64,000 nucleotides of DNA, from assembly GCF_964355755.1 (NCBI RefSeq), contig NC_092680.1, forward strand, positions 15,973,001-16,037,000, written 5' to 3'. Shown here piece after piece: positions 1 to 64,000 of this stretch (the stretch's first letter is position 1; the number at the start of each line of letters is the position of its first letter). A program made the translations under genes and the position numbers. The notes beneath the pieces were generated by a model. It was not told the origin of the DNA, did not search any database, and was given only the letters and a program-made list of their open reading frames with translations. Source of the stretch: Antedon mediterranea (Eukaryota > Echinodermata > Crinoidea > Comatulida > Antedonidae).

Positions 1-2435
1 ATCTGTATTGTAACCAAGGAACTAATAGTATGCCTATAATAAATACTTAAATATATCTAACAAGTGCAAATAATAATTTCTGGTTTACATTTTAATTTAA
101 TACAATAATAAAGAGCAAGCGTAATAATAATAATAATACACAAAAGTAAGTCATTTCCTCGAGAAACAGTATCGTTAAGTTATCAAATATAATCTTCTAT
201 TAATCTCCACTTTTGTCTGAAATTATACAATGTACTTCTTTTAGAAGCAATGTTTTTCTCTACGTTATAATTAAATTTTAACCGATTAAAGAAAACCTGG
301 AAGACTGGCTTTTTGTGAGTTAATTTGTAACTAAATATAATTTTCTTAATCAACAAAATACATAGATTTAATAACATATCAGGATTTTCTGTATTGTAAC
401 CAAATAATATGGAGGTTTTATCAAGGTAAATCTTTGTTTTTGAAATGTTTTCCCACCAAGTTGTGAATTCATCCCATAGTTTGGTTGCAATGTTACATTC
501 AACCAAAAGATGGGTCATAGTTTCACTATTTGATTCACAATAGGAACACATATTACTCGGCACAATATTCATTTTATGTAGTCTACTATTAGTTGACAAG
601 CAATTCACATTAATTTTATACTGAAATATTCTGGTTCTTACCTCCTGAGAACATTTAAATGGTAATACATAGATATTTTCCCATTTATCGCTATCTACAC
701 CTAATTCATCCTGCAATTTACTTTGAGATGTTGGTATTTTAAAGATTTTTTTAATTAAGGCTCTGTATATATTTTTTGTACTCATACTTTCTAATTCTTT
801 CTCTTCATTCTTTACTTCCACTATAAACCCTCTCTTTTTATAATTTGTTCGTAAAAACCCTAGCTTCATGTTTGCTTTCCACTGTGGGGGTATTGCAGAT
901 ATCGTCATTCTCCAGTGCATGAAATTACTTGTCGATAAGCCTCTCTTTATCCACGTATTAAAGGGAATGATATTACCGTTTTCATAAAAAAGGTCGCTTA
1001 CTAAACATATCCCAACATCTCTGAGGCTCTTGTAATAAAATGGCTTGCCATGTATATGCATGTGCCTATTAAACCATATATATTGGGACCCTTCGTTTAC
1101 TGTATCAGGATGTATTAATTCGAAATAAGCGTTTAACATATCCTTATAAAACAATGGAATATTTTTCCAACTACGGACACAGTCCGCGCTTACATTACAA
1201 TAAAAAATAGTGTCGCCTCCTTGCTTATTTAGGAACCTATGTAGTAGAGATCTCCATGCTGCATTGACATTTATGTTATATCGTTGTATCCATTTTACCT
1301 TTAATGCCTTAAACATACTTTTGATATCTACCATTTTTAAGCCGCCTTCTTCAATATTCCCAATTAATGTTGTTCTTTTTATCATACCTTTACCACCGTT
1401 CCATAAGAAATTAAATAGAATTGTTTCAATTGATTTAACTACATGGGGCGGTATATGTATGACAGATGCTAAATATATAAATTGGGATATTGCGAATGTT
1501 TTAATTAAAATTATTTTTCCTGCTAAGGTTAGTTGTCTGGTTCTCCATATGTTTAATATTGTTTTTAGTTGTTTAATTTTCGTTTCGAAATTACATTTTT
1601 CCCGTTGTCTTTCATTATAAGAAAAGTAAACTCCTAATGCTTTTACTGGTTGTTGTGGCCATTGCATATGTATTGGTTTGTTTTTACATCGCCTATTTGA
1701 ACCAAGCCATATAGCCTGCGATTTGCTTATATTTAATTTCAAGCCCGATATTTTTGAAAATTTCTCTATTAAGTTAATTATATTTTTTGCTGACACTTCA
1801 TCTTTCAAAAAGCATGTGGAGTCGTCTGCATATTGAGTTATTTTAATTTCTCTATTATTTACTGCAATCCCCTTAATAGTTTTATCGTCTCGTATGGCAC
1901 ATGCTAGTAATTCTATTGATAGGATAAATAAGTAAGGGCTGAGGGGGTCACCCTGTCGTACACCCCTTCCAACTGGAAAATAACTTGATGACTGCCCATT
2001 ATTTATCACGCAACTACTTATATCAGTATATAATGCTTTTATGAATTGAATAAATTTTTCTCCGAGGTTTACTTTTTTTAAAACCTGAAACAAAAAACCC
2101 CATTCAAGCGAATCGAATGCTTTTTCATAGTCCAAAAAAAGCATAATTCCTGGAATATTTTTTATTTTGGTAAACTCCATAATATCTTCAATTGTTCGTA
2201 CTGACTCGCCAATGTATCGGCCCTTTACAAAACCGGTTTGATCAATGTGGATAAGGGAAGGAATAAACTGGCTCAATCTAGTGGATAGTGCTTTCGATGC
2301 TATTTTGTAGTCCACATTTAGTAATGATATGGGTCTCCAATTCTTTAATTTGCATCGGTCTTTGCCTTCTTTTTCAATAAGAGTTATTACCGCCTGTCTC
2401 TGTGAGGTACTCATTTTTCCGCTATTTAAACCTAT
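1..2435 (-). mobile_element. 5'-truncated non-LTR retrotransposon (LINE, L1/Tx1-like)
   Basis: A minus-strand LINE remnant whose only coding part is the reverse-transcriptase half of ORF2 (183-2414). The reading frame stays open a few codons above the first ATG, to about 2435, and then coding similarity stops. The endonuclease domain expected upstream of the RT is absent, which is the usual result of incomplete target-primed reverse transcription. The sequence from 182 down to the window edge is the 3' untranslated part and includes a short TAA-triplet run on the plus strand near 125-140. The true 3' end and any target-site duplication lie outside the window. Confidence 0.85.
183..2414 (-). 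CDS. LINE ORF2 fragment: reverse transcriptase plus C-terminal zinc-binding region
   Basis: 743 codons without a stop. Seen: the RT fingers motif 'NWRPISLLN' near residue 25, the first palm motif 'LDYEKAFDSLEW' near 94-105, 'RQGDPLSP' near 153-160 and the catalytic 'YADD' at 195-198. The first palm aspartate and the YADD pair that bind metal are intact. A long thumb/connection region follows, then a C-terminal Cys/His cluster ('CSYCES...MTHLLVEC', about 620-640) of the zf-RVT type found in L1/Tx1-like plant and animal LINEs. The protein would copy its own RNA at a nicked target. Without the N-terminal endonuclease it is unlikely to be autonomous. The intact frame suggests a fairly recent insertion. 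The ATG at 2414 is just the first ATG inside the truncated frame, not a native start. Confidence 0.9.
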   Translation of the reverse strand: MSTSQRQAVITLIEKEGKDRCKLKNWRPISLLNVDYKIASKALSTRLSQFIPSLIHIDQTGFVKGRYIGESVRTIEDIMEFTKIKNIPGIMLFLDYEKAFDSLEWGFLFQVLKKVNLGEKFIQFIKALYTDISSCVINNGQSSSYFPVGRGVRQGDPLSPYLFILSIELLACAIRDDKTIKGIAVNNREIKITQYADDSTCFLKDEVSAKNIINLIEKFSKISGLKLNISKSQAIWLGSNRRCKNKPIHMQWPQQPVKALGVYFSYNERQREKCNFETKIKQLKTILNIWRTRQLTLAGKIILIKTFAISQFIYLASVIHIPPHVVKSIETILFNFLWNGGKGMIKRTTLIGNIEEGGLKMVDIKSMFKALKVKWIQRYNINVNAAWRSLLHRFLNKQGGDTIFYCNVSADCVRSWKNIPLFYKDMLNAYFELIHPDTVNEGSQYIWFNRHMHIHGKPFYYKSLRDVGICLVSDLFYENGNIIPFNTWIKRGLSTSNFMHWRMTISAIPPQWKANMKLGFLRTNYKKRGFIVEVKNEEKELESMSTKNIYRALIKKIFKIPTSQSKLQDELGVDSDKWENIYVLPFKCSQEVRTRIFQYKINVNCLSTNSRLHKMNIVPSNMCSYCESNSETMTHLLVECNIATKLWDEFTTWWENISKTKIYLDKTSILFGYNTENPDMLLNLCILLIKKIIFSYKLTHKKPVFQVFFNRLKFNYNVEKNIASKRSTLYNFRQKWRLIEDYI

Positions 2436-5400
2436 AATAACATTTTAAAGTATAGTGTTTATTGTTTAATAGGGCGGAGGTGGGGAGGCAGAGTTCATTT
2501 GAGGGAGATGCTTATTCGAGGAATTTTTTAGTTTTAATAATATCGTAACATTTATAATCAAATAAAATCCTCTAATAGATATGAAAAGTGGTAAAAAATT
2601 ATAACAAATGCTTGGTAAATTATAGTTAACAGTGTAATGAATTCTATTATAAATAGTATATACAATATTGTGTGTATAATTAATGTAGATGGGCGTTTAT
2701 TAGATAGTTGGGTAGGTGGGGGGGGGGGGGGTGTAGGCGATTATTATTCAAAGTGATGTTTTATTGGGAGGCGTTTATTCAAATAAATACCATCATAATA
2801 CATTATTTCATTTAAACATCTTTTAAAACTAACTTCCGCGACAGTGTAGGCCGTTTCGGCCCAAGAAGGAAGATGTTTTTAGACTGCTTGCAATATGGGC
2901 CCTAATGGGACACAGATAGCCTACAGTTATTCCTGCCAGCTTACTCAATAAAACTCGGCTATCGGGATTTTATTTTTTAACTACTGTACCTTCACACGCG
3001 CGGTCCGATCCGAAAATAAACAAAAAACTAAAATAGCTATAGCCACTAACGACCAACTTAACTGAAACCAGGTAGTTGCAAGGTGAACCTGTGAACTCAT
3101 CGTGAACCTGGAAATTACTTTGACCGCGTACAATTGAAATTGAGTTGAAAATCTACCGATGAATCAGAAATTTTGTTTAAAACTCTTTATAATATATTCC
3201 TAAGATAGAAATATGGAACAATATCGTAATAGTGAAAACTGTTTTACATTTCGCGGTACACCTGAGATAGTTCAGGTAGGTATCCAAGGCAGAAATTTGT
3301 TCCAAAGTTTTTCCATTGTGCTCGCCTATGTCAGAATTAACCATAATTTATATATAGATTCTAAATTACAGATCTCATTTCTTTTCATGAACCTGAAACT
3401 TGACAGGAGACAGGACCACAATATACAACAAGTGCATTTATAACTTATTGTGAAATCCTGTATAAATATGTTAAATAATAAATGCGTTATTGCTATGTAA
3501 TTCAATGTCTGAACCTTCAGGGCCATAGTCACCAGTATGGTTGGTAAGTTTTCAACCTGTCAACTTTTGGCAGAAGCTTGAAGGAAATACAGATACACCT
3601 CTGCCTATAAATAACCTTGTAAATGAATGAACTCCTACTTCTCATCTTCTACAATCTCAACCAATTTCATTAGATATGTACCCCCTACAGACAGACCAGC
3701 ATTATACACTGGGTTGATGAGTGCACATGGTTGTGGTATAAAAACTCATGTACTAGGGAAAGACAAGAATGCCTGGTGATGACTCTTGCCCAAGATGAGT
3801 GGAGGTGGACAGAGATGACATCAAAAAGCAATTAGTATGTCGACCCGGTGAACTATATGGCTTTTGGACATGTAGCATTGTGAGAATAGTGTTGAGGCAG
3901 GTGCTTTTGTTGAAACTGAACTTGTATTACCTATACAACCAGTGACACAAATCGGGACACAAATATCTTAAATGGAAAACATCTGTAAAGGACAAAACCA
4001 CACTAATTCTGCTTTCTCTCTACAACTTGCTTCTACAAATGCAGACGGAGAAAGAGATTCTAAGTTAAGTATGTATATGAGAGGACATGTATGTGTGGGA
4101 CTTGCTGGATTTACACCAATTGATCAGGGTCATTGAGCATGGTATCATTGGAATAACACAAATTAATGATTTCATCAGAGCTGGCAAATCTAGTTAACAT
4201 TTAAAGAGAGATGATATCCCGGTTAATGAAGAATGCTGCAATTCGCACACAGGTGTTTGTTGGCCATGGCATGATGAAATTGGACAGAAAATGTTTGAGG
4301 CATTGGTAAAAGTCTTGTAGAAGGCAAACTGTCTATATGGGATCCTAAGAAAAAGACGAATATTGGCAAAAAAAATATATATGACGGTGAATACAGGTGA
4401 CAAACTTATCAAAGTAAAAGAAGACTCCTATAGAGATTATTTGCCGGTGAAATGAGGTCTTTCAGTTATTTTGCCAATTTGTTTCTGAACAAGGTTGTTG
4501 GGAACGGAGATCAGTCTGTGGAAGTTTGATGGATACAGTAGTAGAGAACGAAGGAAGGTCAACTTACTGTATCGCATTCAAGATTAGAAATATTTCATTG
4601 AAGGACTTTGGCAGAGTTAGTTGTCATTTAACTGAAGAAGTTTATGAGATGTTTTAATATGAAGAAGTGTACAGTCAGTACTATAGACCTCCTGATGGTC
4701 AACATTTTGTGTTAATCACCATGTTGTTGTCATAAGCATATCATTTTGTATATTTCAATCTAATTTTATTTAACAAGTTTTAATAAGAAATTTAACCCAT
4801 TTAAAAAAAAAATGTTGTTTTATTTGATTTTATGTGATTTCAATCAACGTCATAACTTGCACATGTTTTAATAAGAAATTTAATCCATTTTTAAAAAAAT
4901 GGCGGCCATTTTGAAATTCAAAATGTCAGAATACTAATGAATATAGGTTTATAATAATTCTTATATAGCAGAGAACCCATATGAACTTAAAATATTATTC
5001 ATAATGGGTGTTACTTTGTCCAATATGGTACATTTATTGGATATTTTACGTATTGGCGGCCATCTTGGATTTGACACCCTTAAGCTTTTTTAAAAAAATG
5101 GCAACATATTTTTTTCATTACTTTACATCCTAAAGACACTAAATCAGCTGGAATTTTGCTTTTAACAAAAAAATGACACGAAATTACATAGTGGCCTACA
5201 CTATAAGCTGCTAATGCATTTCTTTCTGTTGCAAGATTGTTAAACAACTTTTTTCTATTGGTGGAAATAATATCAAGATGTTATTTTATAAATTTAGTTT
5301 ATTTTCTCAAGAAATGCCGACTTAATATGATTAGGAAGATACTAATGAACGGACTTTAATCGTATATCATACTGACTCAGACTTTAGTCATCCCACTAAC

Positions 5401-5767
5401 TTATTCCTATTCTAAATTATGTGTGATATTTCAGCAATAAACGTTTCAGACAAACAATTCATCACCCCGCCCCAAAATCCGAGCATATTTAAAATAGACA
5501 TAAGTTATTTAACAACTGTATAAAATACGTAACATTTTCAACAATTGTCAGCAATAGATGGAATTGTGAAAATACGTTCACAATTGAATTAAATTAGGTA
5601 TAATTCATAACAAACCGTTGAGGGAGCTAATTTTACTATGTTTATACAGTTTTTTTATATTACTGTAGGCGGATAATTCTGCAAAATCAATCATGCATTG
5701 ATTAACCGCTGGCGACTTAAAAAAAAATTCAAAATTTCAAAATATAATAATTTTAATATAGGCTATA
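2436..5767. other. Gene-poor stretch with decayed coding-like and repeat sequence
   Basis: No intact gene seen. 2440-2800 is G-rich and holds inverted-orientation copies of the 'ATAAACGCC' repeat also present near 37.75 kb, with a 12-13 nt poly-G run near 2720. 3540-4700 has short open stretches broken by stops and looks like decayed coding sequence that I cannot identify. The last piece, about 4547-4657 on the plus strand, contains 'IRNISLKDFGRVSC', which resembles the end of an Ig domain. 4890-5070 has two 'ATGGCGGCCAT'-type motifs. Confidence 0.5.
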
Positions 5768-5929
5768 TATCGTTTAAAATTAATTAATTACATTTTCAGT
5801 ATATCACCGGGCGGTTTAGAATTAATGTTCTTTGCCTGATTTGTTTATATAAACACATTAGGCAAAGAACATTAATTGTAAACCGCTCGGTGATATACTG
5901 AAAATTTAATTAATTAATTTGAAACGATA
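5768..5929. repeat. Long imperfect inverted repeat (about 70-bp arms, about 22-nt loop)
   Basis: The arm 5768-5837 pairs with 5860-5929 with about four mismatches over 67 bases. Shared cores are 'TTTTCAGTATATCACCG' and 'AATTAATGTTCTTTGCCT'. The two arms are joined by a short AT loop. This is a foldback/MITE-like structure. A truncated copy of one arm lies at 50187-50220 ('AATCAGGCAAAGAACATT'), so the family is dispersed. It sits 24 bp past the terminator of the neighbouring tRNA-like gene. A transcribed hairpin RNA is possible, but nothing here shows it. Confidence 0.85.
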
Positions 5930-5952
5930 ATGAGGAAATCTGTGAGAATGAG

Positions 5953-5957
5953 AAAAA
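5953..5957 (-). terminator. Pol III T5 terminator of the tRNA-like gene
   Basis: Five T residues on the minus strand begin 4 nt past the acceptor stem, after the discriminator base and two further bases. This is the normal spacing for Pol III termination. Confidence 0.7.
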
Positions 5958-5960
5958 GTC

Positions 5961-6031
5961 GCCCCAACCGAGACTCGAACTCGGACCGCCTGCTTGATAT
6001 GCAGATGTCCTAACCATTATACCACTGGGGC
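5961..6031 (-). tRNA. tRNA-Asp-like gene, anticodon AUC
   Basis: 71 nt that fold as a cloverleaf. The acceptor stem GCCCCAG pairs with TTGGGGC (one G-U). The D arm contains TGGTTA. The anticodon stem TCTGC/GCAGG closes the 7-nt loop ATATCAA, placing AUC at 34-36. The variable loop is 4 nt. The T stem CCGAG/CTCGG closes the loop TTCGAGT. The internal A box (TGGTATAATGG) and B box (AGTTCGAGTCT) fit Pol III promoters. The base after the acceptor stem is G, as in Asp tRNAs, and a T5 terminator follows. Eukaryotes normally use GUC for Asp, so A34 is unusual. It may be a variant, a pseudogene or the founder of a SINE. Confidence 0.75.
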
Positions 6032-6726
6032 TTTCATGGTATTGTTCAAACTCGTTGGTTTGGTGCAAATTGATATTTTAATTTGATTGTATTGAAGATG
6101 CTATTGTTAATACTTTGGTAATATAAATCTATGCTTCATAACCTAGGCCTAATCCCATTCAAAGGATAAAGAAAGTAAGCTACTAATATTACACTGGGCA
6201 TTTTTTCTCATTTTCATTACTATCCGAGATAAAGAAATAGAATGAATAACAAGCAAGATTAGTTTTGAAACAACAAATTGATTTAGGGCTAGAATAAGCT
6301 AAACATTTTGGTCAGCAAGCGTATCTAGCTCAGGCTTATATTGTTTGGTCCTAGTAAGTACAATAAGGACGGTTTCTCTATACGTTGATAAAAATTGATT
6401 ATATTCTGAATTACGTATACCGATTTCCCACAATTTTGCACTACATAAACGGAACACCAAGTAATTCTTTTCAGTTGCATAAGTACCGTGATTTTACCAA
6501 AACAGGTTATCAACTGACAGCAAGACTTTCTATGAACATTATATTTTATTTTGCAGTCAGGCTTGCTCTATGTGTGTGTGTGTGAGACTGTGAATGAAAC
6601 ACAAATATAGATGATATAATGATTTGGATAATTAATATTTATTCTGAAAAGTCCAGTGAGCACGGATCACGGCAAAATATACCTATTGCCCTCTTTGGGG
6701 GATAAGTGATTAAGTAGAAAACCTAT
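6032..6726. other. Intergenic, no gene seen
   Basis: AT-rich spacer between the tRNA-like gene and the 3' end of receptor gene A. It has a short TG run near 6570. Open frames here are short and show no domain, signal peptide or motif. Confidence 0.5.
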
Positions 6727-6732
6727 TTTATT
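6727..6732 (-). terminator. Poly(A) signal of gene A
   Basis: AATAAA on the minus strand about 30 nt past the stop codon of receptor gene A, at a normal place for 3'-end processing of a short 3' UTR. Confidence 0.55.
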
Positions 6733-6761
6733 AATTTATATATATTTTAGGTGTACCAATT

Positions 6762-8105
6762 CTATAGATTGATTGTTTCTTGTTTCGCAAATCGGACTCG
6801 TCTTGTATTTGTTTTAGGTGTACGAGAATTACTGTTAAAACTCGGAAATAGAAGAGCAACTAAGCTACGACTCTTTTTGGTGGAACAATCATGCGCATCT
6901 ACACCAGAATAAACGTCATTAATGGAGCGTCGTGCGGGAGTAGATCTTTGCTTGTTTCGTCTACAAACCATTAAGTACACAATAGTTATTGCAATAATAA
7001 CAAATAGGGCAGTTATAACTAATGCAATTTTTAGTCCTACTTGCGTAATCTTTGTATCATCCTCATCTATTTTAGATGTAGTTTTCGGTGACGGAACATC
7101 ATTACTTTGAATCTCATTTGGTGACGGAGATACGTATAATATTGAGTCTCTTGATCCACGGCGACGACTTGCATCCGTCATAACTTCACATGTGAAGCGA
7201 GACCTGTCGTCGGTTGCTTTAATATTTATAATTTTTAAAGACCTATGTCCATTTTGTGGTTGTGCTCGTTGGCTTATTATGAGGTCGGTATTAAGTATGG
7301 ACCAACTGTATCTAGGTTTTTCGTACAATGAAAGACCGTGCGCATTACAAGTAAACAGCGCTTCGGTGCCAACTGCGGTTGAGATTACGGCTGGTGTAAT
7401 CGTAACAGTCAAAGGCCTACTTTGTGAAATTAAACTGTTAGGTATTGTAATGTAACACATTTGGTGTTTCCGAGTTAGTAGGTTAGTAACCTTACACGTA
7501 TACGTAACTCCAAAATCATCGTTGGTTAGGATAACTCTATGGGACAGTGATGACAATTCGACCTGATTTAATAAAGTTTTACCAGACCGGCTCCACGTCA
7601 GTTCTGTGATTGGTGACGCTACCAAACCTGAATCGCAATTCAAATCCAATGAAGCATGTAGTCTAATCCCTTCTAGTGATTGTTTAGTATAGCAATGTGG
7701 ATAGTAATTGGCATTCGTTTCTTCCATTACCTCCAGCTTGGCTGATTGCAAGTCAACGATTGTTTTGTTACTGATATAGCCACATGTATACATTCCGGTA
7801 TCAGTCAAATGAACGCTCTTTATGACAAGATCAAAACTCCTTTCATGTGAAGGTTTTATCGAATAGCGACGACCAACTTTGCGATCCAAAAGTGAGTTAA
7901 TATGTCCGTCATAACTTAGAATAGTTACCAATTCAAACAGCCATACTACGGTTTCGTCGGAAACCTTCTCGGCGATTTCACATCCTAATCGAACTTGTTC
8001 GAACGGTGAAACTACCACATTAACTGGATCCAACTTTATGTCTACACCACGACATATGAAGAAAATATTGAAAAGGCATATGAAAACAATTTTGGAAATA
8101 TACAT
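6762..8105 (-). CDS. Receptor A: three-Ig-domain single-pass membrane protein
   Basis: 447 aa from the ATG at 8105. The frame is open further upstream but has no earlier ATG, and this start gives a good signal peptide (about 1-20). Domain 1 is V-like: C42, W55, C108 with 'TDTGMYTC'. Domain 2 has four cysteines: C138, C157 (W171), C204 and C217. Domain 3 has C253, W268 and C306. One membrane helix spans about 357-381. The basic tail holds 'DVYSG' near 397 and 'RRVRFA' near its end; RVRF at 436-439 fits the RVxF protein phosphatase-1 docking consensus. The whole receptor is in one exon. It is a likely type I surface recognition or adhesion receptor (inference); the ligand is unknown. The tail is closest to that of gene C. 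Domain 2 has the CTX/CAR-like extra cysteine pair. Confidence 0.85.
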   Translation of the reverse strand: MYISKIVFICLFNIFFICRGVDIKLDPVNVVVSPFEQVRLGCEIAEKVSDETVVWLFELVTILSYDGHINSLLDRKVGRRYSIKPSHERSFDLVIKSVHLTDTGMYTCGYISNKTIVDLQSAKLEVMEETNANYYPHCYTKQSLEGIRLHASLDLNCDSGLVASPITELTWSRSGKTLLNQVELSSLSHRVILTNDDFGVTYTCKVTNLLTRKHQMCYITIPNSLISQSRPLTVTITPAVISTAVGTEALFTCNAHGLSLYEKPRYSWSILNTDLIISQRAQPQNGHRSLKIINIKATDDRSRFTCEVMTDASRRRGSRDSILYVSPSPNEIQSNDVPSPKTTSKIDEDDTKITQVGLKIALVITALFVIIAITIVYLMVCRRNKQRSTPARRSINDVYSGVDAHDCSTKKSRSLVALLFPSFNSNSRTPKTNTRRVRFAKQETINL

Positions 8106-9125
8106 TGCTTCAAGTATCAGACGTATAAACGGTAGTGTGTCACAATGAAGACGGTAATATCTCTGTATAATAGACAATAAACCCACTGCTTACACTATAT
8201 TAGAATAACAAGGCAATCAACCGAGTAAAACGATATATTGAAAATCAGCACTGTGACAATGTATTTTTAATATTATTATACAAATCTTAGATATGCTACT
8301 ATTTTATCGTGGATTGGCCATATTTACCCTTTTTACTCTCAGACACAGAATAATGCAAAAACAAAAGCCTCATTTATGAAACACATGGCTGTAGCTTGGT
8401 CATTTGATTGTTATTTTCATATAACGTGCAGTTCACTATTAGTTATACTAAACAGTAAACATGATATTTACTGTTTGGTATTAATACTACTTGCACATTA
8501 AGGTTTTTAGTCTCTACAGCTCACTATGTCGGTCGGTCGGTCGGTTGGTCGGTAAACACTAATTTGAACACGCGACTGCAGCCATCTACAACAATTGAGA
8601 TTGTGGTGCAACGGACAGTTGGTGACTGTTCAAAACTTATATATAGAAAAACATACCTACAAGTGTGTCTGATGTATACGAACTGTTCTTTATAAATAGG
8701 CCTGCAATGATATCGTTTTCTTCATCTCTCGCCAAGAATCGAAAAAGATAGGAATTTTATTGAATTACAACACAATTTTCCAACTAAATAGGAGAAATTC
8801 TCGAGAATCTAGAGTGAATTTTGTATTTGTGTTTTGTATAAAGGACACATCCCTAACCATATGATATGAATGCTCATATTATATATTTTCAAAAACAGGA
8901 CTCGTTAAATCAATCTATATGTAATTTATTAATTCGGTTATGCAAATAAATGATAGACGAAAAAAGAAAAGTAATGGAGCACTGAATGAAAATAATGTTT
9001 CATGATTAATGTTGTAGAATAACATGTGGGCCATGTGTTCAAATCATTCACTGCAGTTTCCTGTTTAATTTCCTACAATCATGTTCAACTTGCAAAACAT
9101 TTAAACATCTACAAAATCTAAAAGT
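8106..9125. other. Intergenic upstream of gene A; short GGTC tandem repeat
   Basis: Contains the gene A promoter region (no convincing TATA box seen). At 8527-8552 there is a GGTCGGTCGG-type tetranucleotide repeat followed by unique-looking sequence. A similar block in reverse orientation (GACAGACCGACC) lies near 46415-46440, next to 'ACATAGTGA', so both belong to one dispersed repeat. No gene seen. Confidence 0.5.
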
Positions 9126-9405
9126 CATATTGGTCAGCATACATTCGATATCACAAGGTTATATTCTCCAACGTCACGGTTACCTTCTATTGAAAGACGA
9201 TTATCATTCACAGAAGCCAACATCCTACCATCAGAACTCAAGAACATATTCGATGTTACAATGTTGCCAAAACAAAGAGTCTCCATGGGTCTTATTTTCA
9301 ACTGCACATTCTAAAACTACAGTTTCTCCTTGGAAAACCTTAGCAGAATCTGGTCCATACCTGAAACTTATACATAAGGCTAGGCTAGCATATTGGTCAG
9401 CATAC
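9126..9405. repeat. 17-bp perfect direct repeats flanking an inserted V-domain fragment
   Basis: CATATTGGTCAGCATAC occurs at 9126-9142 and again at 9389-9405. Between the two copies lies a fragment nearly identical to part of receptor gene B. This looks like a target-site duplication produced when the fragment was inserted. Confidence 0.85.
9143..9389 (-). pseudogene. Displaced copy of the V-domain region of receptor gene B
   Basis: About 247 bp matching 11376-11621 of gene B with scattered substitutions and small indels. The copy starts about 30 nt after the gene B start codon and stops before the second framework cysteine. It therefore has part of the signal peptide and most of the V-like domain, with no start codon, poly(A) or downstream domain. 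A 1-nt gain and a 2-nt change near 9262-9290 shift the frame. It is in the same orientation as gene B, about 2.2 kb away. It is not a functional gene, but it could serve as a donor for gene conversion into the gene B V domain (inference). Confidence 0.85.
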
Positions 9406-9716
9406 TCCCGGAGAAAATATAATATAAATAATATTTAAAGAAAAACACCATAAAAAAGAAAATTAAGTGACGTGAAACTATTAATTTTACTTTAAAGAAA
9501 TAATGTTTAATTAGTTACACCAGTACAAGTTTGATTGAATTGGATTGAAAACGGTAGTAACCCGTGTTTTTATCTGTGAAATAAAATAACGGTGATATAA
9601 AATAACGGTGATAAACTAAACATGATTTATAAGGTATTAAATATAACCAAAAATACATACATTTCATTGTATTGTATTTTATTATTTAAATATATTATAG
9701 TGTATAGGTCAAATGT
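9406..9716. other. Intergenic, no gene seen
   Basis: AT-rich spacer, with a short direct duplication 'ATAAAATAACGGTGATA' near 9580-9613. Confidence 0.5.
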
Positions 9717-9905
9717 TCGGAAATGTCCGAGTGGTTAAGGTAGTGGCCCCGTCTAAAGAGGCAACATACACAGTTTGTACGCGTTATGTGCACTTTAAAT
9801 GAAACAGCTCATCAATCTAGACGAGTAGGGGTAAGGGGGGGGGGGGTGGTTACACCAGTGAACTGGCTCACTAAAAACCCCAGTATTTAGGGAGATTACC
9901 ACTTA
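9717..9905 (+). mobile_element. tRNA-derived SINE-like element
   Basis: The head 'TGTCCGAGTGGTTAAGG' (9724-9740) matches the A box and D arm of a Ser/Leu-type tRNA. The body contains 'GTGCACTTTAAA' and 'GACGAGTAGGGG', both shared with the SINE copies at 26.6 kb and 44.7 kb, and then a poly-G run. No good B box is seen, so the copy is diverged or belongs to a subfamily. Confidence 0.6.
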
Positions 9906-10142
9906 TCTTATAGGACAGATGATCACTTACTATTATATAATATAAATCATTTGCCACATGCGCCTAAAGACATAAAAAACATATAAACAAATCAAATTAA
10001 AATCATATATTATAAAGAAAGAGATATTTCTAAATCGTAATTCCAAACATTCATTAAAAATTCTGAAATAAATAATTTGAATAATGATTTTGGATTAGTG
10101 AATATCAATTATCTGTAAATCTCAATAGTATGGTAAATGTTT
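9906..10142. other. 3' flank of gene B
   Basis: AT-rich. No minus-strand AATAAA was found near the stop codon of gene B; the gene must use a variant signal or a more distant one. Confidence 0.4.
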
Positions 10143-11651
10143 TCAATTACTTGATTCTTTGATTCCTCCGTTATTTATAACATACAATGGGTTATTATGC
10201 ATAGCAAGTTGGTCTTTATTTGCATCTTCTTCCTGTGTGTTGGCAGAATTCTCAATTTTACTGTCCTTCAGATGTTCCAAACGCCAACATCTGATAAGAA
10301 ATATCACAAAAGTAATGACAACGAAGAAGCACACACCTGCAACTACCAAGATGACTGCTACAGACAAATTATCGTCTGCAGACTGTGAATCATTGATTGG
10401 TGGAGGCACGGCATCATCATCGTCGTCGTCTTTAGGCGGAGTCATTCTTACTGTCGTCTGTAGTTGTACAAGAGGCTTACTTGTGTCCGCTGGTATATCT
10501 GTTGATACTACTGAAGATGTACTATCTCTGGATGAAGTATTTACCATCGGCGTTGGCTCATCATGAACATAAAGATGTGTTGCAAATGTCGAATTGTACT
10601 TTTTTGACGTGTCATCAAGCAATGTCGATGCGAGTGTTACTAACGTTGATTTCTCTAATTCCGAAATTGATTCTGTTTGAAGTATGATGGTTGATAATAC
10701 TGTTGTTTCTATTCCGTCTAGTGATAACACTATGCTGGCTTGACCTTCTACGCCAGTTGTCGTTATACCAACGCATGTTACATTTTTACCATTATCGATT
10801 CCTTTCGACAGAGGAATAATAAAGACCTCCCCGCTTACAACATAGTCTTTAGAACCAGAACCAATTATATGTCTACCATCAACGAACCAACGTGTTTCTT
10901 TATACGACGGTAAAGCATTCTCTACATTACACATCAACGTGATTGGTTCTCCAACAGTATAGGTTACATTATCTGGAGATATCATCACTGTCGGTTCAAT
11001 AGTCATTGGTGTTATAGAGCAGAATCTGGTATGAACCAAAGCTTCACCAGATGCCTCACAAACATAATCTATTCCATTGTCTTCTGGTAATAGCTTTAAT
11101 ATAATAAAAGCTGCGTTTATATCTTTTATAATTATAGAACCGTTGTTTTTCCAGGCTAGATCAGTCGGGGGACTTCCTCCAATAGATATGCAAACTAGAC
11201 TGACTGTGTCACCGGGTTTAGGATCTACACTCTCCTTGTTAATGCTACATCTTGGATAGAAATCGTGTGGTGGGATTAACAATGTTAAATTGGCGTCCCG
11301 GAATACAAACACACTCCCTCCGTTGTCTGTCATTTGGAATCCACAACGATAAAGTCCTCCATCAGGAGCATCAACATTCGATATCACAAGGTTATATTCT
11401 CCAACGTCACGGTTACCTTCTATTGAAAGACGATTATCATTCACAGAATCCAAAATCCTACCATCTGAACTCAAGAACATATTCGATGTTACATGTTGCC
11501 AAAACACAAAGTCTCCAGGGGTCTTATTTTCAACTGCACACTCTAAAACTACAGTTTCTCCTTGGAAAACCTTAGCAGAGTCTGGTCCATACCTGAAATT
11601 TATACATACGGCTAGGCTAGCCTGACATAACACTAACCAAACAATCTCCAT
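10143..11651 (-). CDS. Receptor B: three-Ig-domain membrane protein with S/T-rich stalk
   Basis: 502 aa from a real ATG at 11651, with a signal peptide at about 1-16. Domain 1 opens with 'FRYGPD', a start shared with C and D, and is V-like (C38, W51, C103). Domain 2 has C135, C154 (W167), C198 and C211, the four-cysteine layout. Domain 3 has C241, W255 and C293. A Ser/Thr-rich stalk (about 310-420) with likely O-glycosylation contains a D-run. A membrane helix spans about 428-453. The 49-residue tail has NPLY at 487-490, an NPxY motif of the kind that binds PTB adaptors or drives clathrin uptake. It lacks the RVxF of A and C. The gene is in a single exon. It is likely a surface recognition receptor (inference). 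A fragment of its V domain is duplicated at 9143-9389. Confidence 0.88.
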   Translation of the reverse strand: MEIVWLVLCQASLAVCINFRYGPDSAKVFQGETVVLECAVENKTPGDFVFWQHVTSNMFLSSDGRILDSVNDNRLSIEGNRDVGEYNLVISNVDAPDGGLYRCGFQMTDNGGSVFVFRDANLTLLIPPHDFYPRCSINKESVDPKPGDTVSLVCISIGGSPPTDLAWKNNGSIIIKDINAAFIILKLLPEDNGIDYVCEASGEALVHTRFCSITPMTIEPTVMISPDNVTYTVGEPITLMCNVENALPSYKETRWFVDGRHIIGSGSKDYVVSGEVFIIPLSKGIDNGKNVTCVGITTTGVEGQASIVLSLDGIETTVLSTIILQTESISELEKSTLVTLASTLLDDTSKKYNSTFATHLYVHDEPTPMVNTSSRDSTSSVVSTDIPADTSKPLVQLQTTVRMTPPKDDDDDDAVPPPINDSQSADDNLSVAVILVVAGVCFFVVITFVIFLIRCWRLEHLKDSKIENSANTQEEDANKDQLAMHNNPLYVINNGGIKESSN

Positions 11652-12439
11652 ACTACCAAATAATTATAACCGTTATTATGAATGTTTAGTTTATACAAAT
11701 GAATTTAAGTATCATCTTATTGATAATTCACGAAAGCTTAGCCATGACAACAAGGTACTTAAGTACTAAATATGTAGACCAACACAAAAGATATCATATC
11801 AGATATGCTAATTAATCCGAAGAAAGTTAATTTATTGTTGCTGAGGATTTTCCAAAATTCAAAACACAAAGATAATAGTTAACTAAGATTTTATTTCCAA
11901 TGTATTGCACAGCAGTCATTTACAATGCTCTATTCATTAAAGGTGACTGACTTGACTAAAGGCTTAATAATAATTATTTCAATCTAATACGTTGCTATGT
12001 TTTTTAAAGTATGAATTTATTTAAATCTTCATAATAATTCATAATATTTTAGTCAAAGCTGTCGATTATTAGTTCTGAAACAGACTGTTTAAATAAAAAA
12101 TGGAATGTCGCCCTCCATACTTGAAAAACTGTTTTCGGAATTTCTAGACCAACAGTAGTTCCGGAATAGTAATACGGTACAACATTTGTATTTACTTACT
12201 ATATACATATTGTTTTTATTGAAAAAGTAGTATTACAATTAAGGAGCTTATTCACAGTAGACAAATTAAAAGAAATAAATGGGCTTCTTATACGCTGTAT
12301 TCTCGTGTTAAAATCACGTTAAGCTTTCCTAATATGATCTTAAATCTGTTTCAGATTGACAATAATCGATCATTTACGAGGCAACTTTATAATTCACATA
12401 TTATTTAGTTTTAACTTTTAATAAACTATAGTATATCTA
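11652..12439. other. Intergenic upstream of gene B
   Basis: Holds the presumed promoter of gene B. A minus-strand 'GTATAAAC' about 40 nt above the ATG could act as a TATA element. No gene seen. Confidence 0.4.
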
Positions 12440-12735
12440 AGGGAATAGACATAGCCTTTAGATTGCTGGTTTATTAGGATTGTGGGTTCGAATCCAAGGC
12501 TTGCCGCATTGCTTTGTATCATTGACAAGATACTTTACTCACCTTTTCCTTTCTCCACCCAGGTGTACAAAGAGGCAGGGTCAAGACACAACTTTGCGCT
12601 GATTACTAACTGCATATGGGAGTATGTTTCCACAGTTTTTTTTATACAAATGACCGGGGTAATAACGTGTACATAGCACATACAGTTTTTACAACATTGA
12701 GCGCTTTATAAATCTAGGATTATTACTATTGACAA
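12440..12735 (+). mobile_element. tRNA-derived SINE
   Basis: Contains a good Pol III B box, GGGTTCGAATCC (12484-12495), about 40 nt after a weak A-box region. The body is unrelated to the 26.6/44.7-kb family. The end, 'GAGCGCTTTATAAATC' followed by ATTATTACTATT, is a typical simple-sequence SINE tail. A related tail recurs at 19955-20030. There is no coding content. Confidence 0.65.
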
Positions 12736-15108
12736 TGTATAGAAGGGGTTATTATAATATTTAAATTGATTTAGAAATGGCTTTCTTACCGTAGTCTAGT
12801 CTTTAATTTTGACGTGACCTCCAGTTGCGTGGTTAACAGGATATGCGTTGTTCGTTGAGTTTTCAATGGACATGCATTTGCAGATAGATGTCGTTTCCAT
12901 GTATAATAAATAGAACCGTACAGATACTATATAATAATATATCTGCGATGCAACTAATGTTAATTGTTTTAATATTGTTATCGGTAGGTAATATTGTTAT
13001 CGGTAGGTAACATGTTTTGAGGCTCCATGAATTTAATTTTTCCAAATATTTTTTATTTATATTGTGGCGGTAATACCATGTGTGTGATTGCAACCCGTGT
13101 AATTACAATCAGTTGATTTAGTTGGCCAGAATTTGAAACACATAAATGAATCCTCATGAGTATGAATTAATCTTCCATCCTAATCTTCAGACAATTAATA
13201 ATAGTAGTATAATGACTTCCTGTATTACTTTGCACTGGCTTGTTAGGCTGCATTAGATATAAGTACACTGGTATTATCCTGCACTGGCAAGCTAATCGCT
13301 GAGTATACTGTCCTGTCGGGGCCTACTTCATTTACACTGTGCAGTACAGGTAACTGTGCTGTATTAATGTACTGTATTCACTGTATTCAAATGCATTCAT
13401 TGGTAATTAAAAATGGTGCCTTCACCTCTACTAATGTACTGCAATTAAACAGAACAAAGGACAAACTACCTATAACAAAAGACTCTCCTAACCAACCAAG
13501 TGGTTAAAAGTATATGCAAATTAGGGAAAGCAATGAGTAAACTTAAGCAAGTGGACAAAACCTATTCAAGCATTAAATCATAATAATAGCTACTGCCTAA
13601 TACACTGCAGTTGCAATGAGATTACTATGCAAAATGATTATAATAATCCTATATATTGACAGTATTCGTAATCCTCTATATTGACAGTATTCGATGTAGT
13701 AAGTAGTCATTCTTGTTACCCCAGTCTCTATATAGTTTCTGAAATCTCTTTTTGATGCCCTTATTCAAATAGTTGAATTCCACCATAACATGCATGTTAT
13801 AGAATCTAAAAAACATTGGCTTTTAGTGGACTTGATGCAATCTTCCCGCATTATATTGCATACGAATCGTACGCAGCAATCGAAGGCAAATACCAGAAGA
13901 TTAAAATGATTAAATTGGGTTATGTAAAGACAAAATTAAGAATTCATGAACATTCCCTGTATGTCTGGTCTGATACGTCACCCGGAGCTACAGATTTGAG
14001 GGAGAGAGAGAATAATTTTCTATCATTGGTCAGTCAATGTTAAATTTTCGCCGAAATTGTGTTTCTATATTTGTTTGTATGTCCCAATTTTAAAAGGTAA
14101 TTTTTCGAGTGTGACGTCACTTTACAGCTACGGTATCCGTTATTAATTACGTCATTGTTTGCCGGTTACATTACCCATCGCTGGCGTACGAAGCATTAAC
14201 GAGAATGAAGCAACATAATAGGCGCGTACAACTAGCATAACACGCCGCGGAATTGTTAAACGTTTCTAATTTAGTACGAATACTACTTTCAATTACAACG
14301 TAACTTCTCTAACTTATTGTATCTCGCATAAAATTCAATCTCCTCACCACATACTATATAAAACATGTTAGCATTCTAGCAATATCGTAGCAATGCTATA
14401 GTACAACCTAACTTGTTCATCATGTGATCTCAAATAATAAACATGCCAATTCTGATTTCCAAATAAATCGTACACTATTATGTATTTATTATTTCACCAT
14501 TAGTAATTATCGCTTACAGTTCTCACGAAGAACTAACGCATATAGGTCCCAATGTTTTGTGACCAAGTTCTATATTTTTTTGTATTTCGCTTAATCTCAT
14601 GTGTACATTTCAATGGATTGGTCTACAAAAATCGTTTATTACACAATGTAGGCATACCGGTATACGTACATTATTACCGCCGCTCTTATATAATGTAGTA
14701 TTCATTTTGAGAAATAACAGAGTAGGCATAGTCATTTTTACACAATGAATATAAAAATAGATAATTAACTTTATTTCAAGGTACAAGTCTACTGTCTGTA
14801 TTGCAGTTAGCAAATTATTGTTTTCTCCAAGTTTTCAGGCAAAACAAAATTAATAATACATAGAGGGTGCTATTGACATGTGACGTAAACATGTACACAC
14901 CCATAGTTGATGATTTTCTGCATGTTCACGTCACAGCAGTCGTTCAAACCGGTATCGAAATATATTTGCCATTTTTTAAGTTTTAGTTATCTATTCGTAT
15001 GGAAGCTATCCTTTCCATCCTTAAATCAAAACTGATCATGTTTGTATCACATTAATTATTCTTTATAAGGTTTCGGCCTTACACGTTGAGCAATGTCACC
15101 AGTCCTGA
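12736..15108. other. Intergenic, small tandem duplications only
   Basis: Holds a 2-copy repeat of about 20 bp with 'TTGTTATCGGTAGGTAA' near 12974-13012, and a 2-copy repeat of about 24 bp with 'TATTGACAGTATTCG' near 13645-13695. CRE-like 'TGACGTCA' occurs near 14112. Short open frames (for example around 13.8-14.0 kb) show no recognisable protein. No gene seen. Confidence 0.5.
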
Positions 15109-15496
15109 ACTATAGAGTATCACGGTGTGACGTCACAACGTTAGAGGGCGCTGCATGGTTGCTAGCCAGCCAAAAGTGCGTTCAACGCTACTATGTTGAT
15201 AAATCGTAAAGAAATGTATTTCTATCAAATTATGTATCTTAGCTTGTTTTTTTTTTAATTTAAACTGTAGTTGAAAAATAAATAGATTATTAAAAACAAA
15301 TATTTAGTGATCTTTTGAGATTTTAGTTTGTTTTTATTGAAAATTATTAAGTTTTAAAATGACTACTTCAATAAGCCTATTCCAAACCATTGGTAACCTT
15401 GGAGTCACTCTGGCAGGTTGAACGCATTTTTGGTTGCGCTAGCAACCACGCAGCTCTACCTACCGTCGTGACGTCAGCACCGTGATACTCTATAGT
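15109..15496. mobile_element. MITE with about 80-bp terminal inverted repeats
   Basis: The left end 'ACTATAGAGTATCACGGTG' is matched by its reverse complement at the right end, and similarity extends about 80 bp inward with a few mismatches and small indels ('TGGTTGCTAGC' and 'TGCGTTCAAC' in both arms). The centre is AT-rich and non-coding. Each arm carries a TGACGTCA palindrome (cAMP-response-element sequence). The left arm also has 'AGAGGGCGCTG', close to the CTCF core. It is a non-autonomous DNA transposon of unknown family, about 160 bp past the stop codon of gene C. Confidence 0.8.
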
Positions 15497-15652
15497 AAAA
15501 TTGTATCAAAATATAAAAGTTAATAACACCAAGGAATTATTGTGTCACGTTAACTTATATATGTTGAAGTGATGCGCCTAATCTATCAAAGTTCCCATCA
15601 GTTAAATGTTTTTTGGGAGTGTACTCCTTAATAAAACTAAATGTACAAAATG

Positions 15653-17218
15653 TTATGGAATAACGACATCGACTTGAATAATGTGTTCAGTATTGTCTAT
15701 AACACGTGGTGTGTTAGACTCTGTTATTTCTATGGGAAAGTCAGCAAATAAAATATCCTTTGATTGTAAGTTAAAAGTTGTGTTTGTTTCAATTTGGTCA
15801 TTGACGTCATCAATATCGACAAGTTTGATTACCGTATCTGGAACTTCCTCTTCGTCAAAAAATCCACTGTTATCTTCATCGATGTCTACCGGAAGAGCGG
15901 CAGCCTGTTTTCTAGCCATTGCTCTCATCTTTCGAATACGAGAAAAATTAGATGGTGATTGTTTTGGAGACAAGTTTGGAAGAATAAAAGTTACCCTTTT
16001 CTTTACTCCAGTAGCATTATAAGTCTGCGTGTCCGCTGTTCGCTTTATTATACTTTTCGTTTGTTTTCCATCATATACATCACGATGTTGGACTCGTTTT
16101 ACAAAAGTGAAAAGAAAAACCAAGGCTAGTAAAAATACCGTAATAGATAGAATCACTGGTAAGACTACATTATTTCCACTGGAAGAGGAATTTGGTACCT
16201 GTTTATCTACGACATCATAATCCTGTGTCGGAGATACTGATGGTCGAACTTCTGAGAGTTTGATTGTAACCGAGCCGTTAGCCTGTAGACCCGAAAGTGT
16301 TTTTACATGACACGAGATCAAAGTGTTGTTGTCTGATGGCATAATACTTGGTATGACTATTCGTTCACCTTGCATTAATATTGCGAGCCTGTTCTTTGAT
16401 TCTGTCATAACCCTTTCGGTATTCCAATACCAATGTATAGATTTGATTGTCCCTATAACATCAATTTTACAATGAAGTGTTAGCTCTTCATATAATCGAG
16501 GGTTAGGATCCGACATGTGTATTTCGACTGTTGGTAGAATAACCATTGGAAGGACATAGCATGAACGTGGTTCAAGAAGTGCCAATCCGGTTGCTGAACA
16601 TATGAATTCTACACCGTTATCATCCGTTGTTAAGGTGTGAGTTACGGTAGAAATAGTGTTCATTGGATCTACTATCATCGTGTTATTTTTCCACCAAGAA
16701 AGCATAACTGGAGGTGTTCCACCAAAAGACACACAACCAAGTGAAATCGTATCCCCTGGTTTAAGGTATTCTATCGTTTGTGTTGACAAGCTGCATTGAG
16801 GGTAGAATGATGAAGGTGGACTCAATAACGAAATCCTGGCTTCTTGGAAAACAAATTCGCTTCGCGTATCATTTATAAAATAAAATCCACATTGGTAAGT
16901 TCCTGCTTCCTCTGTGTTTACGGCAGGTATCACCAAGTCAAACTCACCATCGCTGTGGTCGCCCGCAATGATGTACCTTCCAGCTCGAATATTGGGATAA
17001 ATATTGCTATCGTAACTGATATACGTGTTGTGTTCAACAAGATGCCAGAATACAAAATTACCTTTCAGTTTATCATCCACTGCGCACCTAAGCGTAACTT
17101 GTTCGCCGTTGTGAACCTGGCTTGAGTCTGGACCCTGACGAAATTTAATGGCGTATACAAATCCACCTTGGAACAGTAAAAATACACATAACCGTTTAAA
17201 ATGAGCACCCCAGCACAT
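15653..17218 (-). CDS. Receptor C: three-Ig-domain membrane protein with PP1-docking tail
   Basis: 521 aa from the ATG at 17218; the open frame above it has no ATG. The signal peptide covers about 1-23. Domain 1 opens with 'FRQGPD' and is V-like (C45, W58, C110). Domain 2 has C142, C162 (W175/176), C207 and C220. Domain 3 has C250 and C303. A membrane helix spans about 350-373. The 148-residue tail has 'DVYDG' near 380, 'KKRVTF' at 406-411 (a near-ideal RVxF motif for protein phosphatase-1) and then an acidic C-terminal half. The arrangement DVYxG then RVxF is shared with gene A. The extracellular part is most like B. It probably signals through a recruited phosphatase (inference from the motif). 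Single exon. Confidence 0.87.
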   Translation of the reverse strand: MCWGAHFKRLCVFLLFQGGFVYAIKFRQGPDSSQVHNGEQVTLRCAVDDKLKGNFVFWHLVEHNTYISYDSNIYPNIRAGRYIIAGDHSDGEFDLVIPAVNTEEAGTYQCGFYFINDTRSEFVFQEARISLLSPPSSFYPQCSLSTQTIEYLKPGDTISLGCVSFGGTPPVMLSWWKNNTMIVDPMNTISTVTHTLTTDDNGVEFICSATGLALLEPRSCYVLPMVILPTVEIHMSDPNPRLYEELTLHCKIDVIGTIKSIHWYWNTERVMTESKNRLAILMQGERIVIPSIMPSDNNTLISCHVKTLSGLQANGSVTIKLSEVRPSVSPTQDYDVVDKQVPNSSSSGNNVVLPVILSITVFLLALVFLFTFVKRVQHRDVYDGKQTKSIIKRTADTQTYNATGVKKRVTFILPNLSPKQSPSNFSRIRKMRAMARKQAAALPVDIDEDNSGFFDEEEVPDTVIKLVDIDDVNDQIETNTTFNLQSKDILFADFPIEITESNTPRVIDNTEHIIQVDVVIP

Positions 17219-18369
17219 TATTGCAATTACTGCAGCCGGGATTTGTCTTCTGCTGCCCGAGTAGTGTTCTACTTTCGGTTGTTGTCTCAATTGTTAAATG
17301 ATAGATATTTTGATCTGCTATATTTTACTGATACATCCACAAATCCGTTTCAGAATTTCGAAAGAATTTGATGTACCGCCTTGTAATCTCTAGATTAGAG
17401 TGAATTTATCCATAAGTATGCTTAAGTGACCGTTTACTTGGCGGAACAAAATGTAAAGTTTATCTAATCCTCTTGTTTACAATTGTAAAAAACTTCTTTA
17501 GAATTTTACATTCCAGAAATTCTTTCATTGTCAAATAATTCCCGGTTATAAACAATAATATTCTTTCGAAGATTATTATGTTTCTATAATTTTTCTGATC
17601 TAGATGTGACTTCAGATCGGCTTGTAGCTATCCATAACAGGCCTAGATTAGTTGTATAATATCCGTAACTGCCAACAATCGACTAGCTCAGACACCAAGA
17701 AAAATAATAATTCGGTAGACAGTATTTAAAGTGTAACGAATGATGGCATTGATATATTCTATGATAATATTAATATAAAGAATCTATCATTATTATTATA
17801 TTATTTTCGTAATAATGGCAAGATATTCATTTTAGAAACTGTTTTAAGATATCATATCGTACATAAAAAAAACCGTTTCTGTCGTTGCTTTTTACTATTG
17901 TTGGCTGGGTTAGCAAACGAATTTCTACAATCTATACAATTTTACTATCGCCTTTTAATTTTTTTTTTTTTTAATTTGTCTATATAGGCCTACTAAGTTT
18001 TTTTAGCTTTACTACAGTATTTTATTAGTTTTTACATGTTTATATTCAGTAATAAATAATGAGGAAAATCCATAAACCAAAGTATATGTAGAACAGAACC
18101 TCTAACCTAGTCTTTTGTTTCTAATCCATTATACTTGGAAAAACAAGAAAATAAGTAGTCCTACTCGTCTGAAGTGTCTACCTGGATATGACAAAGGTAT
18201 AGAAATAGAACGTTGCCATTGTATGCAAACACTTCAAAATAGTTCGGACTAAGGTCAAATAAATAGTCGGCGTGTCAAAAACGAAAATAAAAACAATGAT
18301 TGGAATATTAAAAATGCATTTTAGCGTCATTCTTGACCGGATTTTGCTTATTTTCTTTTTGTGGCCCAC
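17219..18369. other. Intergenic upstream of gene C
   Basis: AT-rich, with homopolymer runs. It holds the presumed gene C promoter. No gene seen; a TAGGCCTA octamer lies near 17984. Confidence 0.45.
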
Positions 18370-18754
18370 TTAAGGCCTATTTACATCAGGGCGATAACGA
18401 TCGACGATAAATAGATCAATATGCATTTTTTTCACATCTGAAACAAAAGACATTAAAACAGTTTTCATCCTAGTACTATTATAGGATAGCCATCTAATGT
18501 ATGCTGCCTTTGATGAAAATTATATTTTCACAAGTTTATTCAGAGCCATAATATCGTGACAATACAACGATGTTATTATTTTTAATTTATCATGACGTCA
18601 TTTGATTGGAAAAATCGTTTTCATCAAAGACAGCATAAATGATTAGCCTACAGTTCTAAAACAAAACCCTAATTTATTTTTTTTTTATGCAAGAAAAGTG
18701 TATGTTTATCTACTTATCGTCGATCGTTGTCGTTCTAGTGTAAATGGGCCTTAA
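18370..18754. mobile_element. MITE with about 40-bp TIRs and TTAA target duplication
   Basis: TTAA at 18370-18373 and 18751-18754 flank an element that begins 'GGCCTATTTACATC' and ends with the reverse complement of 'GGCCCATTTACACT'. The arms share 'CGATCGACGATAA' inside. An inner inverted pair, 'GCTG(C/T)CTTTGATGAAAA', lies near 18509-18530 and 18618-18640. The TTAA target is used by piggyBac- and Kolobok-type transposases, so this is a likely non-autonomous member of one of those groups. Non-coding. Confidence 0.8.
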
Positions 18755-21700
18755 CAGATGAAAGATGTTAATTGTATCAACCTTTACCAGTATTCAAAAC
18801 ACATTTACGTTATTTTGTGGACAAATAAAGATTATTAATGACAATTATACTTGCTTATGAGTTGTCAATAAGTATGGCGAATATATACAGTTGCAATTAA
18901 ATGAATGTACAAATCTGGTTAGTTACTGGTGGAACTAGTTATGCAGTTTGTCCAATAAATGTTTATTTAGTTCTGTAGCAAAAGTTGGACAATACTGTAG
19001 TATTTAAATGTTAACTATCTTTGAATTGATACATTATTACCACGTGATCAAGTCAAATTAATTTTAAAGTTTCGTTTATGCCCTCTAAAAAAGAAACATT
19101 TACTTTATTGTTGTTAATACAGTGCGTAGTAATCGAATTATTACATTGAAATAAGTACAAGTGGCAACAATGATAAAGTTATATAAATAATAAACTGTGG
19201 ATATGGGTATTTATTCTTGAAGAGATGAACTTCCTAATTATAATATACCTATTTAGTTAGAAGACTTTCTAAAAATATCTTACATTGAAGCAAACTAATT
19301 GTTTTCTATCAGAAGTTGTCAATATTATGATTAAAAGTATCAAATTCCGCAAGTTTTCTATAATTTAGAAATATTATTTAATAACATTTCATTTACGTAT
19401 ATCCCATGTTGTGTCAGTATTTAACTAAACGAAACAAAATTTGAATAAACGAAATTAAACCTACCCAAATGACGTCACTACATAATGATTTAATTATATA
19501 TATTTGCTAAATTCAATTAGTGAGGCATAATAGGGTACATTACTTCAAATTATGACGTGTTGTTTTTATCCTTTAACTAGGCTAACAGTATCAAAAGATA
19601 ATGTTTCTCTTTCAAAAAAATTACTATATAGCGCTGGAAATGAACAAATAATAAATAATGTAGTATGAATAGATGTCTTGAATTCGGATGAAAAAGTATT
19701 AAAAGCTGTTCAACTACCAACTTTAACTTAACTTTATAAAACACATAAACTTGATGCAAAACTAATAAGTTGAATAAATGATATACTTTGTTACAATGCA
19801 TTATGATGTCCATTCATTTTCTTGGGCCTCTGTCTCTGTTTGGAACAGTTTACTAATCTATATCCGTCAGGCAAGACCTTCAATTGCTTATTTCAAAGTT
19901 GACCTGAAAACAAACCTTTTTTTACTCTTCTTTTTGTCGTATTATTTTTCCGCTTTTGTTTATTATGTTTAAGTGCATTGAGGCTTTGCATAATGCGCTA
20001 TAAGTCACGTTTTATTATTATTATTACGCACAAACAATATGCAGGTCTAAAATTGAGGAAAATTGTTAAGTGACCTTCTACGCTTACCTATTTCGATCAA
20101 AAGTAGCCTAGAGTACAGTAATTTATATCAATAGTTAATCAGAGTTGGTAAGATTAAACATAATGTGTTCTTATGTGTAGTTATTAGAAAAGAAAGTGAC
20201 TTTACCTGATTTACGAATCTAGTTCTTCAATTTTTTTTTTGAAAAATCAGTTTCTTATCGTATGTGCATGTTCGGTACTTAGGCTTATCAGCGATTTACA
20301 GTAAGTTCATGACGTGACGGATGTTGAGAAAATATTATTTACAAATTATGCATAATATATAACAACATATAATAAGATGTTTAGTAAGAACATGTGGATG
20401 TGAGTTACATGCTGTAATGATAAAAATAATGTTTCATGATGAGCCGAAGCCGAAGACATTTAGATTTTCGTTTGTATAATGGAATATAACGAACATTGTA
20501 TAGAACATATCAAACCTGTTATTTGCTTTCATCCATCCGAAATGAAATACTACAACGTCCGTTCATAATATGTTGAACGCCAACGATAAGTTACTTAGTC
20601 TTTGCATATTCCTCGCATATTTTGAACTTTGACACAACGTTTATAACAACTTACTACAAATCATAACTCAATCCCCATGAAGTTTATAATTGTGATAAGG
20701 AAACAGTAATTGTTAGCGTTTCCATTCCAATGTAGAACGCCAAGTATGATAGTCTGAAAAAAGTAAATAATCCGCCACATACAAAACCGTATTTATGCAC
20801 AAGGACAACCTAAATTCAGAGAGTTATATCGGTTTTAATATGTCCCGTAGGTGCTGTGTCTTTTTTTACAATAAGGTTTATAATATTACGATTCATTTTA
20901 ACATAGGCCTACTTACAGTATGTAAACAGAGCTGTGGTAGGCATAAGCCAAGCAGAATTGCATCTGTTCATTAATAGAACAAATTAGAAACGTTCTCTGA
21001 TATTAATAGTATGTTTAAATAATAATAATGATTAAGGTTGAAGTTTAATTATTAAAAGTGCTAAGTCATTTACGTATTTTATGTTTTAACGAATAAAACT
21101 AACAGGATTTATTTTATATTGTTTTACTTTCGTCTGATTCATCTCACTTCATCAATTGCTGAGAGGTAACTATTAAAATATGATAAAAAACATCTGTCTT
21201 TTGGGCAATTGTTGTTGAAATATCCCTGGAAATTACTGAACAGAAATGGGCATCACAAGTAACCACAATATCCGCTATGAGTTAACCTTAGGCCTAATCA
21301 GTATTTTTTTTAAACAAAATTTTAAAATATTACAACACGTAGGCCTATTATTGGTTTTGTATCATTTAAATCGTTCTTAAGCAACTGTGTGTAGAATCAA
21401 CAGACACGGGTTGTCGTAAATATAAACGTTGAAGTCTAGAATGGAATTATAATCTACATAATTTCACAAAAATTGTTTTATCGGACTATTAAATTGTAAA
21501 GTAGGCTACAATAACTGTTATTTAGTTTTTTTGTTATATATTATAAAAGTTTACCTATAATATTGTGAGCTTGTAAAATAAATACATTTTGTACAAAATA
21601 CGACTAAACTTGAGGATGACGCCAAGAGTAACAGGTGAACAGATTTTATTGGGTCAACATGTTACTAATCTAATACAAAACATCAGATTCTTAGTAGCAA

Positions 21701-22446
21701 ATTAACATTGTCTAGACTTATACACATGTGAAAATGTATATTATGTTTTATTAAGAAGAATGCATTGTAATGTATTTAAAGACGGTAATATAACATTTAA
21801 ATGTATCCTTGTTATCTCATTGTTCATTTCCTATTATCAGTATTTTCTCCCATTTCCAACCACGTCACATCAAACAGGACGGTAGTAATTGATCATAGAT
21901 TGTACAGTAAAACACGCGATTATAACTGTCTTAACTAGTTACATTATAATTAATTTAACCTATTTGAAATTATGTACAAATATTTTTTTACATTTCTTTC
22001 TAAACTGAAATGAAAAAGATCGTAATTAAAATATCGTATTTGACGTTTTATTTTAGTTTACCTCTTAAACGAAGCCATAAATCTACATAAATATCAGATT
22101 TGTTTTTATCGCATATGTTACATTGACACAAAATATATACAAATGAAACTCTTGTAATCTAGTTTTGCTTTTAAGTATAATCCAACTTTAAACCCTCACC
22201 TCCAAAAACCCACCTTCCAAAAAAATATCTATCTACGATCTAAATGGTCATGGACGAATTGATCAATAAAGAAGCTTGACGTCAATGGAAGTTGATGGAC
22301 TTTAAGAGATGGATTTATCAGACGTACAGGCGTCTCTCGCACAATATTATGTAAAGCAGAACAAAGTAATAGAAGTGAAAGACATAAGTCACATCCATAT
22401 AAGAATGTATATCAATATCTCTTAAACTGATTGTACAGTGTAAAGG
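18755..22446. other. Long AT-rich intergenic region
   Basis: No gene seen. A SINE tail fragment ('GCGCTATAAGTCACG' then ATTATTATT) is at about 19955-20030. Several TAGGCCTA-type octamers occur (20905, 21287, 21342). Short open frames near 19.6-20.0 kb have no features. Confidence 0.5.
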
Positions 22447-22612
22447 TCAATTACATAGACGAGGAGTAACGGCAAGAGTAAAACAAACGGTAAGCGGTAG
22501 CGGACCACACACGACGCGGAGCCGCTCTGAGCGATACAACGCTCAGAGTAGATACATTTTGCTACGTAGGAAAAGCTACGCGCTTTTCCGCTTACCGTAG
22601 TGTATATTGACC
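22447..22612. repeat. Foldback element beside the 3' end of gene D
   Basis: 'GGTCAATTACA ... CGGTAAGCGG' on the left is met by the inverted 'CCGCTTACCG ... ATTGACC' on the right. An inner perfect pair, CGCTCTGAGCG / CGCTCAGAG, and a second one around 'GCTACG' are present. It is GC-richer than its surroundings. Likely a MITE-like foldback. It lies 87 bp past the stop codon of gene D, so it could fall in the 3' UTR. Confidence 0.55.
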
Positions 22613-22698
22613 TATGCATATCTTAGCTTGTTTGTTTACAACTGAGAGCTTGACGTAAACTTAAAATAGCTTTACAGGAAATTAATATAATGATATTG

Positions 22699-25053
22699 TC
22701 AGATATAATCGCTGATATCGCTACACTCCATGTTCATATAATCGCTGGAATCCACACAACTGATATCCGATGACCCTTTACTGAGTATATCATCAGATTT
22801 AGCTTTGTATGAATTATCCAACGCTTTATCTGGAACTGTTTCGTAAACATGGTGGCCTTTTTCACAACATGCTTGTGCTTCTAGGCCAACAATATCTGGC
22901 GCGCTTTCAGCTACACGTAAATTTGAAATAAAAGAGCCTGGGTATACAATGTTATTTGTATATTCCTCGTATGGATTATTCTTAGGGCAACTTTTAGTAC
23001 GTCTTAGCCGCGACCAACACGTAACAGATGCCCTTCGTGGTAGCATGGTATGATTGCTATTTTGAACATTGTCTTCAGGTATTGAACCGAAGAATTGGCC
23101 TGGATATGGCTCGTTTAGAGATAGTTCAGTTTCGAAGTCAACATCATAAAGCTCAGCCGACGTTAGGTCATCACACTTTACCGGTATCAGGAGGCGTCTT
23201 TCAAGATTTCCCAATCCACCAGATCGATAGTTTTTATTGTTCTTTTTTACTCGAGCATATGAAGGGCATGTGCTTCTTGAATGCTCATCACAACCACACG
23301 GAGAAGGATTACGAGACCATTTCTGTGGTTTCTTTGAGCAACAATTGTCTGATACCTCTGGAGTTATGACGAATGATGTTCTGTCGGGTATTTGGTAATA
23401 TATCTCATCTGGTTCGGGTAGTAGGTTGTCAGTCGCTTCACTACTAGAACGAACAGATAACTCAGTACCACAGTACAACATATCATCATCACATGGTGGT
23501 GGACTAGATTGTGTCTGGTAAATTCCATCAGGAATCTCTGAGTACAGATCCGGCGCTATTAACCGCGTTGGTTTAGGAGGCAAAGGAGGTGCAACTAAGC
23601 CTGACGCCTCGTGATGATGAGATTCAAACATAAACGAATTGTCATTCCCATCGATAAGCGGATCAAGTATGTCATCCTCGTTTAAAGACGGATTACATTC
23701 GTTGGTCGTCAACAAACTTTTAAAATCAATATCGTTGAATAGCTCGGCATATACAACATTGCAGTGTGATATTCCTCCACTTACAGATGGAATCAATCTT
23801 CCAGAGCTACGACCTCTTCGAGTTGTTATATCAGGTAGGTCAAGAGATGCAGGTTTCTGATTACATGCAAACATTAACAACGTACCAGCTATAAGTATCA
23901 AAATACAGATTGTAATAACGGACGCAATGACCGCGAGTAAACTAAATCCAAACGCCTTAATTGGTTTATAGCCATCCTCTTCTATAATTATCTTATCTGT
24001 TGCTGATGATGATGCTGTAATTGTTGTCCTCGTTAGTTGTGTTTTTGAGGGGGCATTAGTATGACGGTGTATATTCGTATATTGATCACTTACTGTCATT
24101 GTTGTACTGGCAACTGCATACAGACCAGAACTAATGTAAGCCTGGCATACAATAGTCGATTGATTATCAGCAATATCAACACCACGAACCTTTAAAGTTC
24201 GCCCATCCCCAATCAAATCATATTTCATAGGATAGAAGATTTCCTGATTTATAACGTATCCATCGTGTATCCAATTATACTTTACAATAGTTGGCAAACC
24301 TGATGCATTACAGACAAACGTAATGTCATTGTTCACCGTTATTTCTGGTAGCCTGGGTGATATTTCAGCAGTAGGATAAATATTCATTGGTTTTATAGAG
24401 CAATTATGCACATCTAGCGTCACCGGATTAATCTCAGTACAGGTAAAAATACGCCCGTTATCAAAAGGTGTTAACATGATCTCCGTTACGTGCCAACCAT
24501 ACTGAAATCCGGTTAAGTCTTTTGTTCCATTTTGCCATTTTACTACCAAATTTTTACTGGCACTTGAACAGTTAAATAATACTCTCTGGTACGGATTTAA
24601 TGGTGGGTCTAAGTTGTGTGAACTACATATTGGAGTCTTCGTTCCAACCTCTAAAACTGTAAGTTTGGCTCTACCCGATTTTCCAAAATTTCCTGCCGCA
24701 GTCGACATTTCTCTTGAAAAATAACATTCAAAAAATCCTTCATCAGATTTAGAAACATTTTTTATTTGTAGTTTATACTGACCTGCAACATCACTAATAA
24801 TATTACATCTTTTATCAAATCCTGTTTTGTAGCTAAATACCTTGATGTCAACACTTATAAAACGCGTTCCATTGAAAACCCATAGTATTTGACTAGCCCC
24901 CTTCGAAGCAACAATACATTCGAAAGTTACCGTATCACCTTCATACACAGTTTTATCGTCAGGACCTTTCCGTAGTACAATCGCGTCTAGAGACAGTACT
25001 TTTAAAAGAATACAGATAAGTATAATCCGTACAAAACGTATATCCGACTCCAT
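22699..25053 (-). CDS. Receptor D: three-Ig-domain membrane protein with long tyrosine-rich signalling tail
   Basis: 784 aa from the ATG at 25053 (no earlier ATG), with a signal peptide at about 1-23. Domain 1 opens 'LRKGPD' and is V-like (C46, W58, C110). Domain 2 has C143, C162 (W173), C205 and C218. Domain 3 has C248, W261 and C303. A membrane helix spans about 368-397. The tail of about 387 residues is the longest in the cluster. It holds an ITIM match VVYAEL (433-438), the SH3-ligand-like PPLPPKPTR (489-497), YSEI (504), 'EIYYQIP', PSYARVKKN (Y599), 'NPYEEY', YETV and YMNM (Y772), the last identical to the CD28 PI3K/Grb2 motif. 'AELFNDIDF' and 'AELYDVDF' look like an internal duplication. 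It is probably the main tyrosine-phosphorylated signalling receptor of the cluster (inference). Confidence 0.88.
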   Translation of the reverse strand: MESDIRFVRIILICILLKVLSLDAIVLRKGPDDKTVYEGDTVTFECIVASKGASQILWVFNGTRFISVDIKVFSYKTGFDKRCNIISDVAGQYKLQIKNVSKSDEGFFECYFSREMSTAAGNFGKSGRAKLTVLEVGTKTPICSSHNLDPPLNPYQRVLFNCSSASKNLVVKWQNGTKDLTGFQYGWHVTEIMLTPFDNGRIFTCTEINPVTLDVHNCSIKPMNIYPTAEISPRLPEITVNNDITFVCNASGLPTIVKYNWIHDGYVINQEIFYPMKYDLIGDGRTLKVRGVDIADNQSTIVCQAYISSGLYAVASTTMTVSDQYTNIHRHTNAPSKTQLTRTTITASSSATDKIIIEEDGYKPIKAFGFSLLAVIASVITICILILIAGTLLMFACNQKPASLDLPDITTRRGRSSGRLIPSVSGGISHCNVVYAELFNDIDFKSLLTTNECNPSLNEDDILDPLIDGNDNSFMFESHHHEASGLVAPPLPPKPTRLIAPDLYSEIPDGIYQTQSSPPPCDDDMLYCGTELSVRSSSEATDNLLPEPDEIYYQIPDRTSFVITPEVSDNCCSKKPQKWSRNPSPCGCDEHSRSTCPSYARVKKNNKNYRSGGLGNLERRLLIPVKCDDLTSAELYDVDFETELSLNEPYPGQFFGSIPEDNVQNSNHTMLPRRASVTCWSRLRRTKSCPKNNPYEEYTNNIVYPGSFISNLRVAESAPDIVGLEAQACCEKGHHVYETVPDKALDNSYKAKSDDILSKGSSDISCVDSSDYMNMECSDISDYI

Positions 25054-26597
25054 CAGTTTCAGCGACTGCTCCGTGCGTAGACGCGTGTGGCGACTGTTCA
25101 AGCCAAAACAGTACTAATTGGAAGGGTCATGAGTCAACCCCTGATTTCAATATATTTAGCTTACGACGTCACGCATTTTGCGATCTTAACTTGTGTAGTG
25201 CTGATAGCAAAACGCATTTCTTCCTTAAAGTGCACACAAAGTATAGATAAGTAACGTTTAAATCAGACAGAGGAAACAGAATGTCATAGTCACGTTTTCA
25301 GAAATATGAAATAATACCTAACAGATAATGAGGCAAAATGTAAGTTAATGTTGGCATGACGGGTGGCTTACGAAGTCTATAAAAAAGTTTGAAAGTAACT
25401 TATCTTATTTCTTTACACGTTGAAACATGTGCAAATAACTGCGAGGTACGTCGATATCAGGGACGCAATGAGTTCCTATACATACCGCGGGGACAAGCGG
25501 CAACATATTATAAGCTAAGTTTTATTTCCATCCGGAAATCAGAAATTTATTCTGCATTTTCCACCAAGTTTACGACTTAATTTTCAGGGTATCATTACAC
25601 CATTCAAGTATATTATAAATGTATTGAACTGAATTTCTAAATAGTATTTCTGATAAAATAGTTCTATAAATAACGAACTTGTTTTTGCAAAACAGTAATA
25701 TTAGGGGAAGTGTTAACAATTAGGATTGGCAATATGCCACTGTACATCGCCAAAAAATTCGTTAAGGTTAAGGATTTCTAGGATCTGGTAAAGCAAAGCC
25801 GCATTTGCCTTCCTATGCATAATTATATTTAATATATTGAAACTAGTTTATTGTTAAAACAAGTAATAAATACAGACTAAGCGCCGTCTGTATGTTGGCT
25901 TAGTATGTTAAGTGAGGACGTCCAGGAAATTATTTTTTGTTTCCATGTATTTATTTGACAGCAATACCGGGTCAGTAAAATATTAATCGCTCTAGCATCA
26001 ATGTTGTAATAAAACAATTACGATAAAAGAAAATGTTGTAATGCTCCTCGTCTGATATTAATTTCTTTAATTTATAACAACCTCAACCTGAATTAGAAAA
26101 GAGGAAAATTTAGTTTATAAGGTTGCTTGTTCGTAAATGTAAAATAACTAAAGATTAAATTATCAATCCAGTTTCCCCCAAGGGACAATTTTTTGCATTT
26201 TTTTACACAATTCCATTAAAAAAATAATAACAAAAGCACAGAGAACACCTTGTTAGCAGAAGCAGAAGAGAAGCATTAATCTACACTTAAAGCATTAAAG
26301 AGAAATATTTAAAACAATATCTTAGACAATAAATACAGTTTCCCTTAGAACTTGGTTGTGGTTAAATTATGTAAAGATACTTGTAAAGAATAAACCCTTG
26401 CAACTTGTGAAGAAAGTTATTACTGTATTGTATAGCAATAATTTTTAATTATTTTTAATTAACGTAACAGTTGATTATGTAGCTTGTCCATTAGGTCTAT
26501 AAATACCGTGGCTTTATAGTATCTAAAGGGTAGTAACAACGTATTAGTATTCCGAAAAATGTAAAATAATTGAAATCGATCTTAACAAGTTGATTGA
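25054..26597. other. Intergenic upstream of gene D
   Basis: Presumed promoter region of gene D, otherwise AT-rich spacer. No gene seen. Confidence 0.45.
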
Positions 26598-26805
26598 AGT
26601 ATATATTTATACTGCGTAACCTCTTCAGTCGAAGACTGGTCTCCCAGAGGGCCCAGCTGGTGATCAGTGGCTGTGACGTACTAATACACCGGGGTAACCA
26701 ACTCCCTACTCGTCTCGAAAGATGTACTAGGTTCTTTAAAGTGCACACGAGCTAGATGTGTACACTGGACCTACGGTTTATAGTCCTTATCCGAGAGGTT
26801 ACTCT
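26598..26805 (-). mobile_element. SINE copy lacking its tRNA head
   Basis: Near-identical to the body of the SINE at 44660-44993 ('AAGACTGGTCTCCCA', 'GGTGATCAGTGGCTGTGA', 'TTTAAAGTGCACACGAG', 'GATGTGTACACTGGACC'). It stops where the tRNA-related part begins in that copy, so it is 5'-truncated on the minus strand. Confidence 0.8.
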
Positions 26806-27278
26806 CAAACTAATACAAAATGGACTTATTGTTATGTGTATAAAGTCTAGAAGTTGCCAATGTTTACAATTTAACAATATGTATACAATTTACGTACATG
26901 TGTTGCAAACATTAACATGTATAAACAGCTTGCATGGTTATTAATATAAACAATCTGTAAAGTTTAAATTTAAATTATCGACTGTTTATAAACATTATTC
27001 TCCAAAGTTTCTAAAATGAACATGACTGATACTAATGTATTTTACAGGTATCTGGATATAGAATGTTTTTCACAAATGATATGTAACGTTGCACCAACAA
27101 CAATAACTCGATACTGTACAATGTTACACTAATTGGCCGACAACACAGTTTGTTCAGTGATATGTTATAGTTCAACAACAATGTATATTCAACAGAGGTT
27201 GTATACGGTAGTCAAAGATGAAGAATAAGTTTCACTATAATACCAAAGATAAAGCATGAGATGAATCATGATACGAAA
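26806..27278. other. 3' flank of gene E
   Basis: AT-rich spacer with no gene and no clear minus-strand AATAAA near the stop codon. Confidence 0.4.
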
Positions 27279-27917
27279 TTAAGTGTCACGGCGAAGCATT
27301 GCCCGACAATCCCATGTATCTCCAAACTCTTCAGTATCATCTACAATTAAGCTTGAAACTATTTGTCCTGTAGTAATATCAATCACAGATTTTCTGTAAA
27401 GTCGAGGAACAGCATAGATATTCGAATCCCTGTTACTACCACTTGCCTCCAGTTCATCGGTATTATTTTCCATGATTCCGCTGTTATTTTTAATATCAAT
27501 TTCACTGTAATCAATACTACGACTCTGCCAATATATCGCAATCACGATACCAACTAAAAGTAAAATTCCACTCAAAAGTCCAATAATAGAAAACGTATCG
27601 AAAAAGTGTTTAGACGATTTACCAGATTCTTCTGTAGGTTCAGCTGAAAGTTTTGATATAATGTTCTTCTCTGTTGATCCTTGCAAATCAGGGTCCAGGC
27701 TGCTTGTATCTGAAATCGTTGCCATTACTTCAGTCCCAGTTTGACTAGTATAAGTTTGAGGAATAGTCTGCAACAATTGCTTCAATTGTGATCTGTCATG
27801 CAAATCAATAAATACATTGCGTTCCTCAATATGTTTCTCACCGTATGTTGTAGCAACAAACACAGTAATATGTATAAAACATAAATACATACACACATGC
27901 AAACGAGAAGCATTCAT
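27279..27917 (-). CDS. Receptor E: Ig-less single-pass protein with the cluster's shared membrane/tail module
   Basis: 212 aa from the ATG at 27917. The signal peptide (about 1-26) is followed by a short polar ectodomain of about 80 residues with no Ig domain and no cysteine pair, then the module 'FDTFSIIGLLSGILLLVG' and a membrane helix (about 108-131). The tail has IDYSEI (Y137, fits the ITIM consensus), IYAVP (Y168, a YxxP Crk-type SH2 site) and 'SVIDITTGQIVSSLIVDD'. It is a close paralogue of F. The membrane module matches G, H, I and J, which do carry Ig domains, so E probably lost or never gained the V domain (inference). It could be an adaptor-like partner or a modulator of its Ig-bearing neighbours; no function can be assigned. 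Confidence 0.8.
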   Translation of the reverse strand: MNASRLHVCMYLCFIHITVFVATTYGEKHIEERNVFIDLHDRSQLKQLLQTIPQTYTSQTGTEVMATISDTSSLDPDLQGSTEKNIISKLSAEPTEESGKSSKHFFDTFSIIGLLSGILLLVGIVIAIYWQSRSIDYSEIDIKNNSGIMENNTDELEASGSNRDSNIYAVPRLYRKSVIDITTGQIVSSLIVDDTEEFGDTWDCRAMLRRDT

Positions 27918-28000
27918 GTTGAACAAAAGTCCTACTGAAAAGTCACAAGAGTATAAAACTCAGGTAAGTTAGATTTCAAAATGACCCAAGTAAAAAGTAA

Positions 28001-28014
28001 CAATGTCTTTTATA
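28001..28014 (-). promoter_or_regulatory. TATA-like element of gene E
   Basis: Minus-strand TATAAAAGACATTG, about 85 nt above the ATG of gene E. The same TATAAAAGAC core stands at the matching distance above gene F, and sequence further up ('AATATAGGAAAG' on the minus strand) is also conserved between the two, so the promoter was duplicated with the gene. Confidence 0.6.
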
Positions 28015-28081
28015 ATAATTTTAAAAATAAAAATAGATCAAGCAAACATTCAAAGTTATTAAAATTATGAATTCTTTCCTA

Positions 28082-28165
28082 TATTAATTGTGAAGGCCAA
28101 ATGGGATGTACAATATTAATTGTGAAGGCCAAAATTGGATGTACAATTGTGAAGGCCAATTTCTA
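28082..28165. repeat. Short tandem repeat upstream of gene E
   Basis: Three copies of 'ATTGTGAAGGCCAA' at spacings of about 25-33 bp, with 'GGATGTACAAT' between them. The copies lie 70-150 bp above the TATA-like element. The matching place above gene F has only a single diverged unit ('TATTGAGAAGG'). They may be binding-site repeats (inference). Confidence 0.6.
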
Positions 28166-29626
28166 TTGCAGCTGAACAATACACATCTCAATTGGTATCT
28201 ATTCTATCCCAAGGTCTCGTTGCTTACGTCATAGTAAGACAGGTAGATATACCCTTGTTATAACAATTTGTTTTAATTCCATTCAAACCTCCTAACTTCA
28301 CATGCTCCATTTATAAAGTGGAAAATCATTACTTTTTTGTTGAACCCAACAAAAAAAAATTAAGGCCAAATTGTATAAATACCTTAGTGACGTTTCGTTG
28401 ACAAACTGTGTGCTTTATTTTTTTGGGTTAAAAAAAAAGTAATAATTTTCTACTTTATTATATCCGGAACCAGATGAATTTATTTAATTGCTCTATTTAT
28501 ACTTTCTTTCATTCTCCGCCTTATACTATTAAGAGATGTTGATTACGTGGACTATTATTTTTAACATATTTATATTATTTATTTGGAAGGGTTGTACATA
28601 AATATATGCAAAATACTTTAAAGACGCAGGTTGTTGATGCACCATCGCCGTCATTGGTAAAATATAATTATACCAACGTTGTAGTATAAAACAATAGTCT
28701 AACGTACACAGTATGTTTAAACTACTAACTTGTAGCAATGCTTTATTACAAAATATTACAATCAAAATATTTAATATTTAGTAAAGATTATTCTTACATT
28801 AATGGTAATTATGCAATGTAATGTATACGTGTATTTACATCTAATAGGTGGCGGTGGTGGATGTAATATTTAGAATAGAAAACTAATTACTCTAATCATT
28901 AATTTCTATAATTGTATTTAGATTATGCTGAAAGCAATTACAATTCTAAACATTTTTTTCTTATTTATTTTTTTGCAATGTGATTTTTGTTAACCAGTAC
29001 TGTAGGTATCTCTTAATTAAACGAATCGTTTTTATTTTATATTATTATCTTACGCTAGATTTTTAATAAAACAATACATTATTTATATAATAGTATTAAG
29101 TATGTCTGCCATAACTTGAAACGGTTCGTATGTCCAAATATTATAAAAACATCTCCCAGTTAACTATAACTACTAATTATGCTACGTAATAAAGACTTTC
29201 AGTATTTTTGGTATACATTTAAAAAAAAAGAATTTCAATATATTTGGTAAAAAAGAATGTGGCGGTATAGGCAGTGTATTTCATAATTATATTCTAGAAG
29301 TAGCTAAGCATATACCCATCATTGTTTTTTTTTTATAAACGGCTAAATGTTTTATTATCAGCTGCATGTATTTAACTACAGATACAAAATACAAGAACTC
29401 GGTGTGGAGGGTGGTTGGACAAAAAAAATCAACTACATGGCCAACGACGGCCATCAAGCAAAACCCTGCCGGCCCGGAGAGGCACCACTGGACGATATTG
29501 TTTATGTCTGTGCACCGTATCATGATGAGTATCTATACATTGTATCTCATCTCTTACGTCCCTGAGATTAACTAGAGACAAAATCGGTAATACTATTAGG
29601 CCTAAATACTACATTTACCAATCACA
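28166..29626. other. Intergenic between E and F
   Basis: AT-rich. Includes a short GC-richer patch at 29395-29525 with small open frames on both strands but no domain or signal. No gene seen. Confidence 0.45.
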
Positions 29627-30307
29627 TTAGTAATAAGTATCCTGATGCAGCATTGAATGACGTTTCCATGTAGGCATAACATAACCAAAATCTTCAGAAT
29701 CATCAACTATCAAGCTTGATACAATTGTTCCTGTCTTAACATCAATCACAGATTTCCGGTAAACTCGAGGAATAGCATATATATTCGAAGTCCGATTACT
29801 ACCACTTGTTGTCTCCAGTTCATCGGGATCATCTTCCATGATGACGCTGCCGTGTTCGTCGTCACTTGTGACGCTGCCTTGTTCAACGTCACGTGTGTCA
29901 CTTAGATCAATATCAATATCATTACGATTCTGCCAATATATCGCAATCACGATACCCACTAAAAGTAAAATTCCACTCAAAAGTCCAACAATAGAAAACG
30001 CATCGAAAAGGTGCTTTGATGATGAGATGAATTCTGTTGGTTCAGCAGCATTAAGTGGATACATCGTGTTTCGACGTCGTCTCAAAAGAGAATCCTGGTT
30101 ATATGTGTCTGGAACCGTTGCCATTACTTCAGGTTGACTAGTTGTAGTTAGAGAAACTGCTTGTAAATTGTGTTTCAATTGTGATCTTTGTGTATCGATG
30201 TATACATTGCCTTCCTCAATATGTTCATCACCGTGTATGTGAGCAGCAAATACAATAACTTGTATAAAACATAAATACATACACACACTTAAACGAGAAG
30301 CATTCAT
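29627..30307 (-). CDS. Receptor F: Ig-less paralogue of E with a polybasic ectodomain site
   Basis: 226 aa from the ATG at 30307. The signal peptide (about 1-26) is close to that of E ('MNASRL.VCMYLCFI'). The ectodomain (about 75 residues) aligns with E but has gained RRRR at 76-79, a furin-type polybasic stretch. The membrane module 'FDAFSIVGLLSGILLLVG' and helix lie at about 103-126. The tail lacks the IDYSEI of E and has an acidic insert instead, but keeps IYAIP (Y177) and 'SVIDVKTGTIVSSLIVDD'. It is a tandem duplicate of E including the promoter. It faces away from gene G, 2.7 kb across the strand switch. Function unknown. Confidence 0.8.
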   Translation of the reverse strand: MNASRLSVCMYLCFIQVIVFAAHIHGDEHIEEGNVYIDTQRSQLKHNLQAVSLTTTSQPEVMATVPDTYNQDSLLRRRRNTMYPLNAAEPTEFISSSKHLFDAFSIVGLLSGILLLVGIVIAIYWQNRNDIDIDLSDTRDVEQGSVTSDDEHGSVIMEDDPDELETTSGSNRTSNIYAIPRVYRKSVIDVKTGTIVSSLIVDDSEDFGYVMPTWKRHSMLHQDTYY

Positions 30308-30398
30308 GTTGAATAAAAGTCCTATTGAAGTCACAGAAGACAGCGAGTATACAATTTAAGTATTGGAATTTCAAAATGGCTTAGTAAACTTGTAACAG

Positions 30399-30408
30399 GT
30401 CTTTTATA
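30399..30408 (-). promoter_or_regulatory. TATA-like element of gene F
   Basis: Minus-strand TATAAAAGAC, about 92 nt above the ATG of gene F. It corresponds to the element above gene E. Confidence 0.6.
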
Positions 30409-32991
30409 CTATTTTTAATATAAAAATAGATATTGAAATGTACATCAGTAAGTTATCACAATTATTAATCCTTTCCTATATTAATATTGAGAAGGTTAGT
30501 CGAGAAGGTGCATTTTCGAAGGTCGACGTGTAATGCAGATGAACAATACGTTTACCTTGATTGAATTGGTACCATTAGACTACAGTATTTCAAGGTGTTG
30601 TTGCTTACGTCATAATCATACTGGTAATTATAATATTATGATTTTTTAAATATTATACAATCTATATTATACACAATTTTCACATATTTTGAATAAAAAA
30701 TATGATTGTTTATATAATTATATATAATATTTGTTTTACAAAAGAAACACATTTACTTGCTTTCCGTTATTTCACAATAATGTTTTTTTTTCTCCACCTT
30801 AGGGCATAGCATACGTTTATTTTTCTTAATCCGATACGATCTTCAGAAATAGGAACATACTATTCAGCATTTCTTTTTTTCATATCTTATCAAAATCAAA
30901 ATTATTAATTTCTTTTTTTTTTTTGTCTTATGTGGGTTCAGCTTTTATTTCCATCATGTAACTTTTCATATATTTGTATTTTTGTTATCATATGTTTACA
31001 TAGATGATTTTGTTGTTGGAATCATTTCTCTGCCCAGTATCATTATTTACTATAATTTTTGTTGATTTTTATACATATCTTCTTTTAATATATTAGTTCT
31101 TATATATAGGTTCTACATATATTCTTTTGTTTATTAATTAATTAATTAAATAATTTCTTATACAATAAATATTATGAAAACAATATTACAGTTCGTTTAT
31201 GAACTTGTATCTTGCATAATTACTGAACGTGTAGAAAGTACATGATGTATGTAAGTCATTATACGCATATTAACCTTGCAGATACAAGGCTGACATGAAT
31301 AACGACCACAATAAATTGGTACGTAGTGTTATTTTTGACAATGACTGCATTGCAACAACAAGAAGGAAGCGGGACCACGCATATCGTCGCTTTTCTAAAA
31401 GAGGGCGGTATTAGTAATTTACTTTTATTTATTATAATGCGATGATCAAACATCATTGGTGGTTTTCTTCTACCCTTAAAGGTATGATGTAATTATTCAG
31501 ACGATATTGCTAACCGAAAGTTATTGTTATATATACATAGTAGACCCAACGAAGAATGACGTTATTCTGATAGATTTGTTTACTCGCTATTGTTCTTATA
31601 ATCAATTTTGAAACATGTCGCTTGTCAATTATACATGATATCGAATCCACTTTAAGTCATATTTTGTTTGAAAGAAATTATGATTAGAATATAAAGCATT
31701 TGTGAATAGTGTGAGTGGTTAGGCAATGTCCGATAATATACTAGACTAAATCATCCTTTAGGGACATTTCGAGGCATTTGCTAGGCCTACAGACTTAATA
31801 CACACTTGTGTACAAGTTCAACAGCTCTTTTTCTATTCGATTCATAAAAAACAAACAAAATTCACAAACAAACAAACAACATGACAATACGTAATTATGT
31901 GATTTCTGAGCAGCACAAATTTAGTTATTTATTCCTAATTTGAGTTCTGGCGTAACGTCCCAATTTTCGAGGTTTTGTATCTTAACCAATCTAGACGATT
32001 TAAGGATTAACAAAAAGGTCAGAAGGAAGACAGAATGATCGTCATTTAGAAGTTTAATAACATAGCCTACATTATTCTAAATCCATATTAAACATTTGAA
32101 TTTATGATACGAAGTTAATTGAGGAATTAGTGAGTAGGCTTTTGCATCGACAACAGAAAGACTGTAATCAAAATCCACTATTATTTACATGTTATTTATC
32201 GTTATTAGTAATGCAACTTGGTTTTTATTTATAAATGAATCTGAATCATTTACATTTTTTTACAAATAATCACTGAATATTGATTATTATTATTAGGCCT
32301 ATATAAAACCTTCAGAACCTTAGCCCCTCCGAACTATCTCCACTCTACCATAGTCATCAATATACCATACTACGTGATCCAGCACACTCGACCCATTACA
32401 TTATATATGTATAGGCCTACAAACAAACATACTTGGGGAAAAGTGGGGAAGATAACTAAAATTGGATTCAATATGGCGCATAGTGTTCAAATTATATATA
32501 AACATTTCCAGTACAATTGTGGTCATGTTAATACCCCATAAATAGGAAAATGTGTACAACGAAGAAACCTACAAACCTTTTCTCACTATCGTTCCATTTC
32601 TCATACATTACCTAATCCTTAATTAAACACACTATTACTTTGGTGACATTTGTTACACTTAAAATCGAAACTTTTGTTTAAGTTAAGAAAGTACCAATTC
32701 TTAAAACCCTCATCCGATTGAGTCATTTTAACAAGGTCTTTTATTAGAACAATACTTTGACGGAAAGTAGTTGTCTGTCTCAATAATGGTCCTGAAACAA
32801 GTCACTTCCTAAATAGCCGTATTGGTAAAACAATAAACTAGTGTAAAGGCACAAAACATGACGTCACCCCAGGGTTTCGATTTGAAGTATAATTTAATAT
32901 TTATATCGATAAAAGGAGATAAAAGAAAACCCATATTCTAAAATATACTCCTAACTTGACTACACACAACGTTTGTCGTCTTACATTAAAG
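30409..32991. other. Intergenic at the strand switch between F and G
   Basis: AT-rich spacer between divergent genes. It has homopolymer T runs (30790-30925) and TAGGCCTA octamers near 31785, 32295 and 32413. No gene seen. The last 60 bp before gene G has 'GATAAAAGGAGATAAAAG', which may serve as its TATA region. Confidence 0.5.
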
Positions 32992-33786
32992 ATGTCTTTA
33001 CTTTACTTATGTATTTTTGTATTATATTCTGGAATTTACAATTGCAATGCTGCAGCATTGACAACGAAGCAACCGTTATACGAACGAGTTCAAGAGAAGA
33101 TTGTGAAAACATTCGGAGACACTGTTGTATTGCACTGTAGTGTAAATCCTGCAATTGTCCACAGCACACTAATACAATGGGTCTTCGTAACTAACAACGA
33201 CGAAGTGCTTACACAAGGAAAATTTCTGCAAACTTTAAATGTTAACAAGAGATCTCGATATTCTGTGAGTGTAGATAACAATTTCCATCTACAGATAAAA
33301 AACATTCAATCAGAAGATGTGGGAACGTACATTTGTAGGTCAATGTTCAGCATGGCAAGTTATGAAACTATTGCGACAAGGGTGCTTTTTGCAGACAATA
33401 AACAGCACAATGAACCACCAGTTTTAGAACAAACACATCAACATCCTGCTAAACCATCAGAAGCACCAAAAGAAGAAGAAAGGATAACAGGACAATCCAG
33501 TGGACGAGAAGATGAAGAATCGCCAAAAGGAAGCAAACATTATGACGCACTCTCTGTGTTTGGTCTTTTATGTGGAATCGCTCTAATAGTTGGAATTGTT
33601 GGATCAATAGCATGGAAGAATGGAAGGAAAAGTGGTAGAAAGAATGTCGAGAAGACGACTGATGATGAACCTACAAAAGCTAGCTTGGCAGATTCAACGC
33701 GCAAAATACAAGTACCCAATGTGCGAATGATGCGGGGGTTAGACAGCGACATGGAATGTAATAAAGCGAACGCGTACAGGTATTAA
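32992..33786 (+). CDS. Receptor G: one V-like Ig domain, membrane protein
   Basis: 264 aa from the ATG at 32992; the frame is open above it but without an ATG. The signal peptide covers about 1-22. One V-like domain has C49, W63 and C115 with 'SEDVGTYIC'. An acidic and basic low-complexity stalk follows. The module 'YDALSVFGLLCGIALIVG' and a helix at about 187-208 come next, then a basic tail ('GRKSGRKNVEKT') of about 55 residues with no clear tyrosine signalling motif. The membrane module links it to E, F, H, I and J. Single exon, with AATAAA 36 nt past the stop. It is probably a surface receptor or co-receptor (inference). Confidence 0.85.
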   Translation: MSLLYLCIFVLYSGIYNCNAAALTTKQPLYERVQEKIVKTFGDTVVLHCSVNPAIVHSTLIQWVFVTNNDEVLTQGKFLQTLNVNKRSRYSVSVDNNFHLQIKNIQSEDVGTYICRSMFSMASYETIATRVLFADNKQHNEPPVLEQTHQHPAKPSEAPKEEERITGQSSGREDEESPKGSKHYDALSVFGLLCGIALIVGIVGSIAWKNGRKSGRKNVEKTTDDEPTKASLADSTRKIQVPNVRMMRGLDSDMECNKANAYRY

Positions 33787-33821
33787 TCCCAGTTATGTAT
33801 ATAGTAGTTAACATAACCATC

Positions 33822-33827
33822 AATAAA
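33822..33827 (+). terminator. Poly(A) signal of gene G
   Basis: AATAAA 36 nt past the stop codon of gene G, followed by a T-rich stretch. Confidence 0.6.
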
Positions 33828-34494
33828 TTATTTCTTTCGTATTGTACTCATTTGATTAATACAACAATTTATTAGATACTATGCTACTCAGCCATGGCGT
33901 GATTGAGGTGTAAGGAAAAATCTTAACCCACGATTTGATTTTGCTTGTTTTTTTTTAAGTAGGCCTATGATTATAATAATTTATCAAAAGCTCTAGAAAT
34001 CTTTTTATAAAACATAATGTTAACTTTTCTGTATATATTATTGTTCAAATCACGTATCCTTTTACTTTCCTGTAAATACGATATATATGTTTTAATTATT
34101 TTTTACTTTAATCATGTTTAACTGTAACTGGACCATTTTTAAAAGCAGTACTACGTTACTGAAAATGTAACCCAGTGCTAAGAACAAATAAATGAATATC
34201 ATTGTGATAAAACAATAGTTTAAGAATATATAAGTCACTTTGTTAGATACCGGATGAGATTTAACAAGGAACTTAAATATCAAAGTTATTTTAAGATAAA
34301 TCGTCGGGGAGTTTTGTTTCCACAAGGAAACATTAAACAACGTATTGCGTTGTTAGAAATACCACACTGTCATTCATCTTGTTCAAAGTCTAAAGACACT
34401 TAGTGAATTTGGGTTCAGGTACTTGTTCTGTGATTAGGTCTACACAATTCAAGTTTATAGATTTTATCCTTCTTCTACCAAAACTGTGGAAAAG
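33828..34494. other. Intergenic between G and H
   Basis: AT-rich spacer, with a TAGGCCTA octamer at about 33961. It contains the presumed gene H promoter. No gene seen. Confidence 0.45.
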
Positions 34495-35040
34495 ATGCAT
34501 GTCCATGTGTTTGAAGTTATGTGTGTATGTTTATTGTTTTGCTACGATGTACTATGCAACACCATCGAACCAGAAACTGAAAACGTCGACAAGACAGTGA
34601 AAGCATTTACTGGAAAGAGTATAACATTTGAATGCAGAGCGCCAAACGCACAGCCAAGTGACACCATATCATGGTACTATGAAGATGAACCTTTGTCAAA
34701 TAACGGAGATATTATAGTAGACGATGAAACAGCTTCGGAAAGGTTTTCTATTACACAGTTAGACATGTATTACAATCTAACAATAGTGGATGTTGAATTG
34801 GAAGATGTCGGCACTTATGATTGTAAAATGGAGCGTACTGGAAGCGACCTGTTGATTTTACGTACACTGACTCTTCTTGTCAGCGAAAGTGATTCAACAA
34901 ATCCACTGGACATATTTGCAATTTTAGGATTATTGTCTGGCATTCTTCTTATACTCGGTATAGTAGGAGCTATTGCATGGTCGAGGGGAAGGAATCGCGG
35001 GGAAATCGAACGAAGAATGGCCATGGAGGAAAGCGCATAG
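34495..35040 (+). CDS. Receptor H: short one-V-domain membrane protein
   Basis: 181 aa from the ATG at 34495, with a signal peptide at about 1-22. One V-like domain has C47, W60 and C110 with 'LEDVGTYDC', then almost no stalk. The module 'LDIFAILGLLSGILLILG' and a helix span about 140-162. The 19-residue tail starts 'SRGRNRGE' and has no tyrosine. With so short a tail it probably signals through a partner or acts as a decoy or adhesion form (inference). Its small-residue spacing in the helix (GLLSG, GIVGA) suits helix-helix packing. Next to G on the same strand and likely a duplicate of it. Single exon. Confidence 0.83.
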   Translation: MHVHVFEVMCVCLLFCYDVLCNTIEPETENVDKTVKAFTGKSITFECRAPNAQPSDTISWYYEDEPLSNNGDIIVDDETASERFSITQLDMYYNLTIVDVELEDVGTYDCKMERTGSDLLILRTLTLLVSESDSTNPLDIFAILGLLSGILLILGIVGAIAWSRGRNRGEIERRMAMEESA

Positions 35041-35354
35041 GACCCACTTAAAAACAAACGCTCCACAAACGCAATTATCTGGACACAAAAGAACAGTCTA
35101 AAACATTTACGTAATTATCGAAGTTATGTTTTTTTTCGTAAAGTTATATATCGTCTATATTCAGTTTGATTGTTTTATATACATTTGTAAACGAGAAGGA
35201 AAAAAATTTGATTGTGGTATCGTCTGTCGATGCTACTAAAAAAACAATTTAAATTTTAAACCAATTACATACGGACAAAATGTCATGTTTCTTGTATACC
35301 GTTGTTATTGTTTTTAATAAGTTTACTTATAAATAATGTATTTGTTCTACGCAC

Positions 35355-35360
35355 AATAAA
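35355..35360 (+). terminator. Poly(A) signal of gene H
   Basis: AATAAA about 315 nt past the stop codon of gene H, the first good signal downstream. Confidence 0.45.
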
Positions 35361-37370
35361 TTATAAGTTTAAATTGACTTTTTATCGTTTTTGTTTTTGA
35401 TTTTACAGTGCCTTTTTGTTGCCTAAATAAGTACTCATAAGTATGTGCTGCTCTTCGCGTATTACGAGTTATATAAGTGGTGGGTTTAGTGAAGAAATGG
35501 TAGGTGGCGCCTGCCTGTCTTCAAACGCCCCATCTCTCCATATATTCTAGGTGTTTTTATCCTAAAATAAAAACAATCAATCGGTTCTTTACAATACATT
35601 GAATACACTTACAATACTGTCTTTAGATCTTTCATAAAATATGCAGTGAGTTCAATTTCGTTCTTATACACGACGACAATCACATTGCGAAATTTCTTAA
35701 TTCGCCCTTTGACTTTTCTCTATAATTTAATTGACTGATGTCTCCACATGCTAACGATTATATAAGTTATTATTATTATTTGTCGATGTAAGACCGGGAC
35801 TATCGTGACCTCCCTTAACAACAATTGCGATCTCTGGTTGCAATTTTTCTCTGTTGAATGACGATGACATTACTATATATTACATAATGATACAGACTAA
35901 AAACGCTATGAATAAAATCAAATATGCACGTATGCCGATGTAAAACCCTATTTAGAAACAACAAGGTATCTTAGCCTATCTTAGCCTACTTTCTTAATAA
36001 CAAAATGAATGTTTTTATACTCGTGTTGATGGTACAAATAATTTCATTCTGTGAAATGTGAAATTCTATTTTCACTCGCTCTTCACCTCGTAAAAATAGA
36101 ATTTTATTTTTCACCTCATGAAATTATTTGTACACACTCATAAAAATTAATTAATTAAACAATAGAATCTATGTTACGTGCTCATATGTTTGTGTATTAG
36201 TAAAACGTTTAGTCTTTAGTACTATTCAGTTCGGTTGACTGTCTTTTTCTAAAACAAACAATGCACATACTCGTCTGGTACATATGCTTTAGGTATACTG
36301 TGTAGCGATTATAAACACTTTATTGCAGTTTTCTTATGCTGAATTGTATTACTTCAGAGTAGAAGAATAAATAACTTCAGCGTTATACGATGTTTCGACA
36401 GAACATCGCTACACGAACGCCTGGTTTGTTACATGTAATGCTTCCAGTATCTAAAGTGTTTCAATTTGTTTTACCCTAAATAATGTTTATTTCATTTTCC
36501 AGACTAGTTTTGGGGTTCTTTCCCTTCAATATATCTGATACAATACAGGTTTGTTGGGATGTTGTTTACTACTTTCAAATGTCGTAAGCGGAAACAATCG
36601 AGTCCCGGAAAAGTGTAGCGATAACGGGAAGTGGCCGTTTACAAGTGGTTGACCATTATAGATGACTAACGTGTAAATATAACCAGAGCCTAACGTATGT
36701 GGTAGGCTTGCTCTACAAAAAAATATATTGTATATTTTAAATGGTCGGACAATTGGGGCTACTATATCGCACAATATACGTTACGCATATCGTGTTAACG
36801 TCTGCTGTAATTGTATTTAAACGGTACAAAGTTTTTGTTACAGGACCAATAGTAATAGACCATAGGCTAGGCATTTAGAGTAAAATTACATAATCTTACA
36901 TAAAAAATCAGAGAATCCAGAGAAAATATTTGGAAAAACAATTTTTTCTGAGTAATTCATTGTGCCCTGGATATGTTGTAGACACCTCGTGAAAAAAAAT
37001 TAGAATTTAATTTTTCAGCTTATGAAATATGTTTGTACCATCGCACATTATTGTATAATATAGTAATAGAGGTTCTTTATCTTTATCCATAAAATAGCGC
37101 TATCATAATGTTTACGTTTTATTATAATTTATTTTCTTCATCTAAGAAATAATTAATATTATTTCCTTGGAAATGACGGGTTTTGCGAAGAAGAATAAGA
37201 AAATAAAGACATTGTATAGATATCCTTATCTTTACAACAACAAAATCCGTAACAGAATCAATCTATTTTCAACAATAGTTTACGGAACTATTAGATCCGT
37301 AAAACAGAAATAAATTGTTGTTCAAATCACGACTTCATTATGAAGGCCAATAGCTGTCTATTAATTCCAG
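35361..37370. other. Intergenic with a dispersed short repeat
   Basis: No gene seen. Two related blocks in the same orientation ('CACCTCGT(A/G)AAAA ... ATGAAAT') lie near 36083-36130 and 36980-37045. The first forms a weak foldback with the sequence just before it. Confidence 0.45.
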
Positions 37371-38050
37371 GTAACTTCGATATTAATACGATACTAAGGT
37401 ATATCAGGATTTTCAAAAGCAATAGGTAACCTCAATGCACAACACTGATCTGTTTGCTGGACATTTACTACCGGTCTCGATTTCCGTGATTTCAGTGATA
37501 TAGGCCTACATACTGTTATTTGCTGGTAAATTGTGAGTAATATTGTACAAAATGCTTCATTATTCCAGTTTCCTTCTGTCTTACTCATAAAAACGAAAAT
37601 GAAAATTCCCGGTATTATTCGGATCGATTGATCACATGGAACCCATTTAAATCGATGCATTATGAATATGTATATCACTAATTATAATAGTAAAGTGAAG
37701 TTTGAGCTTCGGCTTGGTATTGACCACCCTGGTAAAATATTATTCGAATTAATTATTTAAATGAACTCCTCCCTCGAATAAACGCCCCTCCCCCTTATAG
37801 AACATCATTTTGATTAAACGCCTCCCAAAAGACCCCCCTGAAAACTAAACGCCCCAATAAATACACATAAATAAACAAAATGGGAAAGAGACAAAAACAA
37901 TAAAAAATAATAATATTATTGTAATCAGACAACGGTATGTCTATCATATACGCATTTTTTATCTTCATTAAAACTGTACCGTATTATACAATGACTAACA
38001 ATGATCGATAACGAACGACTGAGGTACACCACAAGTAGTTCTATTTTCTA
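37371..38050. repeat. Diverged about 0.7-kb repeat, copy 1
   Basis: Matches 40300-41040 in the same orientation over most of its length: 'GTAACCTCAATGCACAAC', 'CTACCGGTCTCGATTTCCG', 'ATTTGCTGGTAAATTGT', 'CGAATAAACGCCC' and 'GAGGTACACCACAA'. A third partial copy is at about 47145-47310. No protein is evident; it is a dispersed repeat of unknown class. Confidence 0.75.
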
Positions 38051-38263
38051 TCATACTTCAGGGAAATTTGCTTCTGTCGTATTCTGTTTTGTCCTATTCT
38101 ACATTTGGTCATATCAATCCAATAACATAACAGTATGATAGTCTTAAAAACGTATATGTCTACCGGGTGTATTCAAAAAAGTAAAATCGAAATCTTATGA
38201 CTTTTTGGGTCAATATTTACAGTACCAATCTAGATTTAACTGCATTTAATTATAACATAATTA

Positions 38264-38360
38264 CATTCCCTCGGGAATGATATTAAGTTCTCTATTTCCC
38301 TCAGCTGGCGCTTCGGGAAATATATATTCCCTCGAACTTAATATCATTCCCTCGGGGATG
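38264..38360. repeat. Inverted repeat with nested palindromes
   Basis: The left arm 'GGGAATGATATTAAGTTC' is matched by the inverse 'GAACTTAATATCATTCCC' on the right. Inside the left arm CATTCCC..GGGAATG is itself a palindrome, and the loop holds 'TTCCC...GGGAA'. It is a likely foldback element remnant. Confidence 0.7.
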
Positions 38361-38852
38361 TCAAATCTTATATTTAACCTCTAAGCAGTCAATATCTGTA
38401 TAATAATATGTTTCTATTATATTGCCTTTTTTCTGAAGAATATATATAGAATAGTAATTCATGACACATATAAATCATTTGACTGCGATGTACAATAATA
38501 ATCATATCCTATCCTATTCTATACAGCGCATAATGTTGTGAAACCTCTACAATGAAGCTATAAAGAAGTGACTTCGGCAAAAGAAATGTTTATCCGACTG
38601 ATATTTGGTCAACAGGACATTTGATACCTAATATACCTAACAAAAGAACAATTCACTAATAGAAAATTGAACGATATGTAATTGGCCAATACAACTGTTT
38701 AGGCCTACAGATGAGATATTTTCGCCGACAACTCAGATCACTTTTAAACCCTAATTGTTGTTAAACAAAAGTAAAGTAAAAATAAAATCCAGAAATTATT
38801 TAAATGATTTTACGATTATACTAATTGTTTACAATGACGTAACTAAAAAGAT
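38361..38852. other. Intergenic, no gene seen
   Basis: AT-rich spacer between the inverted repeat and the NHL pseudogene, with one TAGGCCTA octamer near 38700. Confidence 0.4.
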
Positions 38853-39785
38853 TCAGTTATCAGGAGAAATACGGAAACGGTAATTCATCATCAATTCTCG
38901 CGACTTGAAGATTTTCGGACGTTGTGTATACTTGTCATAAGTCAATATGTCAATTGTAGTGTTATTTGCTACAGCAACCATACATGGGTTAATAATACAT
39001 AACTGATTTGGCACAGTAATTCTATCTTCTTTATTATCAAATCGGTTGATAAAATGTCCATCACTTTTGAATAATTGTAGTTTGTGGTTACTTGCTCTAA
39101 TATTATCACCCTCACCAACTGCAATTGCATGTAGCCACCTCACCATACCATCTTCATGCCCGTTTTCGACGAGTGCTTTCAGTTCCTTGTCCGTTTTATC
39201 ATACATTAATAGTGGTTTCCTTCATCTGTCACAAGTACTTTTCTAGTTTGTGTAAGTGCAACATCCGAGTATCCAGAATAATTGGAACATTTTGTCTGTG
39301 TTCCTATTATCTCAATGTGCGCAATACTATCAATATCAAACATATACACACATGATATGCTCAACTCTGCTACATAAATAACAATAGCAGACTCATCCAA
39401 GTAAATAACACATGGGTTTGTTAAAACACCTTTGCCAATTGATTTGATCACATAACCATTCATATCACATACTTGAATACATGCATTTCTACAATCACTG
39501 AATGCTATTTTACCATTTGTCAAATGTATACATTCGGGTTACTTTCATACCTTTTGATAATGTAATTTTTCCAAAATTTTTTGTAAATTTCATTTTTCTA
39601 AAATGATACCAGCAAGCAATCATCATTAAACTTAACTATACCAGTAGGAATGCTCCTTAGTTTGATAGTAACAGGTTTGAATGTAACATTTGCAACTCCT
39701 CTAGGAATACCTTCTTCTTTTCCAATGTTCAATTTCTTATCTATGTCTCCAAGAAGATTTAAATTGTTGCTAGCAATCCTGTAAT
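38853..39785 (-). pseudogene. NHL beta-propeller (TRIM2/3/71-like) pseudogene
   Basis: Minus-strand coding remnant readable only across several frames: about 39785-39590, 39590-39524 (shifted), 39523-39206 and 39206-38853. The blade-like segments 'GKIAFSDCRNACIQVCDMNG', 'RKVLVTDEGNH' and 'LQLFKSDGHF' show the NHL pattern (short hydrophobic strand, D.xN, hydrophobic-x-hydrophobic, G). At least two frameshifts and a stop break it. No RING, B-box or coiled coil is seen upstream, so only the propeller end was kept. Living relatives in this family are RNA-binding or ubiquitin-ligase TRIM-NHL proteins; this copy should be dead. It lies between two direct copies of a 0.7-kb repeat. Confidence 0.75.
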
Positions 39786-39837
39786 AGCAGGGAAGAGTTA
39801 AATTACAATTTGTAATTTAACTCTTCCCTGGTAATAG
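39781..39837. repeat. 43-bp perfect palindrome flanked by 7-bp direct repeats
   Basis: CAGGGAAGAGTTAAATTACA (39788-39807), a 3-nt spacer, then its exact reverse complement (39811-39830). GTAATAG stands directly on both sides (39781-39787 and 39831-39837). It is a miniature foldback insertion with target duplication, at the 5' edge of the NHL pseudogene. Confidence 0.85.
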
Positions 39838-40299
39838 TAACATATTATGTTGTACAGCTAGACAAGTATGTTGTACATTGTATGTGATACAGTAGTAGCC
39901 ATACCGAAAAAAGAAGTACTAGCATTGTGATAAACTGATAAATGTTCAATATACAGGTATATTAAACGTTTCATTACTGTTGATAATCTGACAAAATCAT
40001 CAATAAATAATAGTATTGTTGATAATACGTAGGGAATGTTCCGCCGTTGACAAATCATCAAAATCAATGGGTTTAACTATTACTTGCTAGGCCTACAAGT
40101 GAACTTGCATGCGCTGCGCTGAAAACAGTTTGTTTTAACAGTTACATTGGATTAGAATCCATTTTAAATTTGCTACACTGTCTGAGAATACTTAATCATA
40201 AGTTACCTTGATGAATTGTTGTACCAATTGGAGATTTAATAATACGTGCTGATCAATCCTTTTACAACACTAACAGTAAGGGTGTTCTCTTGTCCAATT
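39838..40299. other. Intergenic, no gene seen
   Basis: Spacer between the palindrome and the second 0.7-kb repeat copy, with a TAGGCCTA octamer near 40088. Confidence 0.4.
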
Positions 40300-41040
40300 T
40301 TATTATCAAAACTTCGATATTAATACCATAATTTATCAGGAATTTAAAAGCAATGGGTAACCTCAATGCACAACGGTATTTTGTTGCTGGACATTGACTA
40401 CCGGTCTCGATTTCCGTGATTTTACTGATATATACTGTTGTTTGCTGGTAAATTGTAAGTAATATTTTACTCAATGCTTCCATTAATCATTTTTATTCTG
40501 ACTCACTCATAATCAAAAATTCCTGGTATTATTAGAATCGATCGATCACATACGGAACTCCATTTAAACCGACACAATATGTAATATGTATACCACCAAC
40601 TTACAATAGTAAATAGCTATTTGATATTTGGCTAAATGGACTACCCTGGTAAGATATTGTTGAATTAAATACGCCTAAGTACCATATTTATTCCTGTTTT
40701 GAATAAACTCTCTCCGCGAATAAACACCCGCCACAAACATTTATATTTGTAGGTAGACTGTATTGATTGACATGATCTACAATTGACCAGGAATTTTGAT
40801 GCAATTTTTAATATATGTTATCAATTGCCGATAATAATTGTGTTGTATTTGTTCTTATTTAGGGGGTATTTATTTGATCATAAATACGGTAAAAAAAACA
40901 TAATAAAGTATTATTGTAATAGAGTAGACGACAGTGTATCTACACTCATTTTTATATCCTCAATAATACTGTATTATGCTGCAATGACTAAAAAATATTG
41001 ATAATGAATCAAACGATTGAGGTACACCACAAAAATGTAT
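40300..41040. repeat. Diverged about 0.7-kb repeat, copy 2
   Basis: Same orientation as 37371-38050; see that entry for the shared landmarks. With copy 1 it brackets the NHL pseudogene and its palindrome. Confidence 0.75.
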
Positions 41041-43050
41041 TCAATCACATTTTTTTAAAACTAATTCTTGAGCAATTTATTTCTTCCGTATACATTGTGA
41101 TTTTTAAAATCAAAATGTAAAATAATTATAATTAATTACTTGATCACACTTCACCATAAAGATGAAATATGTTTCTTAGAAGGAAAATATTCCTTATTGG
41201 TGGCATAATTGTCATCAATAAATAATGGATTGTACGCGTTGTCACCAAAAGTTCAAATTTATGACATTTCCAATATTAGTGGATGTTTAAAGATTTCGAT
41301 ATTTTAGTTTACAATAAATTAAACAAATGGCTCTCACATACTATGATATTCTTGATGGAAAAGTCGCCTAGTGGCTGTGCGAAGTACGACAAGATTATAA
41401 TAAATGATTGTTATCAACTATTCCCTGATACGCTGCTTGGCAGGAAAGGTCGCCTCCGGTAATGCGCAACTATCGATTTGTTTTTCTCAATACATTATTG
41501 AGTGCTTTTATTATTGCTTTTTCTTTTATGTCTTTGTTTATTTTTGTAAATGTTGTTGTTAACCATACCTTGATGTTAAGGTGAATGTTAATAAATTTGA
41601 ATTTATAGCTACAATGATCAATTTAAGCATAATCTCTACAACTATGAACAACTAACTTTTTATCAATCTTTACATTTATTTGTTAAATTCGTTAGGTATT
41701 TTGAATGGTATCAACATCACATAGTTTTGAACGCCGATTTGTGAGCTTAAATGAACTAAAGACACATTATACAGCAATGCTGCAGTTCCTCTGTTCATAA
41801 TCGGATAAGTTTTTTTCAATTTTATTTTTCTCATCAAATGCTTCAACTTTGTCATTGTTTTTTTTTTAAATAAACTCCCGCAACACTGACCTTTTTCCCT
41901 TGCCCATTGTCGAATCAACGTAACTAAAAAGGCTTATATTCAAATATTAGTTAAGCTTTAAAATTCAATTATATTAAAGATCAGATTATCGATATTTTGT
42001 TTTGATGTTCCTAATTCTACATAATTTTACCATTTTTGATATGCTTTATATTTTGTATAGTTTACTGTGTGTTTATGTCTATATTTATTTATATTAATCC
42101 AAAGGCAAATTACTGAAAAAATAACAATGCTGTGGGTATCAGTGGCTGGATCTCAATGGAGATACAAAAAAAATCGAAAAGCTAAATCAAAACGATAAAG
42201 TAAAACAGCCAGAAAAGTTAGTAGAGCTTTCGGGCAGCACTAGACCTTCTATATGTCTATTTATATTTAAATGTAAGGCATCCTATAATTGGCGTTTATT
42301 CGCTGTTGGATGTGGTTAAAAAAAATAAAACCCAAATCAATATGTGGTTCCAAACTGCTCGTTAGTTAGTATAATTAACTGACATAAAGGCGTGTCGCAC
42401 TTTATTATAACTAGTTATAATAATAGTTGGAATGAAGAGGCACTACATAGAGATGTATGGAGAAAGAGAACTGTCATGGGCCTGTCAAATGGCATATGAC
42501 AAGGTAGACAAGGTAGGAGACTCCGTGTTATACGTAGCATCATACGACAATATCATAACTCAAAAGTACTGATCCTTATACAACTATTCACATGATTGAC
42601 GTGAAAATTAAAACGATTAGTCAGTGTACTGAAAGGACATGGGTTTCTTTAGTTATTCCTCTATCTGTTCAGATGTTATTGAGTTGTGTCATTGCAGTTC
42701 AGGTCATAGCTAAACATCACGTATCGTTGTCAATACTGCCTTCTTCAGTAGCAATAAAGATTAAAATGATCATTCATATATATATGAAAATAAGTTTAAT
42801 CCTGGTGGTATTCATCGAAACTATAATAAGAAAACGTCTGTTTTACTTTCCACAAGTTCAAGCACAGAAGTCAAAGTCAATGTTCGTAATGTCCTGTCAG
42901 ATAAATAGAGTAATTGTAATTTTGCATAATGTGGTAAAGAGATAGGTATAAGTGAGGATATAAGAATCGACTGCAAATGTAAAGTTTCAGCAGAAGCCTA
43001 CACGTTAAAAAGATTAATAGTCAGAGTCGAAGAATATAGAGATCAAAAAC
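41041..43050. other. Intergenic upstream of gene I, including its promoter
   Basis: No gene seen. The last 240 bp (about 42810-43050) resembles the region above gene J (about 47940-48190) in patches such as 'GTCTGTTTTAC.TTCCACAAGT' and 'GTTCGTAAT.TCCTGTC', so the promoters are paralogous. An open frame at 42592-42945 lies within this conserved non-coding part and is probably chance. Confidence 0.5.
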
Positions 43051-44289
43051 ATGAATAGTTTAAGAGGTGTTGTAATAATGGTACTTGTTTTGAGTTTACA
43101 TTCAGTGCACATTGTAAAGACGGACGGTATGCTAGCTGAAATAATGGGCAGACGAATCACAAATATCGGGGATACCGAAGTGCTACGGTGTTTTAGGCCT
43201 ACAACGGAAAACAGAGCTGAAGAGGTCGTTTATTGGATACATGAGGGTGAGATCATTAGCGTCAATGGACTCATTCAAACATTAAATCTAGACCATCGTG
43301 CGAGATATGATATGATAGGCAATCATAAAAATGGACATTATAATTTACTTATACAAAATATAAAATCTGAAGATACTGGAAAGTGGGATTGTAAGTACGG
43401 ACCATCAGTTGGTAACGTCGGTGCCCTTCAAAGTACAGTAATGATGGTGATTTCACCTGACGAGCCAGTGTGCAGTTTATCACCCACTGTTATTCATTAC
43501 GGTGATTCATATCAACTAAAGTGTGTCTCAAGTGGAGGTTTTCCTGCTCCTACCCTTGTATGGTTAAAGGATGGGATGGAATTGTTACAAACAGATACCG
43601 ATGACTTGCTTGTTTTAGAAAGGATTGCTGACCAGACTGATAACAATGCACAATACACGTGCGAAGTGAGAAGTCTAGCGTGGCCAACTACACGCACATG
43701 CACGCAACATGTTATGGTTATCACAGACAAAAAACCTGTGCGAATGATGAGAAATGCAGAAAAACACGCCAGAAAAAATGCAGAAGGTACGAATCATAGG
43801 CAGAACACGGACACAAGACAACATGAAGGTTGGTTATCTGATCCTAATTTTGATCACACATCAGTACGACCCCATGTAACAAACGCACAAGAAAACACTA
43901 CAAACCACACGAAAACTGAAAATACGGACATGTTTGATGTATTTTCAGTAATAGGACTGGTGTGTGGTGGCGCCCTTGCTATCATAATTCTAATGGCCAT
44001 TTCATGGAACAAGGGTCGCAGCAATACATTACCCAGAAGCTCCAAAACGGTAAAGATGCGTGGAACGAGAAATGCAGTGTTCAAGTCAGAAATAAAACGT
44101 CTTAGTCGCCACTCGTTTTCAAATATAACAACACGTAGTAGCACAGCAACAGCTAGTGACAGTCTGCACCATAAGCCATTAATAGATATCAATTCAGACG
44201 AAATAGTTCCTAATGAAATGATTCATCTCGACAGAATTGGTACACATAACGAATCGTCCCCGCGCTTTATAACAGTACCTATACATTAA
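43051..44289 (+). CDS. Receptor I: two-Ig-domain membrane protein
   Basis: 412 aa from the ATG at 43051, with a signal peptide at about 1-24. Domain 1 is V-like: C47, W62 ('YWIHEGEI') and C114 ('SEDTGKWDC'), with a small extra insert after C47 compared with J and K. Domain 2 has C141, C158 (W171), C204 and C217, the four-cysteine layout. A polar stalk follows, then the module 'FDVFSVIGLVCGGALAI' and a helix at about 297-318. The basic S/T-rich tail has 'LIDINSDEIV', a shortened form of the box in E, F and J, and no YxxP. Domain 2 is almost the same at the DNA level as in J and K, while domain 1 and the stalk differ. Single exon; likely surface recognition receptor (inference). Confidence 0.87.
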   Translation: MNSLRGVVIMVLVLSLHSVHIVKTDGMLAEIMGRRITNIGDTEVLRCFRPTTENRAEEVVYWIHEGEIISVNGLIQTLNLDHRARYDMIGNHKNGHYNLLIQNIKSEDTGKWDCKYGPSVGNVGALQSTVMMVISPDEPVCSLSPTVIHYGDSYQLKCVSSGGFPAPTLVWLKDGMELLQTDTDDLLVLERIADQTDNNAQYTCEVRSLAWPTTRTCTQHVMVITDKKPVRMMRNAEKHARKNAEGTNHRQNTDTRQHEGWLSDPNFDHTSVRPHVTNAQENTTNHTKTENTDMFDVFSVIGLVCGGALAIIILMAISWNKGRSNTLPRSSKTVKMRGTRNAVFKSEIKRLSRHSFSNITTRSSTATASDSLHHKPLIDINSDEIVPNEMIHLDRIGTHNESSPRFITVPIH

Positions 44290-44498
44290 TCTAAAAAATA
44301 AGGACATAGGCCTAATAACAATCTTTCTTTCTTTTTTGGTTTAAAATTATTAGTAAAAGTTAAATATAAGTATAAGATGTAGTACTGTAAAAAGTAAAAT
44401 CAATAACATTTAAAAGTGTGATCTGCTGGTCGAAATTATTGCAACAGTTTTCAACAATCTATGCAAGTAACATCATTCGTTGCAGACTATCTGAATCT

Positions 44499-44645
44499 GA
44501 TTTTCCACTAGGCGAGTTTGTTCACGCGAATCTAAAGCGGCAGCTTATACGCATGTGCATGTTTCTATCTTCTATATCCTTCTTTGCGCATGGGTATAAG
44601 CTGACGTTTTCGATTCGCTCGAACAAATTCGCCTAGTGGAAAATC
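44499..44645. mobile_element. MITE with about 55-bp TIRs
   Basis: 'GATTTTCCACTAGGCGA' on the left is met by its reverse complement on the right. The arms run inward through 'TTGTTC.CGCGAAT' and 'AGCTTATACGCATG' with a few mismatches. About 147 bp, non-coding, 210 bp past the stop codon of gene I. Confidence 0.8.
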
Positions 44646-44659
44646 GGCTTAATAGTAAA

Positions 44660-44993
44660 GAAATTGATTGATTGATTGACTGATTGAAATTTATATTTAT
44701 ACTGGGTAGCCTCTTCAGTCAAAGACTGGTCTCCCAAAGGGCCCAGTTGGTGATCAGTGGCTGTGATGTACTAATACACCGGGGTAACCCCCTACTCGTC
44801 TCGAAAGATGTACTAGGTTCTTTAAAGTGCACACGAGCTAGATGTGTACACTGGACCTACGATTATAGTCCTTATCCGAGAAGACTCGTTCTATCACCAG
44901 AACCATGGAGTGAGTGAGCCTCGAACCCTGCCGATGTTATGGCTACGTAATTACGGTTCCACTGTCTTAGCCGCTCGGCCACTCACTCACTCT
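44660..44993 (-). mobile_element. Full-length tRNA-derived SINE
   Basis: On the minus strand it begins 'GAGTGGCCGAGCGGCTAAGA', a Leu/Ser-type tRNA A-box and D-arm sequence, and has a B box GGGTTCGAGGCTC (plus-strand 44917-44929). The non-tRNA body shared with 26598-26805 follows, and it ends in a CAAT-type tail (plus-strand 'ATTGATTGATTG' at 44665-44676). Pol III internal promoter elements look usable. It is the best-preserved SINE of the window. Confidence 0.85.
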
Positions 44994-47900
44994 TAAATTA
45001 ATATGAATTGGATGGTGAAAATAGTTCACAAGTTTAAATAGTTAATGTTTTTATTATATATATATAATCATTTTAAAAGAGCAGTCAATCTTTCATCGAA
45101 TAAAATATTCTCTATTGCCAATTAGTTATTCTTTGTCTTAAATAACACACCTTAAAATAAACTGTTATTGTATTTTTCCATCGTAAATCATTGAAGATTA
45201 TAAACGGATCCCAAAGGAAATAAGCTATTTTGGGCTATCCTGGAAATTTTTATAAATTTATTTTATTTGTAATGTCAGTAATGTATATGTTATCACTTTG
45301 TATGTATTTTATATACTGATTTTCGTAATAAATTCAAATCAAATCAAAGCCCAGTATTTATCACTTGCCCGTAAGGTAGAACATACCGAACGACACGTGA
45401 TGTGTAATTCAACTTTCAAGAATACAATCAAGTGTGTTAGGAGTTTCGTCTATCAGAAACAATAACGTCATTTTTCTATTACAGTATGCTATCTTTTATT
45501 ACGAAAGCATGGATTTCTGCACCGGATGGAAGGTAAAGTATACTGTATCCATCCAATGATTTACAATAGTAAGAGTCTTGATAAACTAAAACGATATTGT
45601 ATATATATAAATTTACGTAAGGGCAACATTCGGTAAATCGCGCGTTACTTCTAGAATGTTTACTCGATAGTATATAAAGTTGGTTCGTACTTTCGGTATT
45701 GATATTTTAACCACCTGATGTAAGCCTGTTCACTAATTAAATTGAGTTAGATAATTAGTTATTGACGATCAAAACGAATTTAGGTTTAACGATTTACCAC
45801 AAATATCCGATCGTGGTATTCACTGTCTAATGGATGTCCATCTTGAAAAATACCCGCACACAATAATACGAGGATGCTTCGCATTTACCTATCTGCTCCT
45901 ACGATAATGGAAAACCGGTTGAACAGCTAGAGTACAGAATCATACTATTGAAGACAGGCCAATTTTCTTTAAAAAAAATTATATTTTGATAGATTTAATA
46001 AACGTTAATACAAATGTATTGATTTGCGATGAATGGAACATTCTAATCTGTATTTGAAGCTTCAAATTCCTCGGTAAATAGACGGCGCATTATTTCGACA
46101 AATGCTTAGATTAGAAATAGTGTCGGGTGTTGTATACAGAAAAGTAAACTTACTCAACAGTTCTATTGTATTCGAGAACCATCTGTGGGCACCCATAGAC
46201 GGTACGCGAACGAACCATCTAGTTGTTATAATTATGAATAACTAAAGGGAACTGTTTAAGTTACGAATTTCCTCCGGAAACTTTTTATTGTTTTGTATTA
46301 TTAGCACTATTGTTTGGTTACACTTACACTAAAAACTAATAAATAGAAGTTAGGTCCAAGTTCAACAAGGCCAACAGCCATAAGTCGCGTGCTAAAACGC
46401 ATAGTGATACCGGACCGACAGACAGACCGACAGACCGACCAACATAGTGAACTATAGAGTCGCGTCTAAGTTAAAAAATCAGTCTAAATGACGTTTAATT
46501 TGTTTTTAAAAATGTGTAAACTTGAGCTCACTATTGATTTACAAAAATACTTTAGTTGTCTAAAATACGTTATCTTGATTGTGCTATTAGTTTCAACAAA
46601 GTACATTAATTTGAAGGCGCTAATCATTTAACAAAATTCGAAAGTTTACCAAAGTACGTCAACTTGAGGGCGCTAAACAAGTTTTAAAAACCGGATTCTT
46701 TCCAAAACTTGAAGGCGCTAAACTTAGTAATAGCCAGAGTTGAGGCATTGGTTAAATTCCAGTTGAGACCCTTTTTATGATGATTTAATTTTATATTTTT
46801 TTTATATTATATATTTTTGTTTAACATTTGAGTCCTGATAATCATGTGTAGCCTTTAGGATTGTGCCATTGAACTTTGACCCTACCCCTATATATCAATA
46901 TCAATCCAGCGAGATTTTAGAGATTATTAAGACTAAGTTTGGTGAGATTTGGATTTGGCTTCATAGGCTGTTTACAAAGAAGCATAACACACACACACCA
47001 CACATGAACGAAAACATTATGATGTACTCTTAATCGTAGGTAATAACACAGTTCAATCGGAATCTATAGTGTAGGTTCAAATGATGACGTATTGACAGGA
47101 AAAAACATGATTGCAGTAATATAAACACCTTTCTTTATTCATATATTGTGGGTAATGCTTTACTCAATGCTTAGCTATTATATTACTCATTTTCATTCTG
47201 TCTTACTCATAACCACACATGAACAATTCCCGGTATTATTGGGATCGACCGATCTCAGATACGGAACTATGAAAATGGCTCTCAAACATAGTATGGAAAA
47301 GTAGCCTGTTATGATCAGGGAATTGTGAGATTATTGTAATCTCACTAATTGGCTGGTATTAAAAAATCGTGTCTGGTAAATAAATCCCCTATCGATTATT
47401 AAATCAATATACCTATAAATTCTTTAGATACAAGGTTAAATTTAGGCCTATTTCATCTCTACTACAGGTATGAACAATCTAAGTATAACACTTGATTGAC
47501 TTGGTAAATACATTGATCGTTTAACATTATAATCAGAATTGTAATCTTAGATGAACTAAATTATAAACAAAAATAAGAATATGTGTACCTTATCAGTACT
47601 GTATCTCTACATACTATACTATTTGTCCAGTATATCACAGGAACAATATGGTAATACAGCATCTAATTTGTACCACATGTGATGCCTGTATCATGTAAGG
47701 TTAGGTTAAGGGTATGATACTAGTAGGAGATAATACTAATACTGTTGCATATTTAAAGTTTTTACTCTGTAACAGAAAACAAAACAAAAAATCATGATAT
47801 TGAAAACTGGGGTAATCTTATCTATTTAATTGTGTATGTATGCCGAAAGGTTGAAAGGGACCATTTGTCTATAGATATATAGAAAAAATAAAGGTGATTT

Positions 47901-48086
47901 TTTAAATCCTGGTAAATCCTGGTAAATGAGGCGTCATCGAAGGCACTGCAATAACAAATTAGTCTGTTTTACATTCCACAAGTATAAGTTGAAGCACCGG
48001 AGTTTACAGCATATTCGAGGTTCGTAATATCCTGTCCGAAGAAGAGACCTATTGTGATGTTTTATACATGTGTGGTCACACGATGG
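44994..48086. other. Intergenic between I and J
   Basis: No gene seen. Around 46340-46450 lies a dispersed repeat with GACAGACCGACC units, inverted relative to 8527-8552. 46600-46740 has three loose copies of 'ACTTGA(A/G)GGCGCTAA'. 47145-47310 is a third, partial copy of the 0.7-kb repeat. From 47940 on the sequence is paralogous to the gene I promoter region. Confidence 0.5.
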
Positions 48087-48094
48087 TATAAAAT
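48087..48094 (+). promoter_or_regulatory. TATA box of gene J
   Basis: TATAAAAT about 100 nt above the ATG. The aligned position above gene I reads 'GGTATAAG' and above gene K 'GGTATTAA', so the element is conserved in place but weaker in those copies. Confidence 0.55.
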
Positions 48095-48189
48095 GGGAAG
48101 TCTAATAATCTAATGCACAAACTGTCAACTTACATCACAAGTACATGTTAAAAGACAATTTACAAGGGCAGGATTAAGAAATTTAAAAC

Positions 48190-49596
48190 ATGATGGTGAA
48201 TAGTTTACGCGCTGTAATGACGACGATCATTGTTTGGAGTATGAATTCACATATGTTAGCTGCACAAATGGGCTTACGAACCACCAGCATTGGAAGTACC
48301 GAAGTTATACGGTGTTTTCCAGATAAAAAGGGAGTTGATGTTGCTTGGATTCATGAAGGAGAGATAGTTAGCATTAATGGACTCATTTATACAATAAATC
48401 TAGACCATCGTGCGAGATATTCTATGATAGGCGATCATCAAAATGGACATTATAACCTGCAGATAAAAAACATAAAAGCTGAAGATACGGGAAAGTGGGA
48501 TTGTATGTTCGGACCACCGGGTAACGTTGAAACTATTAAAAGGACAGTGATGATTGTGATTCCGCCTGATGACGGTTACCCAAGTTGCGTGTTATCATCA
48601 CCAACTGTTATTCGTACCGGTGATCCGTATGAACTAGTATGTGACTCAAGTGGAGGTTTTCCTGCTCCTACCCTCGTATGGTTAAGGGATGGGGTGGAAT
48701 TGTTACAAACAGATACCGATGACTCGCTTGTTTTAGAAAGGATTGCTGACCAGACGGATAACAATGCACAATACACGTGCGAAGTAAGAAGTCTAGCGTG
48801 GCCAACTGCTGCACGCACATGCACACAGAATGTTATGGTTATCCCAACAGACAAACCACCCGCGCCACTGACCACAAGCTTAACGACAAGTGAGCGCATA
48901 ATTACTACAGAAAAACATACAACGCAACAGCCTTCAGAAAAACGCACTATGCAACATCATTCCGAAAAACACACTACGCAAAATCCTAAAAACCCCACAA
49001 CCGTAATAAACAAATTTACGAATGCACTAAATCCAGACGCTACACAACACGACGGTAGGTCAACTGATCCAAATAGTGATCACATCTCAGAACGACCGCA
49101 TGTAACAAACGCACAAGAAAATACAAACCAAACAGAAAACCTAAACCCGGAAGCCACGCAATCTCCCCCTATGTTTGACGCATTGACAATCTTTGGACTA
49201 TTGTGCGGTTTCTTTCTTGTGATTTTAATTTTGATGGCTGTTTCATGGACCAAGGGTCGCAAAAAGACATTTACAGGCACGCCTGAAACAGAAAAGATGC
49301 GTGGATCGACAGAGTCAATAGTAGAATCAGAAAACAAATATTATTCTCGCCCGTATTCAACTACAACACTTAACAGCACAGCAACTACTGAGACCATTTA
49401 CCACGTTCCACGGGTGCCGAGTGTGCCGAGTTTGTACTGCGTATCGTTAATAGATAGACATTCAGGTGAAATAGTGTCCACAAATGTAGAAATGTTTGAT
49501 GATCAAGACAAGATTTATCAACATGACGAATCGCTATCACACTCTACAGATATAGGCCGGCCTATATATGCGAAAGTTAAGAAAAATAAGTATTGA
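48190..49596 (+). CDS. Receptor J: two-Ig-domain membrane protein with YxxP tail
   Basis: 468 aa from the ATG at 48190 (a second ATG follows at once), with a signal peptide at about 1-24. Domain 1 is V-like (C42, W53, C105, 'AEDTGKWDC'). Domain 2 has C133, C151 (W164), C197 and C211. The stalk contains three tandem 10-residue units, 'EKHTTQQPS', 'EKRTMQHHS' and 'EKHTTQNPK', rich in Thr and probably O-glycosylated. The module 'FDALTIFGLLCGFFLVI' and a helix lie at about 332-353. The tail has IYHVP (Y403, YxxP), 'SLIDRHSGEIVS' and a final 'PIYAKVKKN' (Y460) that matches PSYARVKKN in D. AATAAA lies 52 nt past the stop. It is the complete member closest to the broken gene K. Probable signalling receptor (inference). 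Confidence 0.88.
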   Translation: MMVNSLRAVMTTIIVWSMNSHMLAAQMGLRTTSIGSTEVIRCFPDKKGVDVAWIHEGEIVSINGLIYTINLDHRARYSMIGDHQNGHYNLQIKNIKAEDTGKWDCMFGPPGNVETIKRTVMIVIPPDDGYPSCVLSSPTVIRTGDPYELVCDSSGGFPAPTLVWLRDGVELLQTDTDDSLVLERIADQTDNNAQYTCEVRSLAWPTAARTCTQNVMVIPTDKPPAPLTTSLTTSERIITTEKHTTQQPSEKRTMQHHSEKHTTQNPKNPTTVINKFTNALNPDATQHDGRSTDPNSDHISERPHVTNAQENTNQTENLNPEATQSPPMFDALTIFGLLCGFFLVILILMAVSWTKGRKKTFTGTPETEKMRGSTESIVESENKYYSRPYSTTTLNSTATTETIYHVPRVPSVPSLYCVSLIDRHSGEIVSTNVEMFDDQDKIYQHDESLSHSTDIGRPIYAKVKKNKY

Positions 49597-49647
49597 TATA
49601 ACTATACAATGCCTATCTTTTTTGGTTGTAAACATCGTAAATGATCG

Positions 49648-49653
49648 AATAAA
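49648..49653 (+). terminator. Poly(A) signal of gene J
   Basis: AATAAA 52 nt past the stop codon of gene J. Confidence 0.6.
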
Positions 49654-50029
49654 CACATCAGAATCACTGTATTGAATATTGTGTACATTGGTACTGTTTA
49701 AAGACATGACCATACAAGAAAGTAAGTATATTATATAAACTTTGTTACATGAAACGCATTGCTTGTAAGTTTACCTTCTACAAGTTAAATATTATATTTT
49801 GAACAATGCTAACTAGAATTGCCTGAAAAATAGTTGGAATGCTATAGGTGGCGCTTTCCACAGCAACACATGATACGTCAATGTGACATGAATGTTTAGC
49901 ATGTACCACAGTGTTATCTAATAAGTAATATATGCTACAGATTTTCCAACATATTTTCTATATAATAGTAAAAAACAACTAATATTATCGAGTGAATATA
50001 TTACGGTAGCTTTCAGTTGACTTGATAGG
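49654..50029. other. 3' flank of gene J
   Basis: AT-rich spacer before the local repeat. No gene seen. Confidence 0.4.
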
Positions 50030-51290
50030 TGGATGTATATATTTATTCTACGTGTTTGTAAAAAATTGTTATAAATATTAATGAAAAATGGTACAGTAAA
50101 TGTAAATAGTATTGATAAGTATTAATGATGTATAACCTATCATATTTAAAGTTAAAATAATAATTATATATATATATAATTATATATAAACAAATCAGGC
50201 AAAGAACATTAATTCTAAACATATATATACAATTTTGAATGCTTGTAAATTCTCTGTTAAACTGTATTATAATGACCTTATTTTATGATTTTAATTAAGT
50301 AAAATAAATACATTTATTTCTTCTACGTGTTTGTAAAAAAATTTTAAAAATATTAATGAAATGGTATAGTAAATGTAAATAGTATTGATAAGTATATGTA
50401 AGTAGATGTATTGTCCCTTTGTCAAATTCCAAAAAAATAAAAATTAAAAGATTTCGAAAAAAAGTGGGTAATTTTGAACTATCATAATAGTTATTAATTT
50501 TCACAAAAAATTTGTCGAAAAAAAAATAATTTAACTGAAATACAGACGTTTTTTGGTTCAAAAAATAACTTTGACTTCCAGTCAAAGTTTTCGATCAAAA
50601 CATATCTCATAATGCAATGCGCTTGTTTGGCTACTGTGTATGCATAATCATAAAACTTCCTCGCGATCTGTGTGAAAACACCTTCTTAATCGTGACAAGT
50701 TGTAAACAATCCTAATTAGCATCATGCATAATGCATACTCATGGTTTGAAATCTTTGTTTACTTTCGCTCCCGACTATTTTCCAGACGAAATGTAATAAA
50801 ATTAATTTAGCTGTTAATTACGTAAAATTGTTGTATTTGGCTTGAATTTTCGACTTAAAGTGAATAACTTTAATATTACTTTGATATGGCCAATTAAAAT
50901 TTAGTATATTTTGACCTTCATTTTTGTGTGTTTCAAGGGACAATACATCTTTAATGATGTCTAACTTATATGATATTTAACGTTAAAAAAATATTAATAA
51001 TGTTGAATGCTTATGAATTATCTGTTAAAATTTATTATATGAACTTATTTTATGATTGAAATTAAATGAAATAAATACATTTATTTCTTCTACGTGTTTG
51101 TAAAAATTTGTTAAAAAAGATTAATGAAATGGTATAGTAAATGTAAATAATATTGATAAGTGTTGATGATTTCTAACTTATATCATATTTAACGTTAAAA
51201 TAATAGTATTTTGATTGCTAATAAATTCTCTGTTAAACTTTATTATATGACCTTATTTTATGATTGCAATAAAGTAAAATAAAAAATGGG
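50030..51290. repeat. Local repeat, three to four diverged copies of about 0.2 kb
   Basis: The units share 'TTCTACGTGTTTGTAAAA', 'TAGTAAATGTAAATA.TAT', 'TTCTCTGTTAAACT.TATTA' and 'GACCTTATTTTATGATT'. Copies start near 50035, 50230, 51000 and 51205 (the last truncated). One is split by the 547-bp TIR element at 50404-50950. Another holds a truncated arm of the 5.8-kb foldback family at 50187-50220. Confidence 0.75.
50404..50950. mobile_element. 547-bp element with 16-bp perfect TIRs
   Basis: AGATGTATTGTCCCTT at 50404-50419 and its exact reverse complement at 50935-50950. The inside is AT-rich with 'GACTTCCAGTCAAAG' near its middle and no protein. It interrupts one unit of the local repeat, which shows that it is an insertion. 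A non-autonomous DNA transposon of unknown family. Confidence 0.75.
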
Positions 51291-51554
51291 TTGATTGTAT
51301 CAATATACTTGTACATGTATCAATAACTATGTCAACAAAAGCTATGGCAACGGTAGAATAGATTACAACTATCTCGCCTTCGATGGGATTGTCCCGCTTT
51401 CTGATGTTATGTCCCGCCCGACTTAAGTACTAAAAAAAAACATAATGTTTAATCATACATTTATTGATTAATCTTTAAAATGTCTATACCGAACTAAACT
51501 GACAATCATCTAAACTTGTTGTGTATTTGCAGTATCTTCAGCTACGCCATACAT
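51291..51554. other. Spacer before the minisatellite
   Basis: No gene seen. Confidence 0.4.
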
Positions 51555-54151
51555 TACAATGAATGAGATCAACGCAATAGAGGAGAGGGATTGGCGAGTC
51601 AAATACAATGAATGAGATCACCACAATAGATGAGAGGGATTGGCGAATCAAATACAATGAATGAGATCACCGCAATAGAGGAGAGGGATTGGCGAGTCAA
51701 ATACAATGAATGAGATCACCGCAATAGAGGAGAGGGATTGGCGAGTCAAATACAATGAATGAGATCACCGCAATAGAGGAGAGGGATTGGCGAGTCAAAT
51801 ACAATGAATGAGATCACCGCAATAGAGGAGAGGGATTGGCGAGTCAAATACAATGAATGAGATCACCGCAATAGAGGAGAGGGATTGGCGAGTCAAATAC
51901 AATGAATGAGATCACCGCAATAGAGGAGAGGGATTGGCGAGTCAAATACAATGAATGAGATCACCGCAATAGAGGAGAGGGATTGGCGAGTCAAATACAA
52001 TGAATGAGATCACCGCAATAGAGGAGAGGGATTGGCGAGTCAAATACAATGAATGAGATCACCGCAATAGAGGAGAGGGATTGGCGAGTCAAATACAATG
52101 AATGAGATCACCGCAATAGAGGAGAGGGATTGGCGAGTCAAATACAATGAATGAGATCACCGCAATAGAGGAGAGGGATTGGCGAGTCAAATACAATGAA
52201 TGAGATCACCGCAATAGAGGAGAGGGATTGGCGAGTCAAATACAATGAATGAGATCACCGCAATAGAGGAGAGGGATTGGCGAGTCAAATACAATGAATG
52301 AGATCACCACAATAGAGGAGATGGATTGGCGAGTCAAATACAATGAATGAGATCACCGCAATAGAGGAGAGGGATTGGCGAGTCAAATACAATGAATGAG
52401 ATCACCGCAATAGAGGAGAGGGATTGGCGAGTCAAATACAATGAATGAGATCACCGCAATAGAGGAGAGGGATTGGCGAGTCAAATACAATGAATGAGAT
52501 CACCGCAATAGAGGAGAGGGATTGGCGAGTCAAATACAATGAATGAGATCACCGCAATAGAGGAGAGGGATTGGCGAGTCAAATACAATGAATGAGATCA
52601 CCGCAATAGATGAGAGGGATTGGCGAATCAAATAGAATGAATGAGATCCCCGCAATAGAGGAGAGGGATTGGCGAGTCAAATACAATGAATGAGATCACC
52701 GCAATAGAGGAGAGGGATTGGCGAGTCAAATACAATGAATGAGATCACCGCAATAGAGGAGAGGGATTGGCGAGTCAAATACAATGAATGAGATCACCGC
52801 AATAGAGGAGAGGGATTGGCGAGTCAAATACAATGAATGAGATCACCGCAATAGAGGAAAGGGATTGGCGAGTCAAATACAATGAATGAGATCACCGCAA
52901 TAGAGGAGAGGGATTGGCGAGTCAAATACAATGAATGAGATCACCGCAATAGAGGAGAGGGATTGGCGAGTCAAATACAATGAATGAGATCACCGCAATA
53001 GATGAGAGGGATTGGCGAATCAAATAGAATGAATGAGATCCCCGCAATAGAGGAGAGGGATTGGCGAGTCAAATACAATGAATGAGATCACCGCAATAGA
53101 TGAGAGGGATTGGCGAATCAAATAGAATGAATGAGATCCCCGCAATAGAGGAGAGGGATTGGCGAGTCAAATACAATGAATGAGATCACCGCAATAGAGG
53201 AGAGGGATTGGCGAGTCAAATACAATGAATGAGATCACCGCAATAGAGGAGAGGGATTGGCGAATCAAATACAATGAATGAGATCACCGCAATAGAGGAG
53301 AGGGATTGGCGAGTCAAATACAATGAATGAGATCACCACAATAGAGGAGAGGGATTGGCGAGTCAAATACAATGAATGAGATCACCGCAATAGAGGAGAG
53401 GGATTGGCGAGTCAAATACAATGAATGAGATCACCGCAATAGAGGAGAGGGATTGGCGAGTCAAATACAATGAATGAGATCACCGCAATAGAGGAAAGGG
53501 ATTGGCGAGTCAAATACAATGAATGAGATCACCGCAATAGAGGAGAGGGATTGGCGAGTCAAATACAATGAATGAGATCACCGCAATAGAGGAGAGGGAT
53601 TGGCGAGTCAAATACAATGAATGAGATCACCGCAATAGAGGAGAGGGATTGGCGAGTCAAATACAATGAATGAGATCACCGCAATAGAGGAGAGGGATTG
53701 GCGAGTCAAATACAATGAATGAGATCACCGCAATAGAGGAAAGGGATTGGCGAGTCAAATACAATGAATGAGATCACCGCAATAGAGGAGAGGGATTGGC
53801 GAGTCAAATACAATGAATGAGATCACCGCAATAGAGGAGAGGGATTGGCGAATCAAATACAATGAATGAGATCACCGCAATAGAGGAGAGGGATTGGCGA
53901 GTCAAATACAATGAATGAGATCACCACAATAGAGGAGAGGGATTGGCGAGTCAAATACAATGAATGAGATCACCGCAATAGAGGAGAGGGATTGGCGAGT
54001 CAAATACAATGAATGAGATCACCGCAATAGAGGAGAGGGATTGGCGAGTCAAATACAATGAATGAGATCACCGCAATAGAGGAAAGGGATTGGCGAGTCA
54101 AATACAATGAATGAGATCACCACAATAGAGGAGAGGGATTGGCGAATCAAA
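51555..54151. repeat. 49-bp minisatellite, 53 units
   Basis: Unit: TACAATGAATGAGATCACCG followed by CAATAGAGGAGAGGGATTGG and CGAGTCAAA. The span of 2597 bp is 53 times 49, so length is strictly kept. Rare variants mark higher-order copying: CGAATC at 53261 and 53849, CACCACAA at 53331 and 53919, and GAGGAAAGGG at 53491 and 54079 are each exactly 588 bp (12 units) apart. The unit is not a multiple of three and has no long frame. It lies between receptors J and K. Confidence 0.97.
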
Positions 54152-55093
54152 ATAGAAACATAAATATGTTGTTCAAAATTAGGACAAGAGATAGGCGGCG
54201 CTATACTGTATTTTTTTTTAAATGTCAACCAAGAGAAATCCGATTTTCCAAAATGTATTGCTTCCAAAATAGAGAAACCGGATAGGTGGTCAGGAATAGT
54301 GACAATGGTATTGTCCAAAACAGAAAACTGAAAATGGTGGTCCTGGACACTTATCTATTTCAGATATGTCAATTCGTTTTTTCATTTAAAATGAAAAAAA
54401 AAATTACATTCTATTATCAAGCTCTGTAAAATCATCTTTTTCAATTAGCACAGTATTTTATATATTACTCTATCCATACATTTCATACATTTTATTGCAT
54501 CTTGTTCAGTTCCTGATCCCGTGTTGTCCTGCTTTTTTGTTTGTTTTGTTTTTCAGTTTCGAAAGCTTATGGTGGTTTTGATTTTATATTCAATAGGGCA
54601 GCCATTTCCTGATCATCCTTCTTGTGGAAAACAGTGGCGTGTTTCTTGATAATACAGAGGACATGGGAGTGCTCCAGGTACGATGACCGGTAACGTTCTA
54701 AACTCTCCCAGTATTGAAAACCAACCAAATAAGGTGTTTCTCCGCAATCTTCCTAGAAAACTGCATGGTGCGGCGAGTAAAGTTTATTGACCTTTTAGTA
54801 GAAACGTCTTAAAAAAATAGTGACGCGTGTTTCCTGGCTAAACGCCGTAATACTGACAATACCAGCGCAGATGCTTGGTGCTTTTTATAGATAAACAACG
54901 CAAAAAAAACATTAGTTTTAGTTAGAACTTCAAATTACGGCCACGTTCTCAAAGTGGGGAGACTTTGCGCATACGCAAATGATTACATTTACGTCATTCA
55001 AATCGACGTTGTGTGGTATTAAGATAACTGAGAGACTTAGCAGTACAAAGTGATAAAATACATATTCCGTAGAGATTAATTACAAGAAGGAGT
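54152..55093. other. Intergenic and promoter region of gene K
   Basis: The first 200 bp after the array, on the minus strand, has an open frame but no recognisable protein. The last 100 bp carries the position equivalent of the gene J TATA box ('GGTATTAA'). No other gene seen. Confidence 0.45.
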
Positions 55094-55894
55094 ATGATGA
55101 ATGTGCTACGTGTTACAGTAATAATGATCGTTGTTTGGAATATGAATTCACGTATCATATCTGCACAGTTACGAACCAGCATTGGGAGTACCGAATTTAT
55201 ACATTGTTTTCTAGATATAAAGGGAGCATATGTTGTTTGGATTCATGAAGGAGAGATCGTTAGCGTTAATGGACTCATGTATACAGTAAATCCAGACCAT
55301 CGTGCGAGATATGATATTATAGGCGATCATCGAAATGGACATAATAACCTACAGATAAAAAATATAAAAGCTGAAGATACGGGAAAGTGGGATTGTATGT
55401 TCGGACCACCGGGTAACGTTGAAACTATTAAAATAACAGTGATGATTGTGATTCCACCTGACGATGGTTACCCAAGTTGCGCTGTATCACCATTAACTGT
55501 TATTCGTACCGGTGATCCGTATGAACTAGTATGTGACTCAAGTGGAGGTTTTCCTGCTCCTACCCTCGTATGGTTAAGGGATGGGGTGGAATTGTTACAA
55601 ACAGATACCGATGACTCGCTTGTTTTAGAAATGATTGCTGACCAGACGGATAACAATGCACACTACACTTGCGAAGTGAGAAGTCTAGCGTGGGAAACTG
55701 CACGCACATGCACGCAGAATGTTATGGTTATCCCAACAGACAAACCACCCGCGCCACTGACCACACGCTTAACGATAAGTGAGCGCATTATCACTCGAAA
55801 AAAACATACCACGCAACAGCCTTTAGAAAAACGCACTACGCATAATGTTAGAGTTATTCCAACAGATGGACCATCTACTCAAGTAACTAAGTAA
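55094..55894 (+). pseudogene. Receptor K: 5' part of a J-like receptor gene, cut in its stalk
   Basis: 266 codons from the ATG at 55094. Signal peptide about 1-24; V-like domain 1 with C38, W49 and C101; domain 2 with C129, C147, C193 and C206; then the start of the Thr-rich stalk, where 'NVMVIPTD' recurs as 'NVRVIPTD'. The stop arises at the junction with a LINE fragment. No membrane helix follows, so as it stands the product would be secreted. Domain 2 is nearly identical in DNA to that of J. A further piece of its stalk is found beyond the LINE at 56555-56602. The remaining 3' part (helix and tail) was not found in the window. Either a broken gene or a secreted two-domain form (inference). 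Confidence 0.85.
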
Positions 55895-56546
55895 AGAAAT
55901 AGTATTTGATACAAGACGTAAAATGTTTGGACATGATAAGTTAATTATTAAAGGTGTAGAAATAGATCAAGTAGACGAACAAAAATACTTAGGAACCACT
56001 ATTGACAAAGGTCTCAAATGTAATACTCAAATAAATACCGTGTTTAAAAAAGCAAATCAAAGGCTATATTTCTTAAGAAAACTAAAACTATATAAAATTG
56101 ATAATACTATATTAACGTTATTCTACAGGGCTATAGTGCAAAGTGTTTTAACTATTAGTTTAATATCGTTGTTTTTTGGTCTTACAAATGAGAACAAAGA
56201 AAAATTAGAACGAGTCAGGAAGCGTGCAGGCAAAATTATTGGCTCTGACCTACCAACTATTCAACAAACATATGAAAAAAAGAGTATTACATAAAGTTAA
56301 CATGATTATGAATGACCACACACACCCACTAAATAAGTACTATGTTTTAAACAGATCTGGTATACAATACTGCTAATATATATATATATATTTTTAATAT
56401 TTTTGATGTCACATTCGTATTTTTATAAGATCTTGTATTTTTGTATTTATGACTTTTATATATTTTTAATTAATTGTTGAGAGCTTGCTAACGAAACGAA
56501 TTTCCTTTTGGACCAATAAATTTCTGTATTCTGTATTCTGTATTCT
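55890..56546 (+). mobile_element. 5'-truncated LINE 3' end
   Basis: From about 55890 the frame reads 'KEIVFDTRRKM' and then, at 55923-56294, the conserved C-terminal end of a non-LTR RT ('YLGTTIDKGLK', 'RLYFLRKLKLY', 'FYRAIVQS', 'RVRKRAGKII'). This is the part found after the RT core in many fish and invertebrate RTE/Jockey-like elements. An AT-rich 3' UTR follows, ending in three copies of TTCTGTA (56521-56546), a LINE-type 3' tandem tail. It is inserted in the stalk of gene K. Confidence 0.8.
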
Positions 56547-56554
56547 ATACCATA

Positions 56555-56602
56555 ATACAAGAAGCTACAATTACGCTAAACCCAGACATTACACAGCAAA
56601 AT
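56555..56602 (+). pseudogene. Second fragment of receptor K stalk
   Basis: About 16 codons reading 'IQEATITLNPDITQQNSD', which align with 'NALNPDATQHD' in the stalk of gene J, also at the DNA level. It lies between the LINE tail and the start of the 63-bp array and shows that gene K once ran on here. Confidence 0.75.
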
Positions 56603-58865
56603 TCTGATTCTTGTTTTAAGAAAAAAAAAACTTGTTTCAAGCAAAATATTTCTTGAAACAAGTAAATTTTGACTTGTCCGTATTTCAATACTTTTTGGCT
56701 TACCAAGAATCGTAAAATTCTTAACAAGAATCACACAAATTCTTATCAAGAAAATTATTCTTGCCAAGAAATAATACTTTAAGAACAATATTCTTACCAA
56801 GAATTTAATTGCTTTTTTCATTCTTGTTTTAAGCAGTATCTGCCTTAAAATAAGTAACAATTTATCGATTTTTTAAAATAGAATTCTTGTTTCAAGCAAT
56901 ATTTTTCTTAAAATAAGTAAGAATATTCCGATTTGTATTTTTTTGAATTCTTGTTTCAAGCAATATATTTCTTAAAATAAGTAAGAATATTCCGATTTGT
57001 ATTTTATAGAATTCTTGTTTCAAGCAATATATTTCTTAAAATAAGTAAGAATATTCCGATTTGTATTTTTTTGAATTCTTGTTTCAAGCAAGATATTTCT
57101 TAAAATAAGTAAGAATATTCCGATTTGTATTTTATAGAATTCTTGTTTCAAGCAATATATTTCTTAAAATAAGTAAGAATATTCCGATTTGTATTTTTTT
57201 GAATTCTTGTTTCAAGCAAGATATTTCTTAAAATAAGTAAGAATATTCCGATTTTTATTTTTTGAATTCTTGTTTCAAGCAATATTTTTCTTAAAATAAG
57301 TAAGAATATTCCGATTTGTATTTTTTGAATTCTTGTTTCAAGCAATATTTTTCTTAAAATAAGTAAGAATATTCCGATTTGTATTTTTTGAATTCTTGTT
57401 TCAAGCAATTTTTTTCTTAAAATAAGTAAGAATATTCCGATTTGTATTTTTTGAATTCTTGTTTCAAGCAAAATATTTCTTAAAATAAGTAAGAATATTC
57501 CGATTTTTATTTGTAGAATTCTTGTTTCAAGCAATATTTTTCTTAAAATAAGTAAGAATATTCCGATTTGTATTTTTTAGAATTCTTGTTTTAAGCAATA
57601 TTTTTCTTAAAATAAGTAAGAATATTCCGATTTTTAATTTTAATATTCTTGTTTCAAGCAATATATTTCTTAAAATAAGTAAGAATATTCCGATTTGTAT
57701 TTCTTGAATTCTTGTTTCAAGCAATATTTTTCTTAAAATAAGTAAGAATATTCCGATTTGTATTTTATAGAATTCTTGTTTCAAGCAATATATTTCTTAA
57801 AATAAGTAAGAATATTCCGATTTGTATTTTTTTGAATTCTTGTTTCAAGCAAGATATTTCTTAAAATAAGTAAGAATATTCCGATTTTTATTTTTTGAAT
57901 TCTTGTTTCAAGCAATATTTTTCTTAAAATAAGTAAGAATATTCCGATTTGTATTTTTTGAATTCTTGTTTCAAGCAATATTTTTCTTAAAATAAGTAAG
58001 AATATTCCGATTTGTATTTTTTGAATTCTTGTTTCAAGCAAAATATTTCTTAAAATAAGTAAGAATATTCCGATTTTTATTTGTAGAATTCTTGTTTCAA
58101 GCAATATTTTTCTTAAAATACAGTAAGTAAGAATATTCCGATTTGTATTTTTTAGAATTCTTGTTTTAAGCAATATTTTTCTTAAAATAAGTAAGAATAT
58201 TCCGATTTTTAATTTTAATATTCTTGTTTCAAGCAATATATTTCTTAAAATAAGTAAGAATATCCGATTTGTATTTTTTGAATTCTTGTTTCAAGCAATA
58301 TTTTTCTTAAAATAAGTAAGAATATTCCGATTTGTATTTTTTGAATTCTTGTTTCAAGCAATATTTTTCTTAAAATAAGTAAGAATATTCCGATTTGTAT
58401 TTTTTGAATTCTTGTTTCAAGCAATATATTTCTTAAAATAAGTAAGAATATTCCGATTTTTATTTGTAGAATTCTTGTTTCAAGCAATATTTTTTTTAAA
58501 ATAAGTAAGAATATTCCGGTTTGTATTTTTTAGAATTCTTGTTTTAAGCAATATTTTTCTTAAAATAAGTAAGAATATTCCGATTTATATTTTTAGTTTT
58601 CTTGTTTCAAGCAATATATTTCTTAAAATAAGTAAGATCCGATTTTTATTTGTAGAATTCTTGTTTCAAGCAAAACTTTTTTTAAAATAAGTAAACAAGA
58701 AGTCTATCAAATAAAAACCAGTAAATGTTTACTTATTTTAAGAAAAGTATTGCTTGAAACAAGAATTCTATCAAATTAAAATTCGTAAATTCTTACTTAT
58801 ATTGGGAAAAAAATTGCTTGAAACAAGAATTCTATAAAATATAAATCATTAAAAATTTATTTTAA
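56603..58865. repeat. 63-bp tandem array, AT-rich, with inverted units at its right end
   Basis: Unit: GAATTCTTGTTTCAAGCAAT, ATTTTTCTTAAAATAAGTAA, then GAATATTCCGATTTGTATTTTTT, 63 bp. About 29 ordered units from 56880 to 58700, with degenerate ones before. A block of about 633 bp (10 units) is duplicated: the 'CCGATTTTTATTTTTTGAA' variants at about 57250 and 57883 mark it. From about 58715 the last one to two units run in reverse ('TTGCTTGAAACAAGAATTC'). Because 63 is 21 codons, long open frames occur on the minus strand; they are artefacts of the repeat. Confidence 0.95.
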
Positions 58866-59250
58866 GAACGATAAATGAATACTCATTTTAAGTAATATTT
58901 TACTTAAACAAATAAATTCAAGAATGTTATAAAACATAATGTTAACAATACTGTTATTTTCATTAAGAACTACAATTTACATGACATTAGGTACAATAAT
59001 ATATACAACTTCTTTAAAACAAACTTGTTTTTATTAATAATAAAATGCCATCAAAAGAAAACTTAAAAACATTAAAATGGTAAAATACAAATTTCGTAAA
59101 ATTCTTCTCCCGCACCTGGGCTTTAAACTATTAGGTGTCTTTAAATTTATTAATGTATACTAATGATGATTCAACAGCCTTTGTCAAGTGTACAGGTGTG
59201 TTTTCATCACAAATCACTAACTGTTAAAGAATAGTGAGGCCTACTTCTTT
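58866..59250. other. Spacer inside the large insert
   Basis: AT-rich. It carries the stretch after the stop of the minus-strand gene. No gene or poly(A) signal was called with confidence. Confidence 0.4.
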
Positions 59251-61241
59251 TCATTTTGGATAATCGAAATCTAGAAGGTAAAAAGTGGAGAGGAGAGTAA
59301 CTAGAGCCTCATCTAATTTTGCTTTCTTTGTAGTTAGAATTGTTTGCTAAACTTTAATGTAGGCCATTTCTGTGTCCAAAAGCAATACCGGCATATTACC
59401 TGATCGGCGTGAAGACCAGGATTCTGGATCTTTATTCATGTTCCTAAAAATGAAAAGAGATTAATATAGTTTTAGTTATTACTGTATTTAAAATATGTGT
59501 AACATCATCAACTAATTGGGTACGGTGTGGTTTTAGAGTCCTATATCTGGGGCGGTAAACACAAAAACATGACGCAATATTAGAACGGTGGTAAGAATAA
59601 TTTTACATTATAAGACATAAGGGTGGGTGGAATATGCATTTGAACTTTTTAATCACAAACTTTGCCCTGTTTATACCAATCCCAAAGACAGGCCTGGCTG
59701 TATCTATTATTTTTAGTTAAATTATTAGGGTCTAAATTTATTTTTAATATTACTATTTAGGAAGACAATACGCAAAACGGTGCTCAATCCTGATTGATGT
59801 TTTTATTCCGTATCAATGTTTATAATAACAATCATACAATTAAATGTAAATTTTGTTTAATTGTTTGATTTTAATAAATTATTGTAAACATAGTATATAC
59901 CTCGAATTTTAAGCTATTTTAAAAAAACACTTTAAGATATTTTTTTTTAATGTACATAATGTTACTTGTATTTTAAATTTTAAAAAACACTAAATACCTT
60001 CAAGGTCGGCAGACTTTTTTTGATGAGTTTTTCCCAACAAATATGTTTGACAACATATGGGTTATCTTTGAACCTAACCAAAAATAACAAATTGAAAACA
60101 TTATATTATATAAATTTATTTAAATGAGTGGAATAATGTATGGACATAAACTTGATATACTGTAGCTCAAATTTTTAATAATGTAGCCTACAGTTTTGTA
60201 GGTGGTCAATGTAAAAGGAAGGGGAAAGGGTGGGCTGGCCAGGAGAGCATTAATATGTCAAAAATTAATATTCATAAGTCATTTATTTAATTTTAGTTGT
60301 CAAAGGGAGGAGTGCATGACACTAGCTTGAGTCGAACCAAGCTGTTAAAAATACGTACACAATATGTACACGTATTTTCCTCACTACCATTGGTCCATTA
60401 TAAAACTATTTATGAATAGATAAAAGTACAAAAACATACACTGTACTTACCAGATGGAGGACTGGTGTTTCTCTTTAAAATACCAAAATAAACTATATTA
60501 TTCTCTAATTTGGAAAAATTTGCTAAGCACTTTTTTAAAAAGCTTTCTTTTGTATTTCATTCCTCTTTGCCTAGTAATAATTAGTATCCTTCGAACTTCT
60601 TCAATTACCTAACAAATAATTTAAGATATTGTAAATAACACAGTTTTTTAAAAAGAAATTTAATATAACAATTTTAGTTATGCAGTACGTATGTTTTTTG
60701 TTTGTTTTTTTAGTATGTTTTTTTTAAATTTAGAGTTAAGAACATAAAGTTTCAATATCGATGTGATCACTTCGGGGATTACTTAGTGTGTACAATTAAT
60801 TAAATATAAAGAAGTGTTTTTAAATGTCATATTTCTCATTGGAATATGTGTATATAATACAGTATAATCCTTCGTAGATATTTCATGGCTACATTACAAA
60901 ATAACTGTTACATTATATAAATTGTATTATCTATTATTAGGCCTTCCTTATACCTAGCTGAAATAGGTCCGACAATATTTGTCCCCTCTGTCAATGTCTG
61001 AACTAAAATGCTAAGCTAAACCTATACACCTGTCCGTCAGTACAGGCATAGTAGGCTAGCCTAGACCTACTAGTTCCAGGCCTACAGTATTACTAACTAG
61101 GAAGGAGCCTAGGCTAGGGCCAGGCTAGGCCTAGACTGCTGGCAGATTAAAATATAATTATTAGGCCTACGAACCTGTTAAAATGTTGGCCATTTCTTCA
61201 TCTATTTCTCGGATCTTCAACAAAGCGTCTTCCTTCGACAT
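59251..61241 (-). pseudogene. Intron-containing minus-strand gene inside the large insert, decayed
   Basis: Four candidate exons. Exon 1 (61241-61175) starts at an ATG: 22 codons, 'MSKEDALLKIREIDEEMANI', with donor GTTCGT. Exon 2 (60472-60451) is a 22-nt micro-exon, 'KHQSSIW', with donor GTAAGT. Exon 3 (60073-59998) has acceptor TTAG, 25 codons 'FKDNPYVVKHICWEKL...' and donor GTATTT. Phases 1, 2 and 0 fit across exons 1-3. Exon 4 (59443-59251) has a long frame with 'MPVLLLDTEMAYIKV', a stop, and then 'LDEALVTLLSTFYLLDFDYP' up to a final stop. Its phase does not fit exon 3, so either an exon is missing or the gene is dead. The end resembles a multi-copy family of uncharacterised animal proteins that close near a 'YP(K)' motif (recall, not checked). 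No function assigned. Confidence 0.5.
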
Positions 61242-61639
61242 TATATTAGACTAATCTTACTAGGCCTATTGAAGCATTTAATATATAAATTGCGATGAAA
61301 GGTGTCTTTTACTTACAAACTCTAGATTTTGAATGATTACTTTAAAAAACCGTTGGCCATGATCCCGCCGGGAGCTAGGTCATCGACCACACACAGTGTT
61401 GTTTTTCAACTATAACCAAAAATTTATCGCTGGCCTTTTACCCAGAATGTATAAGGTCATTATACTGCTCAACGTTAAAGCATGGAGGTATAAACCTCCA
61501 TGGTGGTTAAAGCAAATCTGTAAAACGTCTGGACCAACAGTAATACGACAGACAATAATAATGACACATGTTTGTTGCAGTCCGAAAAAAAGCGATAAGT
61601 TGGTGCCAGTAAACTGAAGTAGGTACAGTATTTGCTACC
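61242..61639. promoter_or_regulatory. Divergent intergenic region of the large insert
   Basis: Lies between the starts of the minus-strand gene and the plus-strand zinc-finger gene, so it should hold both promoters. TAGGCCTA octamers cluster on both sides (61075-61165, 61262, 61880). No TATA box was called. Confidence 0.35.
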
Positions 61640-62584
61640 CTATTTGCTAAGGCATTATAATTCAATTCATGGAAATACTCCGAATTTTCGAGTAACATGT
61701 GGAATTGGTGGTTCGCTGCCCGGCAAGCTTTGGAATTTACAATTCGTTTTACAAGCATGTCATAAGACGCCATTTTAAGGACGAGTATAACAATCGGCAA
61801 CCTCCTGCAGTTGACGATGGAAACATCAGTAATAAGTATGCCTGGAGAAAACGAGGATGCCAATTGAGGATGAAGTAGAACTAGGCCTAGACTAGGAGAC
61901 TGACGAAGTTAATGAAGAAAAAAACTATTATAACGGGGATGATTTATCAACTGACGATAGTAGTAGTGATAATTCTAGTATTGTTATACTGTTAATGATT
62001 GTTTAATATTAATTATCTTGCTGATGCTCAGCAAGAAGGCCTACTAACTAGAGGATGAACAAGCAGATAATAGTATAAAAAATGCTGATTTCTTTCTACT
62101 AAAATTAAAGGAGAGAAACAAGATTCCACAGGTAAGCCATTTTGCTTTAAAATTACAACAATTATGCATTTTAAACTATTTTTTATTAGAGAAATACGTC
62201 TATTTCCTAGGCCTTGCTGGTACTGTTATATACAGGACTATTAGCTATAGTAACTATAGGACTTGGGTACTAGGCCTAGGCCTAGGCATTATACACTCTA
62301 AGTTTATGTTGCATTTTTTTTGTGACCAATTTCATTGTATACAAATAACATTTTTTTTGTTAGGCTGCATAGCTCCCCAACTAAAGCACAACTTAGTTTT
62401 TAAACATATTAAAACTTGAATATAAAAAATATTAAATCAATATTATTTTCTTTAGGTGGTTGCAGTGCAATCGATTATTCAAAGCACAAACAGTTTGATT
62501 ACCCAGATTCTTTCATCAGTTGAAACTGAAGTGCTAACTGCTCTACCGTTGTGTGAATATAAGGATATTGACAATCTATTTTAA
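61640..62584 (+). pseudogene. C2H2 zinc-finger gene with helical C-terminus, decayed
   Basis: The end of a first finger reads 'LRHYNSIHGNTPNFRVTC' (about 61647-61700, H-x4-H). The second finger has its cysteines at 61698-61700 and 61717-61719 and its histidines at 61756-61758 and 61771-61773, 'FGIYNSFYKHVIRRHF'. The C-x4-C spacing is broken by about 4 extra bases, a frameshift. A polar stretch 'KDEYNNRQPP', an acidic/Ser part (61896-62006) and then an exon (62054-62131, 'NADFFLLKLKERNKIPQ', donor GTAAGC) follow. The last exon (62456-62584, acceptor TTTAG, 'VVAVQSIIQSTNSLITQIL', stop) is in phase 0. It may be a DNA-binding protein of a mobile element (inference). The stop codon lies at the very start of the 102-bp array. 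Confidence 0.6.
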
Positions 62585-64000
62585 GTAAAACATTTCTCAA
62601 AATAAGTATTTTTAAGAATATTAAAATAGAATTGACTTCAATTCAAGCAAAAATAGTCTTGATAGGATATAGTATGATATTGACTTCTTATCTTAAGTAA
62701 AACATTTCTCAAAATAAGTATTTTTAAAAATATTGCGAATCTCAATTTAAGCAAAAATAGTCTTGATAAGATAGTATGATATTGACTTCTTATTTTAAGT
62801 AAAACATTTCTCAAAATAAGTATTTTAAAGAATATTGCGAATCTTGATTCAAGTAAAAATAGTCTTGATAAGATAGTATGATATTGACTTCTTATTTTAA
62901 GTAAAACATTTCTCAAAATCAGAATATTGCGAATCTGAATTCAAGCAAAAATAGTCTTGATAGGATAGTATGATATTGACTTCTTATTTTAAGTAAAACA
63001 TTTTTCAAAATAAGTATTTTTTTAAATATTGCGAATCTCAATTTAAGCAAAAATAGTCTTGATAAGATAGTATGATATTGACTTCTTATTTTAAGTAAAA
63101 CATTTCTCGAAATAAGTATTTTTAAGAATATTGCGAATCTTGATTCAAGTAAAAATAGTCTTGATAAGATAGTATGATATTGACTTCTTATTTTAAGTAA
63201 AACATTTCTCAAAATAAGTATTTTTTAAAATATTGCGAATCTCAATTTAAGCAAAAATAGTCTTGATAAGATAGTATGATATTGACTTCTTATTTTAAGT
63301 AAAACATTTCTCAAAATAAGTATTTTAAAGAATATTGCGAATCTTGATTCAAGTAAAAATAGTCTTGATAAGATAGTATGATATTGACTTCTTATTTTAA
63401 GTAAAACATTTCTCAAAATCAGAATATTGCGAATCTGAATTCAAGCAAAAATAGTCTTGATAGGATAGTATGATATTGACTTCTTATTTTAAGTAAAACA
63501 TTTTTCAAAATAAGTATTTTTTAAAATATTGCGAATCTCAATTTAAGCAAAAATAGTCTTGATAAGATAGTATGATATTGACTTCTTATTTTAAGTAAAA
63601 CATTTCTCGAAATAAGTATTTTTAAGAATATTGCGAATCTTGATTCAAGTAAAAATAGTCTTGATAAGATAGTATGATATTGACTTCTTATTTTAAGTAA
63701 AACATTTCTCAAAATAAGTATTTTTAAAAATATTGCGAATCTCAATTTAAGCAAAAATAGTCTTGATAAGATAGTATGATATTGACTTCTTATTTTAAGT
63801 AAAACATTTCTCAAAATAAGTATTTTTAAGAATATTGCGAAACCTAATTTAAGAAACTTTGTCTTACCTAGAAAAATATTTATTGTTTTAAGTAATTTTT
63901 AGAATTCATCAATCTTGATTTAAGAAAAATTATTCTTGATAGGGATAAATATAATATTGATTTCTTATTTTAAGTAAAATACTTTTCAAATTATGTATTT
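62585..64000. repeat. 102-bp tandem array running to the window end
   Basis: The unit contains TTCTTATTTTAAGTAAAACA, TTTCTCAAAATAAGTATTTT and 'AATATTGCGAATC', then 'AAAAATAGTCTTGATAAGAT'. The phase marker TGACTTCTTA recurs at 62681, 62783, 62885, 62977, 63079 and 63181, so units are 102 bp with one 92-bp variant. That variant ('CTCAAAATCAGAAT') recurs 500 bp later (62911, 63411), a higher-order copy of about five units. Units degrade after 63840. 102 is 34 codons, so open frames here are artefacts. The array shares 'CTTATTTTAAG'-type words, in inverted orientation, with the 63-bp array. Confidence 0.93.

Follow-up and report, generated by a model that had tools for sequence, protein, structure and literature searches.

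An expanded family of single-exon, three-Ig membrane receptors with a possible role in recognition in an echinoderm genome

The Ig-type genes of the analysed window (the whole stretch of 64,000 nucleotides) are best read, with chances we regard as about even, as part of a family of type I membrane receptors for recognition, expanded in this lineage and encoded by single exons, with three Ig domains (V-C2-C2-like). At least 174 long-frame places of the family were found on nine of the eleven chromosomes, and 130 of the 174 lay in clusters of three or more. Size and domain diversity of the family are thereby larger than a preliminary description of the window had put them, and the tandem arrays support the tandem duplication that it had proposed. 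The window is a slice of a larger cluster of at least 25 places (C11, 15.81-16.12 Mb), which extends past both window ends. The strands of this cluster run as two minus, seven plus, seven minus, five plus and four minus places; the single strand switch described earlier holds inside the window but not for the whole cluster, which has four.

All 11 open frames of the window were confirmed, six on the minus strand followed by five on the plus strand, each bounded by stops on both sides. Ig domains were identified by Pfam in nine of nine Ig candidates scanned, the window genes as a whole have 0 to 3 of them each, and hydropathy indicated a hydrophobic N-terminus and a membrane helix in 10 of the 11 products. 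With frames that span 181-784 aa at a GC content of about 33%, and domain matches reaching E 9e-22, a chance origin is excluded. The eleven receptor genes are real, and the earlier count of ten apparently complete genes and a broken one was borne out. The minus-strand gene at 6762..8105 (447 aa, single exon) encodes a signal peptide, three Ig domains, a transmembrane helix (TM) and a 69-aa tail; its sister in the tree is a nearby ITIM-bearing gene (C11:15969298-15971112). The single-exon minus-strand genes that follow encode a three-Ig span, a long stalk, a TM and a 51-aa tail with NPLY (10143..11651, 502 aa), a three-Ig span, a TM and a 152-aa tail (15653..17218, 521 aa, the product whose ectodomain was modelled), and a three-Ig span, a TM and a 396-aa tail carrying 17 tyrosines and an ITIM-like VVYAEL (22699..25053, 784 aa). 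Two shorter minus-strand products, in which the Pfam scan found no Ig domain, complete this side: a signal peptide, stalk, TM and tail are encoded at 27279..27917 (212 aa), and the 226-aa product of 29627..30307 shares 63% identity with it. On the plus strand, the products comprise one V-type Ig domain, a TM and a 57-aa tail (32992..33786, 264 aa); one Ig domain, a TM and a 23-aa tail (34495..35040, 181 aa); two Ig domains, a stalk, a TM and a 97-aa tail (43051..44289, 412 aa); and two Ig domains, a stalk, a TM and a 117-aa tail ending in IYAKVKKNKY (48190..49596, 468 aa). The TM and tail motifs of the last of these are common to the 27279..27917 product. The broken plus-strand gene (55094..55894) has two Ig domains and 79% identity to the 48190..49596 product, and hydropathy gave no membrane helix for it. 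A retroelement-like plus-strand frame with a Pfam ALKBH8_N match (55887..56294) starts at the break and is probably a retroelement insertion; ALKBH8_N matches frequently turn up in the reverse transcriptases of LINEs.

The cytoplasmic tails resemble those of inhibitory immune receptors in a minority of members. Five of 35 tails, encoded on four chromosomes, carried a paired terminal YxxL...YxxI/V motif with tyrosines 20-27 residues apart (shuffle mean 0.006), which would be predicted to recruit SH2 phosphatases. The motif was absent from the remaining 30, the three tested tails of the C3 type among them, which restricts ITIM signalling to a minority at most. Enrichment of the plain ITIM pattern [SIVLT]xYxx[LIV] was only mild (17 versus 10.9 in 30 tails, with 84 of 2000 shuffles as high). 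Clustered genes, diverse ectodomains and long-tailed relatives next to short-tailed ones are shared with the vertebrate ITIM/ITSM paired receptors (SIRP, Siglec, CEACAM, KIR/LILR), as are the paired terminal tyrosine motifs of the five members; SIRP-alpha was also the top Foldseek match, in a search whose TM-scores were low (0.37 for SIRP-alpha). Unlike these receptors, the family is single-exon and its signalling is a prediction, and the classic activating-partner design is not evident: of four short-tailed members (L012, L015, L016 and L017), three lack any charged residue in the helix, and in L015 a single arginine lies at the outer edge of the helix window.

The closest sequences and folds include Kirrel/SYG, DIP, Necl-4 and SIRP. 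Rst matched with 50.9 bits over D1-D2, including the stretches RYxxVGxxxxGxYSLxI and LTVLVPP, and structure comparison with the modelled ectodomain returned DIP, Kirrel3 D1, Necl-4 and Rst among its matches (Kirrel3 D1 at Z 15.7 over 98 residues, 1.6 A). D1 gave good matches to Rst and Kirrel3, but other Ig families and antibodies fell in the same score range; many antibody chains reached Z 14-15, nearly level with Kirrel and DIP. The PDB profile search returned 4616 Ig chains and did not discriminate, and the NCBIfam search gave nothing useful. The CTX/JAM/nectin label of the preliminary description found no clear support as worded, since Necl-4, PVR and JAM-A were among the matches but Kirrel/SYG, DIP, Robo and SIRP scored equally well or better. 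The D1-D2 sequence and fold are like those of Kirrel/Neph (Rst, SYG-1) and SYG-2. Kirrel/Neph proteins have five Ig domains, an architecture not seen here: the family has no introns and most of its members have no more than three Ig domains, with 60 of 67 fetched frames spanning the three-Ig profile. The family D2 further contains an extra cysteine pair, the first of which is absent from the aligned Rst stretch.

Echinoid kirrelL is reportedly a member of a family of intronless genes. By its published description, KirrelL is an intronless Ig-domain transmembrane gene of echinoderms, like the present family. It is reported to be intronless in all echinoderms examined, crinoid included, with retrotransposition proposed by the authors, and to be needed for skeletogenic cell fusion (eLife 2022, PMC8903837). 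These data, the Kirrel/DIP matches of D1 and the 30 tails without the paired inhibitory motif favour a rival reading that we consider possible, with a likelihood clearly below even: an expanded kirrelL-type adhesion set, whose copies would serve homophilic or heterophilic adhesion and the fusion of skeletogenic or other cells, with their diversity providing cell-type addressing as in Dpr/DIP and not defence. At least 174 places, homogenised tails under divergent ectodomains and ITIM/ITSM-like pairs are more like recognition-receptor repertoires than like an adhesion code of development; number, arrangement in many arrays, ITIM-like tails in some members and homogenised tails in two arrays also set the family apart from KirrelL. 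In a search of open-licence PMC for single-exon IgSF expansions, kirrelL was the only case found, and scale, ITIM-like tails and tail homogenisation were unreported there; the intronless state of kirrelL in echinoderms is already published. Separately, kirrelL was the only functionally studied comparable intronless echinoderm Ig gene that we met, and its role in skeletogenic cell fusion (PMC8903837) speaks against an immune role.

The single-exon nature of the coding regions, claimed earlier for the window, was supported at the sequence level, in that most fetched copies carry an uninterrupted frame that runs from signal peptide to tail. A signal-peptide-like start, a three-Ig span and a TM were all present in 56 of 67 fetched frames. 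Among 131 scored matches of 537 candidates, the frame was at least 273 aa long in all 131 and at least 350 aa in 130 (median 480), as expected of a coding region without introns like those of KirrelL-type genes; 114 of the 131 matches ran through at least 260 aa. The I-set control on the same genome (150 scored matches of 1313 candidates) gave a median frame of 122 aa, with at least 350 aa in 17 of 150. An intron-bearing relative was found in the same genome (C8, 8.756 Mb), with the same D1-D2-D3 layout and both cysteines of the extra pair; every one of the 23 aligned family rows carries these cysteines. Its introns, with GT-AG junctions, lie between and inside domains, in phase 1 at D1/D2 and D2/D3 and in phase 2 inside one D1 and inside D3. 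A relative of this kind would be expected had duplication multiplied a retrocopied founder, and the retrocopied founder proposed in the preliminary description is supported as the simplest reading. The opposite course, in which the intronless state is old and the C8 gene gained introns with no retroposition, appears improbable. The tree places the C8 gene in an unresolved fork and, with its root not resolved, fixes neither founder nor direction of intron change, which leaves room for that course; against it, four gains in one gene are unlikely, the I-set matches elsewhere in the genome are mostly in short frames, and the domain-border introns are in phase 1, as expected of old introns. Phase 1 introns at domain borders are the common IgSF pattern.

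Selection was followed in two C3 arrays, in which the ectodomains are diverse, with divergence in D1 and D2, and the tails are homogenised at silent sites. Mean dS decreased from Ig1 to tail from 1.13 to 0.20 in one array and from 1.36 to 0.13 in the other, in means that leave out saturated pairs (147 of 153 and 63 of 78 Ig1 pairs kept). The gap was much smaller in close pairs (Ig1 dS < 0.4), with pS of 0.19 versus 0.13 and 0.19 versus 0.10 for Ig1 and tail, and the stalk of array A, at dS 1.26, ran against the Ig1-to-tail gradient. The most variable D1 sites of one array fall where V domains carry binding loops; no mean dN/dS above 1, as a sign of positive selection on D1, was observed in any Ig domain of the two arrays. 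Relaxed selection, with many members decaying as duplicates and the family mostly reflecting array instability, is a quite unlikely explanation: the truncated 55094..55894 gene, an internal stop in one family match, a few short fragments among the C3 tail matches and dN/dS of 0.55-0.70 in three window pairs speak for it, and dN/dS of 0.13-0.42 in Ig domains, TM and tail of the two arrays, together with the long frames at 130 of the 131 scored ectodomain matches, speaks against it. That the frames are merely exons of larger multi-exon genes, with other exons outside the open frames, is very improbable, for despite the short frames of most I-set matches in the genome, the fetched frames mostly run from start to membrane helix, stops bound the window frames at either end, and only 113-332 bp separate successive coding regions in the C3 array of 18 genes, leaving little room for further exons.

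For the preferred reading of a recognition family, the following course may be envisaged. A spliced transcript of a Kirrel-like gene would have been copied back into the genome, and the retrocopy would then have spread by tandem and dispersed duplication. D1 may bind cell-surface ligands of self, neighbour or microbe, and gene conversion would keep the tails of a block alike, coupling many ectodomains to a single signalling output. Where paired YxxL...YxxI/V motifs are present, the copies could inhibit the cell through recruitment of SHP-type tandem-SH2 phosphatases, and short-tailed or tail-less copies with similar ectodomains could serve as decoys, competitors or adhesion partners. We tentatively suggest, at well under even chance, that one reverse-transcribed Kirrel-like gene gave rise to a germline repertoire of well over 170 cell-surface recognition receptors with variable V-type heads, block-wise homogenised tails, an ITIM/ITSM inhibitory branch and tail-less counterparts. 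If so, the paired-receptor or allorecognition principle would have been invented independently, in single-exon genes whose heads and tails gene conversion could swap freely.

Recognition between cells, or of self and non-self, would be the most likely use, on mobile cells of the coelomocyte type, and the paired ITIM-like tails make an immune-type receptor role plausible as a prediction from sequence. Their likeness to the tails of inhibitory immune receptors suggests that the animal may have evolved its own large recognition repertoire; echinoderms reject grafts and possess large innate receptor repertoires. No IgSF recognition repertoire of such size and make-up was found in the open-licence PMC search. 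The Hydractinia Alr allorecognition complex likewise has clustered Ig-type receptors with tyrosine motifs, and a recognition role is proposed there as for the present family; the Alr genes, unlike the family, are multi-exon and belong to another phylum. The contrast of divergent heads with homogenised tails within one exon is well suited to the study of gene conversion in recognition genes. Receptors encoded by a single exon are readily cloned and expressed, which opens their ligands, signalling and polymorphism to direct test. As for the host, a COX1 search gave no match, and a search for molluscan haemocyanin gave none either, nor did its control. Bindin was matched in the genome (E 2.3e-28 across 66 profile positions, with one stop listed inside the match); to our knowledge, bindin is confined to echinoderms. 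The Hox genes form a cluster that we take to be of the ambulacrarian type, with an unbroken run of genes. A bryozoan host, suggested at first by the eleven chromosomes, was dropped in light of the Hox and bindin results. The bindin and Hox matches together point to an echinoderm host, perhaps a crinoid in view of the eleven chromosomes and the unbroken Hox run.

The eleven single-exon Ig-type frames of the window were recovered at the positions and on the strands assigned to them in the preliminary description. Ig domains were detected by Pfam in all nine window candidates scanned, and a signal-peptide-like start together with a membrane helix was present in ten of the eleven genes. The frame at 55094-55894 lacks a membrane helix, and a retroelement-like frame, probably a retroelement, starts at its end. 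The Pfam scan of the two short genes starting at 27279 and 29627 returned no Ig domain. Both share a juxtamembrane-plus-helix motif with the genes starting at 32992, 34495, 43051 and 48190, the last of which also has their tail motif (IYxxPR ... ID ... G.IVS); because of these matches in the helix region and tail, they look, by sequence, like family members whose heads were lost. The single strand switch previously described holds inside the window and does not extend to the full length of the window's cluster, which has four switches.

The window corresponds to C11:15973001-16037000 in an assembly of 354 Mb, all of which was searched for further members; its 18 contigs comprise eleven with lengths of 22-41 Mb and seven small ones. 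The consensus built from 23 ectodomains gave 131 scored matches (the best of 537 candidates), a tail from chromosome C3 gave 79, short fragments among them, and the spliced peptide of an intron-bearing relative on C8 gave 146. The union, with short-frame fragments and the C8 locus excluded and the window genes added, comprised at least 174 family places, spread over nine chromosomes; 130 belong to clusters with at least three places. Matches beyond the ectodomain-consensus set were merged into one place when they lay on the same strand with starts less than 1.25 kb apart; the neighbours 32992 and 34495 count as one place, and two matches in one 1056-aa frame (C11, 2.11 Mb) as two. Since only the best candidates were scored, 174 is likely a lower bound; places outside the fetched set are known from frame and match alone. 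The biggest cluster, at C3 18.70-18.91 Mb, contains 52 places, 25 on the minus strand followed by 27 on the plus strand.

The open frames at the 131 ectodomain-consensus matches had a median length of 480 aa; 114 of these matches extended through at least 260 aa, and one of the 131 contains an internal stop. For control I-set matches in the same genome (the best 150 of 1313 candidates, many of them from one region, C2 12.5-12.9 Mb), the frame median was 122, and 17 of 150 lay in frames of at least 350. Crude tests that required a signal peptide, a three-Ig span and a membrane helix within a single frame were applied to 67 fetched family frames, not counting one further frame truncated at its locus end, and 56 passed. 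Of the 11 that failed, seven are window genes that either are broken or carry at most two Ig domains, and the remaining four had a weak signal peptide score. In the first C3 array (array A), 18 genes follow in a row with gaps of 113-332 bp between successive coding regions.

The first two Ig domains (D1-D2) of Drosophila Rst, used as a query, retrieved both family members and relatives with introns: of its 31 matches, 24 lay in frames of 323 aa or more and 7 in short frames (C8, C9, C4). In the minus-strand C8 gene at 8.756 Mb, each exon encodes a single domain or part of one and has GT-AG borders. The introns are in phase 1 at D1/D2 and D2/D3 and in phase 2 in one D1 (between R and HSVVG) and in D3; two more D1-type exons lie upstream. 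Its D2 carries an extra cysteine pair (FPTC ... KIC) that is conserved in every one of 23 aligned family rows; the aligned Rst stretch lacks the first of the two cysteines. The spliced peptide aligned with family members along some 250 aa (32% at best, E 1.6e-29). Of its 146 matches, 138 lay in frames of 270 aa or longer; the remaining eight include six from the C8 locus itself. A retrocopied founder is the simplest reading of these sequences. The 40-row tree places the C8 gene and several family members in one polytomy, and thus fixes neither one origin nor the direction. Elsewhere on C8 (4.70-5.78 Mb), more than a dozen I-set matches (roughly profile positions 9-79, frames of 94-169 aa) on both strands over about 1 Mb possibly form a second Ig gene cluster, with introns.

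Selection was analysed in two C3 arrays of 18 and 13 genes. The dN/dS values were 0.13-0.42 across Ig domains, helix and tail in both, and these copies are therefore maintained as proteins; the signal peptide values were higher (0.67 and 0.59). Mean dS, calculated without saturated pairs (147 of 153 and 63 of 78 Ig1 pairs retained), fell in array A from 1.13 in Ig1 through 0.75 and 0.58 to 0.20 in the tail, the poorly aligned stalk (1.26) being out of line with this gradient, and in the second array from 1.36 to 0.13. Amino-acid identity in Ig1 versus tail was 61% versus 93% and 48% versus 95%, respectively. The homogeneity of the tails at silent sites points to gene conversion or to the swapping of heads over a shared tail, and a locally reduced mutation rate may also account for it. 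Among close pairs (Ig1 dS below 0.4; 27 and 10 pairs) the gap in pS between Ig1 and tail was small (0.19 versus 0.13 and 0.19 versus 0.10). The signal peptide pN/pS in close pairs of the second array was 1.75. Among the 25 sites that vary most in array A, those in Ig1 are positions 29, 68, 71-73, 76, 114 and 117; in a V-type domain, all except 29 would correspond to the C'-C'' and F-G regions.

The set of 35 proteins examined for a paired tail motif included three of the 34 C3 genes; the other 31, and two entries that were cut or broken, had been set aside in advance. YA[DE][LIV] occurred seven times in 30 tails (shuffle mean 0.15; 0 of 2000 shuffles as high), and the plain ITIM pattern was enriched only mildly (a count of 17 versus 10.9 shuffled; 84 of 2000 shuffles reached it). 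Five of 35 proteins (two on C7 and one each on C11, C6 and C2) carry a terminal pair in which YxxL is followed by YxxI/V, with the tyrosines 20-27 residues apart and the second 6-11 residues before the C-terminus. Its shuffled mean of 0.006 (31 tails with 20 or more residues) is a guide and no blind test, as the pattern was defined after the first four tails; the fifth, that of the family gene L052, was found later. The terminal pair is a stronger sign than the plain ITIM pattern. Within the window, 22699 contains VVYAEL and 48190 ends in IYAKVKKNKY. The gene at C11:15969298-15971112 carries the paired motif, and its tree sister, window gene 6762 (47% identity), does not. The ectodomains of two neighbours at C11:15812300-15831500 agree at 314 of 329 positions, and their tails have 489 versus 6 residues, the latter gene with a duplicated Ig3-plus-stalk.

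Our preferred reading, to which we give an even chance, is that the variable heads serve cell-surface recognition and that the paired-motif branch sends inhibitory signals, most likely in cells of an immune type. The strongest alternative, an expanded kirrelL-like adhesion set, is less likely. In the published account, kirrelL is intronless in all echinoderms examined, is required for fusion of skeletogenic cells and has been proposed to derive from retrotransposition (PMC8903837); on that account the single-exon state itself is not new. As far as the literature searched shows, the family scale, the ITIM-like tails and the homogenised tails are new. The predicted ectodomain of 15653 (mean pLDDT 84.8, pTM 0.59) was placed by VIA-align nearest to DIP, Kirrel3 D1 (Z 15.7, 98 residues, 1.6 A), Necl-4 and Rst. 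This ranking was not sharp, with many antibody chains next at Z 14-15 and a large whole-chain rmsd, probably caused by differing domain angles. Foldseek placed SIRP-alpha first (TM-score 0.37). By sequence, SYG-2, MDGA1, CD276, titin and Rst led for one family member, Robo for a C3 member, and titin and SYG-2 for 15653; all these ranks are leads only.

Twelve homeobox matches were located at C2 7.83-8.21 Mb. No Lox5-type KLTGP peptide occurred in the nine that were read, which we take by their look to be ambulacrarian Hox1 to Hox9/10; the three posterior-end matches lay outside that reading. A bindin match (E 2.3e-28, 66 profile positions) had one stop inside it. The animal is likely an echinoderm, and its eleven chromosomes and the run of Hox genes without a break suggest that it may be a crinoid.

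The window also contains a LINE-type reverse transcriptase frame at 183-2414 (743 aa, RVT_1 and zf-RVT) and, at 5960-6031 on the minus strand, a tRNA-Asp with its anticodon reported as ATC; the tRNA-Asp anticodon is normally GTC. Two overlapping minus-strand frames at 38853-39538, one with an NHL repeat match, are perhaps a decayed TRIM/NHL gene. A minisatellite at 51555-54151 (53 copies of 49-bp units, 97% matches) lies between two family genes in DNA with a strong strand skew in G and A. Long AT-rich tandem arrays, with units of 63 bp and about 102 bp, occupy 56813-58694 and 62564-63841 near the window's right end.
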